Shown here piece by piece: positions 1 to 64,000 of a stretch of DNA of 64,000 nt (its first letter is position 1; each line of letters begins with the position of its first letter). The position numbers and the translations under genes are program-made. The notes beneath the pieces were generated by a model, which made no database searches, was not told the DNA's origin, and worked only from the letters and a program-made list of their open reading frames with translations. Source of the stretch: Agrocybe praecox (taxonomy: Eukaryota > Basidiomycota > Agaricomycetes > Agaricales > Agrocybaceae); NCBI GenBank assembly GCA_964017145.1, contig OZ024841.1:1178001-1242000 (forward strand), in the 5' to 3' direction.

Positions 1-318
1 TGAAATGTTGAAAAGTGCGAAGTTGGCGGAGTTTCAGCACTTTCCGAGCGCACAATGATGCTGCACATGGTAATTTGGGGTTGGCTCGAAGACCGTGATT
101 TTGAAGAATAAAACATAGAATGATAGGAAAGGATGTAGAATGGGGTTATAATACATAAGAAAAATGGAGAATTCAACGGGGGAATCAGCTGTGCACGGCC
201 TCATTATGGTGAGCGCATTTTTGATGTGTTTGATGTGTGCGTCCAAATCCAGAAGTGGCTGTGCCACAAACACGGACTTAGTCGAAATTCGTGTTCCAAG
301 CTACGGCACGCTCATCAG
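1..318 (-). repeat. Dispersed repeat, inverted partner of 16,954-17,272
   Basis: Read on the minus strand, this stretch matches 16,954-17,272 on the plus strand with scattered substitutions. Shared landmarks are GATGAGCGTGCCGTAGCTT, ACTAAGTCCGTGTTTGTGGC and CTCCGCCAACTTCGCA. The repeat runs off the window's left edge. A 79-codon open frame occurs in both copies but looks incidental. It is probably part of an LTR or other mobile repeat. Confidence 0.8.
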
Positions 319-834
319 TGGATATTATTGAATCATCAGTATACTGGGAAATAAAATCTTATGTACATTTTATATTGGATATTATTTGATTTTATTTCAA
401 CGCATATTTCTAAATCTTACATCTTCCAGAAGAGCCAAGTTCTGCTTATCAAGAAACTAAAGGATTGATGAATTTCCTCCTCAGCCCTTTTAAAAAACAG
501 AACAAGTCAGAGCACAGAAAAAGAGTGAACTTTGAATTATCTATTGCATTTATTGCCACTACATTTGGAAATTTACAGAACACAAGTTCCTTCCCAACCA
601 GTAAAAGTCAATTATAGTCTTATCATTGTTCTTCAGTTTGCGCTGACTGCTTTGAAATAGTGTGTGTATATTTTATAATTATTATTATTTATTTGTTGAC
701 TTGGCATTTATGGAAAACTGTACATGCCCAATTGAAAATGTATTCTGTGCTATCAAGAAACATTGTTTTGAACTTTATCCTGAAGGCTTAATTTCTTCAT
801 CTTTCACATGCATATCATATGCTTTTCACATGAC

Positions 835-1263
835 TGTCAGGGTTTCCCCTATTTTCCTTTATTTTTCTATATTTATTTCGCATTTTTACCTTTTCTAGTT
901 GTGTAGATATCTTATCTCTTTGATTATCTTTTTGATTATCACTCAGATCTTTGATTAGATACTTATCACCTTTATTTCCCATGAGCACTGCCTCAATCAT
1001 TTCACATCATTTTTCTCCTTGTTTTATGATGTCATTGTCTTACTCATCCTTATGTTTCATGATGTAATGGAGGAACATTTTAGAATACATGTAGAGTATA
1101 AATACTGCACTTGTAGGTAGCTGTAGCCCCAGCTTCAATCTCTTAGGATATCCACTATCATTGGTGTGATCTCTTAGAATTATTGAGTGTCTCTATCTCT
1201 CTCTCTCTCTTGCTTTGTCTTTGTTGGTGGCCTTGTCACACTGATTATAGTATTGCCCTAACA
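835..1263 (+). mobile_element. Solo LTR of the Gypsy-1 family
   Basis: The sequence begins TGTCAGGG and ends CCCTAACA, flanked by the 5-bp target duplication ATGAC (830-834 and 1264-1268). It matches the LTRs of the Gypsy element at 23,334-53,270 but is transcribed in the plus direction. It contains a TATAAATA promoter-like motif followed by the AGCTTCAATCTC start region. A paralogous empty site is visible near 36,290-36,330. Confidence 0.9.
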
Positions 1264-1410
1264 ATGACTACACCTCTTTAGGCACTGTCAGTCACTCTGA
1301 TACATAATATTGAGAAATTGGGTAACTACCACTGTGGATGCATCATCTTAAACAGGCAACTACCCAAAATATATGCATATATTTAATAGTATTAAATGAT
1401 CAAACATGGG
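1264..1410. repeat. Short dispersed repeat between two solo LTRs
   Basis: This 147-bp piece and the bases just before 835 match 36,240-36,430, which is uninterrupted there. A reverse-oriented copy flanks the solo LTR at 35,154-35,666. Landmarks are CACTGTCAGTCACTCTGATA and TTGGGTAACTACC. It is a small non-coding repeat used several times as a landing site by Gypsy-1 family LTRs. Confidence 0.7.
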
Positions 1411-1897
1411 TGTCAGGGCAACACTATTATCAGTGTGACAAGGCCACCAACAAAGACAAAGCAAGAGAGAGAGAGAGATAGAGATAGAGACACTCAATGA
1501 TTCTAACAGATCACACCAATGATAGTGGAAATCCTAAGAGATTGAAGCTGGGGCTACAGCTACCTACAGGTACAGTATTTATACTCTACAGGTGTTCTAG
1601 AATGTTCCTACATTACATCATGAAACAAAAGGATGAGTAAGATAATGACATCATATAGGAATGATGAATAAGACAATGTCATTATGAAACAAGGGGAAGA
1701 ATGATGTGGAGTGATTGAGGCAGTGCTCATGGGAAATAAAGATGATAAGTATCTAATCAAAGATCTGAGTGATAATCAAAAAGATAATCAAGGAGATAAT
1801 TAAAGATGTAAAAGAGATAAGATATCTACATAACTAAGAAAGAGAAAAATGCGAAATAAATATAGAAAAATAGGGGAAAATAGGGGAAACCCTGACA
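1411..1897 (-). mobile_element. Solo LTR of the Gypsy-1 family
   Basis: Starts TGTCAGGGCAAC and ends GAAACCCTGACA, with a perfect 5-bp target duplication ATGGG (1406-1410 and 1898-1902). It has the same length class as the Gypsy-1 LTRs. It lies head-to-head with the LTR at 835-1263, only 147 bp away. Confidence 0.92.
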
Positions 1898-2311
1898 ATG
1901 GGCAAAATTTACTTCATGAAATCAAACTTAATGACCTCCTAAAAATCAAAGACATTGTTAAGAGGTAAGCCTACTCTCTATCTGCTATTTTCCCATCCCT
2001 TATCTCTTTTAACAGGAAACTTGACATCTTGAGACTTCAGTTTGGAAATGTGAGATATCAAATTTATAGTGTAATAGCTATCATTGTATTTTGATAGGAA
2101 TGCAACATGGCCATAATATAAATATAAATCCTTATAGTTCACATTCAAGGTTTACAGTGATGGTCAACGCAATCCATTCTGATTGCCTCCAAGTAAGATA
2201 CAAGATAATTTGGCCCATAAGGGCAAGATAAAGCTTTGATTTTGCACCTGTTAATTAAACATTGGTACTTACATTGTAATGCTGAATGAGCTTTGTATCT
2301 ATGCTTTATGC

Positions 2312-4616
2312 CACTTCAGTGAACCATAGTAAAGACCTATTAGGTCAATTAATTTCTGGTAATAAAACAACCTAATAGGCCCATTAAAATGTTTTTGTAC
2401 AAACATTTTTGCAAAAATGTTTTTTTTGTAATGTTTTCAAAGAAAAAAGTTATAAATCTAATATATGTTTTTAGCCTACAAATATTTTTAAAGGTACATG
2501 GGGTCCTACAGTTTCATTTAATGTTATGTTGTTATTTTCTTATTTATACCTATTCAAGCCCAGTGGTTGCGAACATGGGTGTCTCAAAGGGAAAAGGGAA
2601 AGCTCGAGAGGAAGATGTGGAGCAAGATGTGGAGCAAGACATGGAGCAAGACATGGAGCAAGACGTGGATTATGAGGGAGGTGGTGATAATGTCGATGTC
2701 AAGGGGAACAACGAGCAAGAAGTTGACGAGGAGTATATCGGAAAGCCTCAATGAAGCAAAAGGCCTCTGGCTCTCGCAAGGGCGGCAGTTGAACTTGGCT
2801 TGGAGACTGAGGCGAAGGTTGCTGTGTTGGCCAACAAGTTCAACATGTCGTTAATAGTCATCAACCAACTGGCAAAGTTGAATTACAAGTCCCACCAGGA
2901 CTCCAACTGTTACAACAAATTTTCCCAAGTCTATGCTGATGAGCATCCTATGATCAAGGGTGATAATGGTGTGTTGTTTAACTTGAATTTTATATTCTTA
3001 TCACTTATATGTCATACAGCAAAGGATTACAATGCACGAATTCATCAGGCATACTTGGATGAAATAAGCAACATGACACAGTCTGAATTCAGTGACTTCC
3101 AGGTGCGTAAGAGAGCAGAGGCAGCCCACATGTTTAAAGACCCAACAAGGCTGAAGTCGGCTGTTGTGCGCATGTCCAAATCTGAAGATGTTATGATGAA
3201 GGCGGTATGTCTTTTTATTTTTTGTTATGGTTTTGTGGCCTTATAATACCCTATAAATGGTTCATATATGTCGCAGCAACCCAGACATATATCTTTTTGC
3301 TGCTATGGGCTGCATTTCAACTGACCCAACTGCACACCAGAAGTCCAGCATAATGTGTGGCTTGAAGTTAACAACCAATATCCTTACCAACCACAAGGTC
3401 ATGGTTCAACCACTTGTAAACGGCATCACTGCTCTTGTCGAGTAAGTACAGTTGAGTTTCATATTTTTTCTGTTCTTTGTTCTAATCAAACTACAGAGCT
3501 AATGTCATTCAACAACGGCTTAACAACATGCTTGATCCCAAAGCCCAGAAAGGTGATGATGAACTCAGAAACAAGATTTTTCATTATTATCCAAAGAAAA
3601 TTTCACCAGAGTCCTTTCTCGCATCTATGAAAGAAGAGGTTGAATGTATCGAGATACCAGCAGGTGGCTCAACTGAAGATCAAAGCAGTAAAACGACACA
3701 GGACTATTGAAACACTTCAACACAGAAGCTTCTTACTTCTTACAGTGAGTTCTTTTTTCCTTTTTTGTTTATAAACTTTTCTGATCGATTTTGTAGACAC
3801 CAATGCCTTGGCTAATCATCAACCTAAACGGCAGAAGTTCTGCTGGTCTGATTTTCCTGACAAAGTGGTTCTCGTTAGGAGCACAATTCACAACTGGCCA
3901 TATGATTCCTTGTCCTACATCTTCCCTGGCCGTGGTTGGGATTTCGAGGCCATGAACAACGACAACAAGTGGAAGAAACTGGCTGAGTGGCTGACCAAGC
4001 CTGAGGAAGCAACTGTACTTGTTACCTGGACTGATGGTGAGTTTTTTATCTTTTCGGTTGTGTTTATCTTTTAATTTGATCTTATAGAACAAAAGGCTAG
4101 TCCTATTACCTCTGAGAAATATAGAGAAATCCCCTTGGTCATTGCAAATAATGGCCAGGTGCTCATCAAAGTCAGTGACACCTTTAACTCCAATATCAAA
4201 ACAGCAAAGGCTTCCCAAAAGGGTAGTAAGAAGCCTGTTCCTCCTTGTAATTTATCTATTCCTTCTCATAATCCATTTATTCCTCCTCATAGTCTTTCTG
4301 CTCCTCGAAAGGCCTCTTTTACAAAACCTGATGATGAATTTCATGGCTACAAGATTGTGAACTCTGTACAAAAATGTTTTATTTTAAATAGTAAAATGTT
4401 TTGAAATATGCTAAAATGTTTTTAAAATATGCGAAAATGTTTTAAAAGATGTGAAAATGTTTTGAAATGTAAAACATTTTTGAAAGGCAGAAATGTTTTG
4501 AAAGAAATGTTTTGATAAGAATGTTTCTACAAAACATTCTTGTAGGACCTCTTGGGTCTATTATGCAACAGAGATTAATTAACCTAAGAGACTAGATTAC
4601 TGGTTCACTGAAGTGT
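2312..4616 (+). mobile_element. TIR DNA transposon with unknown cargo gene
   Basis: The ends are inverted repeats of roughly 90 bp. The left begins CACTTCAGTGAACCA at 2312, and the right is its reverse complement, ending near 4615. Both contain an AGGTCAATTAAT-like block and then the motif AAAATGTTTT, which recurs about eight times between 4376 and 4560 and again at 2388-2440. Such subterminal repeats are typical transposase-binding regions. A third end fragment is at 13,976-14,128. I could not identify a clear target duplication, and the gene inside does not resemble a transposase I know, so the superfamily is unassigned. Confidence 0.75.
2575..4367 (+). pseudogene. Unknown multi-exon gene inside the TIR element
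   Basis: A chain of open segments starts at the ATG at 2575. The N-terminus is lysine-rich and then has an acidic repeat of VEQD/MEQD units (residues about 15-32). TGA at 2752-2754 stops it in frame; reading continues in the same frame, which fits CGA to TGA. An intron at about 2969-3019 (GTGTGT...ACAG) restores an aligned frame. The next junction near 3208 lacks a proper AG at the position used by the copy at 5,133. Later exons lie at about 3495-3710, 3790-4040 and 4085-4367. The middle part (2,800-3,700) is conserved in a second, inverted copy at 5,133-5,790, so it is a repeated mobile gene. I do not recognise the protein family and assign no function. Confidence 0.6.
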
Positions 4617-4852
4617 CATAGGGCCAGTTGTGGATTGTGCTTCTGATGAGCACTGTTTTTTTTTGTGAAAATTGGACCAACAAAACTTTGGACATTTTGG
4701 TCGATGATTTGTAGTGGCATTAATATTTATAAAAAGTTTGAAAAAGATTAAAAGAAAAAAAAAAGCAATATACTATACAAAGACAAAAGCTTTTGAGTGG
4801 AAGCATTTCTGTAGTCCTGGGTAGTCTTGCTGGTCTGGTCTTTGGTCAAGCC

Positions 4853-5051
4853 TGTCAAGGCAACGCTACAATTAGTGTGACAAGGTCACCAACAAAGACA
4901 AAGTAAAAGATAAATAGAGACAGACAAAGACAGAGACAGAGACAGAAAGACACCCAACGATTCTAAAAGATCACATCAATGATAGTAGAAATCCTAAAAG
5001 ATTGAAGCTAGGGCTACAGCTACCTACAGGTACAGTATTTATACTCTATAC
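4853..5051 (-). mobile_element. Truncated Gypsy-1 family LTR
   Basis: Begins TGTCAAGGCAACGCTACAAT and follows the family through the purine-rich tract and the ATTGAAGCT block to the TATTTATACTCTATA promoter motif. Homology then stops abruptly near 5051. It is more diverged than the other copies, so it is an older, broken insertion. Confidence 0.8.
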
Positions 5052-5132
5052 TAGCAAGGTGTTGAAACATTGTTGAATAACATTTGCTCTATAAGGTATA
5101 CAAGTAAGAAACAAATATAAGAAATAGATTAC

Positions 5133-5790
5133 TTATTTGACAAATGCTGTGATGCCGTTTATGACTGACTGAACTATGACTTTATAGTTGGCAACAACAT
5201 CTGTAGTTAATTTTGACCCACACATGATGCTAGACTTCTGGTAGGCCACTGGATCAATTGAAATGCAGCCCATAGCCACAAGTAAATATATGTCAGGATT
5301 ACTGCAACATATGTGAACCATCTGCAATATATTGTAAGGTTGAAAATAAATAAGTTATAAAAAAGAAAGACATACAGTTTTCATCATAACATTTTTGGCA
5401 TACAACATACATGTGACAGTCAACTTCAACCTCAATATATCTTTGAGTATTTGCATTGCTTCTGCTCTCTTGCATGCTTTGAAGTCCTCGAACTGGGACT
5501 GTGTCATGTGGCTGGTTTCATTGAGGTATGCCTTATGGATCTGAGAAATAGAATTCTTTGCTATGTATTCAAGACAAATAAGTTAATATAATATAGAAAA
5601 ATAAGAAGGAAAAAACATACAATTCTCTTCTTTCAACATAGCTTGACATTGGAATACACTTGGGCAAAGTTGTTGAAACAAATTAAGTCCCTGTGGGGCT
5701 TGTATTCCAACTTGGCAAGTTGCTTAACAACTAGAAGGGATGTATTAAACTTTTTTGCTAACACAGTGACCTTGGTATCTATCTCTAGCC
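5133..5790 (-). pseudogene. Second, inverted copy of the unknown TIR-element gene
   Basis: Translated on the minus strand this matches 2,800-3,445: NPDIYL.AMGCIS, KSSIMCG.KLTT and KVTVLAKKFN all have counterparts there. A likely intron end is visible just before the ATG at 5327 (TTGCAG then ATGGTTCAC). The copy is interrupted by stops and shifts and abuts the Copia reverse transcriptase remnant at about 5,790. The pairing of two conserved copies supports a real protein family. Confidence 0.7.
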
Positions 5791-6480
5791 TGTGAGATGC
5801 AAGTTTGGGGTTATAGGAGTATATGTGGGATTTGAGTTTGACATTCTGCAGCAGTTGACAACAGTTTGGATATATTGCTTTTGTGATAAAAAGATTGTTT
5901 GCACTTTGTAATCATGTGTGATCTTAATGCCTAGTATATAAGTGGCTAGACCTAAGTCATGCATTTTGAAGGTACTTGAGAGTTTCTCCTTTATTGATTT
6001 CATGAAAGGACTTGAGTTCACGGCTAAAAAAAAACATCAATATAGACTACTAAGAAACATATTTCTCTTCCTTTTTGCCCTTGAAAACATAGAAACATGT
6101 TTCTGCATTTAAACGGAAAAATACAAGTTCTTTCAACTTCTTATCGAGTGTGTGGTTCCAGGTGCGACCTGCTTGTTTGAGCCCATAAAGTGATCATTTT
6201 AAGCATCAACAGTGACCTTTGGGAATAGTGACTCCAGGAGGGGGAAACATATACAGTTCCTCTTCAAGTTCTCCATTTAGGTATGCTGTTGCAACATCCA
6301 TTTGATCGAGTTCAAGATCATATTTTGCTGCAAGTGCAATAATAATGCGGATTGACTTTAAATTTGCAACTGGGGAAAAAACTTCTTTGTAGTCAATGCT
6401 GTGCTTCTGAGTGAAACCGCAAGCAACAATGCAAATTTTGTACCTTTCGATATTTCCATTTGCATCAAGTTTAATTTATA
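5785..6480 (-). pseudogene. Copia-1 reverse transcriptase remnant
   Basis: Minus-strand frames give Copia RT blocks: VACGFTQKHSIDYKEVFSPV, then LDQMDVATAYLNGELEEELY, SLYGLKQAGRTWN, and farther downstream KMHDLGLATYILGI with LSQKQYI. These are diagnostic of Ty1/copia reverse transcriptase. At least one stop (near 6,200) and frame changes separate them. The YxDD catalytic block is not readable in the surviving pieces. Confidence 0.85.
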
Positions 6481-7125
6481 GCCCTGAGTAGCCCTAGAGA
6501 ACCCTGGAGAACCCTGAACAATTCTTAACAATTATATTGGTTCATAATAGGTTCAATTACAGTGGCTGTTAACATTCAGAATAGAATTTAACCAGTGTAA
6601 CAATTGCCAGATTATTTATTTGGATGTTTAAATATTAATTAATAGTAATATGGTAAGAATTGATGGGATCAAAATGCAAACACATGACTTTTTGCTTGTC
6701 TCTATTTACATGTTTGGTCTCCACTAATATGATTTTATGGCCTCAAATATAAAAAAATAGTAAATAAAAGATTGGCAGTCCTCTAGCATACAGGGTGCTA
6801 AACAAATAAAAATTATAAGTGCTATCAGAGTCATGTGAGATGACTTAGGACTTTGAGATAATGAGATAAAGTCCTTTTGATGCATGATAGATAAAGATAG
6901 ATAGCATCAAATATTCTGATATAGTACTGTAAATCTTGAATATAACAGAGATTTAACGCAGTTTCAGAGTTGCTCTGTGCTGCCCTGGACTTCCCTGAGC
7001 CTTGGACTGCCCTGAGATGCCCTGAGAGCAAGAAAATATCTTAGACTGAAGCCTGGAATGCCCTCAGTAGCCCTGACTGCCCTGAGCTGCCCTAAGGCGT
7101 CCTGGGACTCCCTGAGGGCAGTTAG
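6480..7125. repeat. C-rich repeat insert within Copia-1
   Basis: The outer parts (6,481-6,525 and 6,965-7,125) are built from variants of a CCCTGAG/TGCCCTG unit, and the two ends read as rough inverted repeats (AGCCCTGAGTAGCCCT against TGCCCTAACTGCCCTCAGGG). The middle (about 6,660-6,895) matches 35,785-36,035, with shared blocks CATGACTTTTTGCTTG and GAGATAAAGTCCT. It is likely a small non-autonomous element inserted between Copia-1 integrase and reverse transcriptase sequence. Confidence 0.55.
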
Positions 7126-7723
7126 GGCAAAAGGTGTTTTTTCTGATGACTTGTTGTGCATTTGGTCCTGTATTTGCAATTCCAGCAAAGTATACTTCAT
7201 TGTCAACGTCATCAGGAACAGATTTGTTGGTATCGGCATCAGCATCAGCATCTGTGGAGTTTTCTGGGCTTGGTTTGTCACCAGACCCTGACTCATTGGG
7301 AAGTTGATTTCTGACTCTGCTTACTTCATTATCAATATGTCCATCAGTAATCATTTCTTTTTCGATGTTTCAACTTTGCTTTTGTGCCACTTTGGTGGTC
7401 TGTCAGTGAGTCTCTTCCAATCATTTTGCACGATAATAGTTGTTGTTTGGTCTTACAGGAGCAACAGTGTGTTTTGGGCAACTGGCTTCCACTGATGTTG
7501 GATTGTGTATATGGGTTTTTCAGATGCATTTTGTTGGATTCAGTAGATGTGGGTGTACAACAGGATCATGGGTTTCTGGAGGTATCTCTTCCACTGCTTG
7601 TGGTGTTTGTTTGTCTCCCACTGCTTCAGGAATTTGTGAGCATGGTTTACTGACACTTTCTTCTTCAGAATCCAATCCATAGTCCACACTGGGGTGTAGC
7701 GGATTTGAGGATTTATTTTTCAA
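7064..7723 (-). pseudogene. Copia-1 linker between integrase and reverse transcriptase
   Basis: Acidic, Pro/Ser-rich minus-strand frames such as NPLHPSVDYGLDSEEES and GSGDKPSPENSTDADAD fit the low-complexity linker that follows integrase in Copia polyproteins. Several frame changes are needed to join the pieces. Assignment rests mainly on position. Confidence 0.6.
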
Positions 7724-7861
7724 AATATCCTCCTATTGCTCTAATGTGAACTTTGTGTCATATGCACTTAAATCAATAGGTGTATTACCTGGCTTATCAA
7801 ACAGAACATGTCAGCAATGGAAAACTTTTTGTGTGATAGGGTCTAGTAGACGATTAGCCTT

Positions 7862-8698
7862 TCATCCAGATATGTACCTTAAAAGAATTGACTTTGTTTC
7901 CTTTTTAGCAAATTTCCTATTTTGTTTGTCTTTAGGGATTAATGCATACACATTATATCCAAATGGGCAAAGCCATGATATGTCAACTTTTGGCTTGAAT
8001 AGAACTTCATAAGGCACCTGTCCACCCGTGCCACTAGCAAGGGTGCGAGATATGATAAATGCAGCTGTGAGCATTACATCTGTCCAGAATGACATGAAGA
8101 GACCCAAGTCAATTAACATGGCTGTGGCTAGGTTTACAAGTGTTTGATTTATGTGTTCAGCTGTACCATTTTGCTTTGGATTGTCAGGTGCGGTGATGTG
8201 ATGCGAGACACCAGTAGATTTGAGCTCTGCAGCGAATTCCTTGGAAAAGTATTCACCTCCACCATCAGTTTGAAAGAACTTTATGAAATTCTTCTAGAAG
8301 TTTATTTCTCTGATTTCTTCTTTGAATTAGGCCTGAATATCATTTCAAAATTGTTTATAGATTTTGAAAGCCTCGTTTTTGCGTTTCATGAAGTATATCC
8401 AAATGAATTTTGAATTATCATCAATAAATGATATCCAATAGCAGTATTTGTGGCGATCACTGAATGTAATTGATCCACCAACATCTGAATGGATGAGCTT
8501 GAGTGGGCGAGTTGTGCGTCTACTTTTCTGTGATTTGAAAGGTAGCCTTTTAAGCTTTGCAAGTGTACAAGGTTTACAGCATTTTACGACAACTGTGGTT
8601 CCTGTGATATTTGCAATTTGTCCCTCTGAAATCATCCTCTTTAAACGATCAGTTGATACATGTCTGAGTTGACGATGGAGTACATTTATATCGATCAA
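7862..8698 (-). pseudogene. Copia-1 integrase remnant
   Basis: The N-terminal zinc region is present as LHRQLRHVSTDRLKRM with CCKPCTLAKLKRLPF. Next come the core block IHSDVGGSITFSD with the first catalytic aspartate and YCYWISFIDDNSKFIWIYF. Downstream, FWTDVMLTAAFIISRTLASG and PYEVLFKPKVDISWL match the integrase C-terminal region. The middle is frameshifted, so the second Asp and the Glu are not in one frame. It is non-functional. Confidence 0.85.
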
Positions 8699-8740
8699 AG
8701 TTAGAGCTGTGTCTGATGATAAAGGTTCCTCTTCATAATT

Positions 8741-9142
8741 TCATAGTTTGGCATTCAGTTTATAAAGACCATTGTTGTCTTTTCCTTCAAGTACATGTTT
8801 CTGACCTTTTGAGAGCTTGACAGTGCATTTACCCCCTTTGAGAATTGAATAATACCCCTTCTTATCTAATTTTATGACAAAGATTAATGTTAACTTGAAT
8901 GAAGGAATGTATAGTGTGTCGAGAAATATCATTTAAACATTTTTGCCATCAACAATGTTGTGAAAAGTGATAAAGCCGATTCCAGTGGCAAGTACATGTG
9001 ATTCATCCCCAAATTTAACTTCTCGGGGAGAGTCTAATGTCTGGAAGGATTTTGGGTTGAACCATGCACATTGCGAGGTCATATGAGTAGAGGCACCTGA
9101 GTTGAGCAGTAAGTCAGTTGTGATGTCTTTAGTTTGGTTCAT
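8741..9142 (-). pseudogene. Copia-1 aspartic protease remnant
   Basis: LLLNSGASTHMTSQCAWF corresponds to the Copia protease active site. The usual D-S/C-G-A triad has Asn in place of Asp, so the catalytic residue is gone (a GAC/GAT to AAC/AAT type change). It is followed by VKFGDESHVLATGIGFI and the IPSFKLTLIFVIKL segment that normally leads to integrase. A stop separates the two frames at about 8,933. Confidence 0.82.
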
Positions 9143-9154
9143 ACTGAGATAGCC

Positions 9155-10248
9155 CTAAATGCATTTAATTAAGGCTCTATTTACAGAGACAGATTTTGGC
9201 TTTGGATTACAGGAAACGTAAGCAGTGAATTGGGCACATTTTTCATTGCTTTTGGATTTGGAGGAGCTAGAGGCACTTTGCACTGGCTTTGCCTTGTGAT
9301 TTGATTTCTTCTTTTTTCCTTTCTCACCTTCTTTTCCTTTACCCAGTTTCTGCTTTTCCTTATTCCTTGTTATGAAGCAATCCTTTGTTTCATGAGATAT
9401 GGAGTTGGGATAATTGTTGCAGTGTTTCGGGGGTCTTGAATTCGAATTCTTAGGCCTTAATTGGACTTTGATTTTGCATTTAATGCCATCTCCACCAAGG
9501 AGCTCCCTTGAATTCACTTTCTTTCAAAATCAAGTCTATCGGCAATTTCGGAGAATGTGATGATTGATCCCTTCGGCATAAACTGCAGAACAGACATTCA
9601 GAACTGTTGCCAGGAGTCATTGTCTGGGAGAGAGTGAAGAAGCATAAATGCTAGAAATTCAGGATCGAAAGGTCACTCCATAGACATGAGCTTGGCGTCT
9701 GCCGCTTGAAGCTCTGAGATGTGGTCCTGGATTGTCAAAACATTATCAACCCATTTCAGGGACATTATTCCGACGAATGTGTAAAATGCGCTGACACCAA
9801 CATTTGTGTTTTCATGGATTTGTACAAGTCTTGTGTACAGACCAATTGCTGTAATTTCAGTTGAGGTTTTGAGAGCGAGACAGTTGGTCATGTGGTTGAT
9901 AATGATTCTGTAGGCTTTTGCATCATGTATGTCTCATGCATCCTGGAAGGGGGCATTTGATCCTGCAATGCCAAGTGTATTTGCAGCAGCAATTGCATCG
10001 GTTTCAGCATCAATTTCTGCAGTCAGGAGGCTAAGGTCAAGTGGGTTTGCAGTAGAAGTAGTTTGAGCAGCTTTAATGCTGCAACGGTACTTGCAGTTTG
10101 CGGGTTTGATGAAGGATGGGGGGGATATAATAATGTCATACACTTTGTCACAGCGAAGCTTCCCTTGAATCCGGAGTTTCCAAATCTGAAAGTTTTCTGG
10201 TCCAGTGAGGGTCAGACATGTGTTTAAGCTGGAGGATTTCGTCGCCAT
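9155..10248 (-). pseudogene. Copia-1 gag remnant
   Basis: The start MATKSSSLNTCLTLTGPENF with IWKLRIQGKL is a Copia gag N-terminus (UBN2-like). The middle, about 9,673-9,891, has LISELQAADAKLMSME-like coding, and 9,155-9,517 gives a lysine-rich tract with a zinc-knuckle-like segment (CNNYPNSISHETKDC). At least three frames are needed, so the gene is broken. Confidence 0.8.
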
Positions 10249-10369
10249 GATCAGAATGTGGGTTTATCAAGTGACGTGACTTGGAGTAGTTGACTATTGG
10301 AAGCTAAAGCATCTCTGCGGAAGTTGGCATAATTAAAACAATTCCATCTGAAGTGTTACTTATTCAATT

Positions 10370-10862
10370 TGGTGTGATCTGATTGACTTCAGTTAACTTG
10401 TAAAGTTCTTGAGGAACATTAGAAAGTGAAAATTGTCTAAGTGACACCTAAGTGGCCTGTTCTAGGGATAAGTTCTCTGCCTAAGTGGTAAAATGTCTAT
10501 GTGATATCTATGTGGCCTGTTTTGGATTGAGTCCTCATTTTAAGTGATTAAAAGACTTTGGATTGAGTGTCCAGCCTAAGTGGCAAACCAACTTATCTAT
10601 ACCTTTCGTGGAGACACATTAAATCAACTGTTTAACCCTCCGAGGAACAGTACTTGTGCTGTTTCTTACTCTCTGAGACTTCTTAGGAAGTATCTTGATC
10701 ATTGAAAATGTCCCTTCTGTAAAGATAAATGTAATCAATAACATGTATTATGTATCCCTCCCAAGAAAAACTAATCAAATTGATTGGGTTTTGTTATGGA
10801 CTGTATACAAAGTACAAATCGTACAATGCACACACAACCCCACAGCAAGCACCTTACCGTTG
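10370..10862 (-). repeat. Copia-1 5' LTR
   Basis: It lies just upstream of the minus-strand Copia-1 gag and shares long blocks with 50,550-51,160: GCCTAAGTGGC, GATTAAAAGACTTTGGATT, CATTGATTGGGTTTTGTT and ATACAAAGTACAAATCGTAC. The right boundary is set by CCCACAGCA, the reverse complement of TGCTGTGGG, a plausible TG-start. The inner boundary near 10,320-10,370 is uncertain. It contains repeated CCTAAGTGGC units. Confidence 0.7.
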
Positions 10863-10869
10863 GTATACA

Positions 10870-11470
10870 TATAAAGCCAGCTTTCCCATTCTTTTTGAGG
10901 AGCAGGCTGTAAGTTGGCCTTCAATGGTGTTGTGTTCTGAGTTTTTGGCGTGCTTATTTTTTTTTAATTTCAGAAATGACAAAGTGTTTCTTTAGCTAGG
11001 CTAGGCTGTTCCATACCTTGTGACAATGCCAAGGCACAATAATAAGGTCATAGCTAAAATGTATAAGCTATATTTGGCTTGTGTAACTGCAATCACAAAT
11101 AAAAGGTCAAACATAATAAGACAAACCTTATAAATATGGATCTCACAAGTGGATCATGCATCCCCAGGTGCATTTCTGTGATGCCATCTAAGCTTAATAT
11201 TTGGGTTGAGAACTATTGAAAAAATAAGCAGCACTCACCCAGTTTTATGAATAAGCCATGAAAAGTGAAAAAGATATGTACACATTGGTACAATATAAAA
11301 AGGGTTATTATATGTCCTGCAATAGTAATGTTTGAGTTTATCAATTCTGGCATCTACAATATCATATGTTTCTGAATGTTCACTTTGATATTCTTACTAT
11401 ACTAAAATAACAGCATGAAAATGACTTATTGAGTCTCACAATGTTGGAGTCTTTTCAGTGGATAAAACCT
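10870..11470. other. No recognised feature
   Basis: AT-rich sequence with no convincing coding frame or repeat that I can tie to another part of the window. It probably represents decayed 3' sequence of the hAT relic to the right. Confidence 0.4.
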
Positions 11471-11478
11471 ATTGGAAC

Positions 11479-13960
11479 TCATGTGTTATCTTTGAAAAGA
11501 ATCATCTTTATTTTTATTGCATGGTTAATATTAAGTAAACATACTGATAAAATGTCTAAAAAAGAATCAAGTGCATCCCATTTATCTTTAATTAGATTGT
11601 GCTTGCAAAGATTTTGAAAATATTCTTGTTGAAGAAATTTGTAAATAACCTGCAACATAATGGTCAATATATTAGGATAATGATTTATATCAAAATAAAA
11701 TAAAATATACCGGTTTCAGCTTACTAGCATGCTCAATCATAAAAAACTTTGATGACCAACACACCTTAACAAGTGCAGTTCTTATATAAACTGATCTTTG
11801 GAGATATAGGAAAATACTTCATGTTGCAGTGAGGATGCCCAATACTACAAACATATATAAATAAATAATATATGTCTATTGGTAATAGACAAAAGACTGA
11901 CTGCACAGATTAAAATTTGAAGACAACCAATTGGGTCTTCATCAAGTTCTGTCATAAACATCCCAAGACAGGCCTTATTATCTATCCCAATCCTGCCAAT
12001 AGCTTTGAGAACAGCCTGGCAAGCTAAATTAACAACATGAGGAAAGCAACTATAACAAAATTAATAACAACTTAATAAAAACATAGGATTTGGCATACCA
12101 TATACACCTTGCAGTTCTCTCAAAAATAATACCTTTTGCTTTAGGAGACTGTTCAAGACACTCTAAGGACTAGCGTGGTTACGGTAATCACGTGGTAAAA
12201 CCGTGAAAATAATTATTTTACCGTACGGAAAGAAACCGTGGTAAACTGTCAATATTCGCGGTTTACCGGTAAACCGCATTAATTTTAGACACCGTGAGAG
12301 GAATCTACCAGAATAGGACGGCGCCTACTCAAGGACTCTCGACGGGAACCCAGATATCTCCCAGCTTGTTTATTCGTATCACACTAGCTAAGGAGGGTGC
12401 CCAGAGAGGCCTCCTATAGCTAATACTCAGTTTAGCACATCAGATACTCCTCTACATCTACATTGAACTTGTTTGTGTGGGACATTGGTGGGACATTGAA
12501 AGCATGACATATAAGAGTCCTTGTTTTAGTTCAGATTAACTGAATTAATTATCTATAAATCATGTTGTACAATTAAAAATTACTACCGTGAGTGGGGGTG
12601 CACAATTCCCGCTAAGTTTTACGCCGGTGATTGAAATTTGAGCCGCATCACATCCATGTCACGGCCATTTCGATAAGACATGGCTCCTAGTAGGCTCCTA
12701 CACCATCCACACATTTTATAGCATAGATTTTGTATCATATATGTAGCGTCATATGTACTACACGAAGCGAAAGTATTCAGAATGTTTTAAACAAAATAAA
12801 TCTACCACAAATGAGAAAATAAGCGAATTTCCCTGCCAAAAGTGAGCTTTAGAGTAATTTGAATAGATCCTTCCATCCAGGGAACCTATCAAAAATTTTG
12901 GTAGAAGTTTTTTACATAGAAATAAAATGTTAATCGATTCACTTGAACAGATTATAATTTACCTAACTCTGGGGGGAGATACACCCCGAAAATCAGCCCT
13001 TTCACATATGTAGAGTTCAAAATTAAGTATTCTATTCAAGCCAAAATATAGCCTCAGGTGATTTAAATTTAAGTCTACAACTAAGGTCATAATTTGTAGC
13101 GGTTCGAATTCCGTATTCCGAGCATGTTTTACCACCAAAATGTGCGTTGCACAGCCACTGATAACAAACCGAAAATAGACCACAACGCTTTCATATGCCC
13201 TACACAGCGTCCAAGGACATCGCTATGGGGTTTAGGTTAGATTACTCCACATTTGTTTGCCCTCATTCTTTTTCCTATACGGGTTCTGCTGGGATCTAAT
13301 CCTAAGCATCAATAGGTCAATTATATGCAACACAAATTCAACATGAGCCTCTCGAACACATTCCAGGCATGTGCTCGGATCATAGACTAAAGCACAATTT
13401 TATTCCTGAATTGAAGCAGTTGAAATTTATATCTCAAAAGGCGCAATCCGGTTGATATTTCGCAACTAACGAGGATTTTCTTGGGATTTTCATTTTAAAT
13501 CAAGAAATGTATAAATAGCACATTTTATGCGGAAGTAAAATTGTAGAAAATGTAATAATCATGTAGTACCAAAGAATTCAATTCTGTACATATTTTTTTC
13601 AGGAAAAACGACAGAGATTTGACCTTTTAAATTCAAGTCCTGTCTCGCGGCATAATCAGCAGACGACACCTGCTAGGTTTATTATGTAATATGCCAGTTT
13701 ACCGGTAACCGACCGTGCCGTACCGTACCGTACCGCATATGGCACTTTCCACGGTTTAATCCACGGCGGTTACCGGTAGTTACCACGCTAGTCCTTAAGA
13801 CACTCCATCATAGTGTTGTTATTTGATGCATTGTCCAGTGTAATCCACCTGATCTATCATTCAAAATGAATCTTATCCTGACATTACTATGTGTAATATG
13901 TTATATAGGTTTACCTTTTTCATGATTTTATATCTCCTCAAAATTTCAAGAAAGGTGTTT
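11479..13960 (-). pseudogene. hAT transposase relic, split by a MITE
   Basis: Minus-strand reading gives TLDNASNNNTMMECLEQ (13,850-13,797), then across the inserted element FERTARCI, and HVVNLACQAVLKAIGRI, CLGMFMTELDEDP and KDKWDALDSFLDIL (down to 11,480). This order and these blocks are typical of fungal hAT transposases: the D-N-A-x-N-N segment with a catalytic Asp, then the RCxxHxxNL-like region. The N-terminal BED region and the C-terminal dimerisation domain are not found here. Frame changes and stops make it non-functional. Confidence 0.75.
12163..13796. mobile_element. Non-autonomous hAT-like element inside the hAT relic
   Basis: The ends are inverted repeats built on AAGGACTAGCGTGGT, followed by GGTAA/CCGTGG-rich subterminal DNA, including a CCGTA run at 13,709-13,736. 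The 8-bp duplication AAGACACT is perfect (12,155-12,162 and 13,797-13,804), as expected for hAT. Removing one copy plus the insert rejoins the flanking transposase reading. The 1.6-kb interior has no credible coding frame. Confidence 0.88.
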
Positions 13961-13975
13961 GAAAGGTAACTACTA

Positions 13976-14128
13976 CCACTTCAGTGAACCAGAAATTTAG
14001 TCTCTTAGGTCAATTAATCTTTGTTGCGTAATAGACCTAAGAGGTTCTACAAGAACATTTTGTAAAAACATTCTTTAGCAAAATATTTGTTTCAAAACAT
14101 TTTACTATTTAAAATAAAACATTTTTGC
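13976..14128. repeat. End fragment of the AAAATGTTTT TIR element
   Basis: CACTTCAGTGAACCAG, CTCTTAGGTCAATTAATC and the CAAAACATTTTACTATTTA block are the reverse complement of the right end of the element at 2312-4616. Homology stops after about 150 bp. It sits between two hAT relics in opposite orientation. Confidence 0.8.
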
Positions 14129-14129
14129 A

Positions 14130-15050
14130 CTTCTAAATATAAATCCCAAAACAAAATAAAAAAAGTGTAACCAACAATGTAACTATATTTAATATAATGT
14201 GTGGCTATACTATAATAATATGCAATACACACACCTCATAAAACCTCCAAAATATCCTGAATTACGTCTCAAAAGCTTTAATATCTGGCTGATGTCTAAA
14301 TATAGAAGTTATTTCCCAATTGGGATGTTTTCACTTTTTTACTATATTTTAAAGAGATTGAATCCATTATTCTTTCTATATCAGGTACTTATAAACTCTT
14401 CAAATGGTATAAGAGCCTTATAAGGCAGTCTTAAGGCATAAAAGTACAGAAAAGGTTCACTTTTTTGATAAATTTATAAATAGGTCAGATTATTTTGAAC
14501 ATTATCCAAGTACAGATTCTTGCATCCATCTTATAGCTTATACTTGTAGGCTTTTTTGTATTTTATAAATCATGATAAATCCATTAGAATCTATATTAGC
14601 TATTTATTTAATAAATAAAAAAGTGCTCAGAATGTAGTAAATCACAGACTTGGTGTGCTTTTTGAACTCATTTTATAAATAAGTTACATTATTTTTCAAC
14701 ATTATGCAGATGCAGTTTTGTGCATCCACTCTTTCTCTTTCTATTTATGTATTTTAAAGGTTTTATAATTCATTATTAATCACTAGGACCTATATCCACC
14801 TTTTTTGTTGGAAAAAAAGTGCCCACAACACAAGAAATCAAACAATGTAACTTTTTAGGAAATTAATTATGTGACATATTCCACAGTCACACGTTTGATA
14901 AGATATGATAAGATAATTATTATTTAGATATAATTTATCAGCATAGCCACAATCTAAATAAGATGGTTAATAACATAGCCACAAATTAGATAAGCTCAAT
15001 AGCAACTCACCGTACTAATATTGAGCATAGCCTTTTACCACTACAACTGC
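14130..15050. other. AT-rich non-coding stretch with short internal repeats
   Basis: Two loosely similar blocks (about 14,460-14,600 and 14,660-14,800) share GATAAATTTATAAATAGGTC-like and TTTTGTGCATCCA-like sequence. A block near 14,930-15,000 repeats CATAGCCACAA. No coding frame is convincing. Confidence 0.45.
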
Positions 15051-15054
15051 GCAA

Positions 15055-15703
15055 ATGTTGGTTAGCAAGCAGCCAACCCTACTGCTCATTCTTCCACTCT
15101 ATCTAGCCTTGGAAAACCACTTCAAAACCACATTGAAAGATGCCACCATACCTCTTAAATTTTGCTATAGGTTAAGGGCAGGTTTAAAGAAACTGCTCAA
15201 ATATAAGGCAATAGTGGACAAAAATCAGTACTATAAAATTGGTACAAGTAAATTTCATGGTTAAAAATTTAAATATATTTCACTGACATTCATAAGTGCT
15301 CCATCTTTATTATCGCAACGTGTGGTTTCAAACAACGGCAGCATGGAATGGTGATGGTTTCAAAGCCATCGAGAAGGCCCAAGGATTGTTCAAACACGTT
15401 GCTGAAGAATATCACTGCCATTCCACATCTGTGAACTCGGACGAGCCAGCACAAGTCACCACCGACATACCAAACACCCCAAACAACAACTTACAGACTG
15501 ACAGTAATGATTGGTTCTCAAAATTCCTTTGGTTTGACATTGTCCAGGTGCCGGTTGCTCAAAACCTGAACAAGGGATTCCAGGATGAGCTGCACCAATA
15601 TTGGAGGTTTGATGGTGACCGTGGTGATAGAGAAATAGTGAATCCATTGATTTGGTGGAAGGTTCTTTGTTCCTATGATCTTTTGTATGTTGTATTTATC
15701 TAA
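15055..15703 (+). pseudogene. hAT transposase C-terminal relic
   Basis: LYLALENHFKTTL, LRAGLKKLLKYKAIVDKN and, in a second frame, FKHVAEEY followed by ELHQYWRFDGDRGDRE and NPLIWWKV match the C-terminal half of hAT transposases. The last piece is the hAT dimerisation domain, in which the L-x-x-Y and x-x-W-W-K motifs are diagnostic. A frame change separates the halves at about 15,270. It is on the opposite strand to the relic at 11.5-14.0 kb, so it is a different copy. Confidence 0.8.
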
Positions 15704-16950
15704 CTTATAATCAAATCTCATGCCACAGCATATCCAACGATTTCTCATATGGTGCTGTCATACATCATAATTGATTGAACATGAACGAACCTGAAATTGC
15801 ATAAGAGATCAATTGTTTATTTTTAAATTTCAATATTTCCTTTTTCGTATTTCTCCATTTTAATTTACCATCACGACTCTATTGCAACAAATAAGGCACC
15901 AATTCTTCCAAAAATCTATTCATTTGAGGCCCAAGTCATGAAACCGTCACCACAATCCACAGCAATTCATTCTTTTCTCTCAACATTCATCATCTTACGT
16001 GTTCAATGCTGAAAATGTCTTCCCCTTCTATCCAATCCTTTGTTCAACAGTCCAAGGATGTCGTCAATTCTTCCAGATCTCAAAAAATCAACAAAGCCTC
16101 AATATATCTATTTATTCAAATTTCCGGAGTTTTTGATGCAAGCAAAAATTGCGAATATTGGCTAGCGACACATTACACAGAGGATCACATTTTTCAAGAA
16201 GGAGACACTGTCAGTTTCATGTACAAAATTCAGCCAGACGACATATAAAAAATTATTCACCTTGAGAAAATTGTGCATTATGAACGAGGAATTATAGTTT
16301 TCGCAGTATCGACCACCTGGAAATAGCTCAATTCCTTCCATCTATTGACTTCACTAATCATCAAGTCAACTATGATCGATTTATCATTCAAGAAGAGGTG
16401 CTTGGTCATTCTTTACTGCGCATTAGTCAACTTTATTTATTTATTACTCATTCTTATTCATTCCTTACTCATTTCATCAATCAATAGACAGTTTTCTCCT
16501 TCTTTTCCATTGTTTCAACCCAATTCTTTGTCATTCCTGACTCACTCGCTCAGTCAGCTTATTCATTTAACCCCTTATTCTTTGTCATCTGTTTCAACCT
16601 TACTTGCCATCAATTACTCATGCCTTGTAGGATTTGTAGTATAAAAACTAGTTAGATCCTGTAAAGTAAATGTCAAGTTTTGTACCCCCATCATAGGACA
16701 ATTGTACTGATTCAAGCATCTATTTTTTAATTCAGTATTCATTCAGTAAATCCTCAGTCTTAGTAGTTAATTTTATAGCTTGGAAAATGTTCCAAGCTTC
16801 AATTATTCTCTTCTTTTTCAACGTTTACTCTGATTTCATTAGGAAAATTCTCTTTGTTCTTAAGGTCTTTGAGGATCTCTAAAGATGCAAAAGATACAAA
16901 AGACAGAAAGACCTTCAAAGCAAAGTGCTCTGAGTAAAAATCCATGAAAG
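15704..16950. other. Stretch without a recognised gene
   Basis: An 80-codon frame at 16,006-16,248 is the only reasonable open piece (SSPSIQSFVQQSKDVV at its start, then CEYWLATHYTEDHIFQEGDT). I know no family for it and see no second copy. The rest is AT-rich with low-complexity TCATT/ATTCA motifs at 16,370-16,640. Confidence 0.4.
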
Positions 16951-16953
16951 TGC

Positions 16954-17272
16954 TGATGAGCGTGCCGTAGCTTTGAACGCAAAATTCGACTAAGTCCGTG
17001 TTTGTGGCACAGCCACTTCCGGATTTGGACGTGCGCATCAAACGCATCAAAAATGCGCTCACCATAACGAGGCCATGCACACCTGATTCCCCCGCTGATA
17101 TCTACATTTTTCGTATGTATTATAAACCCTTTTACATCTTTCCTCATCATTCTATATTTTTATTCTTCAAAATCACGGTCTTCGAGCCAACCCCAATCTA
17201 CCATGTGCGGCATCATTGCGCGCTCGGAAAGTGCTGAAACTCCGCCAACTTCGCATTTTTCAATGTTTCAAC
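16954..17272 (+). repeat. Dispersed repeat, inverted partner of 1-318
   Basis: Matches the reverse complement of 1-318 over its whole length with scattered changes. It continues directly into promoter-like sequence at 17,400, so the two may be parts of one LTR. Confidence 0.8.
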
Positions 17273-17640
17273 GTCTCGAACTTCAATTCCTGGCTTCCGC
17301 ATGATTGTTAAAAATCTGTAAAAATACAATTCGTGTTTGTAACCATTCATTATATTTTCTTAGCCCATATGTTTGTTTTTCTTGGCTTTATTAATCCATT
17401 TATGTTCGATTTTCTTTGTAGTAGTATAAATAGGCTTGCATATGTTGTAGATAGAAATATACTAAGTTGTATCACTCGAAATCGATCTCGTTCTAGTCTT
17501 CTCTATATTTTCTACAGTCCTAGGTCGCTAGGACTCTCGTTACACGTCGTTATTTCGCTCCAGAGTGGTTCGAAGTGTCTACCTACACTTACACTCTACC
17601 ATTTCGTTTCACACTGGTTTTGAAGCCAGAGAAGCACGCT
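17273..17640 (+). promoter_or_regulatory. Possible LTR promoter region
   Basis: AGTATAAATAGGC at about 17,424 is a TATA-like box. Downstream is a CT-rich leader with GTCCTAGGTCGCTAGGACTC, a short palindrome at about 17,517-17,537. The layout resembles the U3-R-U5 of an LTR, but I see no matching second LTR or coding region. Confidence 0.35.
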
Positions 17641-17729
17641 CGCACTTATCTACGCTATCTACATCGAGTATTCTTGGTGTACGATCACTCTATATTTTTT
17701 TTTGTTTCGCACCTAGGAGGCTTGACGGT

Positions 17730-19290
17730 GTATCAGTGCTCTAAAGATCATTCAAAGACTACTAAAGACACCAGAAAGATGCTACAAAGACCCAGAAAAA
17801 CGATTGAAGGACTACTGAAGCTAATTCAAAGACTCCGAAAAACTTAGTAATTCTCTCAGAGTCCTCACAGTTTTTATGGACATTTCAGAGAGAAAAAATA
17901 TATTCAATAAACAAATCAAAATCAGTTTATTCAAATTTAAAGTAATACATGTGTTTATATACTTATTAAAGCTAAAATACAAGATAGAAAAAAAAGGGAG
18001 ATAGACAGGAAAGAGAGTAGAGAAAAGGGGAACAGAGGAGAGGGGAACAGAGAGAGAAGAGGATGTGCAAGGGTGAGGACAAAACAAAGACAGCAGGGAA
18101 AGAGAGGAGGGAAGGGGAGAGGGAAGGGGAAGAAGAGAGGGAAGGGGCAGAGGGCAGGGACAAGAGGGGATAGTGGGCCCCTCAGTGTGCCATTGTCATC
18201 TGTGGACAGCAGTGGTGAGCGACAAGACAGCATGGACGGGGTACTTACCTCATGGCACCCATTCTTCTATAACCATTCCCCACTGTGCCATGTCACACCC
18301 TTACCCCTACCCGTGTGCCCTTGCTCGCATGCTGGCAATTGTTGTTGTTGTTGTTGGTTGATGTGCTGGCATCCATCAGCGGCAGCGGTTTTGCTGAGTT
18401 GTGTGACGGTGGTGTTTAGGTTGTGTGGTGCTCATTGTTCTTGTTCATGGTGTTGTTGCAGTGTCACTGTGGTGATGATGGGTGGTGGGGGTGGTGGACA
18501 GTGGGGGTGGCGGTAAACGGCAGCAGTGGATGGTGGCGGTTGAAGAACAACCAGTGTGACATGTCAACATCACACTGTCTGCTGTCGTTGTATGCAGTGA
18601 CTGTGACGTCACCTGCATAGCTATGTAGAATGGTGCAAGTCTTAATTCAAGCTTTCTTATCTTATCTTATCTATAGTGTGGCTGTGAAAAATGTCACATG
18701 ATGGTGAAAAATTACAATTCACAGTCTTGGGACCTCTCGCACTCGACGCTGCATTGCTGGTTGGCTAAAAATAACACGACATCCGCTTTTATGTTTTGCA
18801 ATCCATCCCCTCCCGCCCTCTTTTGATGGCACAAAGGGTCCCAAAAAATCAAAACATATCCCTACATTATATCTGGGCTTTTTCCACACCATGAATGATG
18901 CCCGACACAGTGCAGGAGCCCAATTACAGTGTCAGGCACTTCGGGAACACTGTTTCCTGTGTCTATCTATAAATAACATGTTATCTGGTTGTATGTTTTT
19001 TAATCCATCCCATTAACATAGACTACAGTCATCTATCACTGTGCATCAATGGTCTTTGTCTCAAAATCTAAAAGTCCAAAATCATCTTATTCAGTCATTT
19101 TAATCCAAAGATAGTTTTTAAAATCTTAGAAAGAGCCTAAAAGACACTTTGGTAATCAGAAAGATGAACTTGTCCCCAAAGATGCTCAAAGACTTGGAAA
19201 GATACAAAAAGACTCATTAAGATTTGACCAGGCTACTAATTACCTAAAGCGCCTTAAGACAAGAATGGGTTTTCCTGATGTTCTACTCTC
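17730..19290 (-). repeat. 1.5-kb repeat element, inverted partner of 58,680-60,170
   Basis: Going right from 17,730 it holds a block of AAAGAC-type repeats, AATACATGTGTTTATATACTT, a purine tract (17,990-18,170), GGTACTTACCTCATGG, a GTTGTT/GGTGGT-rich tract, CAGTGTGACATGTCAACATC and GGTGCAAGTC. The same blocks occur in reverse at 58,680-60,170. Open frames over the purine tract are compositional artefacts. It is probably a non-autonomous mobile repeat. A diverged relative forms part of 57,300-58,150. Confidence 0.75.
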
Positions 19291-19536
19291 TTATTCGATC
19301 TCAAACTTTTGTTTAGGACAAAAGCTCATCACAAACCCTTAAACCTATATAATCTTTACACCAACAAACCATTCCTAGGAATGAAGTAACTTTATTCCCA
19401 CCCCTGAACTCACAGGGAGAGAGTTGTCTTATCTAGGTCTAGCTCACTCTTTCTCTGGATATTTGTTGTTGGTTTTGTTTTGTGTGGTTGGCAAAGCATA
19501 AATCACTGACAGAAAAATTGACTTTCAGCGCGTCTA

Positions 19537-20800
19537 TTATAGAATCAGAACCTGACTCTTCCAAATCCAAAGATATTTGGACCAGTCAGAGTCAGGAAAG
19601 ATTAGACACTCTACAAGACCTCCAAAAGTAGGCCATACCATCTCCATGGGGGTGCCTTGCATCCAAAGCCTTGTCCCAGAATGGATGTCACCATGACATG
19701 TGTCTTGAGTTTCTGAAGAGGTTTTCATGTTCTTATCTTTGGGTGTAAAGGTCTGATTAACCGGAAATCCTTGACACTCAAGACATTCGAGAAGCTTGTG
19801 GATAATTACAAGGTGGATTCGTGACTTGGGATGATCAGCCAACTGGGAGTAGGAGTTTTTGAGGTAGATATCATCAACCATCAATCCCATGCACCTCTTC
19901 ACGCACAATACAAGGAATGACTGCATGCGTGGAGTGAAGTAATCCTGCTTCAAACTTTCATGAAGGATGGGGTCCCATGCACTTGATGTCCGTAGATCAA
20001 CCATCTTTTTCAAATAAAATGCCATGAGGATGGTGTTGATTCGACATCCATACCACATGTGCTTCCCTGGCATACAATGTGAATTTTTCTGCCTGCATCA
20101 CTTAGTGGTGGTAGAATCTGCCTCATCATCAGCCATTTCCTTGGGCAGATTTGCTGGTGCAACACCAACAGCGTGATATGTCTCCTCGCCATTATGTATA
20201 ATGAGCTTGCCCCTTAGGTCAAACCCATGATAAGGGCACCAAGTATTTTGCTGGCCAGACGTATGGCATAGAAGTGTGAGATCATGATTGATATAGATAA
20301 GCTGGGGAAGGAACTTTGGGAATTGGAGGGCCCACTTGTGAATGTAAATTGTGACTGTTTTTGGGTCCTGGGTTCTTAGAAAATCAGCAATTTTGGCCCT
20401 TCCTTCGGCTGCATTTCTGTTAGTAAGATATATATATATAAGTTGATGGCAATCTTTGTACCCTCAAGAACTTGCACCAATTGTGGGTGAAGTGGCAGTG
20501 ATTGTTTCTCATCAGTGATTCCTTTGTGATCCTTCAAAGTTGACACCTTCAGCCATGTAGTTATAATCCTGATTCATCCAACTCCCTTAGCTGCCTTTGT
20601 TCAGCTGTCTCCGGCAGAGGCAGGGGCTTTGACCTCGACTTTGATTTAGATTTGAGGTTGGATGTCAATGACTTGTATTTAGATTTAGGATTGGATGTCG
20701 AAGGAACGGTATTAGCTTTCGGCATTGCTGCTTTCAAGTCTGAATGTTTTTTTATAGGCCTTGTAGACAATATCTTGTCCTCAGCATCATCGTCTGATAA
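19537..20800 (-). pseudogene. Unrecognised degenerate coding region
   Basis: The longest minus-strand frame (19,537-20,073) includes MWYGCRINTILMAFYLKKMV and FWPTFGGLVECL-like blocks. In another frame, 20,100-20,400 reads plausible protein such as VTIYIHKWALQFPKFLPQ and LTLLCHTSGQQNTWCPYHGF. A Lys/Ser-rich stretch lies at 20,560-20,770. The pieces look like one broken gene with several shifts. I cannot place it in a family. It may be the cargo or 3' part of an unknown element adjoining Copia-2. Confidence 0.4.
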
Positions 20801-21293
20801 TTTGCATTTATTGCTGTCTGAGGGTGTGTTGAGATCTTCGATGAAATCTGGAGGGAGACCTGCTCAAAGCAATTCAAGATGGTTTTCCATCAATAGAAGG
20901 TCGACTTTCAATCGGTCAGCAGCATGGGTCAAGAATGGATCCTTCAGTATGTTGTTGATCATGATGATTTGCTTCTTCATGGTAAAGATGTGATGTCAAA
21001 GGATAGATTCATTGTACTATGTCTCTGCAGCCATATGGGAACACTCAGCAGGTTTAAGGGTGCCCATAGCAACTGTGTATCATTGAGATAGTGACTCTCT
21101 TGCATGGTTTAAATTCTCTACAGTTATTTCTCTTCATATATACTATTCCATGACCATGTCTCTGGTCTGATTTAGGGCTGGTATTGTCTCAAATGTGGTT
21201 GTAATGGTCATGAGATAATAATTCATTTTGTAACAGTGGCTTCATATCTTGTCAGGTTCATCATTGATTGTCGCAAACAGATGATATTTGAAT

Positions 21294-22053
21294 TCATCTG
21301 AGACCTTCTATGGAACATTCATGAAACTTGGCCCACCATCGTGGATGTAAGGACTTGCATGCTCTGGCCACAAGGTCATGGGCATCATGGTCATGGTATA
21401 ATGATCCTGGTTTCCCATAGATTGGTGATCTAGGGTAAACACCTGGGAATGATGTGATTGAGACTCGAATGAGAAGTTCATGGAATTGGGCCACACTCCG
21501 TTGGTATGGCCCAAATCACCTGGCATAGCCGTGCTTCTGTGCCCCAGATAATTACTGTTATGGTTGAGTTTCAAAGAATTACTCTGACCGAATAGGCCTG
21601 TATCCATGGTCATCAAGTTTGGCTAATAATATAATTTTTAATATTGATGGCTAGCTTGATATAGCACATATTTTACCTGTTCTATGGGCACAAGTTGTGT
21701 CAGGTCTTTCTTAGTATCTTGATATGCTAATCTTTACTTTTTTTTTTTTCAGCAACAAAATTTTTCAACGAATTAATGGATCACCATACCCATGGCAATA
21801 CTATGGCGTCTTCACTAGGCAGATTTGAGTCATAGTGGTGCATCCCGATGTCATACAGCACAGTAGGAATTCCTTCCTCAGTCCTGTGAGCTTCTTGCAT
21901 AACAAAGGATCCTCCAGTCTGCTTACCACTGAAGTTGTCTGCAATAAAAGCAACAGCACCTTGGCACATCACAGCCTCTGGTTGGATAGGAGGTTCTAGT
22001 TTGCTAGAAAGAACTCTTTGTGATACCCCAGATACGATCATTGCTGGTAGCAT
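21294..22053 (-). pseudogene. Unrecognised degenerate coding region
   Basis: Minus-strand frames at 21,308-21,616 (His/Met/Ser-rich) and 21,781-22,053 (MIVSGVSQRVLSSKLEPPIQ, then GAVAFIADNFSGKQ) are open but match nothing I know. They have the uneven composition of decayed coding sequence. No second copy is in the window. Confidence 0.3.
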
Positions 22054-22070
22054 AGCAGCCTCACCAGAAC

Positions 22071-22258
22071 GAACCTCTGGTAAGAGGCTAGTATGTTGAG
22101 GTGTGGTGCCAGGTATTTAAATGACCAGATTAGCTCCAGTTATATGCCAATGACATATATAAGATGCACATTATCAGCAGGACTGTAAAAATGACTGGCA
22201 TAAATCTCTGGTGAGGGGTTAGTATGTTGAAGTATGGTGCCAGGTACCTAGATGACCA
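22071..22258. repeat. Direct repeat of about 58 bp
   Basis: CTCTGGTAAGAGGCTAGTATG...GGTGCCAGGTATTTAAATGACC (22,071-22,128) recurs at 22,201-22,258 with a few substitutions, 130 bp away. It lies next to the truncated 3' edge of Copia-2. Confidence 0.75.
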
Positions 22259-22341
22259 ATTGGTTAATACAGTGAGGGACAAAACTGTTTAAATGTTTTT
22301 TGAAGTTAAATTGTTTGGCAAATAACTTTGGACTGAGCAAT

Positions 22342-23333
22342 TCAAATCGTTTGAAAATTTACACCAGGGTAGGTTAGGATGTTAATAACCCACAAACTCT
22401 TCAGTAAACCAGACTGGATAATCATGGCTTGTGCCGTGCTGACAAATGTGTGATTTGCGTGTTTGATGGAGCCATTGGACTGAGGAGAGTCATGCACATT
22501 CAGGTGTCGGAATGTGCCTTGATGTTCAAGGTAGTTGGTAAATTCTTTGCTCATGAATTCGCCACCACGGTCTGACTGAAAAACCTTGACATGTTTGACA
22601 CCTTGTTGCACCATAGCCCATGCTACGTAGTGCTTGTATATATTGAGCGCCTCGGATTTCTTCACCATGAAATGTACTTGGTATTCATGTGAAGATTTAT
22701 CCTTTACGAACATGGTATAGTTGTTGCCTCCTAGTGTTCACGTTTGTGCAGGACCCCAAAGGTCAGTTGATACTTTGTTGCCATAAGCTTTTGCTGTATC
22801 GTTGATGCTTTCCTTCGGAAAAGGGTTCCTTGCAGCTTTGGCATGTACACATACATCACAGAACTCAGGTTTCAAATTCATATCGAGTTTGACTCCATAG
22901 ACCATACCCATTTTGACCATTTTGATAAGATCTTCGTGGTTGATATGTCCCATTAAACAATGGAGTTCATTGATGTTCAGTGCGAGTGACAATATGGCTG
23001 CATGTAATGTACACAATATAGTCCTCTTATAAGGGGTATGCGTCTGATTACTTGTCCAGAGGAGTTAGAGATGGTGCATGTGGTTCCGGCCATGGTTAGC
23101 GAGAATCCTGCACCAACAATGCAGGCTACAGATACCAGTTTATGACTCATGTTGGGTGCGAAGTGTACATTTTGGAGGGTGATTGGTGTTGGGTTGTGAC
23201 CAGTTCCCATCAGGAAATGAATTTTGAGGTCGCCTTTGCCAATAGCATTGAATTGCTGGCCATTGACAGCTGTGATTGGGATAGGATTTATGGTCTGATA
23301 ATTAATCAGATTTGTTCGGTCAGCAGTGAAATG
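22342..23333 (-). pseudogene. Copia-2 protease C-terminal part and integrase
   Basis: Minus-strand reading begins in protease (HFTADRTNLINYQTINPIPI) exactly where Gypsy-1 interrupts it. It then reads through NVHFAPNMSHKLVSV to the integrase zinc region (LHCLMGHINHEDL with FCDVCVHAK) and the core (STDLWGP, VFQSDRGGEF, SPQSNGSIKHANHT). The third catalytic residue, normally Glu in NG..E.xN, is Lys here, so the integrase is dead by substitution. A frame change at about 22,740 separates the two halves. Sequence is lost beyond 22,342, so no reverse transcriptase or 3' LTR remains. Confidence 0.88.
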
Positions 23334-23822
23334 TGTCAGGGCAACACTATAATCAGTGTGACAAGGCCACCAATAAAGACAAAGCAAGAGAGAGAGAGAG
23401 AGGTAGAGATAGAAACACTTAATGATTCTAAGAGATCACACCAATGATAGTGGAAATCCTAAGAGATTGAAGCTGGGGCTACAGCTACCTACAGGTACAG
23501 TATTTATACTCTACAGGTGTTCTAGAATGTTCCTACATTACATCATGAAACAAAAGGATGAGTAAGATAATGACATCATATAGGAATGATGAATAAGACA
23601 ATGTCATCATGAAATAAGAAGAAGAATGATATGGAGCAATTGAGGCAGTGGTCATGGGAAATAAAGATGATAAGTATCTAATCAAAGATCTGAGTGATAA
23701 TCAAAAAGATAATCAAGGAGATAATCAAAGATGTAAAAGAGATAAGATATCTACATAACTAAGAAAGGGAAAAATGCGAAATAAATATAGAAAAATAGGG
23801 GAATATAGGGGAAACCCTGACA
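23334..23822 (-). repeat. Gypsy-1 3' LTR
   Basis: 489 bp, TGTCAGGG...CCCTGACA with the 8-bp terminal palindromic ends. It is nearly identical to the 5' LTR at 52,774-53,270, including the TATAAATA promoter (in minus orientation) and the AGCTTCAATCTC start region. Confidence 0.95.
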
Positions 23823-23840
23823 TCACCCCCTCTCTAAGGC
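23823..23840 (-). other. Gypsy-1 polypurine tract
   Basis: Minus-strand AGAGAGGGGGTGA lies directly before the 3' LTR start (TGTCAGGG), the place of the plus-strand primer in LTR retrotransposons. The last codons of the chromodomain ORF overlap it. Confidence 0.75.
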
Positions 23841-26800
23841 ACATTTCCCACAATGTGCACATGTGTGAGTAAGTTTAGAGGGTTTCAGAGGAGGAGGAGG
23901 TTCAGTGAAGTTAATTAAAGGTGAAAAAGAAAGTCTATCAAAAGTAAGAGCAGAAATCCTTCTGGGTGCAGCTGGATGCTTGGCATAGAATTCTTTGATT
24001 GATTTGGCTGCCTTCTTCAAATGCTCAGCAGGTTCCCAACTGCTTTCCTCATTTGGATAATTCTTCCATTTGACCAAGTACTACAGCTTATTTCTGAATA
24101 ATCTGCTATCCTTGATGTACTCAACTTCCCATTCAGGATTTTCTCCTTTAATGACAGGTGGAGGTCTGGAAGGAGGCTTTCTTCCAACAGTATCAGGATA
24201 GTAAGGTATGAGTCTGACTACATTGAACACTGGGTGGATTTTCATGGTTTTAGAGAGTTTGAGCTCATAGGCATTTGAACCAACAACTTTGGTGATTTTG
24301 TATGGTCCATATCTCTTGTCATCCAATTTCTTAGAAGGCCTATCAGTCTTTAAATCCTTGCCATCTAGCCAAACCATGTCTCCAACCTTGTACTCAGTAG
24401 GAGCACCTCTGTTTCTATCATAGAATCTAGCCATGTCATCAGCAGCCTTTATGAGTGCAGACTCTGCTTCTTTCCTGGCCTCTTCCATGTTTTTAACAAA
24501 GGTATCTACAGTGTCCATTTTGCTGTCTCTGAGAGGTTCTGTGCCCATTCTAGGATGTCTACCATTATTGAGCATGAATGGTGTCTGCCTAGTAGATGCT
24601 TGAACTCTGTTGTTGTAGGAGAATTCAGCTAAGGCCAACCATTCTACCCAATCATCCTGTCTATGGTTTATGAAGAGCCTGAGATACTGTTCTACTTCCT
24701 GATTGACTCTTTCTGTCTGACCATCAGTCTGAGGATGGTAGGCTGTAGATGAAACAGTTTGAATACCCAGTATGGAGTTAAGCTCTTTCATAAACTTGGA
24801 GACAAACTGAGGACCTCTATCACAGATGATTTTGATAGGTAGACCATGTAGTTTCCAGACATAGTCTCTGTAGAGCTTAGCAGTACCCTCAGATGTGATC
24901 TCATCTGTGGTAGGTATGATGTGAATCATCTTGCTAAGCCTATCTACAACTATCATAATGGCATTGTACCTTTGACATTCAGGTAGGCCAGTGATGAAGT
25001 CCACAGTAATGGTTTGCCAGACATCAGAAGGAATTTCAGTTGGAGTCAGGAAGCCAACAGGTTTGGCTGGGAATGTCTTGGTTCTGTTACATCAATCACA
25101 TCCTCTGGTATAGGCTGCAATATAATGAGACATTCCTGGCCACCAATAATTTCTAGAGACTAACTCTATTGTCTTCCATTTCCCTGAATGTCCAGCAAGA
25201 TAGGCATCATGATGTAGTTCCACAATTTTCCTTCTAAGGTCTTTATCTTTTGGAACATACACCTTCCCTCTGTAGAGAACAAGCCCTTGCTCCTCTGACC
25301 ATTCTTGTCCATCTATCTTCTTGATTGAAGAGTTTTTGAGTTCCTGAACTGCCTTCATCACTTTGTCATCAAAGTCCTTTGCTTCTCTGATTTTTTTGAG
25401 AAGATCAGTCTCTGGACCAGCTACTATGGTATGACCCTGCTTGAGAGCCTGTATCTTGAAGTAGGAAGGTTTGAGGAGAACTACATTTTCATTGTCATTC
25501 TCCCCTTTCTTATGGTCTGATCTCCTAGAAAGAGCATCTGGCTTTAAGGATTTTTTACCAGACCTATGATGAAGAGAAAAGTCAAATCTGGACAAAAAGA
25601 GTGACCATCTGGCCTGCCTTCTGCTTAGCTTCTGAGCAGTCATAAAGTACTCTAAATTCTTGTGATCTGTCCAAATCTCAAAGGTGTGTTGAGTCCCTTC
25701 AAGATAATGTCTCCATTCATTTAATGCTCTGATAATAGCCAGCATCTCTTTATCATGGATCTCATAATTCCTTTCTACTTCAGAGAGAGACTTAGACATA
25801 AAGGCCACAGGATGCCATTTCCCATCTGATCCTTCCTGAAATAAAACAGCCCCAGTAGCATAATCTGAGCTATCTGCTTCAACTTTATAAGGCTTGTTGT
25901 CATCAGGGAAGATTAAAATAGGGGAGGATGTGACCTTAAGCTTTAACTGGTCAAATGCTTCCTGGTGTCTAAGTCCCCATCTCCAGACGATTCTCTTCTT
26001 TGTCAATTCATGAAGTGGCTTGGCAATGTCTGCAAAATCCTCTATGAACCTTCTATAGAAGTTAACAAATCCCAAGAATGATTGTACATCCTTGACATTC
26101 TCAGGTTCAGGCCATTTAGAGACACCCTCTACCTTGACAGGATCCATTTCAATCTTGCCTTGTGAAATGATAAGTCCAAGATATTCAATCTTTTCCTTTT
26201 CAAATTCACATTTTTCTGCTTTAAGGTAGAGTTTGTTCTGTTCTAGGATTTGCAAGACCTTCTTGACTACCTCTCTATAATGTTCAAGAGTCTCAGTGAA
26301 GACCAATATGTCATTCATATACACAATGACCACATTGCCATCAATGAGCTCTATGAAAATGACATTCATCATAGTTTGAAAGGTTGCAGGACTATTGGTT
26401 AAGCCAAAGAACATGACCAGTGGTTCAAACAGCCCTCTATTGGTTCTAAAAGCTGCCTTCCACTCATCTCCTTCCTTAACTCTGACATTATTAAAGCCCC
26501 ATCTGACATCAAGCTTGATGAAATACTTGGCTTTGCTGAGTTTGGTAATAATGTCAGAAATAAGAGGTAGAGGATAGGAGTTCTTAATGCTCATTTCATT
26601 CAGCTTTCTATAATCCTGAACTAGTTCAAGAGAGCCATCCTTCTTCTTGACAAAGAAAACAGGGGATGCCATTGGTGACTTGGAAGGTTTAATTCTGCCA
26701 GATTTCAGATTTTCCTCTAGAAAGGCATCAAGCTCCTTCTGCTCTTTAGGTGAAAGAGGATAAATCTTTGATCTATAGGGCTCAGAACCAGGCTTTAGCT

Positions 26801-27730
26801 CAATAGCATGATCCCAAGGCTTTCTATCAGGTAGCCTGTCAAAGGACTCCTTTGAAAAAACACCCTTAAATTGGTGATAATGCTTGGGGACAGCTTCTTC
26901 AAAGGTCTTCTTTGGGGATTCAGCCTGTTGGTAAGACTCTTCTGCTAATTTCTGGGACACAGTTGAGGTAGCATTGATAGACTGCTTCTGAGGATGGAGA
27001 TAAGAAATAAAAATCCTATCCTCAGGCTCAATCTCAGAGTCAGAGTCAGGTGACTGATCTACAAGATCTACACCTTCATCATCAAACTGAGGGAGCTGTC
27101 TTTTCTGTACTGCAGCTATCTTCTGTCTCTTTCTCCTGGCTCTAATAACTTCCATGTGGCAGTCAGATGGACATCTAGTAAACTGGACATCACCTGACTT
27201 CCAATTGACATCAGGATTATGTAGATAGAGCCAGGTATGTCCAATAATAGCATTTTTGTCTCCCAAGTCACAAACAGCAAAGGTAGCCTTTGCTGTGTGG
27301 TTTTTATATACCATAATTAAGTCAACTTCTTCATGGATAGAGCCACTTTTGTTGAGAGTACCATCAACATTGTAGACTGGAATAGCTCTAGGAAGTTTTC
27401 TTGTGTTGAGGTTATGGTATTTTACAAAACCAGTGTCCAGAAACAGACCAGTAGCTCCAGAGTCAAGCAAAGCATTCACAGGCAGTCTTTTTCCTGTATC
27501 CATTGTCTTGAGAATGACTGACAAATGGGTAGAGGCTTTTGGCTTTTGCCCTAAGATGTATATTCTCTCAGGAGTAGAAGAAAGAAGAGGATCAGAATTT
27601 GAGGACATGATTTCTGTATCAGAGTCAGAAGAGGTGGAATTGACTTTATCATTTTCATCTTCTAATACATTAAATCTATTCCATTGGGACATGTCCTTCA
27701 CCAATGGTGCCTCTAAAAATTCTTTTTCTG
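23823..27730 (-). pseudogene. Gypsy-1 pol: protease-RT-RNase H-integrase-chromodomain
   Basis: The polyprotein gives all Ty3/gypsy activities. Protease has LLDSGATG (residue about 80). RT has FVKKKDGS, QDYRKLN, KLDVRWGFNNV and YMNDIL (residue about 460). RNase H has TGAVLFQEG, EIHDKEML and WTDHKNL. The H2C2 zinc finger is HHDAYLAGHSGKWK with a Cys pair at the end, integrase has VDFITGLPE, CDRGPQFVSKF and HPQTDGQTERVNQ, and a terminal chromodomain reads YLVKWKNYPNEESSWEP. Two in-frame stops cut it: TGA at 25,092-25,094 inside the zinc finger and TAG at 24,078-24,080 before the chromodomain. The usual Y-M-D-D of RT is Y-M-N-D. Everything else is open, so inactivation was recent. Confidence 0.93.
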
Positions 27731-28240
27731 TTCCTCTTGTGGCTGTCCTTCTTTTTCCTCCTTGATGAGTTTCTCATAGAAGTCTTTCAACTCCTCATGA
27801 TTCATGGCATTAATGTTGACTGAGGATCTGCAGTCAGCAGCCTTATGTCCTTGTTTTCTGCATTTGAAACAGATAAGGGGCCTGACTGATCTCCATCCAG
27901 AGTCAACTTCTATGGGAACAACATCTGATTGCCTTGCCTGAGCAATAAAACTTCTTTGACCACTTGCAAAGGGAGAAGGACTGGGGGCAGCTGGTTTAGA
28001 CTGTGGCTTCTGTGATGCAGGAGCCTTGGAAAAAGGAGAAGATGTTGAAGAGGTAGACTTATTAAAAGCCTCCATCTGTCTCCACTGTCTATCCAGCTTG
28101 GTCGCCCAAGAAATTCAGCCATTCAGACTTTTGGGCATATCAGGGACATTGTAGACCTTTTCCCTGAGAGATCTGTTTAGCCCAGTCTGAAATTTCTCAA
28201 CCAAAGCAGCATCATTGTACCCAGTGTCAGAGGCCAGTTC
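27713..28240 (-). pseudogene. Gypsy-1 gag, C-terminal part
   Basis: Continues the gag begun at 52,241 after the KDZ insertion. It starts with ELASDTGYND at 28,240 and includes VEKFQTGLNRSLREKV, a TGA stop at 28,115-28,117 (fits TGG to TGA) and a zinc knuckle CFKCRKQGHKAADC, then a Glu/Lys-rich tail ending at TAG 27,713. The pol frame overlaps the end of gag in the -1 frame, with A/T-rich slippage-like runs at 27,713-27,727. Confidence 0.9.
28232..28240. repeat. KDZ element target duplication, left copy
   Basis: GGCCAGTTC, repeated at 51,675-51,683. It corresponds to the gag codons for Glu-Leu-Ala; one copy suffices to restore continuous gag coding. KDZ/Zisupton elements are reported to make 8-bp duplications; 9 bp match here, one of which may be chance. 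Confidence 0.9.
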
Positions 28241-28334
28241 ACATAAGGATACTACACTGTATAGTAACATACGATACAAGGAACGTGTCCAGTGTACCGT
28301 ATGATACGGATCCAAAGTCTTCCTTGAACCCCTG
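28241..28334. repeat. KDZ element left terminal inverted repeat
   Basis: 94 bp, aligning over its length with the reverse complement of 51,581-51,674 at roughly two-thirds identity by eye. Each repeat holds two related motifs of the form CAGTGTAYCRTAWGAYAC about 35-40 bp apart, likely transposase-binding sites. The inner ends share TTCCTTGAACC. Confidence 0.85.
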
Positions 28335-28696
28335 TATAAAAGATGTCCCAATATGGATATGGATACTGGCTTCTGGTTGGCTACTGCTCTGGCTCAGATA
28401 GTACCAGGCGGCGACGTCTCTCCGCCACACGCCGCCTCAGGGTTAAAGGAATTACCTGATCACACGGTTATAAATTCTAAAAAGATTTCAAGTTCTTTCA
28501 GTCAGGAGGTGGTATTTCTTGTGTTTTCTACTAGTTATATCAAATGTCCAAGTTTTTTGTGTCACATGCAAGAGGTTGCAGGAAGAATGTATACAAGGTC
28601 TTATGTGTATGAAAAGAGTGAGTTATAATTGAAACACGTTAGAATGATTGAAGGTGGTGGCAGCATAAAGATTTGTATGGTATCAAAACAAGGTAA

Positions 28697-29512
28697 CTAC
28701 ATATCAATATTTGTACTTCCCACTGCTGTTGTTACCTCTGCAAGAGCTTCCTCGATCTTGTTTTCCAACTCCTCAAATACAAACAGGGATTCACGTTCAA
28801 CTTTTAAATGCTCAAGTTTGGTAAGGTAAAGACGGTGGCAGGCATCTTTATACGAAATCCCCAGCCTTTCACGTAGGGCCATGACTTTTGCATGCTGTTC
28901 AAGGATATCATGTTCAGATAATTCCTTGATTTGTGGTCAGAATTTATGCGTGATTATGAAAGTAGAAGTGATATTTACAGGATCAGGGGGAAACTTGATT
29001 CCTAACTCAGTGATACAATCATTGTTATCCAAGTTGTGTGGAATACCATTCTATATGAATAAAAAAAACCATGAAAAACAAAACAAATCAGCAGTGATAT
29101 ACATGGTGGGTAGCAATTATAACTGCTCAGGAAGTCTGAACGAGTGGCAGAGTAAGTGCCAATACAATGGAGTAATGTAGAATTGTGCCGCCCAGCGGTG
29201 CCTACGATTCAAGATACAAAATATATCAAACCACAAACTCACCCCTGTAGGACTCTTGGAAAGCTGTAATTGGACCTTTTTCTTATATTCTGTAGTCTTG
29301 GCGTCGATGTCTTCAACCATAAACGATGGGAAAATAAAAGTTTTCCCATCATTTGTGGTCCGTTGAACATAGCCGGCAGGAATATCAGCAACAATTTTGA
29401 TGGGGTTGTTGCTGCCATCCCCTTTCCTTTGCCTTTTCCCTTCGCGACTTTTTTCTTCGACTCTGGCATAGGATTGTTGGTATTTGGCAAGTATTTTGGG
29501 GGTGAGACTTTT
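28697..29512 (-). pseudogene. Small lysine-rich cargo gene of the KDZ element
   Basis: Exon 1 (about 29,512-29,243) encodes a Lys/Gly-rich start (KKKVAKGKGKGKG) and then, in a shifted frame, IKIVADIPAGYVQRTTNDGK and MVEDIDAKTTEYKKKVQLQL. An intron follows (GTGAGT at 29,242 to ATATAG at 29,051), and exon 2 runs to 28,697 with NGIPHNLD, a coiled-coil-like LGISYKDACHRLYLTKLEHL and EELENKIEEALAEV. A frame change in exon 1 and a TGA near 28,939 break it. Similar small proteins are, as I recall, common beside Agaricomycete KDZ loci. No function is known to me. Confidence 0.6.
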
Positions 29513-29709
29513 TGTTGGAATACCTAATTAACCTCGAAATAGCACATGTGATGGCTATGATTGTTTATCAATCAAGTGACGTGACAGTGTGATGTTGAAT
29601 TTGGCCGATTGATGATCATGATTCACTACCCACCTTCTGTCATTCCGTTCCCATATTTCTTTTCCCACTACCTGTCCGTCTTCGATTTGTGCCGCTTCTT
29701 CGTCTAACA

Positions 29710-32275
29710 ATGGCAAAAAAATATGATGCGGATTACCTCACCCAAAAAATGATAACTTTTGAGAGGGAATTCCGAACGGCACTTGAGAAAAATACCCACA
29801 TTCTTCTTTTGGGATCATTGAATGAAAAAGTGGTAAGTGAAGGATATTATTTCAAAATATATCCTATGTTTAATCCTTTTACAAAGCGGCATGTTGTTAA
29901 GCGTGTAATGCGGGAGAAACCCAAGTTATCGAGTCACCCAACCATTGGTGGGCAGACCTTGCTAGCCAAGGTTCTCGCGGTGTACAGGGAATGCCACACC
30001 AACGAGGCCAAGAACGAAACCGATCTACGCCAGGCTATTCAAGAGATTGTCCGAAGTCATTCTGTGGATGGAAATGTCGAAGGAAGGGTAACTGTCACTG
30101 AAGAGGGCAAAGATGGTGCCGGAGTGCACACATTATCCAGCAAAGACGTGTCGACAGCAAGCAACAAAAACAACAATGAAGAGACAGTATCAAGGAAAAG
30201 CGGCCCCTCTAGCGCCGCCAGTGTGTTGACCACCAAGACCACTGAGCAAAACACAGCGGCGTCAGAGAACAACGAAGAAAGTGCAACGGGCATAACCAAA
30301 AAAGCCAAAGCGACAATGAAGAAAGTGGTCTTGGCGGCGTCTGTGTTGGCGCCAACCAAAGAGAAGAAACGTAAGTATTTTATTATTACTATCGAAATAT
30401 AGACTACTAATGAATAAATAATATACACATATGGAACAAGAGGAGCCACCACGCAAGAAAATGCGAGCAGGTGAAGATAGGACTGATACCGATGAAGATG
30501 CACCAAAGAAGAAGGGCAAGGGCAAGGGCAAGGGCAAGGGCAAGAAGAAGCAGGCAGCGGCGACATCGGTGGCACATTCCGATAGCGAAATTGAGATTGT
30601 CAAAATCGTTGCCAATCCATCCGCCAGTGATAGCATCAAGATTAAGAAGGAAAAGATGGACAGAGCATTTGGAAAGGCGGAGGAGATTGCAAGAGCACAA
30701 GCTGCTGCACCAAAGTGGACGGCGCCGAAAGGAGCGGCGCCAAAGCGTAAGCGCCCCCATTACAGCGATGAGGAGTTCTCTGACGAAGACGCCAACGGTG
30801 AAGACGACGGTGAGGAGGGTGATGATGGAGAGGAGAATAGCAAGATCGAGGTTTGTCCTCCAATCGTGCTCACTGGTGCATCTGTCGAGGCAAAGGTGAA
30901 GAGCCTCGCTGCCTACGGTCGTCCTGCGCAGTGCGAGCGATGTAGGTTGAAAGAAAACAATGCTCGCCCAAACTCCCGAACACGTCTTCATTCAAGGTTG
31001 GCGATGATGGTCTCATCGGTGTTGCATGTGTCGTGTGCCAAACGGGCAAGAAGCGCTGTATCTGGTATGGACTACCAACATTCATGCCCAAGGAGGCAAC
31101 CTACCAGCTGGCGGTTCCCAGAAATGTGAAGACGGAAGGTATGACAAGGCTCATTATCGCAGATAAAAGTAAGTAACTTGCATTACATGCATTTATTTGA
31201 AAGGAACTCACTCGTGATATATTTAGGCGCCGAGAATATCGCCGCCTTGGAGCGCCGCCTTATCGATCTTGAAACAAAGTTTGCCGCGCATGAAATGGAT
31301 CACACTGCGCTCCAGCTTAGGGTTAAGCAGGCAGAGACATATGTCGCCTCCGTGGAGACCAAGTTTACCAACGCACAAGAAAAGTGGAGGCTTGTCAAAG
31401 CCGACATTGTAAAGGACGCAAAGGGCATGCGAACCAGCATCGACAAATTGAAGACCAACGTCAACGCCTTGAAGATCGCCCAGGGGGATACGTCAGCGAC
31501 TGACCTTGCAGAGGTGAAGACCATCGCTGATCTGGCTTTGAAAGAAAGTCAAAACACCAAGGCTTGGATGGCCAACATGGATAAGTTGTTTAAGGTGGTG
31601 ATGAAAAAATCGATCGCCGCTTTCTCTCTGTCTGCTGCATCCTCCTCTGCCGCTATCTTCCCTGCCGCCACTGACGCCGCCACTGACGCCGCTACAACTG
31701 AGGTTATCGACCTCCCCTTTGATTCCCTTGCTTTGGTGTATGGTGGTGACGAGGAAACAAGTTCAAGCAGTGGGGAGGAAAGTGCGATGGACGTCACTGG
31801 GGATCACGACGTTTCTGATGCAGAGTTGGATCGTGAAAACGTCATCGCCCCCCCCATACCCACAGCAAGCGCCAACAACACCAGCACTGATGCCCAAGGA
31901 AAGACTGATCAAGAAACGCGAGACCCAGTCATTATCTCTGGCGCCGCCAATGACACCGCATCGCCATTGCACAACAACCCCGTTCCAGCTGAGACAGATA
32001 TTGAGATGCAGGACACAGAAACTGACATCCCCCCGGTCCATGAAAGCAGCACTATCAAAATTCCTGCATCATCCACCACTGACATTACATCTGTCGCTGC
32101 CTCGCCCTCTGCCTCTGCCTCTGCCTCATCTGCCGCTTTCGCCTCCAATATCACTGTTTTGCCCAACAGCACTGTTGGGCTCATTCCCTCAACCTCCAAT
32201 ATTTCATTGCCCCAGGTAGATGCAAGGACCCTATCTAACATATTCGACGAAGTCGTTGACTACGAAGATGCTTGA
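29710..32275 (+). pseudogene. Cys-cluster and coiled-coil cargo protein of the KDZ element
   Basis: Start at ATG 29,710. Introns by sequence are 29,833-29,886, 30,371-30,440 and 31,169-31,226, and the last two join in frame. The N-terminal part is charged. It is followed by KKMRAGEDR, a KGKGKGKGK run, acidic DEEFSDEDANGEDDGEEG and a cysteine cluster (CERC...CVVCQTGKKRCIW) that resembles a Zn2-Cys6-like DNA-binding region but needs a one-base frame correction near 30,967. After the third intron comes a heptad-rich coiled coil (LERRLIDLETKF to about residue 130 of that exon), then a long Ser/Thr/Ala/Asp-rich tail ending SNIFDEVVDYEDA. It may bind DNA for the element; that is inference. Confidence 0.65.
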
Positions 32276-32520
32276 AGGCGGTGGCTTTTTTTTTTTGATA
32301 TTTATGTAAATATTTGTCTTGTGATCTTGGTGTGTACTAGCTAGTACACACCTACTTGAAATTTTATTAAACTTATTCTTGTGCTCATTACTTGGAACAT
32401 TCTACACAACCAATGTATTGATCATACAAGAGTAAGTGCATAGAAAGAATCAAATGATTCAACTTCAGTAATGTAAGATAAGAATCAAGTGATACAACTT
32501 AAGCAATATAAGAGATATTT
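32276..32520. other. Convergent intergenic spacer
   Basis: Lies between the convergent ends of two cargo genes. It holds a T-run (32,287-32,297), GTACTAGCTAGTAC as a 14-bp palindrome near 32,334, and a repeated ATAAGAATCAA.TGAT..AACTTNAG motif at 32,445-32,500. No gene is seen. Confidence 0.5.
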
Positions 32521-32521
32521 A

Positions 32522-34975
32522 TTAAGCCTCTCTTTGCCGAGGCTTTCTTATACGTTTCTCAGATACCTGCCATCTTGCTGCTTCTTCAAGAGCTTGGTCA
32601 TCTGGCCCGAGTCTTTTTCTGCCCTGCTTATGTTTCACGTTTGAAGGCAAATGTGGATCTTCATTATGAAGATGCGCCATCTGAGGCGCCGTCTGGAGCG
32701 CCGCCACCACATGACCACTGTTTGTAACTTGTAAACCTAGGAGTGGCGACATCCTTTGAGAAAGAAGGTCATTAGGCGATGAATAGATTGAGGGAAGGCC
32801 GTTACTGTTGATCAATGAAGAGTTCATGTTTGTTGGTGAGTTGATCAAATGGTAGGAACGCATTTGTGAGTCGGGTGGTCTTTGTTGAGTATCTTCATGT
32901 TGATGGCAGTGTGTAGTTGTTCTAACAGATGCAATTTGATCTTGTACAAGCAATGACAATTGACCAGTTGGCGGCGCCAGGGGCGCCGGAGAGGTGGCTG
33001 AGGATGCCATTTGACGTTCTTTGAGTAGAATTGGATCAATAATAATGTCCTGGGCTGCAACTTGGTTGTGCGGCCCACCAATAGAATCATGCATCCCAGT
33101 GCAGTTCTGAAGTTGAAAACCATCGTCTGTGTTCATGTCGATATTTGCGATAACAGAATCATGCATGGCAGTGCTGTTCTGGACATTGCCTCTGTTCATG
33201 TCGATATCTGGAATAAAAGGAGATACTGGCGGCGACCGTGGTGGCGCCTCCGGCAATAACATATTGTCAGATACTATCATTTCGTCGGAGGAAGAGGTGA
33301 CAGAAAGAGATGGATCTGTAGGGGTAGGCATAGTATAAAGGCCACTCATATCTAACATCTGTTCATGAGGGCCTGGGGCCTCACGGGATTTCCGTTTCAA
33401 TGCTTCGCTGTTTGATTTTTCGGGAGCATTGCAGTCTGGGGCAATGAACTCACTTTCTTCTTCTTCAATCTCATCTTTGTTAGGATATGGCGCCTACATC
33501 AACATTCCTTTGCACCGCCTTGTAGTGACCCTTTTGAATCGAAAGACCTGCTCCAAAGAAAATGTTTGCTGACGTTCCCAAATGTGATCAAAGAATCTTT
33601 TCATCTCATCCAGTGTGAGACTCCTGGGGTCTTTGAATGACCAGTTCTTGGGCAAGTACCGCTTGTCAAAGAACTGTTTTTGATCTTCTACAATGAGTCC
33701 ATAGGGCACAGGTTGATTGCGGCCAGATGCCATTTCTACAATAGAAGGTAAGGTATTGCACAGGAGGCAGCGCTTGGTGCGGCACCTATCCGGAAAAGTA
33801 AGACTTACCATAATGAATTGCAAGATACTTGCGAAAAACAGCTTCATAATCTGTTTTCGATACCTTTCCACTAGTATGAAGAATGGAGGTAATTTTTGGA
33901 AAACCTGTCGGTCGGTCCATTTTGATATATCTTGCATATAATTCGGTGGCCTGATAGTTGAACCTCACCTTCACACCATCCCTCTGCTCCAAAAGATGTT
34001 CAATGTAAGCAAAAATGTGTCGATGCCAATCGCCGACCATCTCCTCATTCTCTTGCTCAAAGGTATCAGCTTTTACACCAAGGAGGCTGGCCATATTATC
34101 ATGCCTAGTTCCCATGAGTCCTAATTCAAAGGCATAGCAAAGAAGATTGCTCACACTTGAATGCCCCATGTTCCATTTTCACTTTTTGATAACACAAAAT
34201 TTAAGGACAGTAGTCCTATTTCAAAATAATTGCATCTTGCGGCATGATCAAGACGTTTATAAATAAATTTCTTAGCTAACCTGAGAGAGTTACATTAATA
34301 ACTAGGACTGGGTAATACCAGGCGGCGCCGCAGGTGCCACCCATGATCGCGCATTTGAGGGATTAGATGACCCACTTGCGTTTTATATGTTCTGGATTTC
34401 CATCCTTCTTTCTACGTTCTATCTCTTTGTCAATTGCCCTCTCCTCCTGGGGTGTGAGCCTCAATATGACCCTCCCAATCACTCTGGATCGGTAGGCAAA
34501 CCATCCTTCTGTTTTACTATCAGCAGTCTCCAATCCCATAAGCTGCGCAATTTCCGCAAAGACTTCATTGTTTTTTTGTTGCCATATAATGTCAGATTTC
34601 TTCACAATGAATGATGGTTGTGACTCGTCCGTGGATTTCTGGAGCCTCCATGTATTGCGTACATAAGAAAGTAGATCCTGAAAGAATCAAGTAAATTAGC
34701 ACGCTGTTGTAAGGATGAGAATAACATGCTTAGCGCCTCACCTCAACTTTGTGTTATTTCTCAAAAGAGTTAAACGAAGCACCACAGGACAGGACCCAAA
34801 AATTAAAAAGTTCAACGCAAAGCTCTCCAACAATAATATGACGCCTTTCAGCTGCTGTTGGTGCTTCCAAGTACTTTGTCTTGTATGGCAAAATGATAGC
34901 CAATTCCTCCTCATCATATTTGGGCGCCTTGGTTCGCGAGGAGTTTATGTATAGGTCGGGGTCGAAGTCAGTCAT
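32522..34975 (-). pseudogene. Large conserved cargo protein of the KDZ element
   Basis: The first exon (34,975 to about 34,740) starts MTDFDPDLYINSSRTKAPKY and has a charged N-terminus; TAA near 34,754 interrupts its end (fits CAA). Exon 2 (about 34,672-34,372) includes DLLSYVRNTWRLQ, SDIIWQQKNNEVF and LTPQEERAIDKEIERRKKDG. Later exons (34,170-33,494) read MASLLGVKADTFEQ, EHLLEQRDGVKVRFNYQ and YGLIVEDQKQFFDKRYLPKN. TAG at 33,494-33,496 (fits CAG) separates the last part, a Ser/Pro-rich tail ending in KHKQGRKRLGPDDQALEEAA and RKPRQREA. The overall plan matches, from memory, uncharacterised proteins common in Agaricomycete KDZ neighbourhoods. Function unknown. Confidence 0.65.
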
Positions 34976-35153
34976 GTCTGGGGATATGAGTAGCGGAAGG
35001 AGATTGTGGTTGAGGTATATAAATTATATATCCCCTAAAAAGTGTGGCACATGAAAAATAAACAAAAACATCTGGAAACATCTGGATACATATTAGGGGA
35101 GGGTGAAATTCAGCCTGTACTGTCAAATATATGTATCAACCATGGGTAGTTGC

Positions 35154-35576
35154 TGTCAGGGTTTCCCTTATTTTCCTATATTTTTCTATATTTATTTTAT
35201 ATTTTTCCCTTTCATAATTATATAGATATCTTATCTCTTTTACATCTTTGATTATCTCCTTGATTATCTTTTTGATTATCACTCAGATCTTTGATTAGAT
35301 ACTTATCATCTTTATTTCCCATGAGCACTGCCTCAATTGCTCCATATCATTCTTCTCCTTATTTCATGATGTCATTGTCTTATTCATCATTTCTTTATGA
35401 TGTCATTGTCTTACTCATCCTTCTGTTTCATGATGTAATGTAGGAATATTCTAGAATAACTGTAGGGTATATATACTGGACATGTAGGTAGCTGTAGCCC
35501 CAGCTTCAATCTCTTAGGATATCCACTATCATTGGTGTGATCTCTGAGAACCATTGAGTGTCTCTCTCTCTCTTCA

Positions 35577-35615
<39 letters not shown>

Positions 35616-35666
35616 CTTTGTCTTTGTTGGTGGCCTTGTCACACTGATCTTAGTGTTGCCCTGACA
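35154..35666 (+). mobile_element. Solo LTR of the Gypsy-1 family inside the KDZ element
   Basis: 513 bp, TGTCAGGG...CCCTGACA, transcribed to the right, with target duplication GTTGC/ATTGC (35,149-35,153 and 35,667-35,671, one mismatch). The expected empty-site sequence is present in inverse orientation at about 36,385-36,400. It contains an expanded CT microsatellite at 35,561-35,612. Confidence 0.9.
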
Positions 35667-36440
35667 ATTGCCAGTTTTAGGTGATGCATCCACAGCGGTA
35701 ACTACCCAACTCCCTAATTGTATGTATCAAGCCATCCGACTGGCCGTCTGTGACTATATGTGACTATAGTCATGTGTCTGTTATTGATGGCATCAAATCT
35801 GATGCACATGACTTTTTGCTTGCCTCTATTTACATGTTTGGGCTCCACTCATATTTTTATATGGCCTCAAATACAAACAAATAATAAATAATGAAGTCAG
35901 CAGGCAGGGGCAGGCAGGATACAAAGCAAACAAGCCTTTTTGAGTGATGTAACATCCAAACAACCCAATAAGGCAAGAGGACTTTGGACTTTGAGATTTT
36001 GAGATAAAGTCCTCTTGATGCATGATAGATGGGGCCAATATATGACCAAATAAGATCAAATCTATTTTTAGATTTGATATATTTATAGACTTGGTCTATT
36101 TTTAAAACACTTTACGAATTTGCCAAACAAGATCATTCTATTTTTAGAACATCTGACAAATGTGATGAATCAAACAGGTCTATTTTTAGAACACTGTAAT
36201 AGAAATAGGTTTGGTGGCTGTGCATCACATGACATATCACATGACATATAGATCACATGCAGATCACATGCATATCACATGTATATCACATGCTTTTCAC
36301 ATGACTTCACCTCTATAGTCACTGTCAGTCACTCTGATACATGGTATTGGGAAGTTGGGTAACTACCGCTATGGATGCATCACCTAAAACTGGCAACTAC
36401 CCAAGATGTATGCATAGATCTGACAGTATTAGGTGTGAAA
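35667..36440. repeat. Small dispersed repeats upstream of the transposase gene
   Basis: 35,785-36,035 matches 6,660-6,895. 36,240-36,430 matches the sequence around 820-834 and 1264-1390 and, inverted, 35,125-35,153 with 35,667-35,720. CATATCACATG is tandemly reiterated at 36,240-36,305. The arrangement suggests one small element with inverted ends (35.1 and 36.4 kb) inserted upstream of the KDZ gene. Confidence 0.6.
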
Positions 36441-36510
36441 TTTTCATTACTATGCCCAAAACAGTGGAGCTCATCTGTTTCATCCTTCTACATTCTTTGT
36501 CAAACAACCT

Positions 36511-39500
36511 AATGGCACCCAGACAGTCAAAAAAACACCGGCAGGCTCGGAGGCGTGTCGAGCAAACAGATTTAGAAGCACAATCAGTTCTACGGGTCCG
36601 TCAAACAACATATGCCAGAAGGAATGGCAAGCAAACTTCGAAGACTGTGTTCCAACCTTTGTTCACACATGTAGAAAGGGCATCTGAGTCTGATTCAGAC
36701 TCAGATAATGATAATATTCACAACAACAACCATTCAAATGGTTTTGATAATGATGGTAACATGTCGGACGGTATGTCTTCCAACCTTGAAGACCCCCAAA
36801 TAGCTGAGAAATAGACGCGGAAGGTGCGAAAATGTTATTTGATGAGTGGGCGCCTATTAACTAATTTTAGACACAACATCATTATATTCGGGAATTTGTG
36901 GACCGAATTGACGATCTGTTACTTGGATTACTGAGTCGTGAATCACAGACAAAGGAAGATTTTACCTGTGGCAAATGTACGAACGGAAATACCGCAGTCT
37001 GGCGTTGCAAGGACTGTAGCTTAGGAAGTGTGATGTGTCGTGAGTGTATGCGCCATGCTCACTGTGAAAATCCCTTTCACAAGATTCAGTGCTGGTCTGG
37101 TGGACACTTTTGCCCTGCAGAGTTATGGGAAGTTGGAACATATCTACTGGTAAAACATCAAAAAGACAAAGCTGTCTGTGCCAGCCTGCAGCTCAATATG
37201 ATCTACTTGGAGGAGCAGGAAAAGACAAAAGACACAATAGAGCAGGAACAGCTGCGGGCAATATATGCAGATCAAGTAGGCGGCGGGGCAGGCGGCGCCA
37301 TGGATGTTGACGACACTGACGATATTATACCAACAACGGCAACATATACTCCTCAAGATATTTTGAATGAACCGGACCAACAAACATTTGATGACAGAGA
37401 TGAGGCATTTGACCAATATCTGGAGAAACTTCATCTCGCCAACCAGTTGAAAAACAACATCATACCAGTAACAGAGGACAATGGCGCCGCCGAGAGCGCC
37501 CCCCCTCAACCCGCAGGCGCTACAAATGTAATGGAAGATGGGGATGATACCTTTGATCATGCAGATGAAGCTGTACAAGCACTTCCACAATACTTAGGAC
37601 CAGAAACAAATGCTGTGGACGAACTTGATCAAGTTCTTCATGAAGATAGTCAACGTGGTAAACGACCCACACGCAATATGTTTTATAACAGATATGTTCG
37701 TGTTGTGCATACCAATGGTCTACACAATCTTGCCATGGAGAGAGACAACTGCCAATCGACCTCCTATATAACCACTTGGTTCCCTCCAGTTTCCAACAAG
37801 TGAAAACCATTTTCACGACCCATGTTCTTGATTATTATTGCCTTAGCAATCTTGAACTAAAGGCCTCTGCTTATCACTTTTACAATCTCTTGCACCGCCA
37901 AACAGTGCCGATGGCACCGGCGCAAGTGTTGGACCTTTATTCAGTATTCAGAAGGATGACACGACTGTGGCGTTGGATGAAAAAGCTTAAATGGGCGGGA
38001 TATGGATGTCATGGCAAAGATGTAGCACATGTGCAAGACGGTAAACTAGCAATTTTCTGTGTGGCATGTCCCCAGACAGATGCAAAAAACAAGAATGTTG
38101 CTGATAATTGGCAAGAAGATGAACATGCATGGGTTTACAAACACGTTCTTGTGGCTGATGGAAATTTCAAGGCGGACCATGTAAAAGCCAAATCACCTTC
38201 GCAAGATGTATGGCTTTCAGAAGGGTCTGGAATGGACCCTAAATGTTCAAAATATTGGGCATTTTTAAAGACTGCTCTTGAACGCTTCACAGTAAGTTAC
38301 CATATTATAAAGCGCCGCAGCTTGTGGGGCAGTGGGCACCGCAGTATTGATGTTATTGTCCACAGAAAGCACCATGTGAAAATACCTTTCGAGCAATTAT
38401 GAATGCTCTGCTTGCATCCAAGGTTTGCGATGTAACAGGAAAGGTAGCTATGGCTTGCGCTCGACATGGATGCTACTGCCCTGGCTCCCTCGTTGATCTA
38501 TATCATGGTGAACAACAAAAGAATGTCGACTTTGCACTTCTTGAAGCGATTAAAAATGACCATCCACAGCAAGGAGTTTTGCTTATATACGACAGCGCTT
38601 GCCAATATTTTGTGCATCTTATGGAACACATTGGAGCGAAGTTACCAGAAGGCTTAACAGTTGAAAGTGCAATCAGTCTCTTTCATGTACATGCTCACAA
38701 GGACGAATGCTTCTTTCGGTTTGCAACAAGTTTCATTCAAGGCGCCGCCATATGTGATGGTGAAATATTGGAGTCACTATGGTCTATTCTTAATGCTATC
38801 TCACACTCTGCACGAACAGCAACCTTGGCACATCGTGCTGAAATGCTGGATGACCATGCCTGTGATTCAAACCACAAGAAGATCCTTGCAATGATAATTA
38901 CCCTTTGCAAAAAATTCAAAAATGCAGACCTCACTTGCCAGAAGTGGAATGAGGATTATGAGAAGCAGTCCAACACAGTCAGTGAAGAAATCCTTACAGA
39001 ATGGCGGCGTGAGGTTGTACATGCTGAGAATACCAGGCACGTCAATCCCGCAGCAATGGATATCTACATGGCCAGGGTTGTAAGCGCTGGTGCGCCGCAA
39101 GAGGCGCTGATTCCTACCGATGCCTCTACCAACGCTGTTGAAGCATATTTTGACCTTGTTATTGTTGTGGAGAGAACTCAGTAAGTCACACAAAACTATA
39201 TTCAATAATGTTATGCTAAGTTTTGTTAGGGCGGAAATCAAATTGTCAAACCGTCTATATACAAAACAACCAAGAGAGGAGTTATGACACAAGATAGAGG
39301 CAACCCGCTTAACATTGCAAGGCTTGCTCCTGAAACTAGCCCAATTGCAGGAACAAGCAGGTATCACCGAGATTCACACAACAGCGGACACAAATGCGGC
39401 AAATGATTTCATCTTTCAGTGGGAAGATGTCGCCGATGAGAGCGGCGCCGAGGACGATAATGCTGATTCCTCTAACAGCAATCCAGGTTTACAGATGCCC

Positions 39501-40341
39501 ATTTTTGAAGACGTTACATATCCTGAAAATCGAAGACTTATTATCCCGTCAAATTTGAATGCTGATGCTAGGTTGGCAAAACATGAGCTTTGTACTAGGC
39601 AGAAGCAGGCATCTAGTGAGCTCAACCATCTTAGGGATTTAATTGCGGAAAAGTCCTTTCAATATACCGGCGTTATTCGCATTGGACGGAAACATATGAA
39701 ACTGCGATCTCGCAACTTAATTCGACAAATTAATCACCAGATTGCTATTCACTCCTCCGTGTACAATATGTGCCGCAGCAAAATGATTATGTTGGGCACC
39801 GACACATCCTTAATGGAAGACAAATTCAGAGTCCTCACCAAGGATGACATCAAATCAAGTACAGCACTCCTCGACCCTAACACTCCTGGTTCAACCCAAA
39901 TACAACTATCATGGATATGGCAGAGTGTACAGACTCGTATTCTTCCTTCGCGAGCGCTGGCAGACGCGCCGCAAGGCGATGAAGAGATTCAAGACCCCGC
40001 AACTGTTATGGAATGTAAGTTATTCTTCAATGTAATGACTCCTGAATATGACCTAACAAGAGGTAGTCAAGCATGTTCATTGGCTGCGCGTGCGGGCTCA
40101 AGCAGATAGATGGCGAGAAGAGCGACTCTTGCTTACATATGAAATGCAATGGACAGTACGCTCCTTTTTGAACAAGAGTCGGACATGGAAGAGATATGCG
40201 GCGGAGGGCGCCACTGGCAGCGCCACTCATCCAGGAGGACTTGCATACGCTGATCGCCAAGCTACCATGTGGCGTGCACTTGCCATATTATCCAATCGGG
40301 AGTTCCAGTCCACCAATAAGAATTATGTATCACCTTTGTAA
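36511..40341 (+). pseudogene. KDZ transposase with CxC2 cysteine cluster
   Basis: MAPRQSKKHRQARRR starts a basic N-terminus. The next segment (36,890-37,160) is a CxC2 module: CGKC...WRCKDCSLGSVMCRECMRHAH followed by PFHKIQCWSGGHF. The transposase core then follows with its acidic residues: VADGNFKADHV (about 38,150), VLLIYDSACQYF (about 38,590) and GEILESLW (about 38,760), with FHVHAHKDECFFRF between the last two. Introns are 38,292-38,365 and 40,015-40,066, plus one starting at 39,182. The C-terminus (FKHVHWLR, ADRWREE, ADRQATMWRALA) is typical of the family. Lesions are the stop and disrupted junction near 36,812-36,871, a frameshift near 37,740 and TGA near 39,285 (fits CGA). KDZ transposases mobilise large DNA elements by a DDE-type mechanism. 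This copy is inactive as read. Confidence 0.9.
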
Positions 40342-40448
40342 TAAGTATATCAAATTGATCACATATAATAAACTTTTTTTTTTGTGGCACATTCCCACAT
40401 CTCACATCTCTTTGCTTCCTGTGTTACTTTGTCCTTTGTCTGTTTAAA

Positions 40449-42259
40449 ATGCCTCGCAAGCGTGTTCTTCGACCCTTTACACCATTTAATTTGCAGCACC
40501 AAAGTGGAATAGGCGATGAAGAAACATATCAAGATGTGCAAGATTCCATCTACTACTGTAAAGCACGTTGTCGTTCCATTGTTGCAGCTATTCTATTGGC
40601 TGCACCAGAAAATTGCAAGTGGATGCAACTATATCTACAAAGCGAGCTTGTACGTTATATTTTAATCTTGGGGCATACATAAAATTAACATCTTGAAGTA
40701 TGTGATTACCTCATTTATAGGGATCATGACTGCAGTGTCACGAGTTGTCAATATACCGCTTGTTATTCGCTCCCTGGTTGATGGGTTATTGATGTTACAA
40801 GAGGAATGTTTGCCTGTGCCTTTTGAAGCAGACTTTATCCAGATGATTGAAGCTGGAACTGGAGAAGGCTTTGGGAAGGTGGTCCATAATTTTCACCTAC
40901 AATGGTGGACTGCAGCAAGGCAACCCAGTAAAAGTTGGTTGCTCACTTTCGAAAATATTTTTGAAGGAACATTACGAGAAGGAACTTCAAGAAGAACAAC
41001 AGCCCAAGATACCTATCTATATAGTTCCCAATCCCCAGATCGCCAGTGGAACATCTTCACGCACCGCTTCCGGTGCCATTGGGAGGGCCGCCTTTTCGAG
41101 GAACCCATACCAAATCATGGCAGCAAACTCAACCCAGCAGCTTCAGGATTTGTATAACTTGGTTAATGGGTATCGCCGTCTAAGCGAAGGAAAGGTTCAG
41201 ATCACCGCTCGCCGCACCGATACATTATATCTGCTGCTGGATGCCATTATGCATAAGGAAACAGTTGACACACCAGTACCTGGGCCTATTCCTAAAGGAC
41301 AGAAAGGGACCGTTGCGTTGGCCATTGCGCAAAAGAGCAAAGGCCTGTTGAATGCTGGAAAGGCTCAAATCCTGGCAAAACAGCAATGGTCTTATGGCAC
41401 CTTCTTGACGAAACCGGATGTGCTTGCCTTGGTTCATAAACCACTTCAAGAATTGCATACGGGTTACAATACAACACATGAATGGGAAACAATGTCTGGT
41501 ATCGACACAGTTGGTGGACAACCAAATGACATTCAGTCAAACATGAATGACGGCACCGCCAATTGCGCTGCCAGCGCCAGCGCCTCCATTCCTGACAACA
41601 ATATTCCTGCCCGAAGTGCTAAGTTTCACCCAAATAGGTCTTTGCTTAAATTGCCCAGTGATGTTAATGCTAGGGTAAACTATTTATCAAGACATCCAGA
41701 ACAGCGAGAGAAAATGGATAAACTCTGGATTTAAAACAACACACTATGGGACGCAAACAGGGTATATATTGGAGTGGCGGGTTCCAAGAGTGTCAGCACA
41801 TCCAATCAACACACTCCATCCCCTGACAGCGCCGCACATGGTGCCACTCCCAAAATTTCAGCACCTACTCTGACGTCCCTCAATAGCCCACAGCCCCACC
41901 CATCGATAGGTTTAGCAGCACTTTATAATGACGACGACAGCGATATCGATTCTTGCAAGACAAATGACACCTCACCATTGCAATCCGTACATGAAGACAT
42001 TGTCATGTCTCTTGCTGACATGTTCAGTGACCATAGCAGTGATGATGTCAGTCTTTTGTCTGATGATGACCAGAATGGAATTGGAGGTGATAGGGATGAT
42101 GGCATATTATCAGCTCGAAGTATACAGGTTCCAACATGCGCTGCTCAGAGCGCCGCCATTCATCAACCTTACACTGCTGCAGATTTTAGTTTTGTTCCTG
42201 ATGATGCATTCGAAAAGGAAAATCTCCATTCTCATTCTAGTTACTCAGACAGTGAATGA
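40449..42259 (+). CDS. Unknown cargo protein of the KDZ element
   Basis: Starts MPRKRVLRPFTPFNLQ at 40,449, 108 bp after the transposase ends and on the same strand. Exon 1 ends near 40,649 before a GTACGT donor; an acceptor TTTATAG at 40,720 is plausible, though the frame needs one base. The centre reads RVVNIPLVIRSLVDGLLML and, after a frame change near 40,900, LYNLVNGYRRLSEGKVQITA, AKQQWSYGTFLTKPDVLALV and LSRHPEQREKMDKLWI. TAA at 41,732 is followed by further open sequence to 42,259, a Ser/Asp-rich tail. Splicing could bypass the problem points. I do not recognise the family. Its place next to the transposase suggests a role with the element. Confidence 0.5.
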
Positions 42260-42776
42260 TATATGTATAGCAGTATATATAAATGACTCCCATTTTCTTT
42301 CATATCAATTATGGTGTGTGAGCTGGCGCACTTATCATAATCATTTTTAGATACACAAAGCCTTTTAAAATTCTGTTAGGGCTTGGTTGAATTTTCACAT
42401 CTAACTGTGAACCGCCTTTAAAATAAGTAACTGTGCCCCTATCCTATTGTGCTTTTCATGCACCTGTCAAGTTTCCTCATTTGCGTAGCGGAGAGGAAAG
42501 CGGTGCCAATACCGTGTCCACAATGAGCAGTGTTTTTGTGCTTTTATCCCCATTTGGCTACATATCCGTGAATTATCACTACTAATTTGATTGGCAGCGA
42601 AGCACACGGTGATACAACCGGTGTTCGGCTGTGACTGAACTTTAACCAAGTATCTATCCTACTTAATTTTCGGCATAATAAACACGTTTATTATTAAGTC
42701 TACATAGGTACAGAGCGAGGATAGCTACATGTTTGGCTGGGGGAAACCATTCTATGAACCCTAGGACGAACCTTAC
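42260..42776. other. No recognised feature
   Basis: AT-balanced sequence between the last cargo gene and a solo LTR. I see no coding frame or repeat with a partner in the window. Confidence 0.4.
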
Positions 42777-43240
42777 TGTCAGGGCAACACTAAGATCAGT
42801 GTGACAAGGCCACCAACAAAGACAAAGCAAGAGAGAGAGAGAGAGAGATGAAGAGAGAGAGAGACACTCAATGGTTCTAAGAGATCACACCAATGATAGT
42901 GGATATCCTAAGAGATTGAAGCTGGGGCTACAGCTACATACATGTCCAGTATATATACCCTACAGCTATTCTAGAATATTCCTCCATGACATCATAGAAA
43001 GGAATGATGAATAAGGCAATGACATCATAAAGAAAGTAAAAGAATGATGTGGAATGATGTAGAATGGATGAGGCTATGCTCATGGGAAATTAAAGTGATA
43101 AGTATCTAATCAAATGATAATCAAGAGATAATCAAGAGATAATCAAAGATATGAAACAGATAAGATATCTACACATCTACAAAAGGGAAAAATGCGAAAT
43201 AAATATAGAAAAATAAGGAAAAATAGGGGAAACCCTGACA
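42777..43240 (-). mobile_element. Solo LTR of the Gypsy-1 family inside the KDZ element
   Basis: 464 bp, TGTCAGGGCAAC...GAAACCCTGACA, with a perfect 5-bp duplication CTTAC (42,772-42,776 and 43,241-43,245). It closely resembles the solo LTR at 35,154 (shared GATGAAGAGAGAGAG tract and CATGTCCAGTATATATACC), so the two form a subfamily. Confidence 0.93.
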
Positions 43241-43245
43241 CTTAC

Positions 43246-44067
43246 GAATGCTAGAATTAGTTATAGTAGTTCCTCGGAAATGCGTGGAACGCTTTACCAG
43301 CAATGCAGCAGGATCGAAGACTCCTAGGATAATATTCAACCATCAGGAATGTAAGCTAGAGCCTGCTGATAATAAGCTTAACGGCGCTATAGCCACTTAT
43401 TATTACGCAGTGCGCAATGCGTCCACATCTACCTAATATGGAAACGGAAAGTTCCCACCATATGAAAGTACATGTAAACTACTGCCAACATTCCTAGGAA
43501 CGCTAACTCAAGGCGGTAGGACTGATCCTAGCATTAACAAAGTACATTACTGGTCCCTGAGAACATAGTGGGCACTATGCAAACGACGAGACAAGCACTA
43601 GTAATGTCAATTAGGACTTGCCGACGTCTGCTCGAGTCAGATCGCTGATAAACCTAAAAGGAGAAGTTCCTAGGAATGCTTACACATGGTCTTAAGACCC
43701 TCGGATATGCGCAGTTACCTTAAACGGCAGTTGTGGAGCCGAGGATTGTAGATCCATACGATAACACGGTACTCCAATGCTTCGGATCCTACGACGTCGA
43801 TCAATGATCGTCGGCTAATGCGAATAAGCGCCCTCGGAGCGTCATGCTCGAGTCAGCGACTTGCCCAACCATACGAACCCTTCCGAGGGTACACAAAAAC
43901 ATGCATGGTACCTACTGGTTGCTTATGCATCAAGTGGAGCAACCTAGCGTTAACCAATAATATTATTTCCTGTATTTTCCGAAACCTAGCAGTATATAAG
44001 CAGCCTGTAAATTACCGTAGCACCCCAGATAAACTAGAACCCAGTTGTCCACATTTGAGGAACGCGC
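43246..44067. repeat. Unassigned repeat-like DNA rich in CCTAGGA motifs
   Basis: Contains several TTCCTAGGAA/TTCCTCGGAA/CTCCTAGGAT variants. Similar motifs occur at 50,450-51,000, just past the Gypsy-2 insertion. The two were probably one continuous element, possibly a long Copia LTR or its internal part, before Gypsy-2 inserted at 44,067/50,440. Confidence 0.4.
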
Positions 44068-44277
44068 TGTCAACGTGAAAAAGTTATTCACCTGGGTTTA
44101 CCGAAAGAGATGATCTTTGGGATATTCCAGTTAGTTCGGGAGGTCCTAACTACACTCTATAATCTCGAAAATATGAGATATATGACAACTGTTCTGAGTT
44201 GAAGGGAAAGTACAAGTTAACGTAGACAGTGATATTAACAACTCTGACTACGTAACGATGGATTTGGTAACGTAATT
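44068..44277 (-). repeat. Gypsy-2 LTR-end copy, left
   Basis: 210 bp, TGTCAACGTGAAAAAG...GGTAACGTAATT, duplicated without visible change at 47,528-47,737. On the minus strand it ends CGTTGACA, as expected for the 3' end of an LTR. Confidence 0.9.
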
Positions 44278-44431
44278 GAAGTGGTAATGCAATTTGAGAT
44301 TGGACAGTGTTATATGCAAAGTTGTGACGGAATGTTGAACTTCTGTGAGGTGGAATCTTGTTAGCTTTAATTGAGACTAAAGGTTACGTACTTGGATTGA
44401 GAAGACAGACTTCTTGCTTAAGTAATAACAA

Positions 44432-45145
44432 ATGGCAGTTGAGGACAGCATTCCAGAAACTTTTTCACATGAAAAAGTGAGGCAGGCCCCGCTTATTCCA
44501 GCAACGCCATCAACAACGCCGACTTCTCTAAATCCCTCCTCCTGGTTTCCCCCTCGCAGCATTTTTCATCATACTTCTAAAAGCACTCACCCTATGTTTG
44601 CTTATACTCGCCCGCCCCGCTTTTTGAGGAACGAATTCATAAATCAATGGCATGACACCAATCCAGTCTGTCTGCAGTGTGACCGCACCGACGTCATTGA
44701 AGAGGCTTACTTCTCAGGCGCAATCTTTCGTCTGGAGGCCAAATCCTTTCACGCTCTCAGTATTCCCACCATTTATATTGGGAAAAAGGTTATCCTCAAT
44801 GGCCATGAAGACAACAGCGTAGTCTATTTCGTCACTCGCCTACGTATCCGCAAAGGCGACATCAATTATATTCAAGCCACAGCATACAACATCAACCGCG
44901 TAGCCATTGAAGATCATCCAGAATGGCCATCATTTATCTTCAAAGTCAGGGGAGAATGCAACAAGATCGAAGTTGATGAAGAGACAAGGAAATGGATCAA
45001 GAACAGCGAAAAACACCTTCGCACTCCCCAAGTCACTTGTCTGTCCGCTTTTTTCTCTCTTCCTCATCTTATACTCGTTCTGATACAATACATTCGATCA
45101 CCTCCTAACTTCCCTCCTACTACCACATCCCTTGAACAAGTATAA
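44432..45145 (+). CDS. Unknown ORF, paralogue A, within Gypsy-2
   Basis: 237 codons from MAVEDSIPETFSHEKV. Pro/Thr-rich start, then a conserved-looking region: FRLEAKSFHALSIPTIYIGK, KVILNGHEDNSVVYFVTRLR, WPSFIFKVRGECNKIEV and a short C-terminus. The middle (residues about 95-185) aligns with paralogue B at 45,282-46,142: both have an I..K.I.IG/RCNNR-I-LNG/KG...VVYFV/VTYMV-..R-R..-G core and a WP.FI..V block. It is uninterrupted and opposite in strand to gag-pol. I know no family for it. Confidence 0.6.
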   Translation: MAVEDSIPETFSHEKVRQAPLIPATPSTTPTSLNPSSWFPPRSIFHHTSKSTHPMFAYTRPPRFLRNEFINQWHDTNPVCLQCDRTDVIEEAYFSGAIFRLEAKSFHALSIPTIYIGKKVILNGHEDNSVVYFVTRLRIRKGDINYIQATAYNINRVAIEDHPEWPSFIFKVRGECNKIEVDEETRKWIKNSEKHLRTPQVTCLSAFFSLPHLILVLIQYIRSPPNFPPTTTSLEQV

Positions 45146-45281
45146 TGTATTGGAAGGCTGCGATGTATTTTTTTATGTATTTTTTTTAATTTTTATAAAT
45201 AAACACAAACCGCGCAATTTTTGACTGTGGAAAATAATCAAGCGTTAGCAGCCAATCAAAACCAAACAGTAAAGTTTTTTT

Positions 45282-46142
45282 TTGGAATTAACAACCAGGG
45301 CCACAAGCGAAACTGATTCCAATATAACCACCAAGACGATGAACATTCTTGACTCCTCTCAAACCCCTCTTCGCCCTCAAACTGCACTTTTTGTCAGTGA
45401 AAGCGATGCCGAAATTGCCAGAAAACGCTTTCCCTCCAGTGATAACTTAATGCAGCTATATGGACGCCAGATAGCTATGCCCCAATCCCACCACAGTCAA
45501 AACTATGCTGACAGCAAGCGAGAACGGATTTTCAGATGCCCTAAGCAGTACATTAATCATCTAGACATAGAGCGTGTTGAAGAAGAAACAGCATTTCTTG
45601 ACGTACCTTGGCGAATTGAAGCAATACATTATAAAGGAATCTCCATTCGCTGTAACAATCGAATAATTCTGAAAGGAATCACTAGTCACGACGTCACCTA
45701 CATGGTTCATCGAAGGCGAAACGACAATGGTATATTTGCCTGTATTGAAATCATTCCTGTTCAGCTGCGCAGAGATGGACCAGCATTTGATATGTATGGA
45801 TGGCCACCCTTTATTTTGGTTGTCGCGGCACACAAAACAACTTTACACCCAGTCAAGCTAATAATGTCAAAATACCGAGTATGGGAAAGCATCAAGGACG
45901 TAGGACAACAAGCCTTAACCTCAACACAGTCGAAAAAGGAACAAGAACAACCGGATCAACAAGGCTCGGATCACTTCCACATGCCAATCTATTCTGCGCT
46001 AGCTAATGACATAATTATTAACACGCAAACCCCATCATTCTTTTTCCATCCCCCAAACTCTTGTTCAAACCTTTATCCTCCTATACTTCTACCTCGTCTT
46101 TACCCAATTTTTCCACACTTGAATCATGTTGACAATAATTAA
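45282..46142 (+). CDS. Unknown ORF, paralogue B, within Gypsy-2
   Basis: 286 codons as read from 45,285; the first good internal ATG gives MNILDSSQTPLRPQTALFVS. The region GISIRCNNRIILKGI, VTYMVHRRRNDNGIFACIEI and GWPPFILVVAAHKTTLHPV parallels paralogue A. Upstream comes YADSKRERIFRCPKQYINHL. The C-terminus is Pro/Phe-rich. 136 bp separate it from A, in the same orientation, so the pair arose by tandem duplication and divergence. It is preceded by an A/T-rich spacer with a T-run at 45,168-45,200. Confidence 0.6.
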   Translation: MELTTRATSETDSNITTKTMNILDSSQTPLRPQTALFVSESDAEIARKRFPSSDNLMQLYGRQIAMPQSHHSQNYADSKRERIFRCPKQYINHLDIERVEEETAFLDVPWRIEAIHYKGISIRCNNRIILKGITSHDVTYMVHRRRNDNGIFACIEIIPVQLRRDGPAFDMYGWPPFILVVAAHKTTLHPVKLIMSKYRVWESIKDVGQQALTSTQSKKEQEQPDQQGSDHFHMPIYSALANDIIINTQTPSFFFHPPNSCSNLYPPILLPRLYPIFPHLNHVDNN

Positions 46143-46399
46143 ACATCTAATTACCATGATTTGCGTACAACTATTATGTTTATTTTTAAATTCATTTCTT
46201 CGACATACATATATTTACTCTTCTTAGTATGCTAGAGGCATAAGTAGTATTAGAGTAGATTTTATTTTTTTTATTTGTATTTGTTGTTTATTTATCATTA
46301 TCTTGGACTCATATCTATTTGGTACTGTGTTACATGCTTGAGTTCCTTGCTTAAACAACTAGTTGCAACTGAGGGCAGTTGAAATCTGTTCCCCGCGGA

Positions 46400-46900
46400 T
46401 GTCAGACATGCTTTTTGTTTGATATAAAACCAGTATGTTTAAAGCAAGAACATATACATGTATAACACAGAAATTATATTTTATCATGAAACACTATCTT
46501 TCCTTGTTGTTATAGTAATAGTTGTCTTGACGCGTTGGCATAGTGCTATTCCTGCCTTTGCATAGCGATACACTGTTTCAACAAGTTATGCACAGCTTTA
46601 GCACTCTTTGTAACCATACACACAGCCCTGTGTAACCTTGTGAACCATCACACCATCGTTATAGTAGCGCATAGCAGTTCTGTATGCTAATTACTTAAAA
46701 AGAGTATATAGCTCCCGCATTCTACTTGTTTCAAAGTCATAGAAACAATTGGGGCTGTGCTCAAGAAAAGTATAAAAGGGCACCAAAATTTGGAACAAAG
46801 AGAAAAGACATCTTATTTTTTCCCTTCTGATTTTATTACCAACTTAAACACTAGACTCTGTGTCTGTGTTCTTCTGCTTATATCTTCAAGTTGTATAGAA
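46400..46900 (+). promoter_or_regulatory. Gypsy-2 LTR U3/R region in inverted orientation
   Basis: Starts TGTCAGACATGC. The first 156 bp recur inverted at 50,284-50,439. It continues to TATAAAAGGGC (46,770), a strong TATA-like box, and a leader with CTAGACTCTGTGTC. At about 46,900 it is joined head-on to the gag coding end, so it cannot drive this gag. Confidence 0.7.
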
Positions 46901-47524
46901 TACAAGCTTGGAATATACACTATCTACTACCTGAAACACTGCTGTGACATGTTCGGAACAATACTCCAGAAGTGCTTTACATTTCTCGCCTTCATTAGTA
47001 ATATTGTAGCGTGTAAGAAGATGATTATAGTGACTAAGAAATCGTTCAACTTGAGTATATTTGCCTTTGAAAGTTCTTGGTGCTGAACGTGACCCTCGTA
47101 CAGGCATATTAGCTAACCCTGTTAAAGCAATTGTTGCCTGTGACATAGTGTTTGGAGATGTTGTTGTACGTTGAGTAATGTTTGGTATAGGTTGTATGAC
47201 AGGATTGGTAGAGCTTGGAGCTGTTGTAGCTGAAGTTATATTTGTAGATTGGACAAAAGGAGTTGCAGAAAGGCTAGATGTTGTTGTTGTTGAATTCAAC
47301 GTTGTAGGGGTGGATATAGTGTGCTCAGACGAGCTGGGTGTATGATTTCTGGATGAGCTAGGCTCTGTTTGAGGTGTATGTGATGTTATACCTTCGTCGT
47401 CAGAAAGGTTATAATGAGGATTGTTATCTCGGTATTCGTGGTTATCAGATACGTTCATAAAATGTAGGATATGTGAATTTGATAGTGTAGTTATAAAAGA
47501 AACCTCCCTCGCGGTGGGCTCCAA
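46886..47524 (-). pseudogene. Gypsy-2 gag N-terminal fragment
   Basis: Starts at 47,524, four bases inside the 47,528 LTR end, and encodes a Ser/Thr/Asn-rich head and then GSRSAPRTFKGKYTQVERFL, SHYNHLLTRYNITNEGEKCK and ALLEYCSEHV. This is the conserved capsid start of a Gypsy family common in Agaricomycetes. It ends at the rearrangement joint near 46,900, so the rest of gag is missing. Confidence 0.8.
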
Positions 47525-47527
47525 TTA

Positions 47528-47737
47528 TGTCAACGTGAAAAAGTTATTCACCTGGGTTTACCGAAAGAGATGATCTTTGGGATATTCCAGTTAGTTCGGG
47601 AGGTCCTAACTACACTCTATAATCTCGAAAATATGAGATATATGACAACTGTTCTGAGTTGAAGGGAAAGTACAAGTTAACGTAGACAGTGATATTAACA
47701 ACTCTGACTACGTAACGATGGATTTGGTAACGTAATT
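47528..47737 (-). repeat. Gypsy-2 LTR-end copy, right
   Basis: Identical by eye to 44,068-44,277. It lies directly before gag on the minus strand, as a 5' LTR end should, with TTGGAGCCCACCGCGAGG after it as a possible primer-binding site. On its other side it is fused to truncated integrase coding. Confidence 0.9.
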
Positions 47738-50103
47738 TCCAGTCTTTTTAGGCTTCGAATCTGACATTCATGACATGATCGGACATGATGATACATGTCT
47801 GCCCTCATATGAGGCCAAAAAAATCGATGACGTATAGTTTCATGCACCGCCTGGACACCTCGGTGACCTAAATTCTCATGCGCTTGATTTAAGATTATAA
47901 GCTTTTTGGCAGGCTCAGTGACTACGAGTAAAGGTGGCTTTGATCCATTTCGCTTATAGAGTTTGGTTTCCTTCACAAAGAATTCCATCGCCTTAGCAAG
48001 GAAACGTCGCTTTTTTTGTAGGTCGGCAATGTTGGGTGATTCGAGAGTTGTTAAAAAATGTTTAATGTCATTTAAAAGTTCTTCTTGCTGTGCTCGAGCA
48101 GCAAAACATGAGGGCAAATTAATATCAGTGTTTGTATTGACTTTTTCTTCCAGGTTGAACGTAAAATTGTGATCCGGAATGAATGTTAGAAGGGCGATGT
48201 TATCTAGCCATGAGTCGTCATCACTTTCGGGTTCTTCTCCTTCTGCAAGTGGTCGCCTAGATAGTGCGTCTGGGCCTTTATGCTTTTCCGCAGGTACATG
48301 TATTAATTTGAAATCAAACATAAGGATGCCTTGAATCCATCGATTAACTGCTGCGCTTGGCTGTAGATCGGGCTCATTCAACATTCCTTTTATGTATTGA
48401 GCATCAACTTCAACGTGAAGTTGCTTGACACCAATGATATACAGTCGCCAGTGTCGAAGGGCACGATACAACCCAAATAGTTCTAATTTTGGCTGTGAGT
48501 AACGCGATTCTCTTTCTGACATAGGAACAGATCCGTATCGGGCAGGCCGACGTTTTCCGTCTTCATCAATCTGTGATAATATCATTCCTGCAGCATCTCT
48601 ACTTGAGTCAACGGAGAGGATGACAGGTAGGGTGGATGTGTAATCAATGGGTCGTAATGCAGGGCTACTTGAAATTAGTTCTTTAATTTGATCAAAAGCA
48701 GCTTGACGACGTTCATCCCAAACAAATTCAGCTCCTATGTGGTATAATTCCGTTAATGGTCTGACAATTTTGGAGTAATTAGGTATCCATATCCGAACAG
48801 TTCCGCAGAGCCCCAAAAATTGACGTACTTCTTTTGGCGTAGAAAGCTGCGGCCAGGTAAGTATCTTCCCTACCTTTTTATTGTCAGGTTCGCGTCCTTT
48901 TGAATTACATTTCTGTCCAATGATAAGCACTTCAGGTAAGCATATTTGCGCTTTATTTGCTGCAAACGTAGCACCAGAACATGCAACACGGTGCATGATT
49001 CTATGCACATCCTGTGCGTGTTCCCAAATGAACTGACGTATGCCTTCATTTCCAGGCATGGTGGCAGGTTTACCATTCTCGAGTAAATACTGAGTTTTTG
49101 GGCCTTTGACGGGAAGGTCATCTATAAATATATTGGCTGTATTAGGAATTTCATCTTTTAATACCATCACCATACATTTCTGAAACTCTGCAGGCGAATT
49201 GGTGAATCCTGTTGGTAATGACGTGATTTGTAATAGTCCCAATGGTGTCATAAAAGCTGTTAATCCTCGACTTCTAGGGTGTATTTTTCGTGCGTCAAAT
49301 CCCCAGAATAAGTCAAATACAGTGTAACATTGATGTCCTGCAAATCCTTCAACAAAATCATCAACAATAGGTAGTAATCCCGCATCTCGGACCGTAATTT
49401 TGTTTAGCGGCTGAAGATCATGTACAATCCTTAGTTTGCCATTCTTTTTAAGAACTACAAACCATTGGGAGCGATAGGATGATTGACTTTGCTCATATAC
49501 TCCTGCATCCATTTTTAATTTCAGAACGTCAAGGACTTGAGGTAAAAGACCAGGTGGTATTGGAATGTTTTTGTATTCCCATGGAGAATGCGGAATGGTA
49601 GGAATTATGTATGGAGAAAAATAGGATTCCTTCAAGGTACCACGTTCTACATCTTCGAATGCAATTGCGTTTTCATTGAGGATCATGATAAATTGAAACA
49701 GTTTTTCTTCTTCTGTTGATAGAAATCCTTGTGAATTTATATTTAACTCAGCCATGCGCTCTAGTGTTATCTTGTTTGTGGGTGTAAATTTTGGTGGTCG
49801 GATAGGTAATTTAGGTAATGTTAGAAGGGGATCTTCGGGGATTTGTCTGGTTACATGACAATCTTCTGGAAATGTGGTTGATACGGGATGAACTTTCTTA
49901 TCTACACGTTTATATGCTGTAAATACATTGACAGTATCAAGTCCAGGTACAAATATGAGTTCATCGTCTTCTTCTGCAATGTATGTTTGTCCATTGTAAA
50001 GGAAGATAGTGTCAAGACTTTGCGCAGGGAACATGATAGAGTTCAAGTTTGACTGTGTATATGTGCTTTGTGTGATGTGCATGTTGTATGGCGCGGGGAA
50101 CAT
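47738..50103 (-). CDS. Gypsy-2 pol, truncated in integrase
   Basis: About 790 uninterrupted codons. RT spans about residues 175-345 with SQWFVVLKKNGKLRIVHDLQ, FDLFWGFDAR and FIDDLPVKGP (residue about 327), so the catalytic Asp pair is intact. The connection region has EVRQFLGLCGTVRIWIPNY. RNase H has LSVDSSRDAAG, SQPKLELFGLYRAL and VEVDAQYIKGML, then DALSRRPLAEG. The H2C2 finger reads HENLGHRGVQAVH...CHECQ. Coding stops at the LTR-end copy, so the integrase core is lost. The long open frame and intact RT show this copy is young. No protease motif is seen at the N-terminus. Confidence 0.88.
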
Positions 50104-50283
50104 GATAGTATTCAGGTTTATATTATTAAATATAACTTGAATAAGATTAGGTATGTTGGAATACAGTTCTAGTCCTGCTAGATGTGTGTGTACAGACGTA
50201 CAAGATTGAATTAGGCGACAAGCTATTTTTAATGGAGTGGCTGTGTTCTGTGTTATTATTAGATTTTTGTATGTTAATAGGAT

Positions 50284-50439
50284 GCAGGAATAGCACTATG
50301 CCAACGCGTCAAGACAACTATTACTATAACAACAAGGAAAGATAGTGTTTCATGATAAAATATAATTTCTGTGTTATACATGTATATGTTCTTGCTTTAA
50401 ACATACTGGTTTTATATCAAACAAAAAGCATGTCTGACA
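50284..50439 (-). repeat. Gypsy-2 LTR-start copy
   Basis: 156 bp, reverse complement of 46,400-46,555, ending at the outer boundary of the element next to GCGC. The promoter part of the LTR is not present beyond it. Confidence 0.88.
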
Positions 50440-50549
50440 GCGCATTGAGTTGCAAACTCCTAGGATCGACCTTTGGTACCTAATAAATCTCTGTGAGAGT
50501 TGGTTTTATTGAACAGACTACCTACCGTGTTATTTGAGCATCTTGGCGT

Positions 50550-51160
50550 TAGTTGAGCGACTTGAGTTAACTTGTAGAGTTCTCGAGGAACCTAAATAAA
50601 TGTATTGGGATAAAGTTTCCTCTGTCTTAAGTGACATAAAGCTTAATACCCGCCTAAGTGGCAAGAATTGTCTAAGTGACGCCTAAGTGGCCCGTTCCTA
50701 GGGATAAGTTCCCTGCCTAAGTGGCAAATTGTCTAAGTGATGCCTAAGTGGCCCGTTCCGAGGGATAAGTTCCCTGCCTAAGTGGCAAATAGTCTAAGTG
50801 ACGCCTAAGTGGCCCGTTTAGGATTGAGTCCCCTTTCTAAGTGATTAAAAGACTTTGGATTAAGTATCCAGCCTAAGTGGCAAACTACCTACACACTACA
50901 TCTTGTGGAAACACATTAAATCTATGTTTACACTTTCCGAGGAACTTCGCTTTGTGCGTAAGCTACTCAAACACTTGTGATCTTCGATCCTAGGAAATGT
51001 TCTGTTGCATTAGAGAGCGTATCTTTAGAGAGAAAACATAATTAACGACGTGTATCGCGTATCCCTCCCACGAAAGAACTAATCACATTGATTGGGTTTT
51101 GTTTCGGAGTATATACAAAGTACAAATCGTACATACACACTCAACCCCGCAGCAAGAACC
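50550..51160 (-). repeat. Copia-1-type LTR
   Basis: Aligns with the Copia-1 LTR at 10,370-10,862 through AGTTAACTTGTAGAGTTCT, the GCCTAAGTGGC repeats, TTAAAAGACTTTGGATT and ATACAAAGTACAAATCGTAC. The GCCTAAGTGGCCCGTTC unit is repeated three times here, once more than at 10.4 kb. No coding region of this element is adjacent, so it is a solo LTR or a remnant cut by Gypsy-2. Confidence 0.75.
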
Positions 51161-51332
51161 TTAACAGCGCTTATTTATGTTCTCACATAGTGAATGGTTT
51201 TTGTAATATTATCCCCATTTGATCTCATACAGATAATAGGTTGCCATTATTTGAGGTGGTGGCAAACACGGTGGTGCGCGGCGCTGAAACCCTGCACCTA
51301 TGGTATAGGTTTCCTGCAAGTATATTGTAGTT

Positions 51333-51560
51333 TCTGTGCACATCAAAGGTATAATGTCCTCCACAACATACAATGCTACGAGACAACACATTTGTAAATT
51401 TTAATTATATGTAAGCGCCACCGTTGAGCGCTGAGTGGCAGTTGTGTGCATATCAAAGGTATAACGTTCTCTTGAAGACAATACTAATGAGAGAGAATAT
51501 TTGTAAATTTTAATTATATGTAAGTGCCGCCGCCGAGCGCTGAGCAGCAGCAAATATTTC
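51333..51560. repeat. Tandem subterminal repeat of the KDZ element
   Basis: Two copies of about 110 bp share TGTGCAYATCAAAGGTATAA, GACAA, ATTTGTAAATTTTAATTATA and the end TGTAAGYGCCRCCG.GAGCGC. They lie 20-250 bp inside the right terminal inverted repeat, a usual place for transposase-binding repeats. Confidence 0.75.
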
Positions 51561-51580
51561 CTATTTAAGCCCTACCGCGA

Positions 51581-51674
51581 CCAGCGGTTCAAGGAATTCT
51601 TTGAACCCGTGTCTTATGATACACTGGATTGACCCCTGGTTCACATCTTATGGTACACTGTGGTGTACTTAGCT
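51581..51674. repeat. KDZ element right terminal inverted repeat
   Basis: 94 bp. Its reverse complement pairs with 28,241-28,334 and includes the two CAGTGTAYCRTAAGA-type motifs and CCTTGAACC at the inner end. The outer flank is GGCCAGTTC. Confidence 0.85.
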
Positions 51675-52241
51675 GGCCAGTTCCTTAAAGCTAGCCACAT
51701 ATTCATCAGCAGTTTGACTTCCCTGCTTCAGAAGGTTCATTTTGTGTCTGGCTGTACTAGCAGGGTCTGGATCTCCAAACACTTCCCTAAATTTATAGAC
51801 AAAGTCTTCTCAAAGGCCTTCTTTGGAATAGTCTCCATCCAGAATTTTTGTCTTGTCAAGAGCCCATTTTCCAACAGTACCTCCTTTCATATAGGACAGA
51901 GCACAGACAACTTTTTGAAGATCATCTGTAATACCTTTCCCATAGAAATAAAGCTTGAGTTGACTCAAGAAGGTTTCTGCTTTCTGCATAGAACCATCAT
52001 ATGGCTCAGGAGGGGAAACTTTGATTCCAGACTGTGAACCAAAGGAAAAGGCACCATGACTGGCAGGGGGAGGGTTGACCTCTTTGGCAGCAGCAGAGAA
52101 AGGTGATTGAGTTGTAGGAGGTGTAATTGAGTGTTGCTGCTGCTGTCTCAAAAGAGTCACCTCTTGGATAAGAAGAGAGATTTGGTGTAGAAGCTCTTCC
52201 ACAGAGGGGAGAGTAGTGGTGGGGAGGGTAGTAGTGTCCAT
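51675..52241 (-). pseudogene. Gypsy-1 gag, N-terminal part
   Basis: Starts MDTTTLPTTTLPSVEELLHQ at 52,241, includes a Gln-rich heptad stretch (LLIQEVTLLRQQQQ), PPEPYDGSMQKAETFL and LSYMKGGTVGKWALDKT. In the next frame it continues VYKFREVFGDPDPAS and TARHKMNLLKQGSQTADEY up to the KDZ junction. A frame change occurs near 51,812. These are standard blocks of a Gypsy capsid (retrotrans_gag). Coding resumes at 28,240. Confidence 0.9.
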
Positions 52242-52760
52242 ATTGTGGTATAGATAAGGTAGAGGCTCTCTGGTGTGTGTGTGGGAGAAGCTATCTACTG
52301 AAAGTGTCCTTGGAAACTATTTATGTAAACTAAAAAAGGATCTATATAGTGGATACCCAGTTGTCACCCCAAACACAGTGGGTCTAAACCTAGGATCACA
52401 GGGTTGACTACCTGGTATTTTCCTAGACCACCAAAGACAGAAACAGTTGGCCTGAGTCTGCCCCAACAGTTGGTATCCCTATCTACAAGTTCACACACAA
52501 CACACAGCAGAGAGTGAGAATTCCAGTAGAGAGAGAGGTGTCTTGAGGAGATGTTGAAATTGGGAAGGGAGAAATGATATAGAAGATTGGGAGGATATTG
52601 GAGGTTGAAGGGTTGGTGATGATGAAGAGAATGATATATGTGGTAAGGGGATGTGAGAGAAAATGGTGGAAAGAGAGCTGAATAGATTGGTGTAGATAAA
52701 TGTAGGTTGGTGCAGGTAAAGGTGAGAAGATGGATAGTGATTGGTGGAGTTGTCTGAGAC

Positions 52761-52773
52761 AGCTTCAATCTTC
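52761..52773 (-). promoter_or_regulatory. Gypsy-1 primer-binding site, probably self-priming
   Basis: Minus-strand GAAGATTGAAGCTG follows the 5' LTR end directly. AGATTGAAGCT is the exact complement of AGCTTCAATCT, which lies in the LTR about 35 nt after the start of the TATAAATA box, where transcription should begin. This is the arrangement used by the Tf1/sushi type of chromovirus, where the 5' end of the RNA primes reverse transcription. No tRNA-like primer match is apparent. Confidence 0.7.
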
Positions 52774-53270
52774 TGTCAGGGCAACACTATAATCAGTGTG
52801 ACAAGGCCACCAACAAAGACAAAGCAAGAGAGAAAGAGAGAAAGAGAGAGGTAGAGATAGAGACACTCAATGATTCTAAGAGATCACACCAATGATAGTG
52901 GAAATCCTAAGAGATTGAAGCTGGGCCTACAGCTACCTACAGGTACAGTATTTATACTCTACAGGTGTTCTAGAATGTTCCTACATTACATCATGAAACA
53001 AAAGGATGAGTAAGATAATGACATCATATAGGAATGATGAATAAGACAATGTCATTATGAAACAAGGGGAAGAGTGATGTGGAGTGATTGAGGCAGTGCT
53101 CATGGGAAATAAAGATGATAAGTATCTAATCAAAGATCTGAGTGATAATCAAAAAGATAATCAAGGAGATAATCAAAGATGTAAAAGAGATAAGATATCT
53201 ACATAACTAAGAAAGGGAAAAATGCGAAATAAATATAGAAAAATAGGGGAATATAGGGGAAACCCTGACA
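52774..53270 (-). repeat. Gypsy-1 5' LTR
   Basis: 497 bp, TGTCAGGG...CCCTGACA on both strands. It pairs with 23,334-23,822, and few substitutions are visible. The purine tract is slightly longer (AGAGAGAAAGAGAG). The outer flank is AAATG (53,271-53,275). Confidence 0.95.
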
Positions 53271-53275
53271 AAATG

Positions 53276-54364
53276 ATTTGTAGCACCACAGTCGATAATA
53301 ACACTTTGTTTGGGCGTAGACATTGCTGCAAGTGCGGTTTTGGACTCATTGGGTTCGGATGCAGAGGATGAAGAGTTGGTGCCATCAACATAGGCGAGTA
53401 GGGAGACATTGCCATTGTCTTCCACCACTGCGGCATTCGCAGATTGCAAAGCCTTGCCTTTTCCAAACTTTTTCTTCCACCAATTGGGTGCCTCCTTTTC
53501 CTTTCTACTATCTTCACCACAACAGTTCTGTTCTGAGTGCCCCTTCTTCTTGCAGTTGTTGCATAAAAGGTTGGCTTTGTTTGATTTAGCCTTCCCCTTG
53601 CCATTACTCTTTTCTTTCGACAAGCCAGCTAGCATCGCTGTACCGGTGTTCTCCTTTGTGTCATTGACATTTTTCTCTGCAGCTTTGTTGTTGGCTTCTT
53701 CATAAATGAATTGGATGAGATCCGATACTGATAATGACTTTCCAGAAGTGCGTGTTGATGTGGTAAGAGAAGTGAGGAAAGGTTGATAATTGGGGGTGAG
53801 AGAAGCACGAATGTAGGCAGAAAATTGATTGTTGCCTATGGGGTTTCCCATCTTATCGAACGTTCTTGAGCTCCTTCATTGAGGAAATGTGCATGCACAT
53901 GCTTTTGCCATCGGCATATTGCATACTTGCAAGTTTGGTGAGCGTGTCCGTATAGATCATCATGCCTTTAGATTCATGGATGGAAACCAATTTGTTCCAG
54001 ACATCCTTGGCAGTTGTTTCGTCCTTGATTTCAAGGAAGACAGATTTTGGGGTGGTTTAATAGATGATTTCCCAAACCTGTGCCTGTTTCTGCTTGTAAG
54101 CATCAACAAGAACATACTGGCTTTCCAATTCCATATCATGAGAGCCTCATTCTTGGTCGAAATATAGAATTTCCCATCTCACTCGAAAGGTATGTTAGGT
54201 GCTTTGATAAGCCCTTTGACATGGTGAATCAAACCCTTTGAAATGAGGTTGTTGAGGACTTGTTCCTTGAAGATGACCCAGTTTGAGCCATCTTCTTGGA
54301 GTTTAGGAAGGTCAACAACTTTGATATTGGATTGAGATGTCATAGATTGGTCGCCGGGGCCCAT
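53276..54364 (-). pseudogene. Copia-2 gag and protease N-terminal part
   Basis: Starts near 54,364 (MGPGDQSMTSQSN, or the internal MTSQ) with KVVDLPKLQEDGSNWVIFKE, the UBN2-type Copia gag head. Coding runs through several frames (KDVWNKLVSIHESKGMMIYT, KSMCMHISSMKELKN) to FSAYIRASLTPNYQPFL, a zinc knuckle CNNCKKKGHSEQNC and protease VIIDCGATNHF, where the D-C-G-A triad is kept. It ends at the Gypsy-1 insertion; the protease continues at 23,333. At least three frame changes inactivate it. Confidence 0.88.
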
Positions 54365-54368
54365 AACC

Positions 54369-54684
54369 TGTTGAACACAGTACCGAGGGGTGATGACGAG
54401 GCACTAAGAATAAACAGTGAGAATCTCAGAGTTGGGGAACAACACTATAAATATATATATGTACCTAAGAATAAACAGTGAGACTGTAATCTATCAGTAC
54501 GTGGTAGTGTGAAGGTATATAATGAAGGTACTCACATCTCAGAGTTGGGGAACAACACTGACATGTGTGTGAGGCAAAAATTGGAATAAAACATATGTGG
54601 AACAAATAAAGAACAAACATAAAGAAAACATATCATAATATAACCTATGTGTGAGAGCACATGGTCGACACATAAATTCCAACA
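54369..54684 (-). repeat. Copia-2 5' LTR
   Basis: On the minus strand it starts TGTTGGAATTTATGTGTCGA, a typical Copia LTR start, and ends GTGTTCAACA, followed by GGTTATGGGCCC as likely primer-binding site just before gag. A TATA-like TTATATACC is near 54,518. A 40-bp segment (CTCAGAGTTGGGGAACAACA with flanks) is internally duplicated at 54,424 and 54,537. No second LTR is found on the left. Confidence 0.75.
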
Positions 54685-54699
54685 TAATTATCACTATTA

Positions 54700-54900
54700 T
54701 TATCAAATTACATCTAGCAAATAGTCTGGAAAGGAATAGAAACAAGAAAGAGGAAGAGGAGTGGAAGAGAAGAAGAGAAGAAGAGGATATGGAGGGGGTA
54801 GGGAAGAACAGAATATAGAAGACATGGGATAAGGGAAAAGAAGAATGGGAAGGGGGAATGAAAGAGAAGAAGAGAAGAGGGGGATGGAAGAGGTGGTTGC
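54700..54900. repeat. GA-rich purine tract
   Basis: Low-complexity GAAGA/GGAA sequence at 54,730-54,900, like the tracts at 17,990-18,170 and, on the other strand, 59,800-59,940 and 57,950-58,100. Similar tracts sit next to AAATTA/TATAT blocks in the repeat family at 17.7 and 58.7 kb. Confidence 0.6.
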
Positions 54901-54929
54901 CTGTAGACAACAGCAGTGAATGTCGGAAA

Positions 54930-55110
54930 TCCATAAATAGCCTGATCAGGCCAATCAGGCCACTAAGGCATCTCAAGCCTGATCATCACCAAAGTTATTC
55001 TGATCAGACTAGCCAAAAGCTGATCAGACTCCACAGAAACCGATCAGATTCAGTGGAAATTGATCAGACTCAGCACAAGCTGATAAGGCCAGATATGCAG
55101 AGCCTAATCA
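54930..55110. repeat. Tandem TGATCAGAC repeat
   Basis: About eight degenerate units based on CTGATCAGACTCnnCAnAAn, spaced about 20 bp. Related TCAGAC/TCTGAGCAG units lie at 56,735-56,950 and 58,300-58,395 in the TIR element there, so this may be the end of a related element. Confidence 0.7.
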
Positions 55111-55179
55111 GATGAGGAATAGTCTGAGCAGTTTTACATAAGTGGTTCAAAAAAGTACTACCTAATCACGTAGAGCCTA

Positions 55180-55275
55180 TTCTGTACACATTAGGTGGGA
55201 ATCAAACAAGTGACCTCACACATGAACAGGCCAGAGACTTTGAGTATAACCTTACCATTACACTATTAGTGCTTA
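55180..55275 (-). repeat. Degenerate tRNA-like segment
   Basis: Minus strand: TAGTGTAATGGTAAGG resembles a box A region and TTGTTTGATTCCCACC a box B/T-arm. The arrangement copies 56,993-57,080, also just inside a TCAGAC repeat cluster. Stems are poor, so it is a tRNA-derived relic at best. Confidence 0.35.
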
Positions 55276-55469
55276 TAATATGGTGAAAGCACCCTGAATT
55301 GTATCACATAGTTTAAAAATTATAATAACGAGCTTTTCTTCCTACTCAAGTCGAAAATCACCATTGTTTCTGGCCTTCAATGGTGTGCTGTGGTCTATGG
55401 TGTATATAGATGTAATAAACATACAGAACTCCTCAATATCAATGCAGATATAGTTCTTAGCGGTGAGCG

Positions 55470-55870
55470 CAGCAATGATGACAAATCACACTTATCCGAA
55501 GAAGTAGATAACTGAACATTTGTAACTTAATCAATTCAAGTGTGACAACCTAGTTTTTTTTACAGTATGTACAAATAAAGCTATAGACTTCAAATATTAC
55601 AAATTTGGAGCTTAGGTAAAGACCCCTCTATGTTAAAAAAATCATCTTTTTGATGTTCGCCCAAATGGAGTGTGCGCATCAATGATGACAAATCATGCTT
55701 GACCGACTTGGATAACTGAACATTTATAACTTACTCAATTCAAGCTGGCAGATGTTTTTTTTTTTACAGTGAGTAGGAACAGACTTATGGAATCTAGATA
55801 TAGTAACTTTGGAGCTTAGTTAAAAAACCCTTTATGTCAAACAAAAACATCTTTATTTTGTTCACCAAAT
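55470..55870. repeat. Tandem direct repeat of about 200 bp
   Basis: 55,470-55,665 and 55,680-55,870 share CAATGATGACAAATCA, ATAACTGAACATTTRTAACTT, CAATTCAAG, a T-run before ACAGT, TTTGGAGCTTAG and TTATGTYAAA. They are moderately diverged and no coding potential is seen. Confidence 0.75.
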
Positions 55871-56199
55871 AGCAGGCTGGCAGCAAAAGATGAAAAAATT
55901 TGAAAAAAAAAAAATGCTACTAGAATGTACTGGGCAGGTAAGATCCACTAACTATGAGCAATGGGATCCCTAAGCCTTTCCTGTAGACTTTCCAACCTTC
56001 AATGCCTTTGTTGTAGATCATGTGCTTATGCGCCACCTTTTGCCATGATCAGATTTGATGGGATTGCCAGATGGGGTTGGCGCAACAACAGGTTTGATTG
56101 AGGGATCAATGACAGAGAGATTGTGTACACTGTACTCTCTCATGAGAGGGCGGAGATGTGATGTGACTGCAGGTGGGGCGTGGGGCATAGGGGAAGATG

Positions 56200-56640
56200 G
56201 AGTGGTATCAATTACTGATTCCGGTGGGGGTGTAGCCTATTAGTATGAGTAGATAATTGTAAGTTTGTATGTGTAGGAGTATGAGCAGTTGCAAACCATA
56301 CCTGTTGAGTACCGTATTCCCCCTCCGAGACATACATATCGTCAAAATCATTGTCTTGATTCCAACTTTCACTTCGACTGGGAGAAATATCCTGAGCTTC
56401 TATGTTTGATCTCCTTAATCTGTCAAGATTACAAGCAATTTCAAAGATCATTGGCTACAGGCAAATCCAAGCCGGTCAAGCTGGCTGGATGCAGATTGAC
56501 ACCCATGAACTTCAAATGCTCGGCAAATACCTGCTGATCCTATGTGCGGAGTAGATGACGCACCCATTCCACATTGTCAGGTGAGTTTGAAGCTTCGATA
56601 AGATAACATTTGTAATAATAGTATCTGCTCTTGTAATCAT
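56200..56640 (-). pseudogene. Unrecognised degenerate coding fragment
   Basis: Minus frames read WVRHLLRT, FAEHLKFMGVNLHPASLTGL (56,560-56,480) and then SESWNQDNDFDDMYVSEGEY (56,370-56,310), with an apparent stop between. The text looks like real protein, acidic and aromatic-poor, and recalls proteins of transposon neighbourhoods, but I cannot name it. A plus-strand frame over 56,055-56,243 is likely a shadow. Confidence 0.35.
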
Positions 56641-56992
56641 TGTTAGTCACATCACTGATCCCACTCTCATTCATCCATGTATCCTGGCAGATAACATATG
56701 AACGAGGTCTTTACTCTGAGCCACATTTACCAAGCGGTACTGGTCAGACTTTTGACTTGTCTGAGCAGTTCTGAGCGGAAATTTAGGATTTCCCTCCCAG
56801 CCATTTGGCTGGAAAAGACCCCCCAAATGTCCAAGCATTTCCGATCAGAATCACTCAGACAGATCAGAACTGGTCAGACAGCTCAGCTTTCCGAGCTCCA
56901 ATCCCTATCTGAAAACTGAGTGAAACCGTTCAGAACTGCTCAGACCCACAGTCAGATCACATAACCAAAGGCTTTACAATTAAAGAAAAATG

Positions 56993-57080
56993 TGGTAGAG
57001 ACACCGGGAATCGAACCCAGAGCCTTGCCAGAGGTCATGTGATATAACTATGGACACTCATCCGACTGTACCATAGAGAC
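56993..57080 (-). repeat. tRNA-like segment in the TIR element
   Basis: Minus strand: GGTACAGTCGGATGAGT fits a box A region, GGGTTCGATTCCCGG is a good T-arm with box B, and CTACCA(CA) follows like an acceptor end. The 5' acceptor strand does not pair with the 3' strand, and the middle is too long for a normal tRNA. It is a tRNA-derived or mimic sequence, not a working tRNA gene. Confidence 0.5.
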
Positions 57081-57429
57081 TTTGATAATTAAATATCTAA
57101 AGGTAGCTATATACCTTGATATGTTTTATTTTATTTATTTTGTGGTTATTTTGTCATTTCTGCCAAAACCGTAACATATTACGTCACATTAAATGTTTGA
57201 TAAATATATTTCGAATATTTTAGGAATTATCGTGATTTTTTCATTATTTTAGGAGGTCCGTGTGACATACAAACGACAATTTTTGTAAAATTCCCAAAAT
57301 AGATGTCCGTGCCGCTGCGGAAATTGCCGGCACAGCCACAACCCTCTGCCCTTGCCGCGTCATCAATGTTTTCTTTCTTCCTGACCACTACCACCATCCA
57401 CCCACCCTCTGCCACCACCACATTCCGTC

Positions 57430-57850
57430 GCCACCACGCCGCAACGCCAACAACGACGTCCACGACGACGATAACGCCAACGACGGCGCCAGCGACAACG
57501 CCAACGACAACGACAACGCCAGCAACGACGCCAACGCCAGTGACGACGACACAACGACGACGACACGTCAGCGCAGAGGACGCCAACGACGACACGGCGA
57601 CGACACCCACGTCAACGACGACACGCACGACGACGACGCAACGACGACGATACGACGGTGACAACGACGACACGAGCGACGACGCCACGCCAACGCCAAC
57701 GACGACATCGAACGACACGGCGACGACACGCACGTCAGCGACAACGACAACGACCACACGGCGACGGTGACGACAACGACACGAGCGACGACAACGACAC
57801 GAGCGACGGGGCAACGACGGTGACGACAACGCCAACGACAAACGCCAGCA
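57430..57850. repeat. ACG/ACN trinucleotide-rich tract
   Basis: Long run of ACG, ACN and CCA triplets that is open in several frames on both strands (Thr-rich on plus, Val- or Arg-rich on minus). Multi-frame openness and repeat composition argue for simple-sequence expansion, not genes. The same region of the relatives at 18,300-18,540 and 59,440-59,560 is milder. Confidence 0.7.
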
Positions 57851-58679
57851 AACGAGGCGGCGGCCTTGGGGGCAAGGGCGTGACGTGGCGAGGTGAGGGG
57901 CGGGGCATTTAGGACGATGACCAGGTGAGTACCCCTCCGTTTTCTCGCTCCCCGCCCCTGTCCATAGGCTAGGCCTCTATCCCTCCTCTCCCATCCCCTT
58001 CCTCCTCCCCACCCACTTCCCTTCTCTTCCCTATCCCCTCCCATCTCCTCTTCCCTCTATCCTCCCCTTTCCATACTCCCTTCTCCCCTTTTTCTCCAAT
58101 TAAAAATAAGTATATAAGTATATAAACATCATGTATATTATGCATTTTCTTAATTAATTGATTTTCGCTTTTTTATATGTTTTTTTGTGTGATTCCTATG
58201 TTTTTGGTGAATGTTATGTTTTTTTAAACATAAGTAACATTGCATAAAACATGCAAACAGCAAGTTTCCACTAAGTTGCACAGGATTCTGGATGGAGTCC
58301 AGGTCAGAAACACTTGGTAATGGTCAGTTCTGCTCAGACTCAGTCAGTTCTGCTCAGACTCAGTCAGACCCACTTGTTTCTGACCAGTACCGCTTGGTAG
58401 GCGTGGGGCAGAGTAAAGTACTGCATATGAACACTGAACATAATTAAGGCAAGTAGTAAATATCTAGTGCTAATAAAAACAGATAGACATAATAAACAGG
58501 ACTTACATTCATCGCAATACATGAAACAAGTGAAATATTTGCCCTTGGCTCAAAGCCAAGACAAATAAATGTGCTGTTTGGGTGTGCATTTGCGTGCTTA
58601 TCAAGCTTTGGGATAGCCTTTGCGCCAAAAATAGTGCCCCAACATCAGGAAAAAGCCTTTTGACCTTATAGTGACATAG

Positions 58680-60170
58680 GTAATTGATGAGCCGACGACT
58701 TTTTTGAGTGTCTTTCTTGGTCTTTCCTGGTCTTTCAGAGTCTTTATTAGTCTTTCCATGTTTTTTTCAATGTTTACATCTTCTATGTGTCTTTGAGTAT
58801 CTTTTTAGTTCCTCAAAGAGTTCTTTAATTTTATAGCTCATAATATTGCAACATCAGGAAGTCCCATTTTTGTCTTGAGGCACTTTATGTAATTGGTAGC
58901 TTGAGATGCATAGAGACAATTGTAGCCTATGTTAGATATATTTATATTTGTGAAAAATCTATTTTTAGACCACTTTATACTTTACAAATATTTGGTCACA
59001 AATGAGCACCAAACACATTTTTTTCATATTTTTAGCATAAATATTTGGCTCTGTACAAATATTTACATTATTTATTTTGATTTTAACAGCCACTTCAAAA
59101 ATCTTTTTGCATTTTGCGCCTGAACAAACAAAGCTTATGTCATAATAAATATTTACAAACATGCCCTAATTTTTCTCTATACAATCTTTTTTTTTTTTTG
59201 ATATGGCTGTGCAAAAGTCACATGTAACTACAAGCCAACCAGCAATGGAGCATCAAGTGCAAGAGATTCCAAGACTAGGAAATGTAAACTCTCACCATCA
59301 TGTGATATTTTCACAGCCACACTGTGGACTTAGGACTTGCACCATTTTACATACCTACGTAGGTGATGTCACGCTCACCGCATACAACAGCAGCGAACAG
59401 TGTGATGTTGACACGTCACACTGGTTGTTTCTTAACCATCACCATCCGCTGCTGCTGTTTACTACCACCACCACTGTTCCCCACCACGTCCCATCATCAC
59501 CACACTGCAACGACATCATGAACAACGACAACGAGCACCACACAACCCAAACACCACCGTGACGCAACTCAGCACAACTGCTGCCGCTGATGGATGCCAG
59601 CACACAAGCAGGGACACATGGGTTGGGGTAAGGATGTGATGTGGCACAGTGGGGAATGGTTATAGAAGGACAGTGAAGGAGGTAGAACACAGAGCAACAG
59701 GTGCTATGAGGTAAGTACCCCATCTATGCCATCTTGTCACTCACCACTACTGTCCACAGATAACTATGGCATTCTAAGAGGCCCACTATCCCTTTTTCTC
59801 CCTGCCCTCTCCTCTTCCCTCTCCTCTTTCCCTGCTCTCTTTTTTTTGTCCTCTCCCTTGCACATCCTCTTCTCCCTCTCCTCTGTTCCCCTTTTCTCTG
59901 CCCTCTTCCCCCTCCATCTCCCCTTCTTCTCTCTTTTATGTTAGCTTTAATAAGTATATAAACACATGTATTACTTTAATTTGAATAAATTGGTTTTGAT
60001 GATTCTAATGGATTCAGTGAGGATTCTAAGGAGATTATAGAATTTTTTAGAGTCTTTGAATTAGCTTTAGTAGTCCTTCAGTTGTCTTTCAGGGTCTTTG
60101 TAGCATCTTTCTGATGTCTTTAGTAGTCTTTGAATGATCTTTAAAGCACTTTCATGGATTTGTACCCAGA
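58680..60170 (+). repeat. 1.5-kb repeat element, inverted partner of 17,730-19,290
   Basis: In order: AAAGTC/GTCTTT repeats (58,700-58,830), CATCAGGAAGTCCCATTTTTG with TGAGGCACTTTATGTAATTGG, CACAGCCACACTG, GGACTTGCACCATTTTACAT, AGTGTGATGTTGACACGTCA, GGTAAGTACCCCATC, a pyrimidine tract, TAAGTATATAAACACATGTA and a second GTCTTT block. Each has its reverse complement in the 17.7-19.3 kb copy. It is non-coding. Confidence 0.75.
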
Positions 60171-60379
60171 GCACCTTGCTTTCAAAGGTCTTTAACTGTC
60201 TTTTGATCTTTTGCATCTTTTGCATCTTTAAAGATCCTGAAAAACCTTGAAGGACAAAGTCAATTTTCCTGATGAAGTACCCAGGGACTCGGAGTACCGG
60301 TGGCAATGATAAATGACCTGTTGCGTGTGTGTTACATCATGTGCAAGATTCTTACATATGATATGCTTTGACTGTAGTC

Positions 60380-61690
60380 ACACCCTCTCCTCGCTCTGTC
60401 ACCTTTGCTCCCAACGTAACATCATCCTCGAGTCCTGACGTTCAAGCTCTAGCTTCTCGATTATTCCCACCTTCAACCGAACCAACACACCCTCCTTCAT
60501 GGAAATGATACCCACCTGGAAAGTGATTGTCCCAAGGATACATCCCTCGCCTACCGAACGCGTTCATGTTGTTCTGTGCTGATTTTGTCAGACAAAAACA
60601 TGTCCCTGGTAGCATTGAAATGACGCATGGAAGCTTGTCGAAGATCATTGGTGAATTTTTAATTTTTCTTCTTTTATTCCTCATCGACTTACAGTTTTAT
60701 CCAACTATTAGGTGCTTGTTGGAAACAGCTACCTCTCGAGGAGAAGCATGTATGGGAAAATAAAGCAAAGCAGGAGAAAGTCGCCCATAAAGCCAAGTAC
60801 CCCGACTATCGTTTCTGTGCACAACAAGAACAAGAACAAAGAGCAGGAGAAGAAAGGGAAAACACTTATTAATCTGGAAGATGAGCAAAGGTGTGAGGAC
60901 GTCGTGCACTTATTGCTTACCAGCAAGAAGGGAGAAGATTTGGCTCGTGCTGTGAGAATTCTTGACTGCGCTAGGAGCATGGAAAGGGAACAGCTGGAGG
61001 ACAGTTTCAGTCTCAAGAGCTTTGCCATGCCCATGCCCATCCCAGCTTCTCAGTTCCAGCTTCTCTTCCCCGTAGCAAATCATAACACAAATGCGCACTA
61101 CGGAACCTATCAATGTCGCCCATCGTCTGTACCTCTGCCCAACGAGTGGTTCCTTCATACCCCAACGCCAAGACTGGCATTGCACTTCCCTCAATCTCTA
61201 ACTTTGTGTCTCGTGCTGCTAGCCCTGTTCATTCCATCTTACGATACACCCAAGCCAACCAAACTTTTGATAACCTAACGAACCCATTATATCTGCAATA
61301 TACGCCCACCAACGCCCTGCTCTTTGTTGGGACTTGGTCAGAGATGCGCATCGTCAGCTCAGCCTGTGGTGATGATAAGACGTCCATTGTCGTGGTCCTT
61401 TAATGCCCATGCCCTGCCTGATTTTTCGACGTTCAACTTTGCGGCGATTCAAGGCAGAAGCAGTATGATGATGGAGCGAGACCCCAGCCCTCTTCCTGAA
61501 GTGGAGGAGGGACTCTTCTCCAACTTCTCGTTTGACTCCACTGCGTCGACGAGCAACACGTCAGTTTCGTCCACAGAAGTCAACCCAGCCACCCCTCTCG
61601 ACCTATCACCAGTGTACGAAGAGCTCTCCAGGATCCAAATGAGCTTCGCTTCTTCCCTACCGCTGTGTCTTTTACATATCCTGCTCATTT
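60380..61690 (+). pseudogene. HMG-box transcription factor pseudogene (Pcc1-like)
   Basis: The HMG box reads IPRLPNAFMLFCADFVRQKH, VPGSIEMTHGSLSKIIGACW, LPLEEKHVWENKAKQEKVA and HKAKYPDYRF, with a canonical 61-nt intron at 60,651-60,711 inside it (position conserved in Agaricomycete homologues as I recall). This is an HMG-domain regulator of the Coprinopsis Pcc1 type, acting in the nucleus. Damage: two in-frame TGA codons (about 60,508 and 60,526) before the box, the first fitting CGA; a frameshift right after YPDYRF (about 60,818), with the VHNKNKNKE and RCEDVVHLLLTSKKGEDLA continuation in another frame; and more shifts near 61,100 and 61,330. The downstream MMMERDPSPLPEVEEGLFSN remains readable. 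Confidence 0.85.
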
Positions 61691-62310
61691 CCTCTCTTTT
61701 TTCTCTCTCCAGGCCGAGCCTCCCTAATTCCTTAACGGCCTATGATTTATTTCTTGACTGTCATAATACAACTGTAGCCTTATTATCTATATCCTTTCAA
61801 ATATTGCGCTTTATTAATCCATCCCTTCCCCAGACTTCAACTGCTACTACTCTACATAGAATAATAAAATGTATGCGCGCAAATGAACGATTATTCCAAT
61901 ATCACCAGCTTCAAAGCCACCTCTGCTTGAATTTTCCAAGAAACCCCCTTGATACACCCAATGTATTCGGCTCTAAACCGTGTCCAAAGTTCGATGTGAA
62001 TGGTCGTCCATAGAGTTGAGGCTCTGTGAGGATGATCTCGAGGGCCAACATCATTCATATCAGCCAACTCTTCCTTCAAACACATCCTTCATCAACCCGG
62101 CACCCATCACCCACCCATCCCGCTTGTTATTGTGTCCGCCGACCCCAGCAAAGACGAATCCAACATTCATCGGTCTTTCCTCGCATTTGACTTGGATTCT
62201 ATCCCAGTCCTTGTGCACACATAGAGTCGATGGGCCGTATTTCGAATGGCTGCAAAGGATCCAAACTTTCGAACGCGACTTGGACAGCTATGTAATGGAC
62301 GGCTAGGGAG
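61691..62310 (+). pseudogene. Possible 3' part of the HMG-box pseudogene
   Basis: Open pieces such as TNPTFIGLSSHLTWILSQSL and PYFEWLQRIQTFERDLDSYV follow the HMG remnant on the same strand. They may be its C-terminal exons or an unrelated relic. The connection is positional only. Confidence 0.3.
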
Positions 62311-62930
62311 TGCAGCGCAGCGAGTGCCAGCGCCAGCATTCGTTCAGATGCAGGTGGCATATGGAAGCAGATTGAGGGTTGTGTGAGGTAAGAGAGTGAG
62401 TGCTGGGGTTCGTTCGGCTCGCAGGCTCGGGGTTAGCAACTCTATCAGAAGGCAAGGCAAACACATTGCGGACATGCTAGGGATCGTTCTGATGCAGTCG
62501 GTAAGTCGTTCTCCCTTGCATGCATTTGATTCGCTATTTACCGTCTCTTTTCAAGGCATTTTTCTTGACCTTTTGACTTGGGCGGCCAACCAAACGATGG
62601 GCTTGCTGCTGGCATAAACGGCGATGCGAGTCAATGGCTTTGAATTCACCGTCAAGCCCTGAAATATTGACCACTTACATATATTACATGGTACTACTGA
62701 TTGCGAGAAAATTGGGAACAATTGAATGTATTTTTAAAAGTTGTATTTGATTAGATTGAATAATAAAATATCGCGATGGAGGCATATTTGCTTCTCGAGC
62801 GGGTCAGTCGCTGACTCGCTTATCATCTAGTCGCAGGACGGCCTCACTCTGGTCTCACCGAACGGCTCCGTCGTGCCGAAGTGGCGATTGTTCGAGTGTC
62901 GCTTGTTGGCATGATTGATATATCTTCGGA
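62310..62930. other. No recognised feature
   Basis: Sequence of mixed composition with no convincing coding frame and no partner elsewhere in the window. Confidence 0.4.
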
Positions 62931-62934
62931 TATA

Positions 62935-63180
62935 TGTTCAAAATATATGTGACATATATGTCAGCATATATCTCTGACATATACATGAAGTATATCTCTA
63001 GCCTGTATTTTTAAAATACATGCTAATATATATATGATATATATCTCCGAGATATATGCCAACATATATGTCACGTATATCTTGAGAATACAGTCGACAT
63101 ACAGATCATGTATATATCGACTGGATATTCAATATATACGGTGAAATATATATGATGTATATTTTGAAATTCCACCAGAT
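62935..63180. repeat. ATATAT-rich palindromic tract
   Basis: Many variants of ATATATGTCA/TGACATATAT and GTATATCTC alternate with ACATATAC; several overlapping hairpins are possible. There are at least a dozen imperfect units. It contains no TTAGGG-type telomere repeats. Confidence 0.65.
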
Positions 63181-63289
63181 GCTGTCGGATTTATATACAA
63201 ATATAACTAATTTCCCTAAAAAAAAGATCAACAAATGACGGCAAGTTCTTAGGTTCAATTATTAATCCATACTTGCCTTAGCCCTTACT

Positions 63290-64000
63290 TTAGTGACGGT
63301 GGGTCTGCATGAATTTATCCGTCCCATTCAATAGATAAATATGCGTGGATTTGTTAATCCCGTGTGATGGATAAATGTTCTCAGATTAATCCATCCCTGT
63401 TTCATGGATAGACCCGCTTTTGAATTATCCATCCCGTTCACGCATATTTATCGATAAATTCTTTAATACGCGGCATCTAGCCGCCGGCTTGGACAATTCG
63501 GATACTTCCGTGACGCATCAAAGATGCTCGTCTTGCGCTGCGGCAAATGGGATACCCATATCATTTGCTCGCGCATTTCTCTGTATTTCTGTATCCTTAG
63601 CTGCAGATCTCCTTGTATTAGTAGCTCTGAATCTTTATTCTGTACATGTAAATCCATAGTATATCTAAAAGACAGACCAAGATTTTCAGAAAAAATCAGT
63701 GATTACCGGTGCCAAATTCTGGGTTTGTTTTGTCCCTCCGTCATTTTACTAACTCTCTATATCCCACAAAATTTAATCCTCAACATAACTCTCATGATGA
63801 TGCATGATTTTGGCATGATTATATGCCAATTTTTCAAAATATGTGAGTGGATTGTGGGCAACCCATGATCATCATTCAAGTTTACAATGGTAAATCATGT
63901 TTGAGTATGCACACATTTCAGCACCATTCTGACCTTTACTCATTTGCAAACCAATCACCCTGGAAGGTATATCATATGAAAGGTATAATTTTCCTCTCTA
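63290..64000. other. Non-coding stretch with ATGGATAA-type repeats
   Basis: 63,300-63,480 repeats ATCCATCCCGTT/GGATAAAT variants on both strands (AATTATCCATCCCG, TTAATCCATCCC, GGGATTAAC). The remainder has only weak open frames on both strands over 63,460-63,870. No gene is supported. Confidence 0.45.

Follow-up and report, generated by a model that had tools for sequence, protein, structure and literature searches.

A Degraded 13.6-kb Mobile Element in Agrocybe praecox with Defined Ends, a Transposase and Three Conserved Helper Genes

The window studied here, a stretch of 64,000 nucleotides from the Agrocybe praecox genome, holds a degenerate copy of a mobile element, 13.6 kb long, in which a transposase and three conserved helper genes lie between defined ends. 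Elements of this kind are known from mushroom-forming fungi. In our reading, to which we give a probability of about 0.8, it is a DNA transposon that moves by cut and paste and belongs to the KDZ superfamily, Kyakuja being the most likely type, and its accessory proteins serve in the same apparatus or in its regulation. A preliminary description of this DNA had proposed a fully bounded KDZ-type transposon, and the CxC2/KDZ transposase, the inverted repeats and the empty sites reported below bear this out. Taken as a whole, that observation is partly confirmed, as a real transposon with corrected limits, and its interpretation is partly supported.

Results and Discussion

The element and its boundaries are laid out as follows.

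28240-51675: whole element, 23.4 kb in the window; ends set by comparison of 13 elements
28233..28239, unstranded: left copy of the target-site duplication, GCCAGTT, 7 bp; borne out by empty sites
28240..28334, plus strand: left terminal inverted repeat, starting CACATAAGG
35111..36430, unstranded: nested insert 1, 1.3 kb, with TACTGTCA-type inverted ends and the 8-bp duplication GTGAAATT; outside the core
42610..51163, unstranded: nested insert 2, 8.55 kb, carrying retrotransposon sequence; outside the core
51582..51675, minus strand: right terminal inverted repeat, ending CTTAGCTG
51676..51682, unstranded: right copy of the target-site duplication, GCCAGTT; borne out by empty sites

The first base is C in 13 of 13 elements checked, which places the left limit at 28240. 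The limits proposed earlier, 28241..51674, therefore had the left end one base short, the true limits from the 13 elements being 28240-51675. The ends read CACATA...CTG and have the 5'-CA..TG-3' form. The window alone is compatible with a duplication of 7 to 9 bp, because the adjoining C and G recur in the element ends, and 9 bp had been proposed. Independent insertions of other copies set the length at 7 bp: the duplication is exact in 10 of 13 elements, matches at 6 of 7 bases in one and is absent in two, with element C12d excluded from the count since its left end is truncated. The proposed insertion into a retrotransposon gag holds, as the site is empty in all five relatives examined, which are the best 5 of 40 other retrotransposon matches.

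The 94-bp terminal inverted repeats of the preliminary description are likewise present, though imperfect and 94-95 bp long, with identical pairing at 66 of 94 aligned positions in the window copy. The doubled motifs inside the ends were also found; in the left repeat a degenerate CA.TGTA-type motif occurs twice, at about positions 16 and 51. When the window repeats were compared with 300 mononucleotide shuffles, they scored 71 against at most 48. A null of random stretches gave maxima of 68 and 35 where it included stretches of the element itself, and peaks of 9 and 13 where it did not. Pairing in other elements amounts to 67 (C11), 59 (C3d) and 52 (C5d) of 94 positions, the last being weak, with a score of 7 that is not above the random null peaking at 9 and 13.

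As the preliminary description had suggested checking, other copies with the same ends were found within the A. praecox genome, and synteny is also supportive. The ends are common to three further full-length copies of 13.6 kb and to five short derivatives. The full-length copies are 99.2-99.6% identical to one another and about 97% identical to the window core. All three lack both nested inserts, to which 42% of the window copy's 23.4 kb belongs; therefore, the core is ∼13.6 kb, and the whole 23-kb stretch is not a single unit. That larger unit, bounded by 9 duplicated bases and holding at least four cargo genes, would draw on the nine matching bases that the window copy alone has outside 28241 and 51674. 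The full-length copies and the 7-bp duplication fixed by independent insertions refute it, and we give it practically no chance.

Four genes make up the core, in the layout g1>, <g2, transposase>, g4>.

29710..32275, plus strand: g1, zinc-cluster-like with coiled coil; start taken as the frame's first ATG, exon boundaries approximate; frameshift in the window
32522..34975, minus strand: g2, conserved protein; limits approximate; in-frame stop in the window copy
36512..40109, plus strand: CxC2/KDZ transposase gene; exons approximate; window frameshift near 37735
40449..42259, plus strand: g4, acidic Ser-rich tail; 605-codon frame in the C11 copy; two window frameshifts

The expected CxC2/KDZ transposase is indeed present. 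The window gene gives a partial match to the KDZ domain PF18758, and its 3' part (39288-40109) is placed by continuity only. In the C11 copy, whose introns were removed by hand before the Pfam comparison, the KDZ domain is full length (positions 1-217 of 217, E 5e-43), and CxC2 (PF18803, E 2.3e-17) lies N-terminal to the KDZ core. The same order is reported for Pleurotus, where CxC2 stands ahead of all intact KDZ elements in the account of PMC7641404. The nine g2-linked transposases that were sampled fall together in a single clade, and the closest to it among six other sampled KDZ genes is a TET-linked KDZ.

The accessory genes number three, where four had been proposed. What had been listed as a Ser/Asp-tailed protein is the last part of the single 605-codon g4 frame of C11, spread over three frames in the window. 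As for the small Lys-rich protein, which had been proposed without coordinates, the Lys-rich stretches seen in the core fall in g1, the transposase or g4. The Cys cluster of g1 in the C11 copy reads C-x2-C-x6-C-x21-C-x2-C-x6-C. The same six Cys residues are recovered by spliced alignment in C12d, C3d and C5d; the cluster was found with a six-Cys pattern, and the invariance is therefore partly by construction. The g2 gene has four introns at identical positions in four elements, and its protein has a basic C-terminus. It finds no match in PDB at E up to 10, weak matches below the cut-off in Pfam and chance-level scores in NCBIfam, and its AlphaFold model is poor (mean pLDDT 36.6, three-sequence alignment). 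Relatives in the protein database are three for g2, all from Agrocybe pediades, and one for g4, from a JGI metagenome. For g4, Pfam gives no match, and hhalign of near against far elements is not significant (Probab 0.15, E 0.4).

These genes are under strong coding constraint, which is weakest in g1. Between C11 and C12d, in an NG86 comparison where dS above 1 is unreliable, dN/dS is 0.057 for KDZ, 0.049 for the CxC2 exon and 0.157 for g4; dN is 0.18 for g2 and 0.23 for g1, with dS saturated for both. Divergence of g1 is faster, with dN of 0.54 to C3d and 0.65 to C5d.

The layout of the four genes repeats in divergent elements of the A. praecox genome, and the proposed co-occurrence of accessory and KDZ genes was found within it. 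The g2 gene lies head-to-head with a KDZ gene, at most 4.2 kb away, in 22 of 27 loci (one row each, from 70 matches), against about 0.5 expected by hand reckoning. By hand count, 20 of the 27 loci have g1 no more than 10 kb from g2, and 22 have it no more than 20 kb away. In 10 of 18 rows, the g4 gene follows 3' of a same-strand KDZ gene at a distance of up to 2.1 kb, and in one more at 8.6 kb (18 of 26 rows kept, small fragments dropped). Cargo away from KDZ, which the preliminary description had named as counting against it, is the minority, seen for g2 at 5 of 27 loci and for g4 in 7 of 18 rows. Among 13 g1 loci, drawn from 34 matches, three are without a nearby g2 match (C3:77 kb, C65 and C11:459 kb). 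The accessory set has the look of machinery that belongs to the element, and not of cargo picked up at random.

A different view is that g1, g2 and g4 are captured passengers, as in Starship-like cargo, and useless for movement. Their role in movement is putative, and at 5 of the 27 g2 loci no g1 was detected. The genome has 176 KDZ domain matches; 137 loci were typed among the matches listed, with second fragments per gene dropped, and 114 of these are without g2. Moreover, the short derivatives keep the ends, with an exact 7-bp duplication in 3 of 5; therefore, the ends suffice in cis. Passengers, however, would be expected to vary between lineages, whereas here gene content, order and orientation are the same at many elements saturated at silent sites, under coding constraint. 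Starships are marked by a tyrosine-recombinase captain at one end; in Pfam scans of the core, KDZ/CxC2 are the only recombinase parts shown, with KDZ as the one recombinase domain. We regard the passenger view as quite improbable.

The window copy is dead, with a frameshift or stop in all four genes. Of its 275 changes, 197 are C>T or G>A, and 144 of those fall at CpG; CpG accounts for 1,190 of 13,534 sites. CpG methylation may have silenced this copy and led to its decay, while three near-identical copies persist elsewhere. The VANC proteins of plant VANDAL elements counter host silencing, TET/JBP in other Kyakuja elements offers a second parallel, and the accessory proteins here might do the same rather than join transposition. 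The strong CpG decay would fit such a role, as would the resemblance of g1 to a DNA-binding zinc cluster and the TET-linked KDZ gene in this genome, the sampled one being closest to the g2-linked clade; the element itself has no Tet_JBP match, and therefore another of its genes could fill that role. Set against this, Pfam scans of g1, g2 and g4 turn up neither a demethylase nor a dioxygenase, and the CpG decay shows the window copy to have been unprotected. An anti-silencing function in place of transposition is, on balance, rather unlikely.

We return to accessory proteins that act with the transposase or in its regulation. In this scheme, the transposase, with its CxC2 cluster and KDZ core, would bind both inverted repeats at their doubled motif, excise the element and insert it at a 7-bp staggered cut. 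The zinc cluster and coiled coil of g1 would bind the element's DNA, and g2, through its basic C-terminus, and g4, with its acidic tail, may belong to that complex or help to regulate it. The short derivatives, which share the ends, would be mobilised in trans. A bolder version, which we put forward tentatively as a possibility, is that this KDZ clade moves by four proteins, namely the transposase, an obligatory zinc-cluster DNA binder (g1), a structurally new g2 and an acidic g4, replacing the TET/JBP strategy of sister Kyakuja. Mushroom-forming fungi are rich in KDZ elements, yet the non-transposase genes of these elements are little studied in the literature searched. Since the ends are known exactly, full-length copies are nearly identical, short derivatives exist and the three accessory genes recur together, the protein requirements of KDZ transposition are directly testable.

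Comparison with Known Systems

In the multi-gene DNA transposons En/Spm (TnpA/TnpD), MuDR (mudrA/mudrB) and VANDAL21 with VANC, a DNA-binding or anti-silencing accessory protein stands beside the transposase, and the resemblance to g1, g2 and g4 is by analogy only. Iyer et al. (PNAS, 2014) reportedly defined KDZ, and its abstract is said to mention additional proteins in such elements; the accessory genes may therefore already be partly described there.

The preliminary description held that few accounts of the ends of such elements exist; this no longer applies, judging from the accounts in PMC12730594, PMC8290104 and PMC12810828. KDZ/Plavaka inverted-repeat motifs are reported from the Marasmius oreades genome (PMC8290104), and KDZ1-3 of Cryptococcus are described with inverted repeats (PMC12810828). 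According to the latter account, Cryptococcus neoformans KDZ1, KDZ2 and KDZ3 share with the present element a KDZ transposase, a zinc cluster and inverted repeats. They are ∼9-11 kb and were shown to move, whereas the present element is known from sequence. As described there, they also carry CxC1 where CxC2 is found here, longer inverted repeats (139-241 bp) and duplications of 8 bp (KDZ1) or 4-8 bp (KDZ2, KDZ3), compared with 7 bp here (PMC12810828). Zisupton and Dileera share the superfamily with the present element by Pfam PF18758. Their duplications are given as 8 bp (Kojima 2025, PMC12730594), and the 7 bp found here speaks against membership in either.

An indirect pointer to Kyakuja is that, among the six other KDZ genes sampled from this genome, the one nearest to the g2-linked clade is TET-linked. 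A TET/JBP cargo, as in TET+ Kyakuja, was rejected, as no Tet_JBP match lies inside the window element; the genome has 11 such matches, 1 above the cut-off. Relative to Kyakuja as published in PMC12730594, the element differs in its ∼95-bp inverted repeats, the lack of a Tet_JBP match and its recurrent three-gene accessory set. Two Laccaria Kyakuja families are described there as lacking inverted repeats, a feature that is perhaps not defining (Kojima 2025, PMC12730594). Two Kyakuja families in that account have 7-bp duplications and CA..TG ends, and the present element is like Kyakuja in its KDZ transposase, its 7-bp duplication, its 5'-CA..TG-3' ends and its Agaricomycete host (PMC12730594).

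Limits of the element

A search of the 59-Mb genome, in which the window spans C2:1178001-1242000, with the two ends proposed in the preliminary description, followed by alignment of the retrieved copies to the window, recovered both full-length copies and short derivatives that have these ends in common. In the window copy, the left and right ends pair over ~95 bp with 66 of 94 aligned positions identical, and the local score of this pairing is 71 versus a maximum of 48 in 300 mononucleotide shuffles. The ends placed at 28241..51674 are the paired ends of a real element, but not its exact coordinates. Since a C precedes that start in all nine copies compared, the element begins one base earlier and reads CACATAAGG...CTTAGCTG, 28240-51675. 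Its target duplication, previously given as 9 bp, is 7 bp (GCCAGTT). An exact 7-bp duplication is seen in 10 of the 13 elements tallied, which comprise the window copy, its full-length relatives (C11, C9, and C1, named by contig), short derivatives (C7, C10, C5, C8, and C11b), and divergent elements (C3d, C5d, C6e, and C2e). Six of seven bases match in C11b, and C1 and C8 are without a duplication. The element interrupts a retrotransposon, and the insertion site is intact in all five relatives of it that were examined (the best 5 of 39 other matches); these empty sites read ACCAGTT, and the window has GCCAGTT at both flanks.

Each end carries a degenerate CA.TGTA-type motif twice, with ~35 bp between copies, and a CAAAG..TTC..TGAACC-like block after it. 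Both features are well conserved among window-family copies and at left ends, less so at the C3d and C5d right ends; the C5d inverted repeat pairs at 52 of 94 positions, which is not clearly beyond the random range. C6e and C2e, which are far elements, begin with CACATACCA, show the same CAGTGTA spacing, and finish in CTG. The doubled motifs are presumptive transposase-binding sites, and would be the recognition target of the KDZ transposase, which probably acts by cut-and-paste with a 7-bp stagger. Separately, a far KDZ element at C6:2965000-2979500 carries at its ends a 2,236-bp inverted duplication of 100% identity, which is an assembly artefact unless it arose very recently.

Copies and decay

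Among the three further full-length copies, which measure 13,610, 13,637, and 13,586 bp, pairwise identity is 99.2-99.6%; their identity to the window core is ~97%. The window copy is set apart by nested inserts totaling 9.87 kb of its 23.4 kb:

35111-36430, 1.3-kb nested insert, TACTGTCA-type inverted ends, 8-bp duplication GTGAAATT
42610-51163, 8.55-kb nested insert holding a retrotransposon part
44429-45145 and 45273-46142, two reading frames in the 8.55-kb insert

The outer parts of the larger insert (42607-44062 and 50440-51163) recur in a short C11 copy without the retrotransposon part. Stretches related to the 1.3-kb insert lie at 42777-43240 and 52773-52994.

None of the four genes of the window copy is uninterrupted: g2 has an in-frame stop, and g1, g4, and the transposase gene are frameshifted. 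Against the majority of the other three full-length copies, the window copy shows 275 differences; C>T or G>A changes make up 197 of them and the reverse changes 42, with direction inferred without an outgroup. CpG positions, 1,190 of 13,534 sites, account for 144 of the 197. Deamination of 5-methylcytosine causes methylated CpG to decay, giving C>T and G>A at CpG, and the observed pattern is the mark expected of this process. Five short derivatives share their ends with the full-length copies and span 3.2-3.8 kb, with one of 5.3 kb carrying an insert. No reading frame above 109 codons is present in the two examined, as expected for non-autonomous copies mobilised in trans.

Gene content and linkage

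The core holds four genes:

g1, + strand (C11 copy), C-x2-C-x6-C-x21-C-x2-C-x6-C cluster and coiled coil
g2, - strand, four introns at identical positions in four elements
transposase (C11 copy), CxC2 (E 2.3e-17) and complete KDZ domain (E 5e-43)
g4, + strand (C11 copy), 605-codon open frame whose end is acidic and rich in Ser

In the C11 copy, the fungal zinc-cluster Pfam model matches g1 weakly (E 0.11), and g4 has no Pfam match up to E 1. The six-Cys cluster is present in five lineages, a recurrence that is partly by construction because a six-Cys pattern served to locate the cluster. Relatives of g2 occur in Agrocybe pediades, which marks the genome as fungal. NG86 comparison of C11 with the divergent element C12d, in which dS above 1 is rough, gives dN 0.146 and dS 2.58 for the KDZ exon, 0.12 and 2.46 for the CxC2 exon, and 0.29 and 1.86 for g4; dN is 0.18 for g2 and 0.23 for g1, both with saturated dS. 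For g1, dN is higher versus C3d (0.54) and C5d (0.65). The values point clearly to coding constraint on g2, g4, and the transposase, and less strongly to constraint on g1.

There are 27 g2 loci, and a far-clade g2 query returned the same 27 with zero additional. Among the matches listed, a KDZ gene lies head-to-head with g2 within 4.2 kb at 22 of these, versus ~0.5 pairs expected (reckoned by hand from the 137 KDZ loci among the matches listed and 59 Mb). The g2 loci without a close head-to-head KDZ gene are as follows:

C12:1.57 Mb, own KDZ 18 kb off, past an insertion
C339 and C182, contigs without KDZ among the matches listed
C10:0.81 Mb and C12:3.17 Mb

By hand count, 20 of the 27 g2 loci have g1 no farther than 10 kb away, and 22 have it within 20 kb; the g1 search found nothing at the g2 loci C1:4.57, C6:0.86, C9:1.29, C7:0.54, and C12:0.22 Mb. 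No g2 match is near the g1 loci C3:77 kb, C65, and C11:459 kb. With a window-family g4 query, 11 of 18 matches are downstream of a same-strand KDZ gene (10 within 2.1 kb) and seven are not. Far elements contain a frame with an acidic tail at the position corresponding to g4, for which comparison gave no support for homology to g4. The whole genome contains at least 176 KDZ domain matches (E ≤ 0.001), and no g2 is seen at 114 of the 137 KDZ loci among the matches listed; thus, the g1/g2/g4 set is a mark of some KDZ elements and not of all. Judged from sequence, g1 would be a DNA-binding factor and g2 and g4 would be partners or regulators, and the three may serve transposition or anti-silencing defence.

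Relationship to known KDZ elements

A TET/JBP-like gene is located ~3 kb from a KDZ gene at C12:2714500-2723000. Below-cut-off TET matches fall at C3:82138, flanked by what is left of g1 and g4 in a broken relative, and at C2:2544297, ~7 kb from a KDZ match.

The nine g2-linked domains cluster (96/99) in a tree built from 15 KDZ domains, where several branches lack resolution and the most distant rows aligned poorly. Among the six others sampled, the TET/JBP-adjacent KDZ gene (C12:2.717 Mb) is nearest to this clade by identity, at 45-51%; the remaining five are at 16-29%. No description of the four-gene set was found in the literature searched, and Iyer 2014, outside that search, may cover part of it. 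Kojima 2025 (PMC12730594) assigns TET+ KDZ elements of Agaricomycotina to Kyakuja, and those of Auriculariales and Agaricus bisporus to the Zisupton type, and describes two Laccaria Kyakuja families with 7-bp duplications and CA..TG ends. Given that the TET-linked KDZ gene is nearest, and given these Kyakuja features, the window element is likely of Kyakuja type, an assignment set by published descriptions rather than by reference sequences. The Laccaria families are described there without inverted repeats, whereas the window element has them, and it is a multi-gene, well-delimited variant within the known KDZ superfamily.
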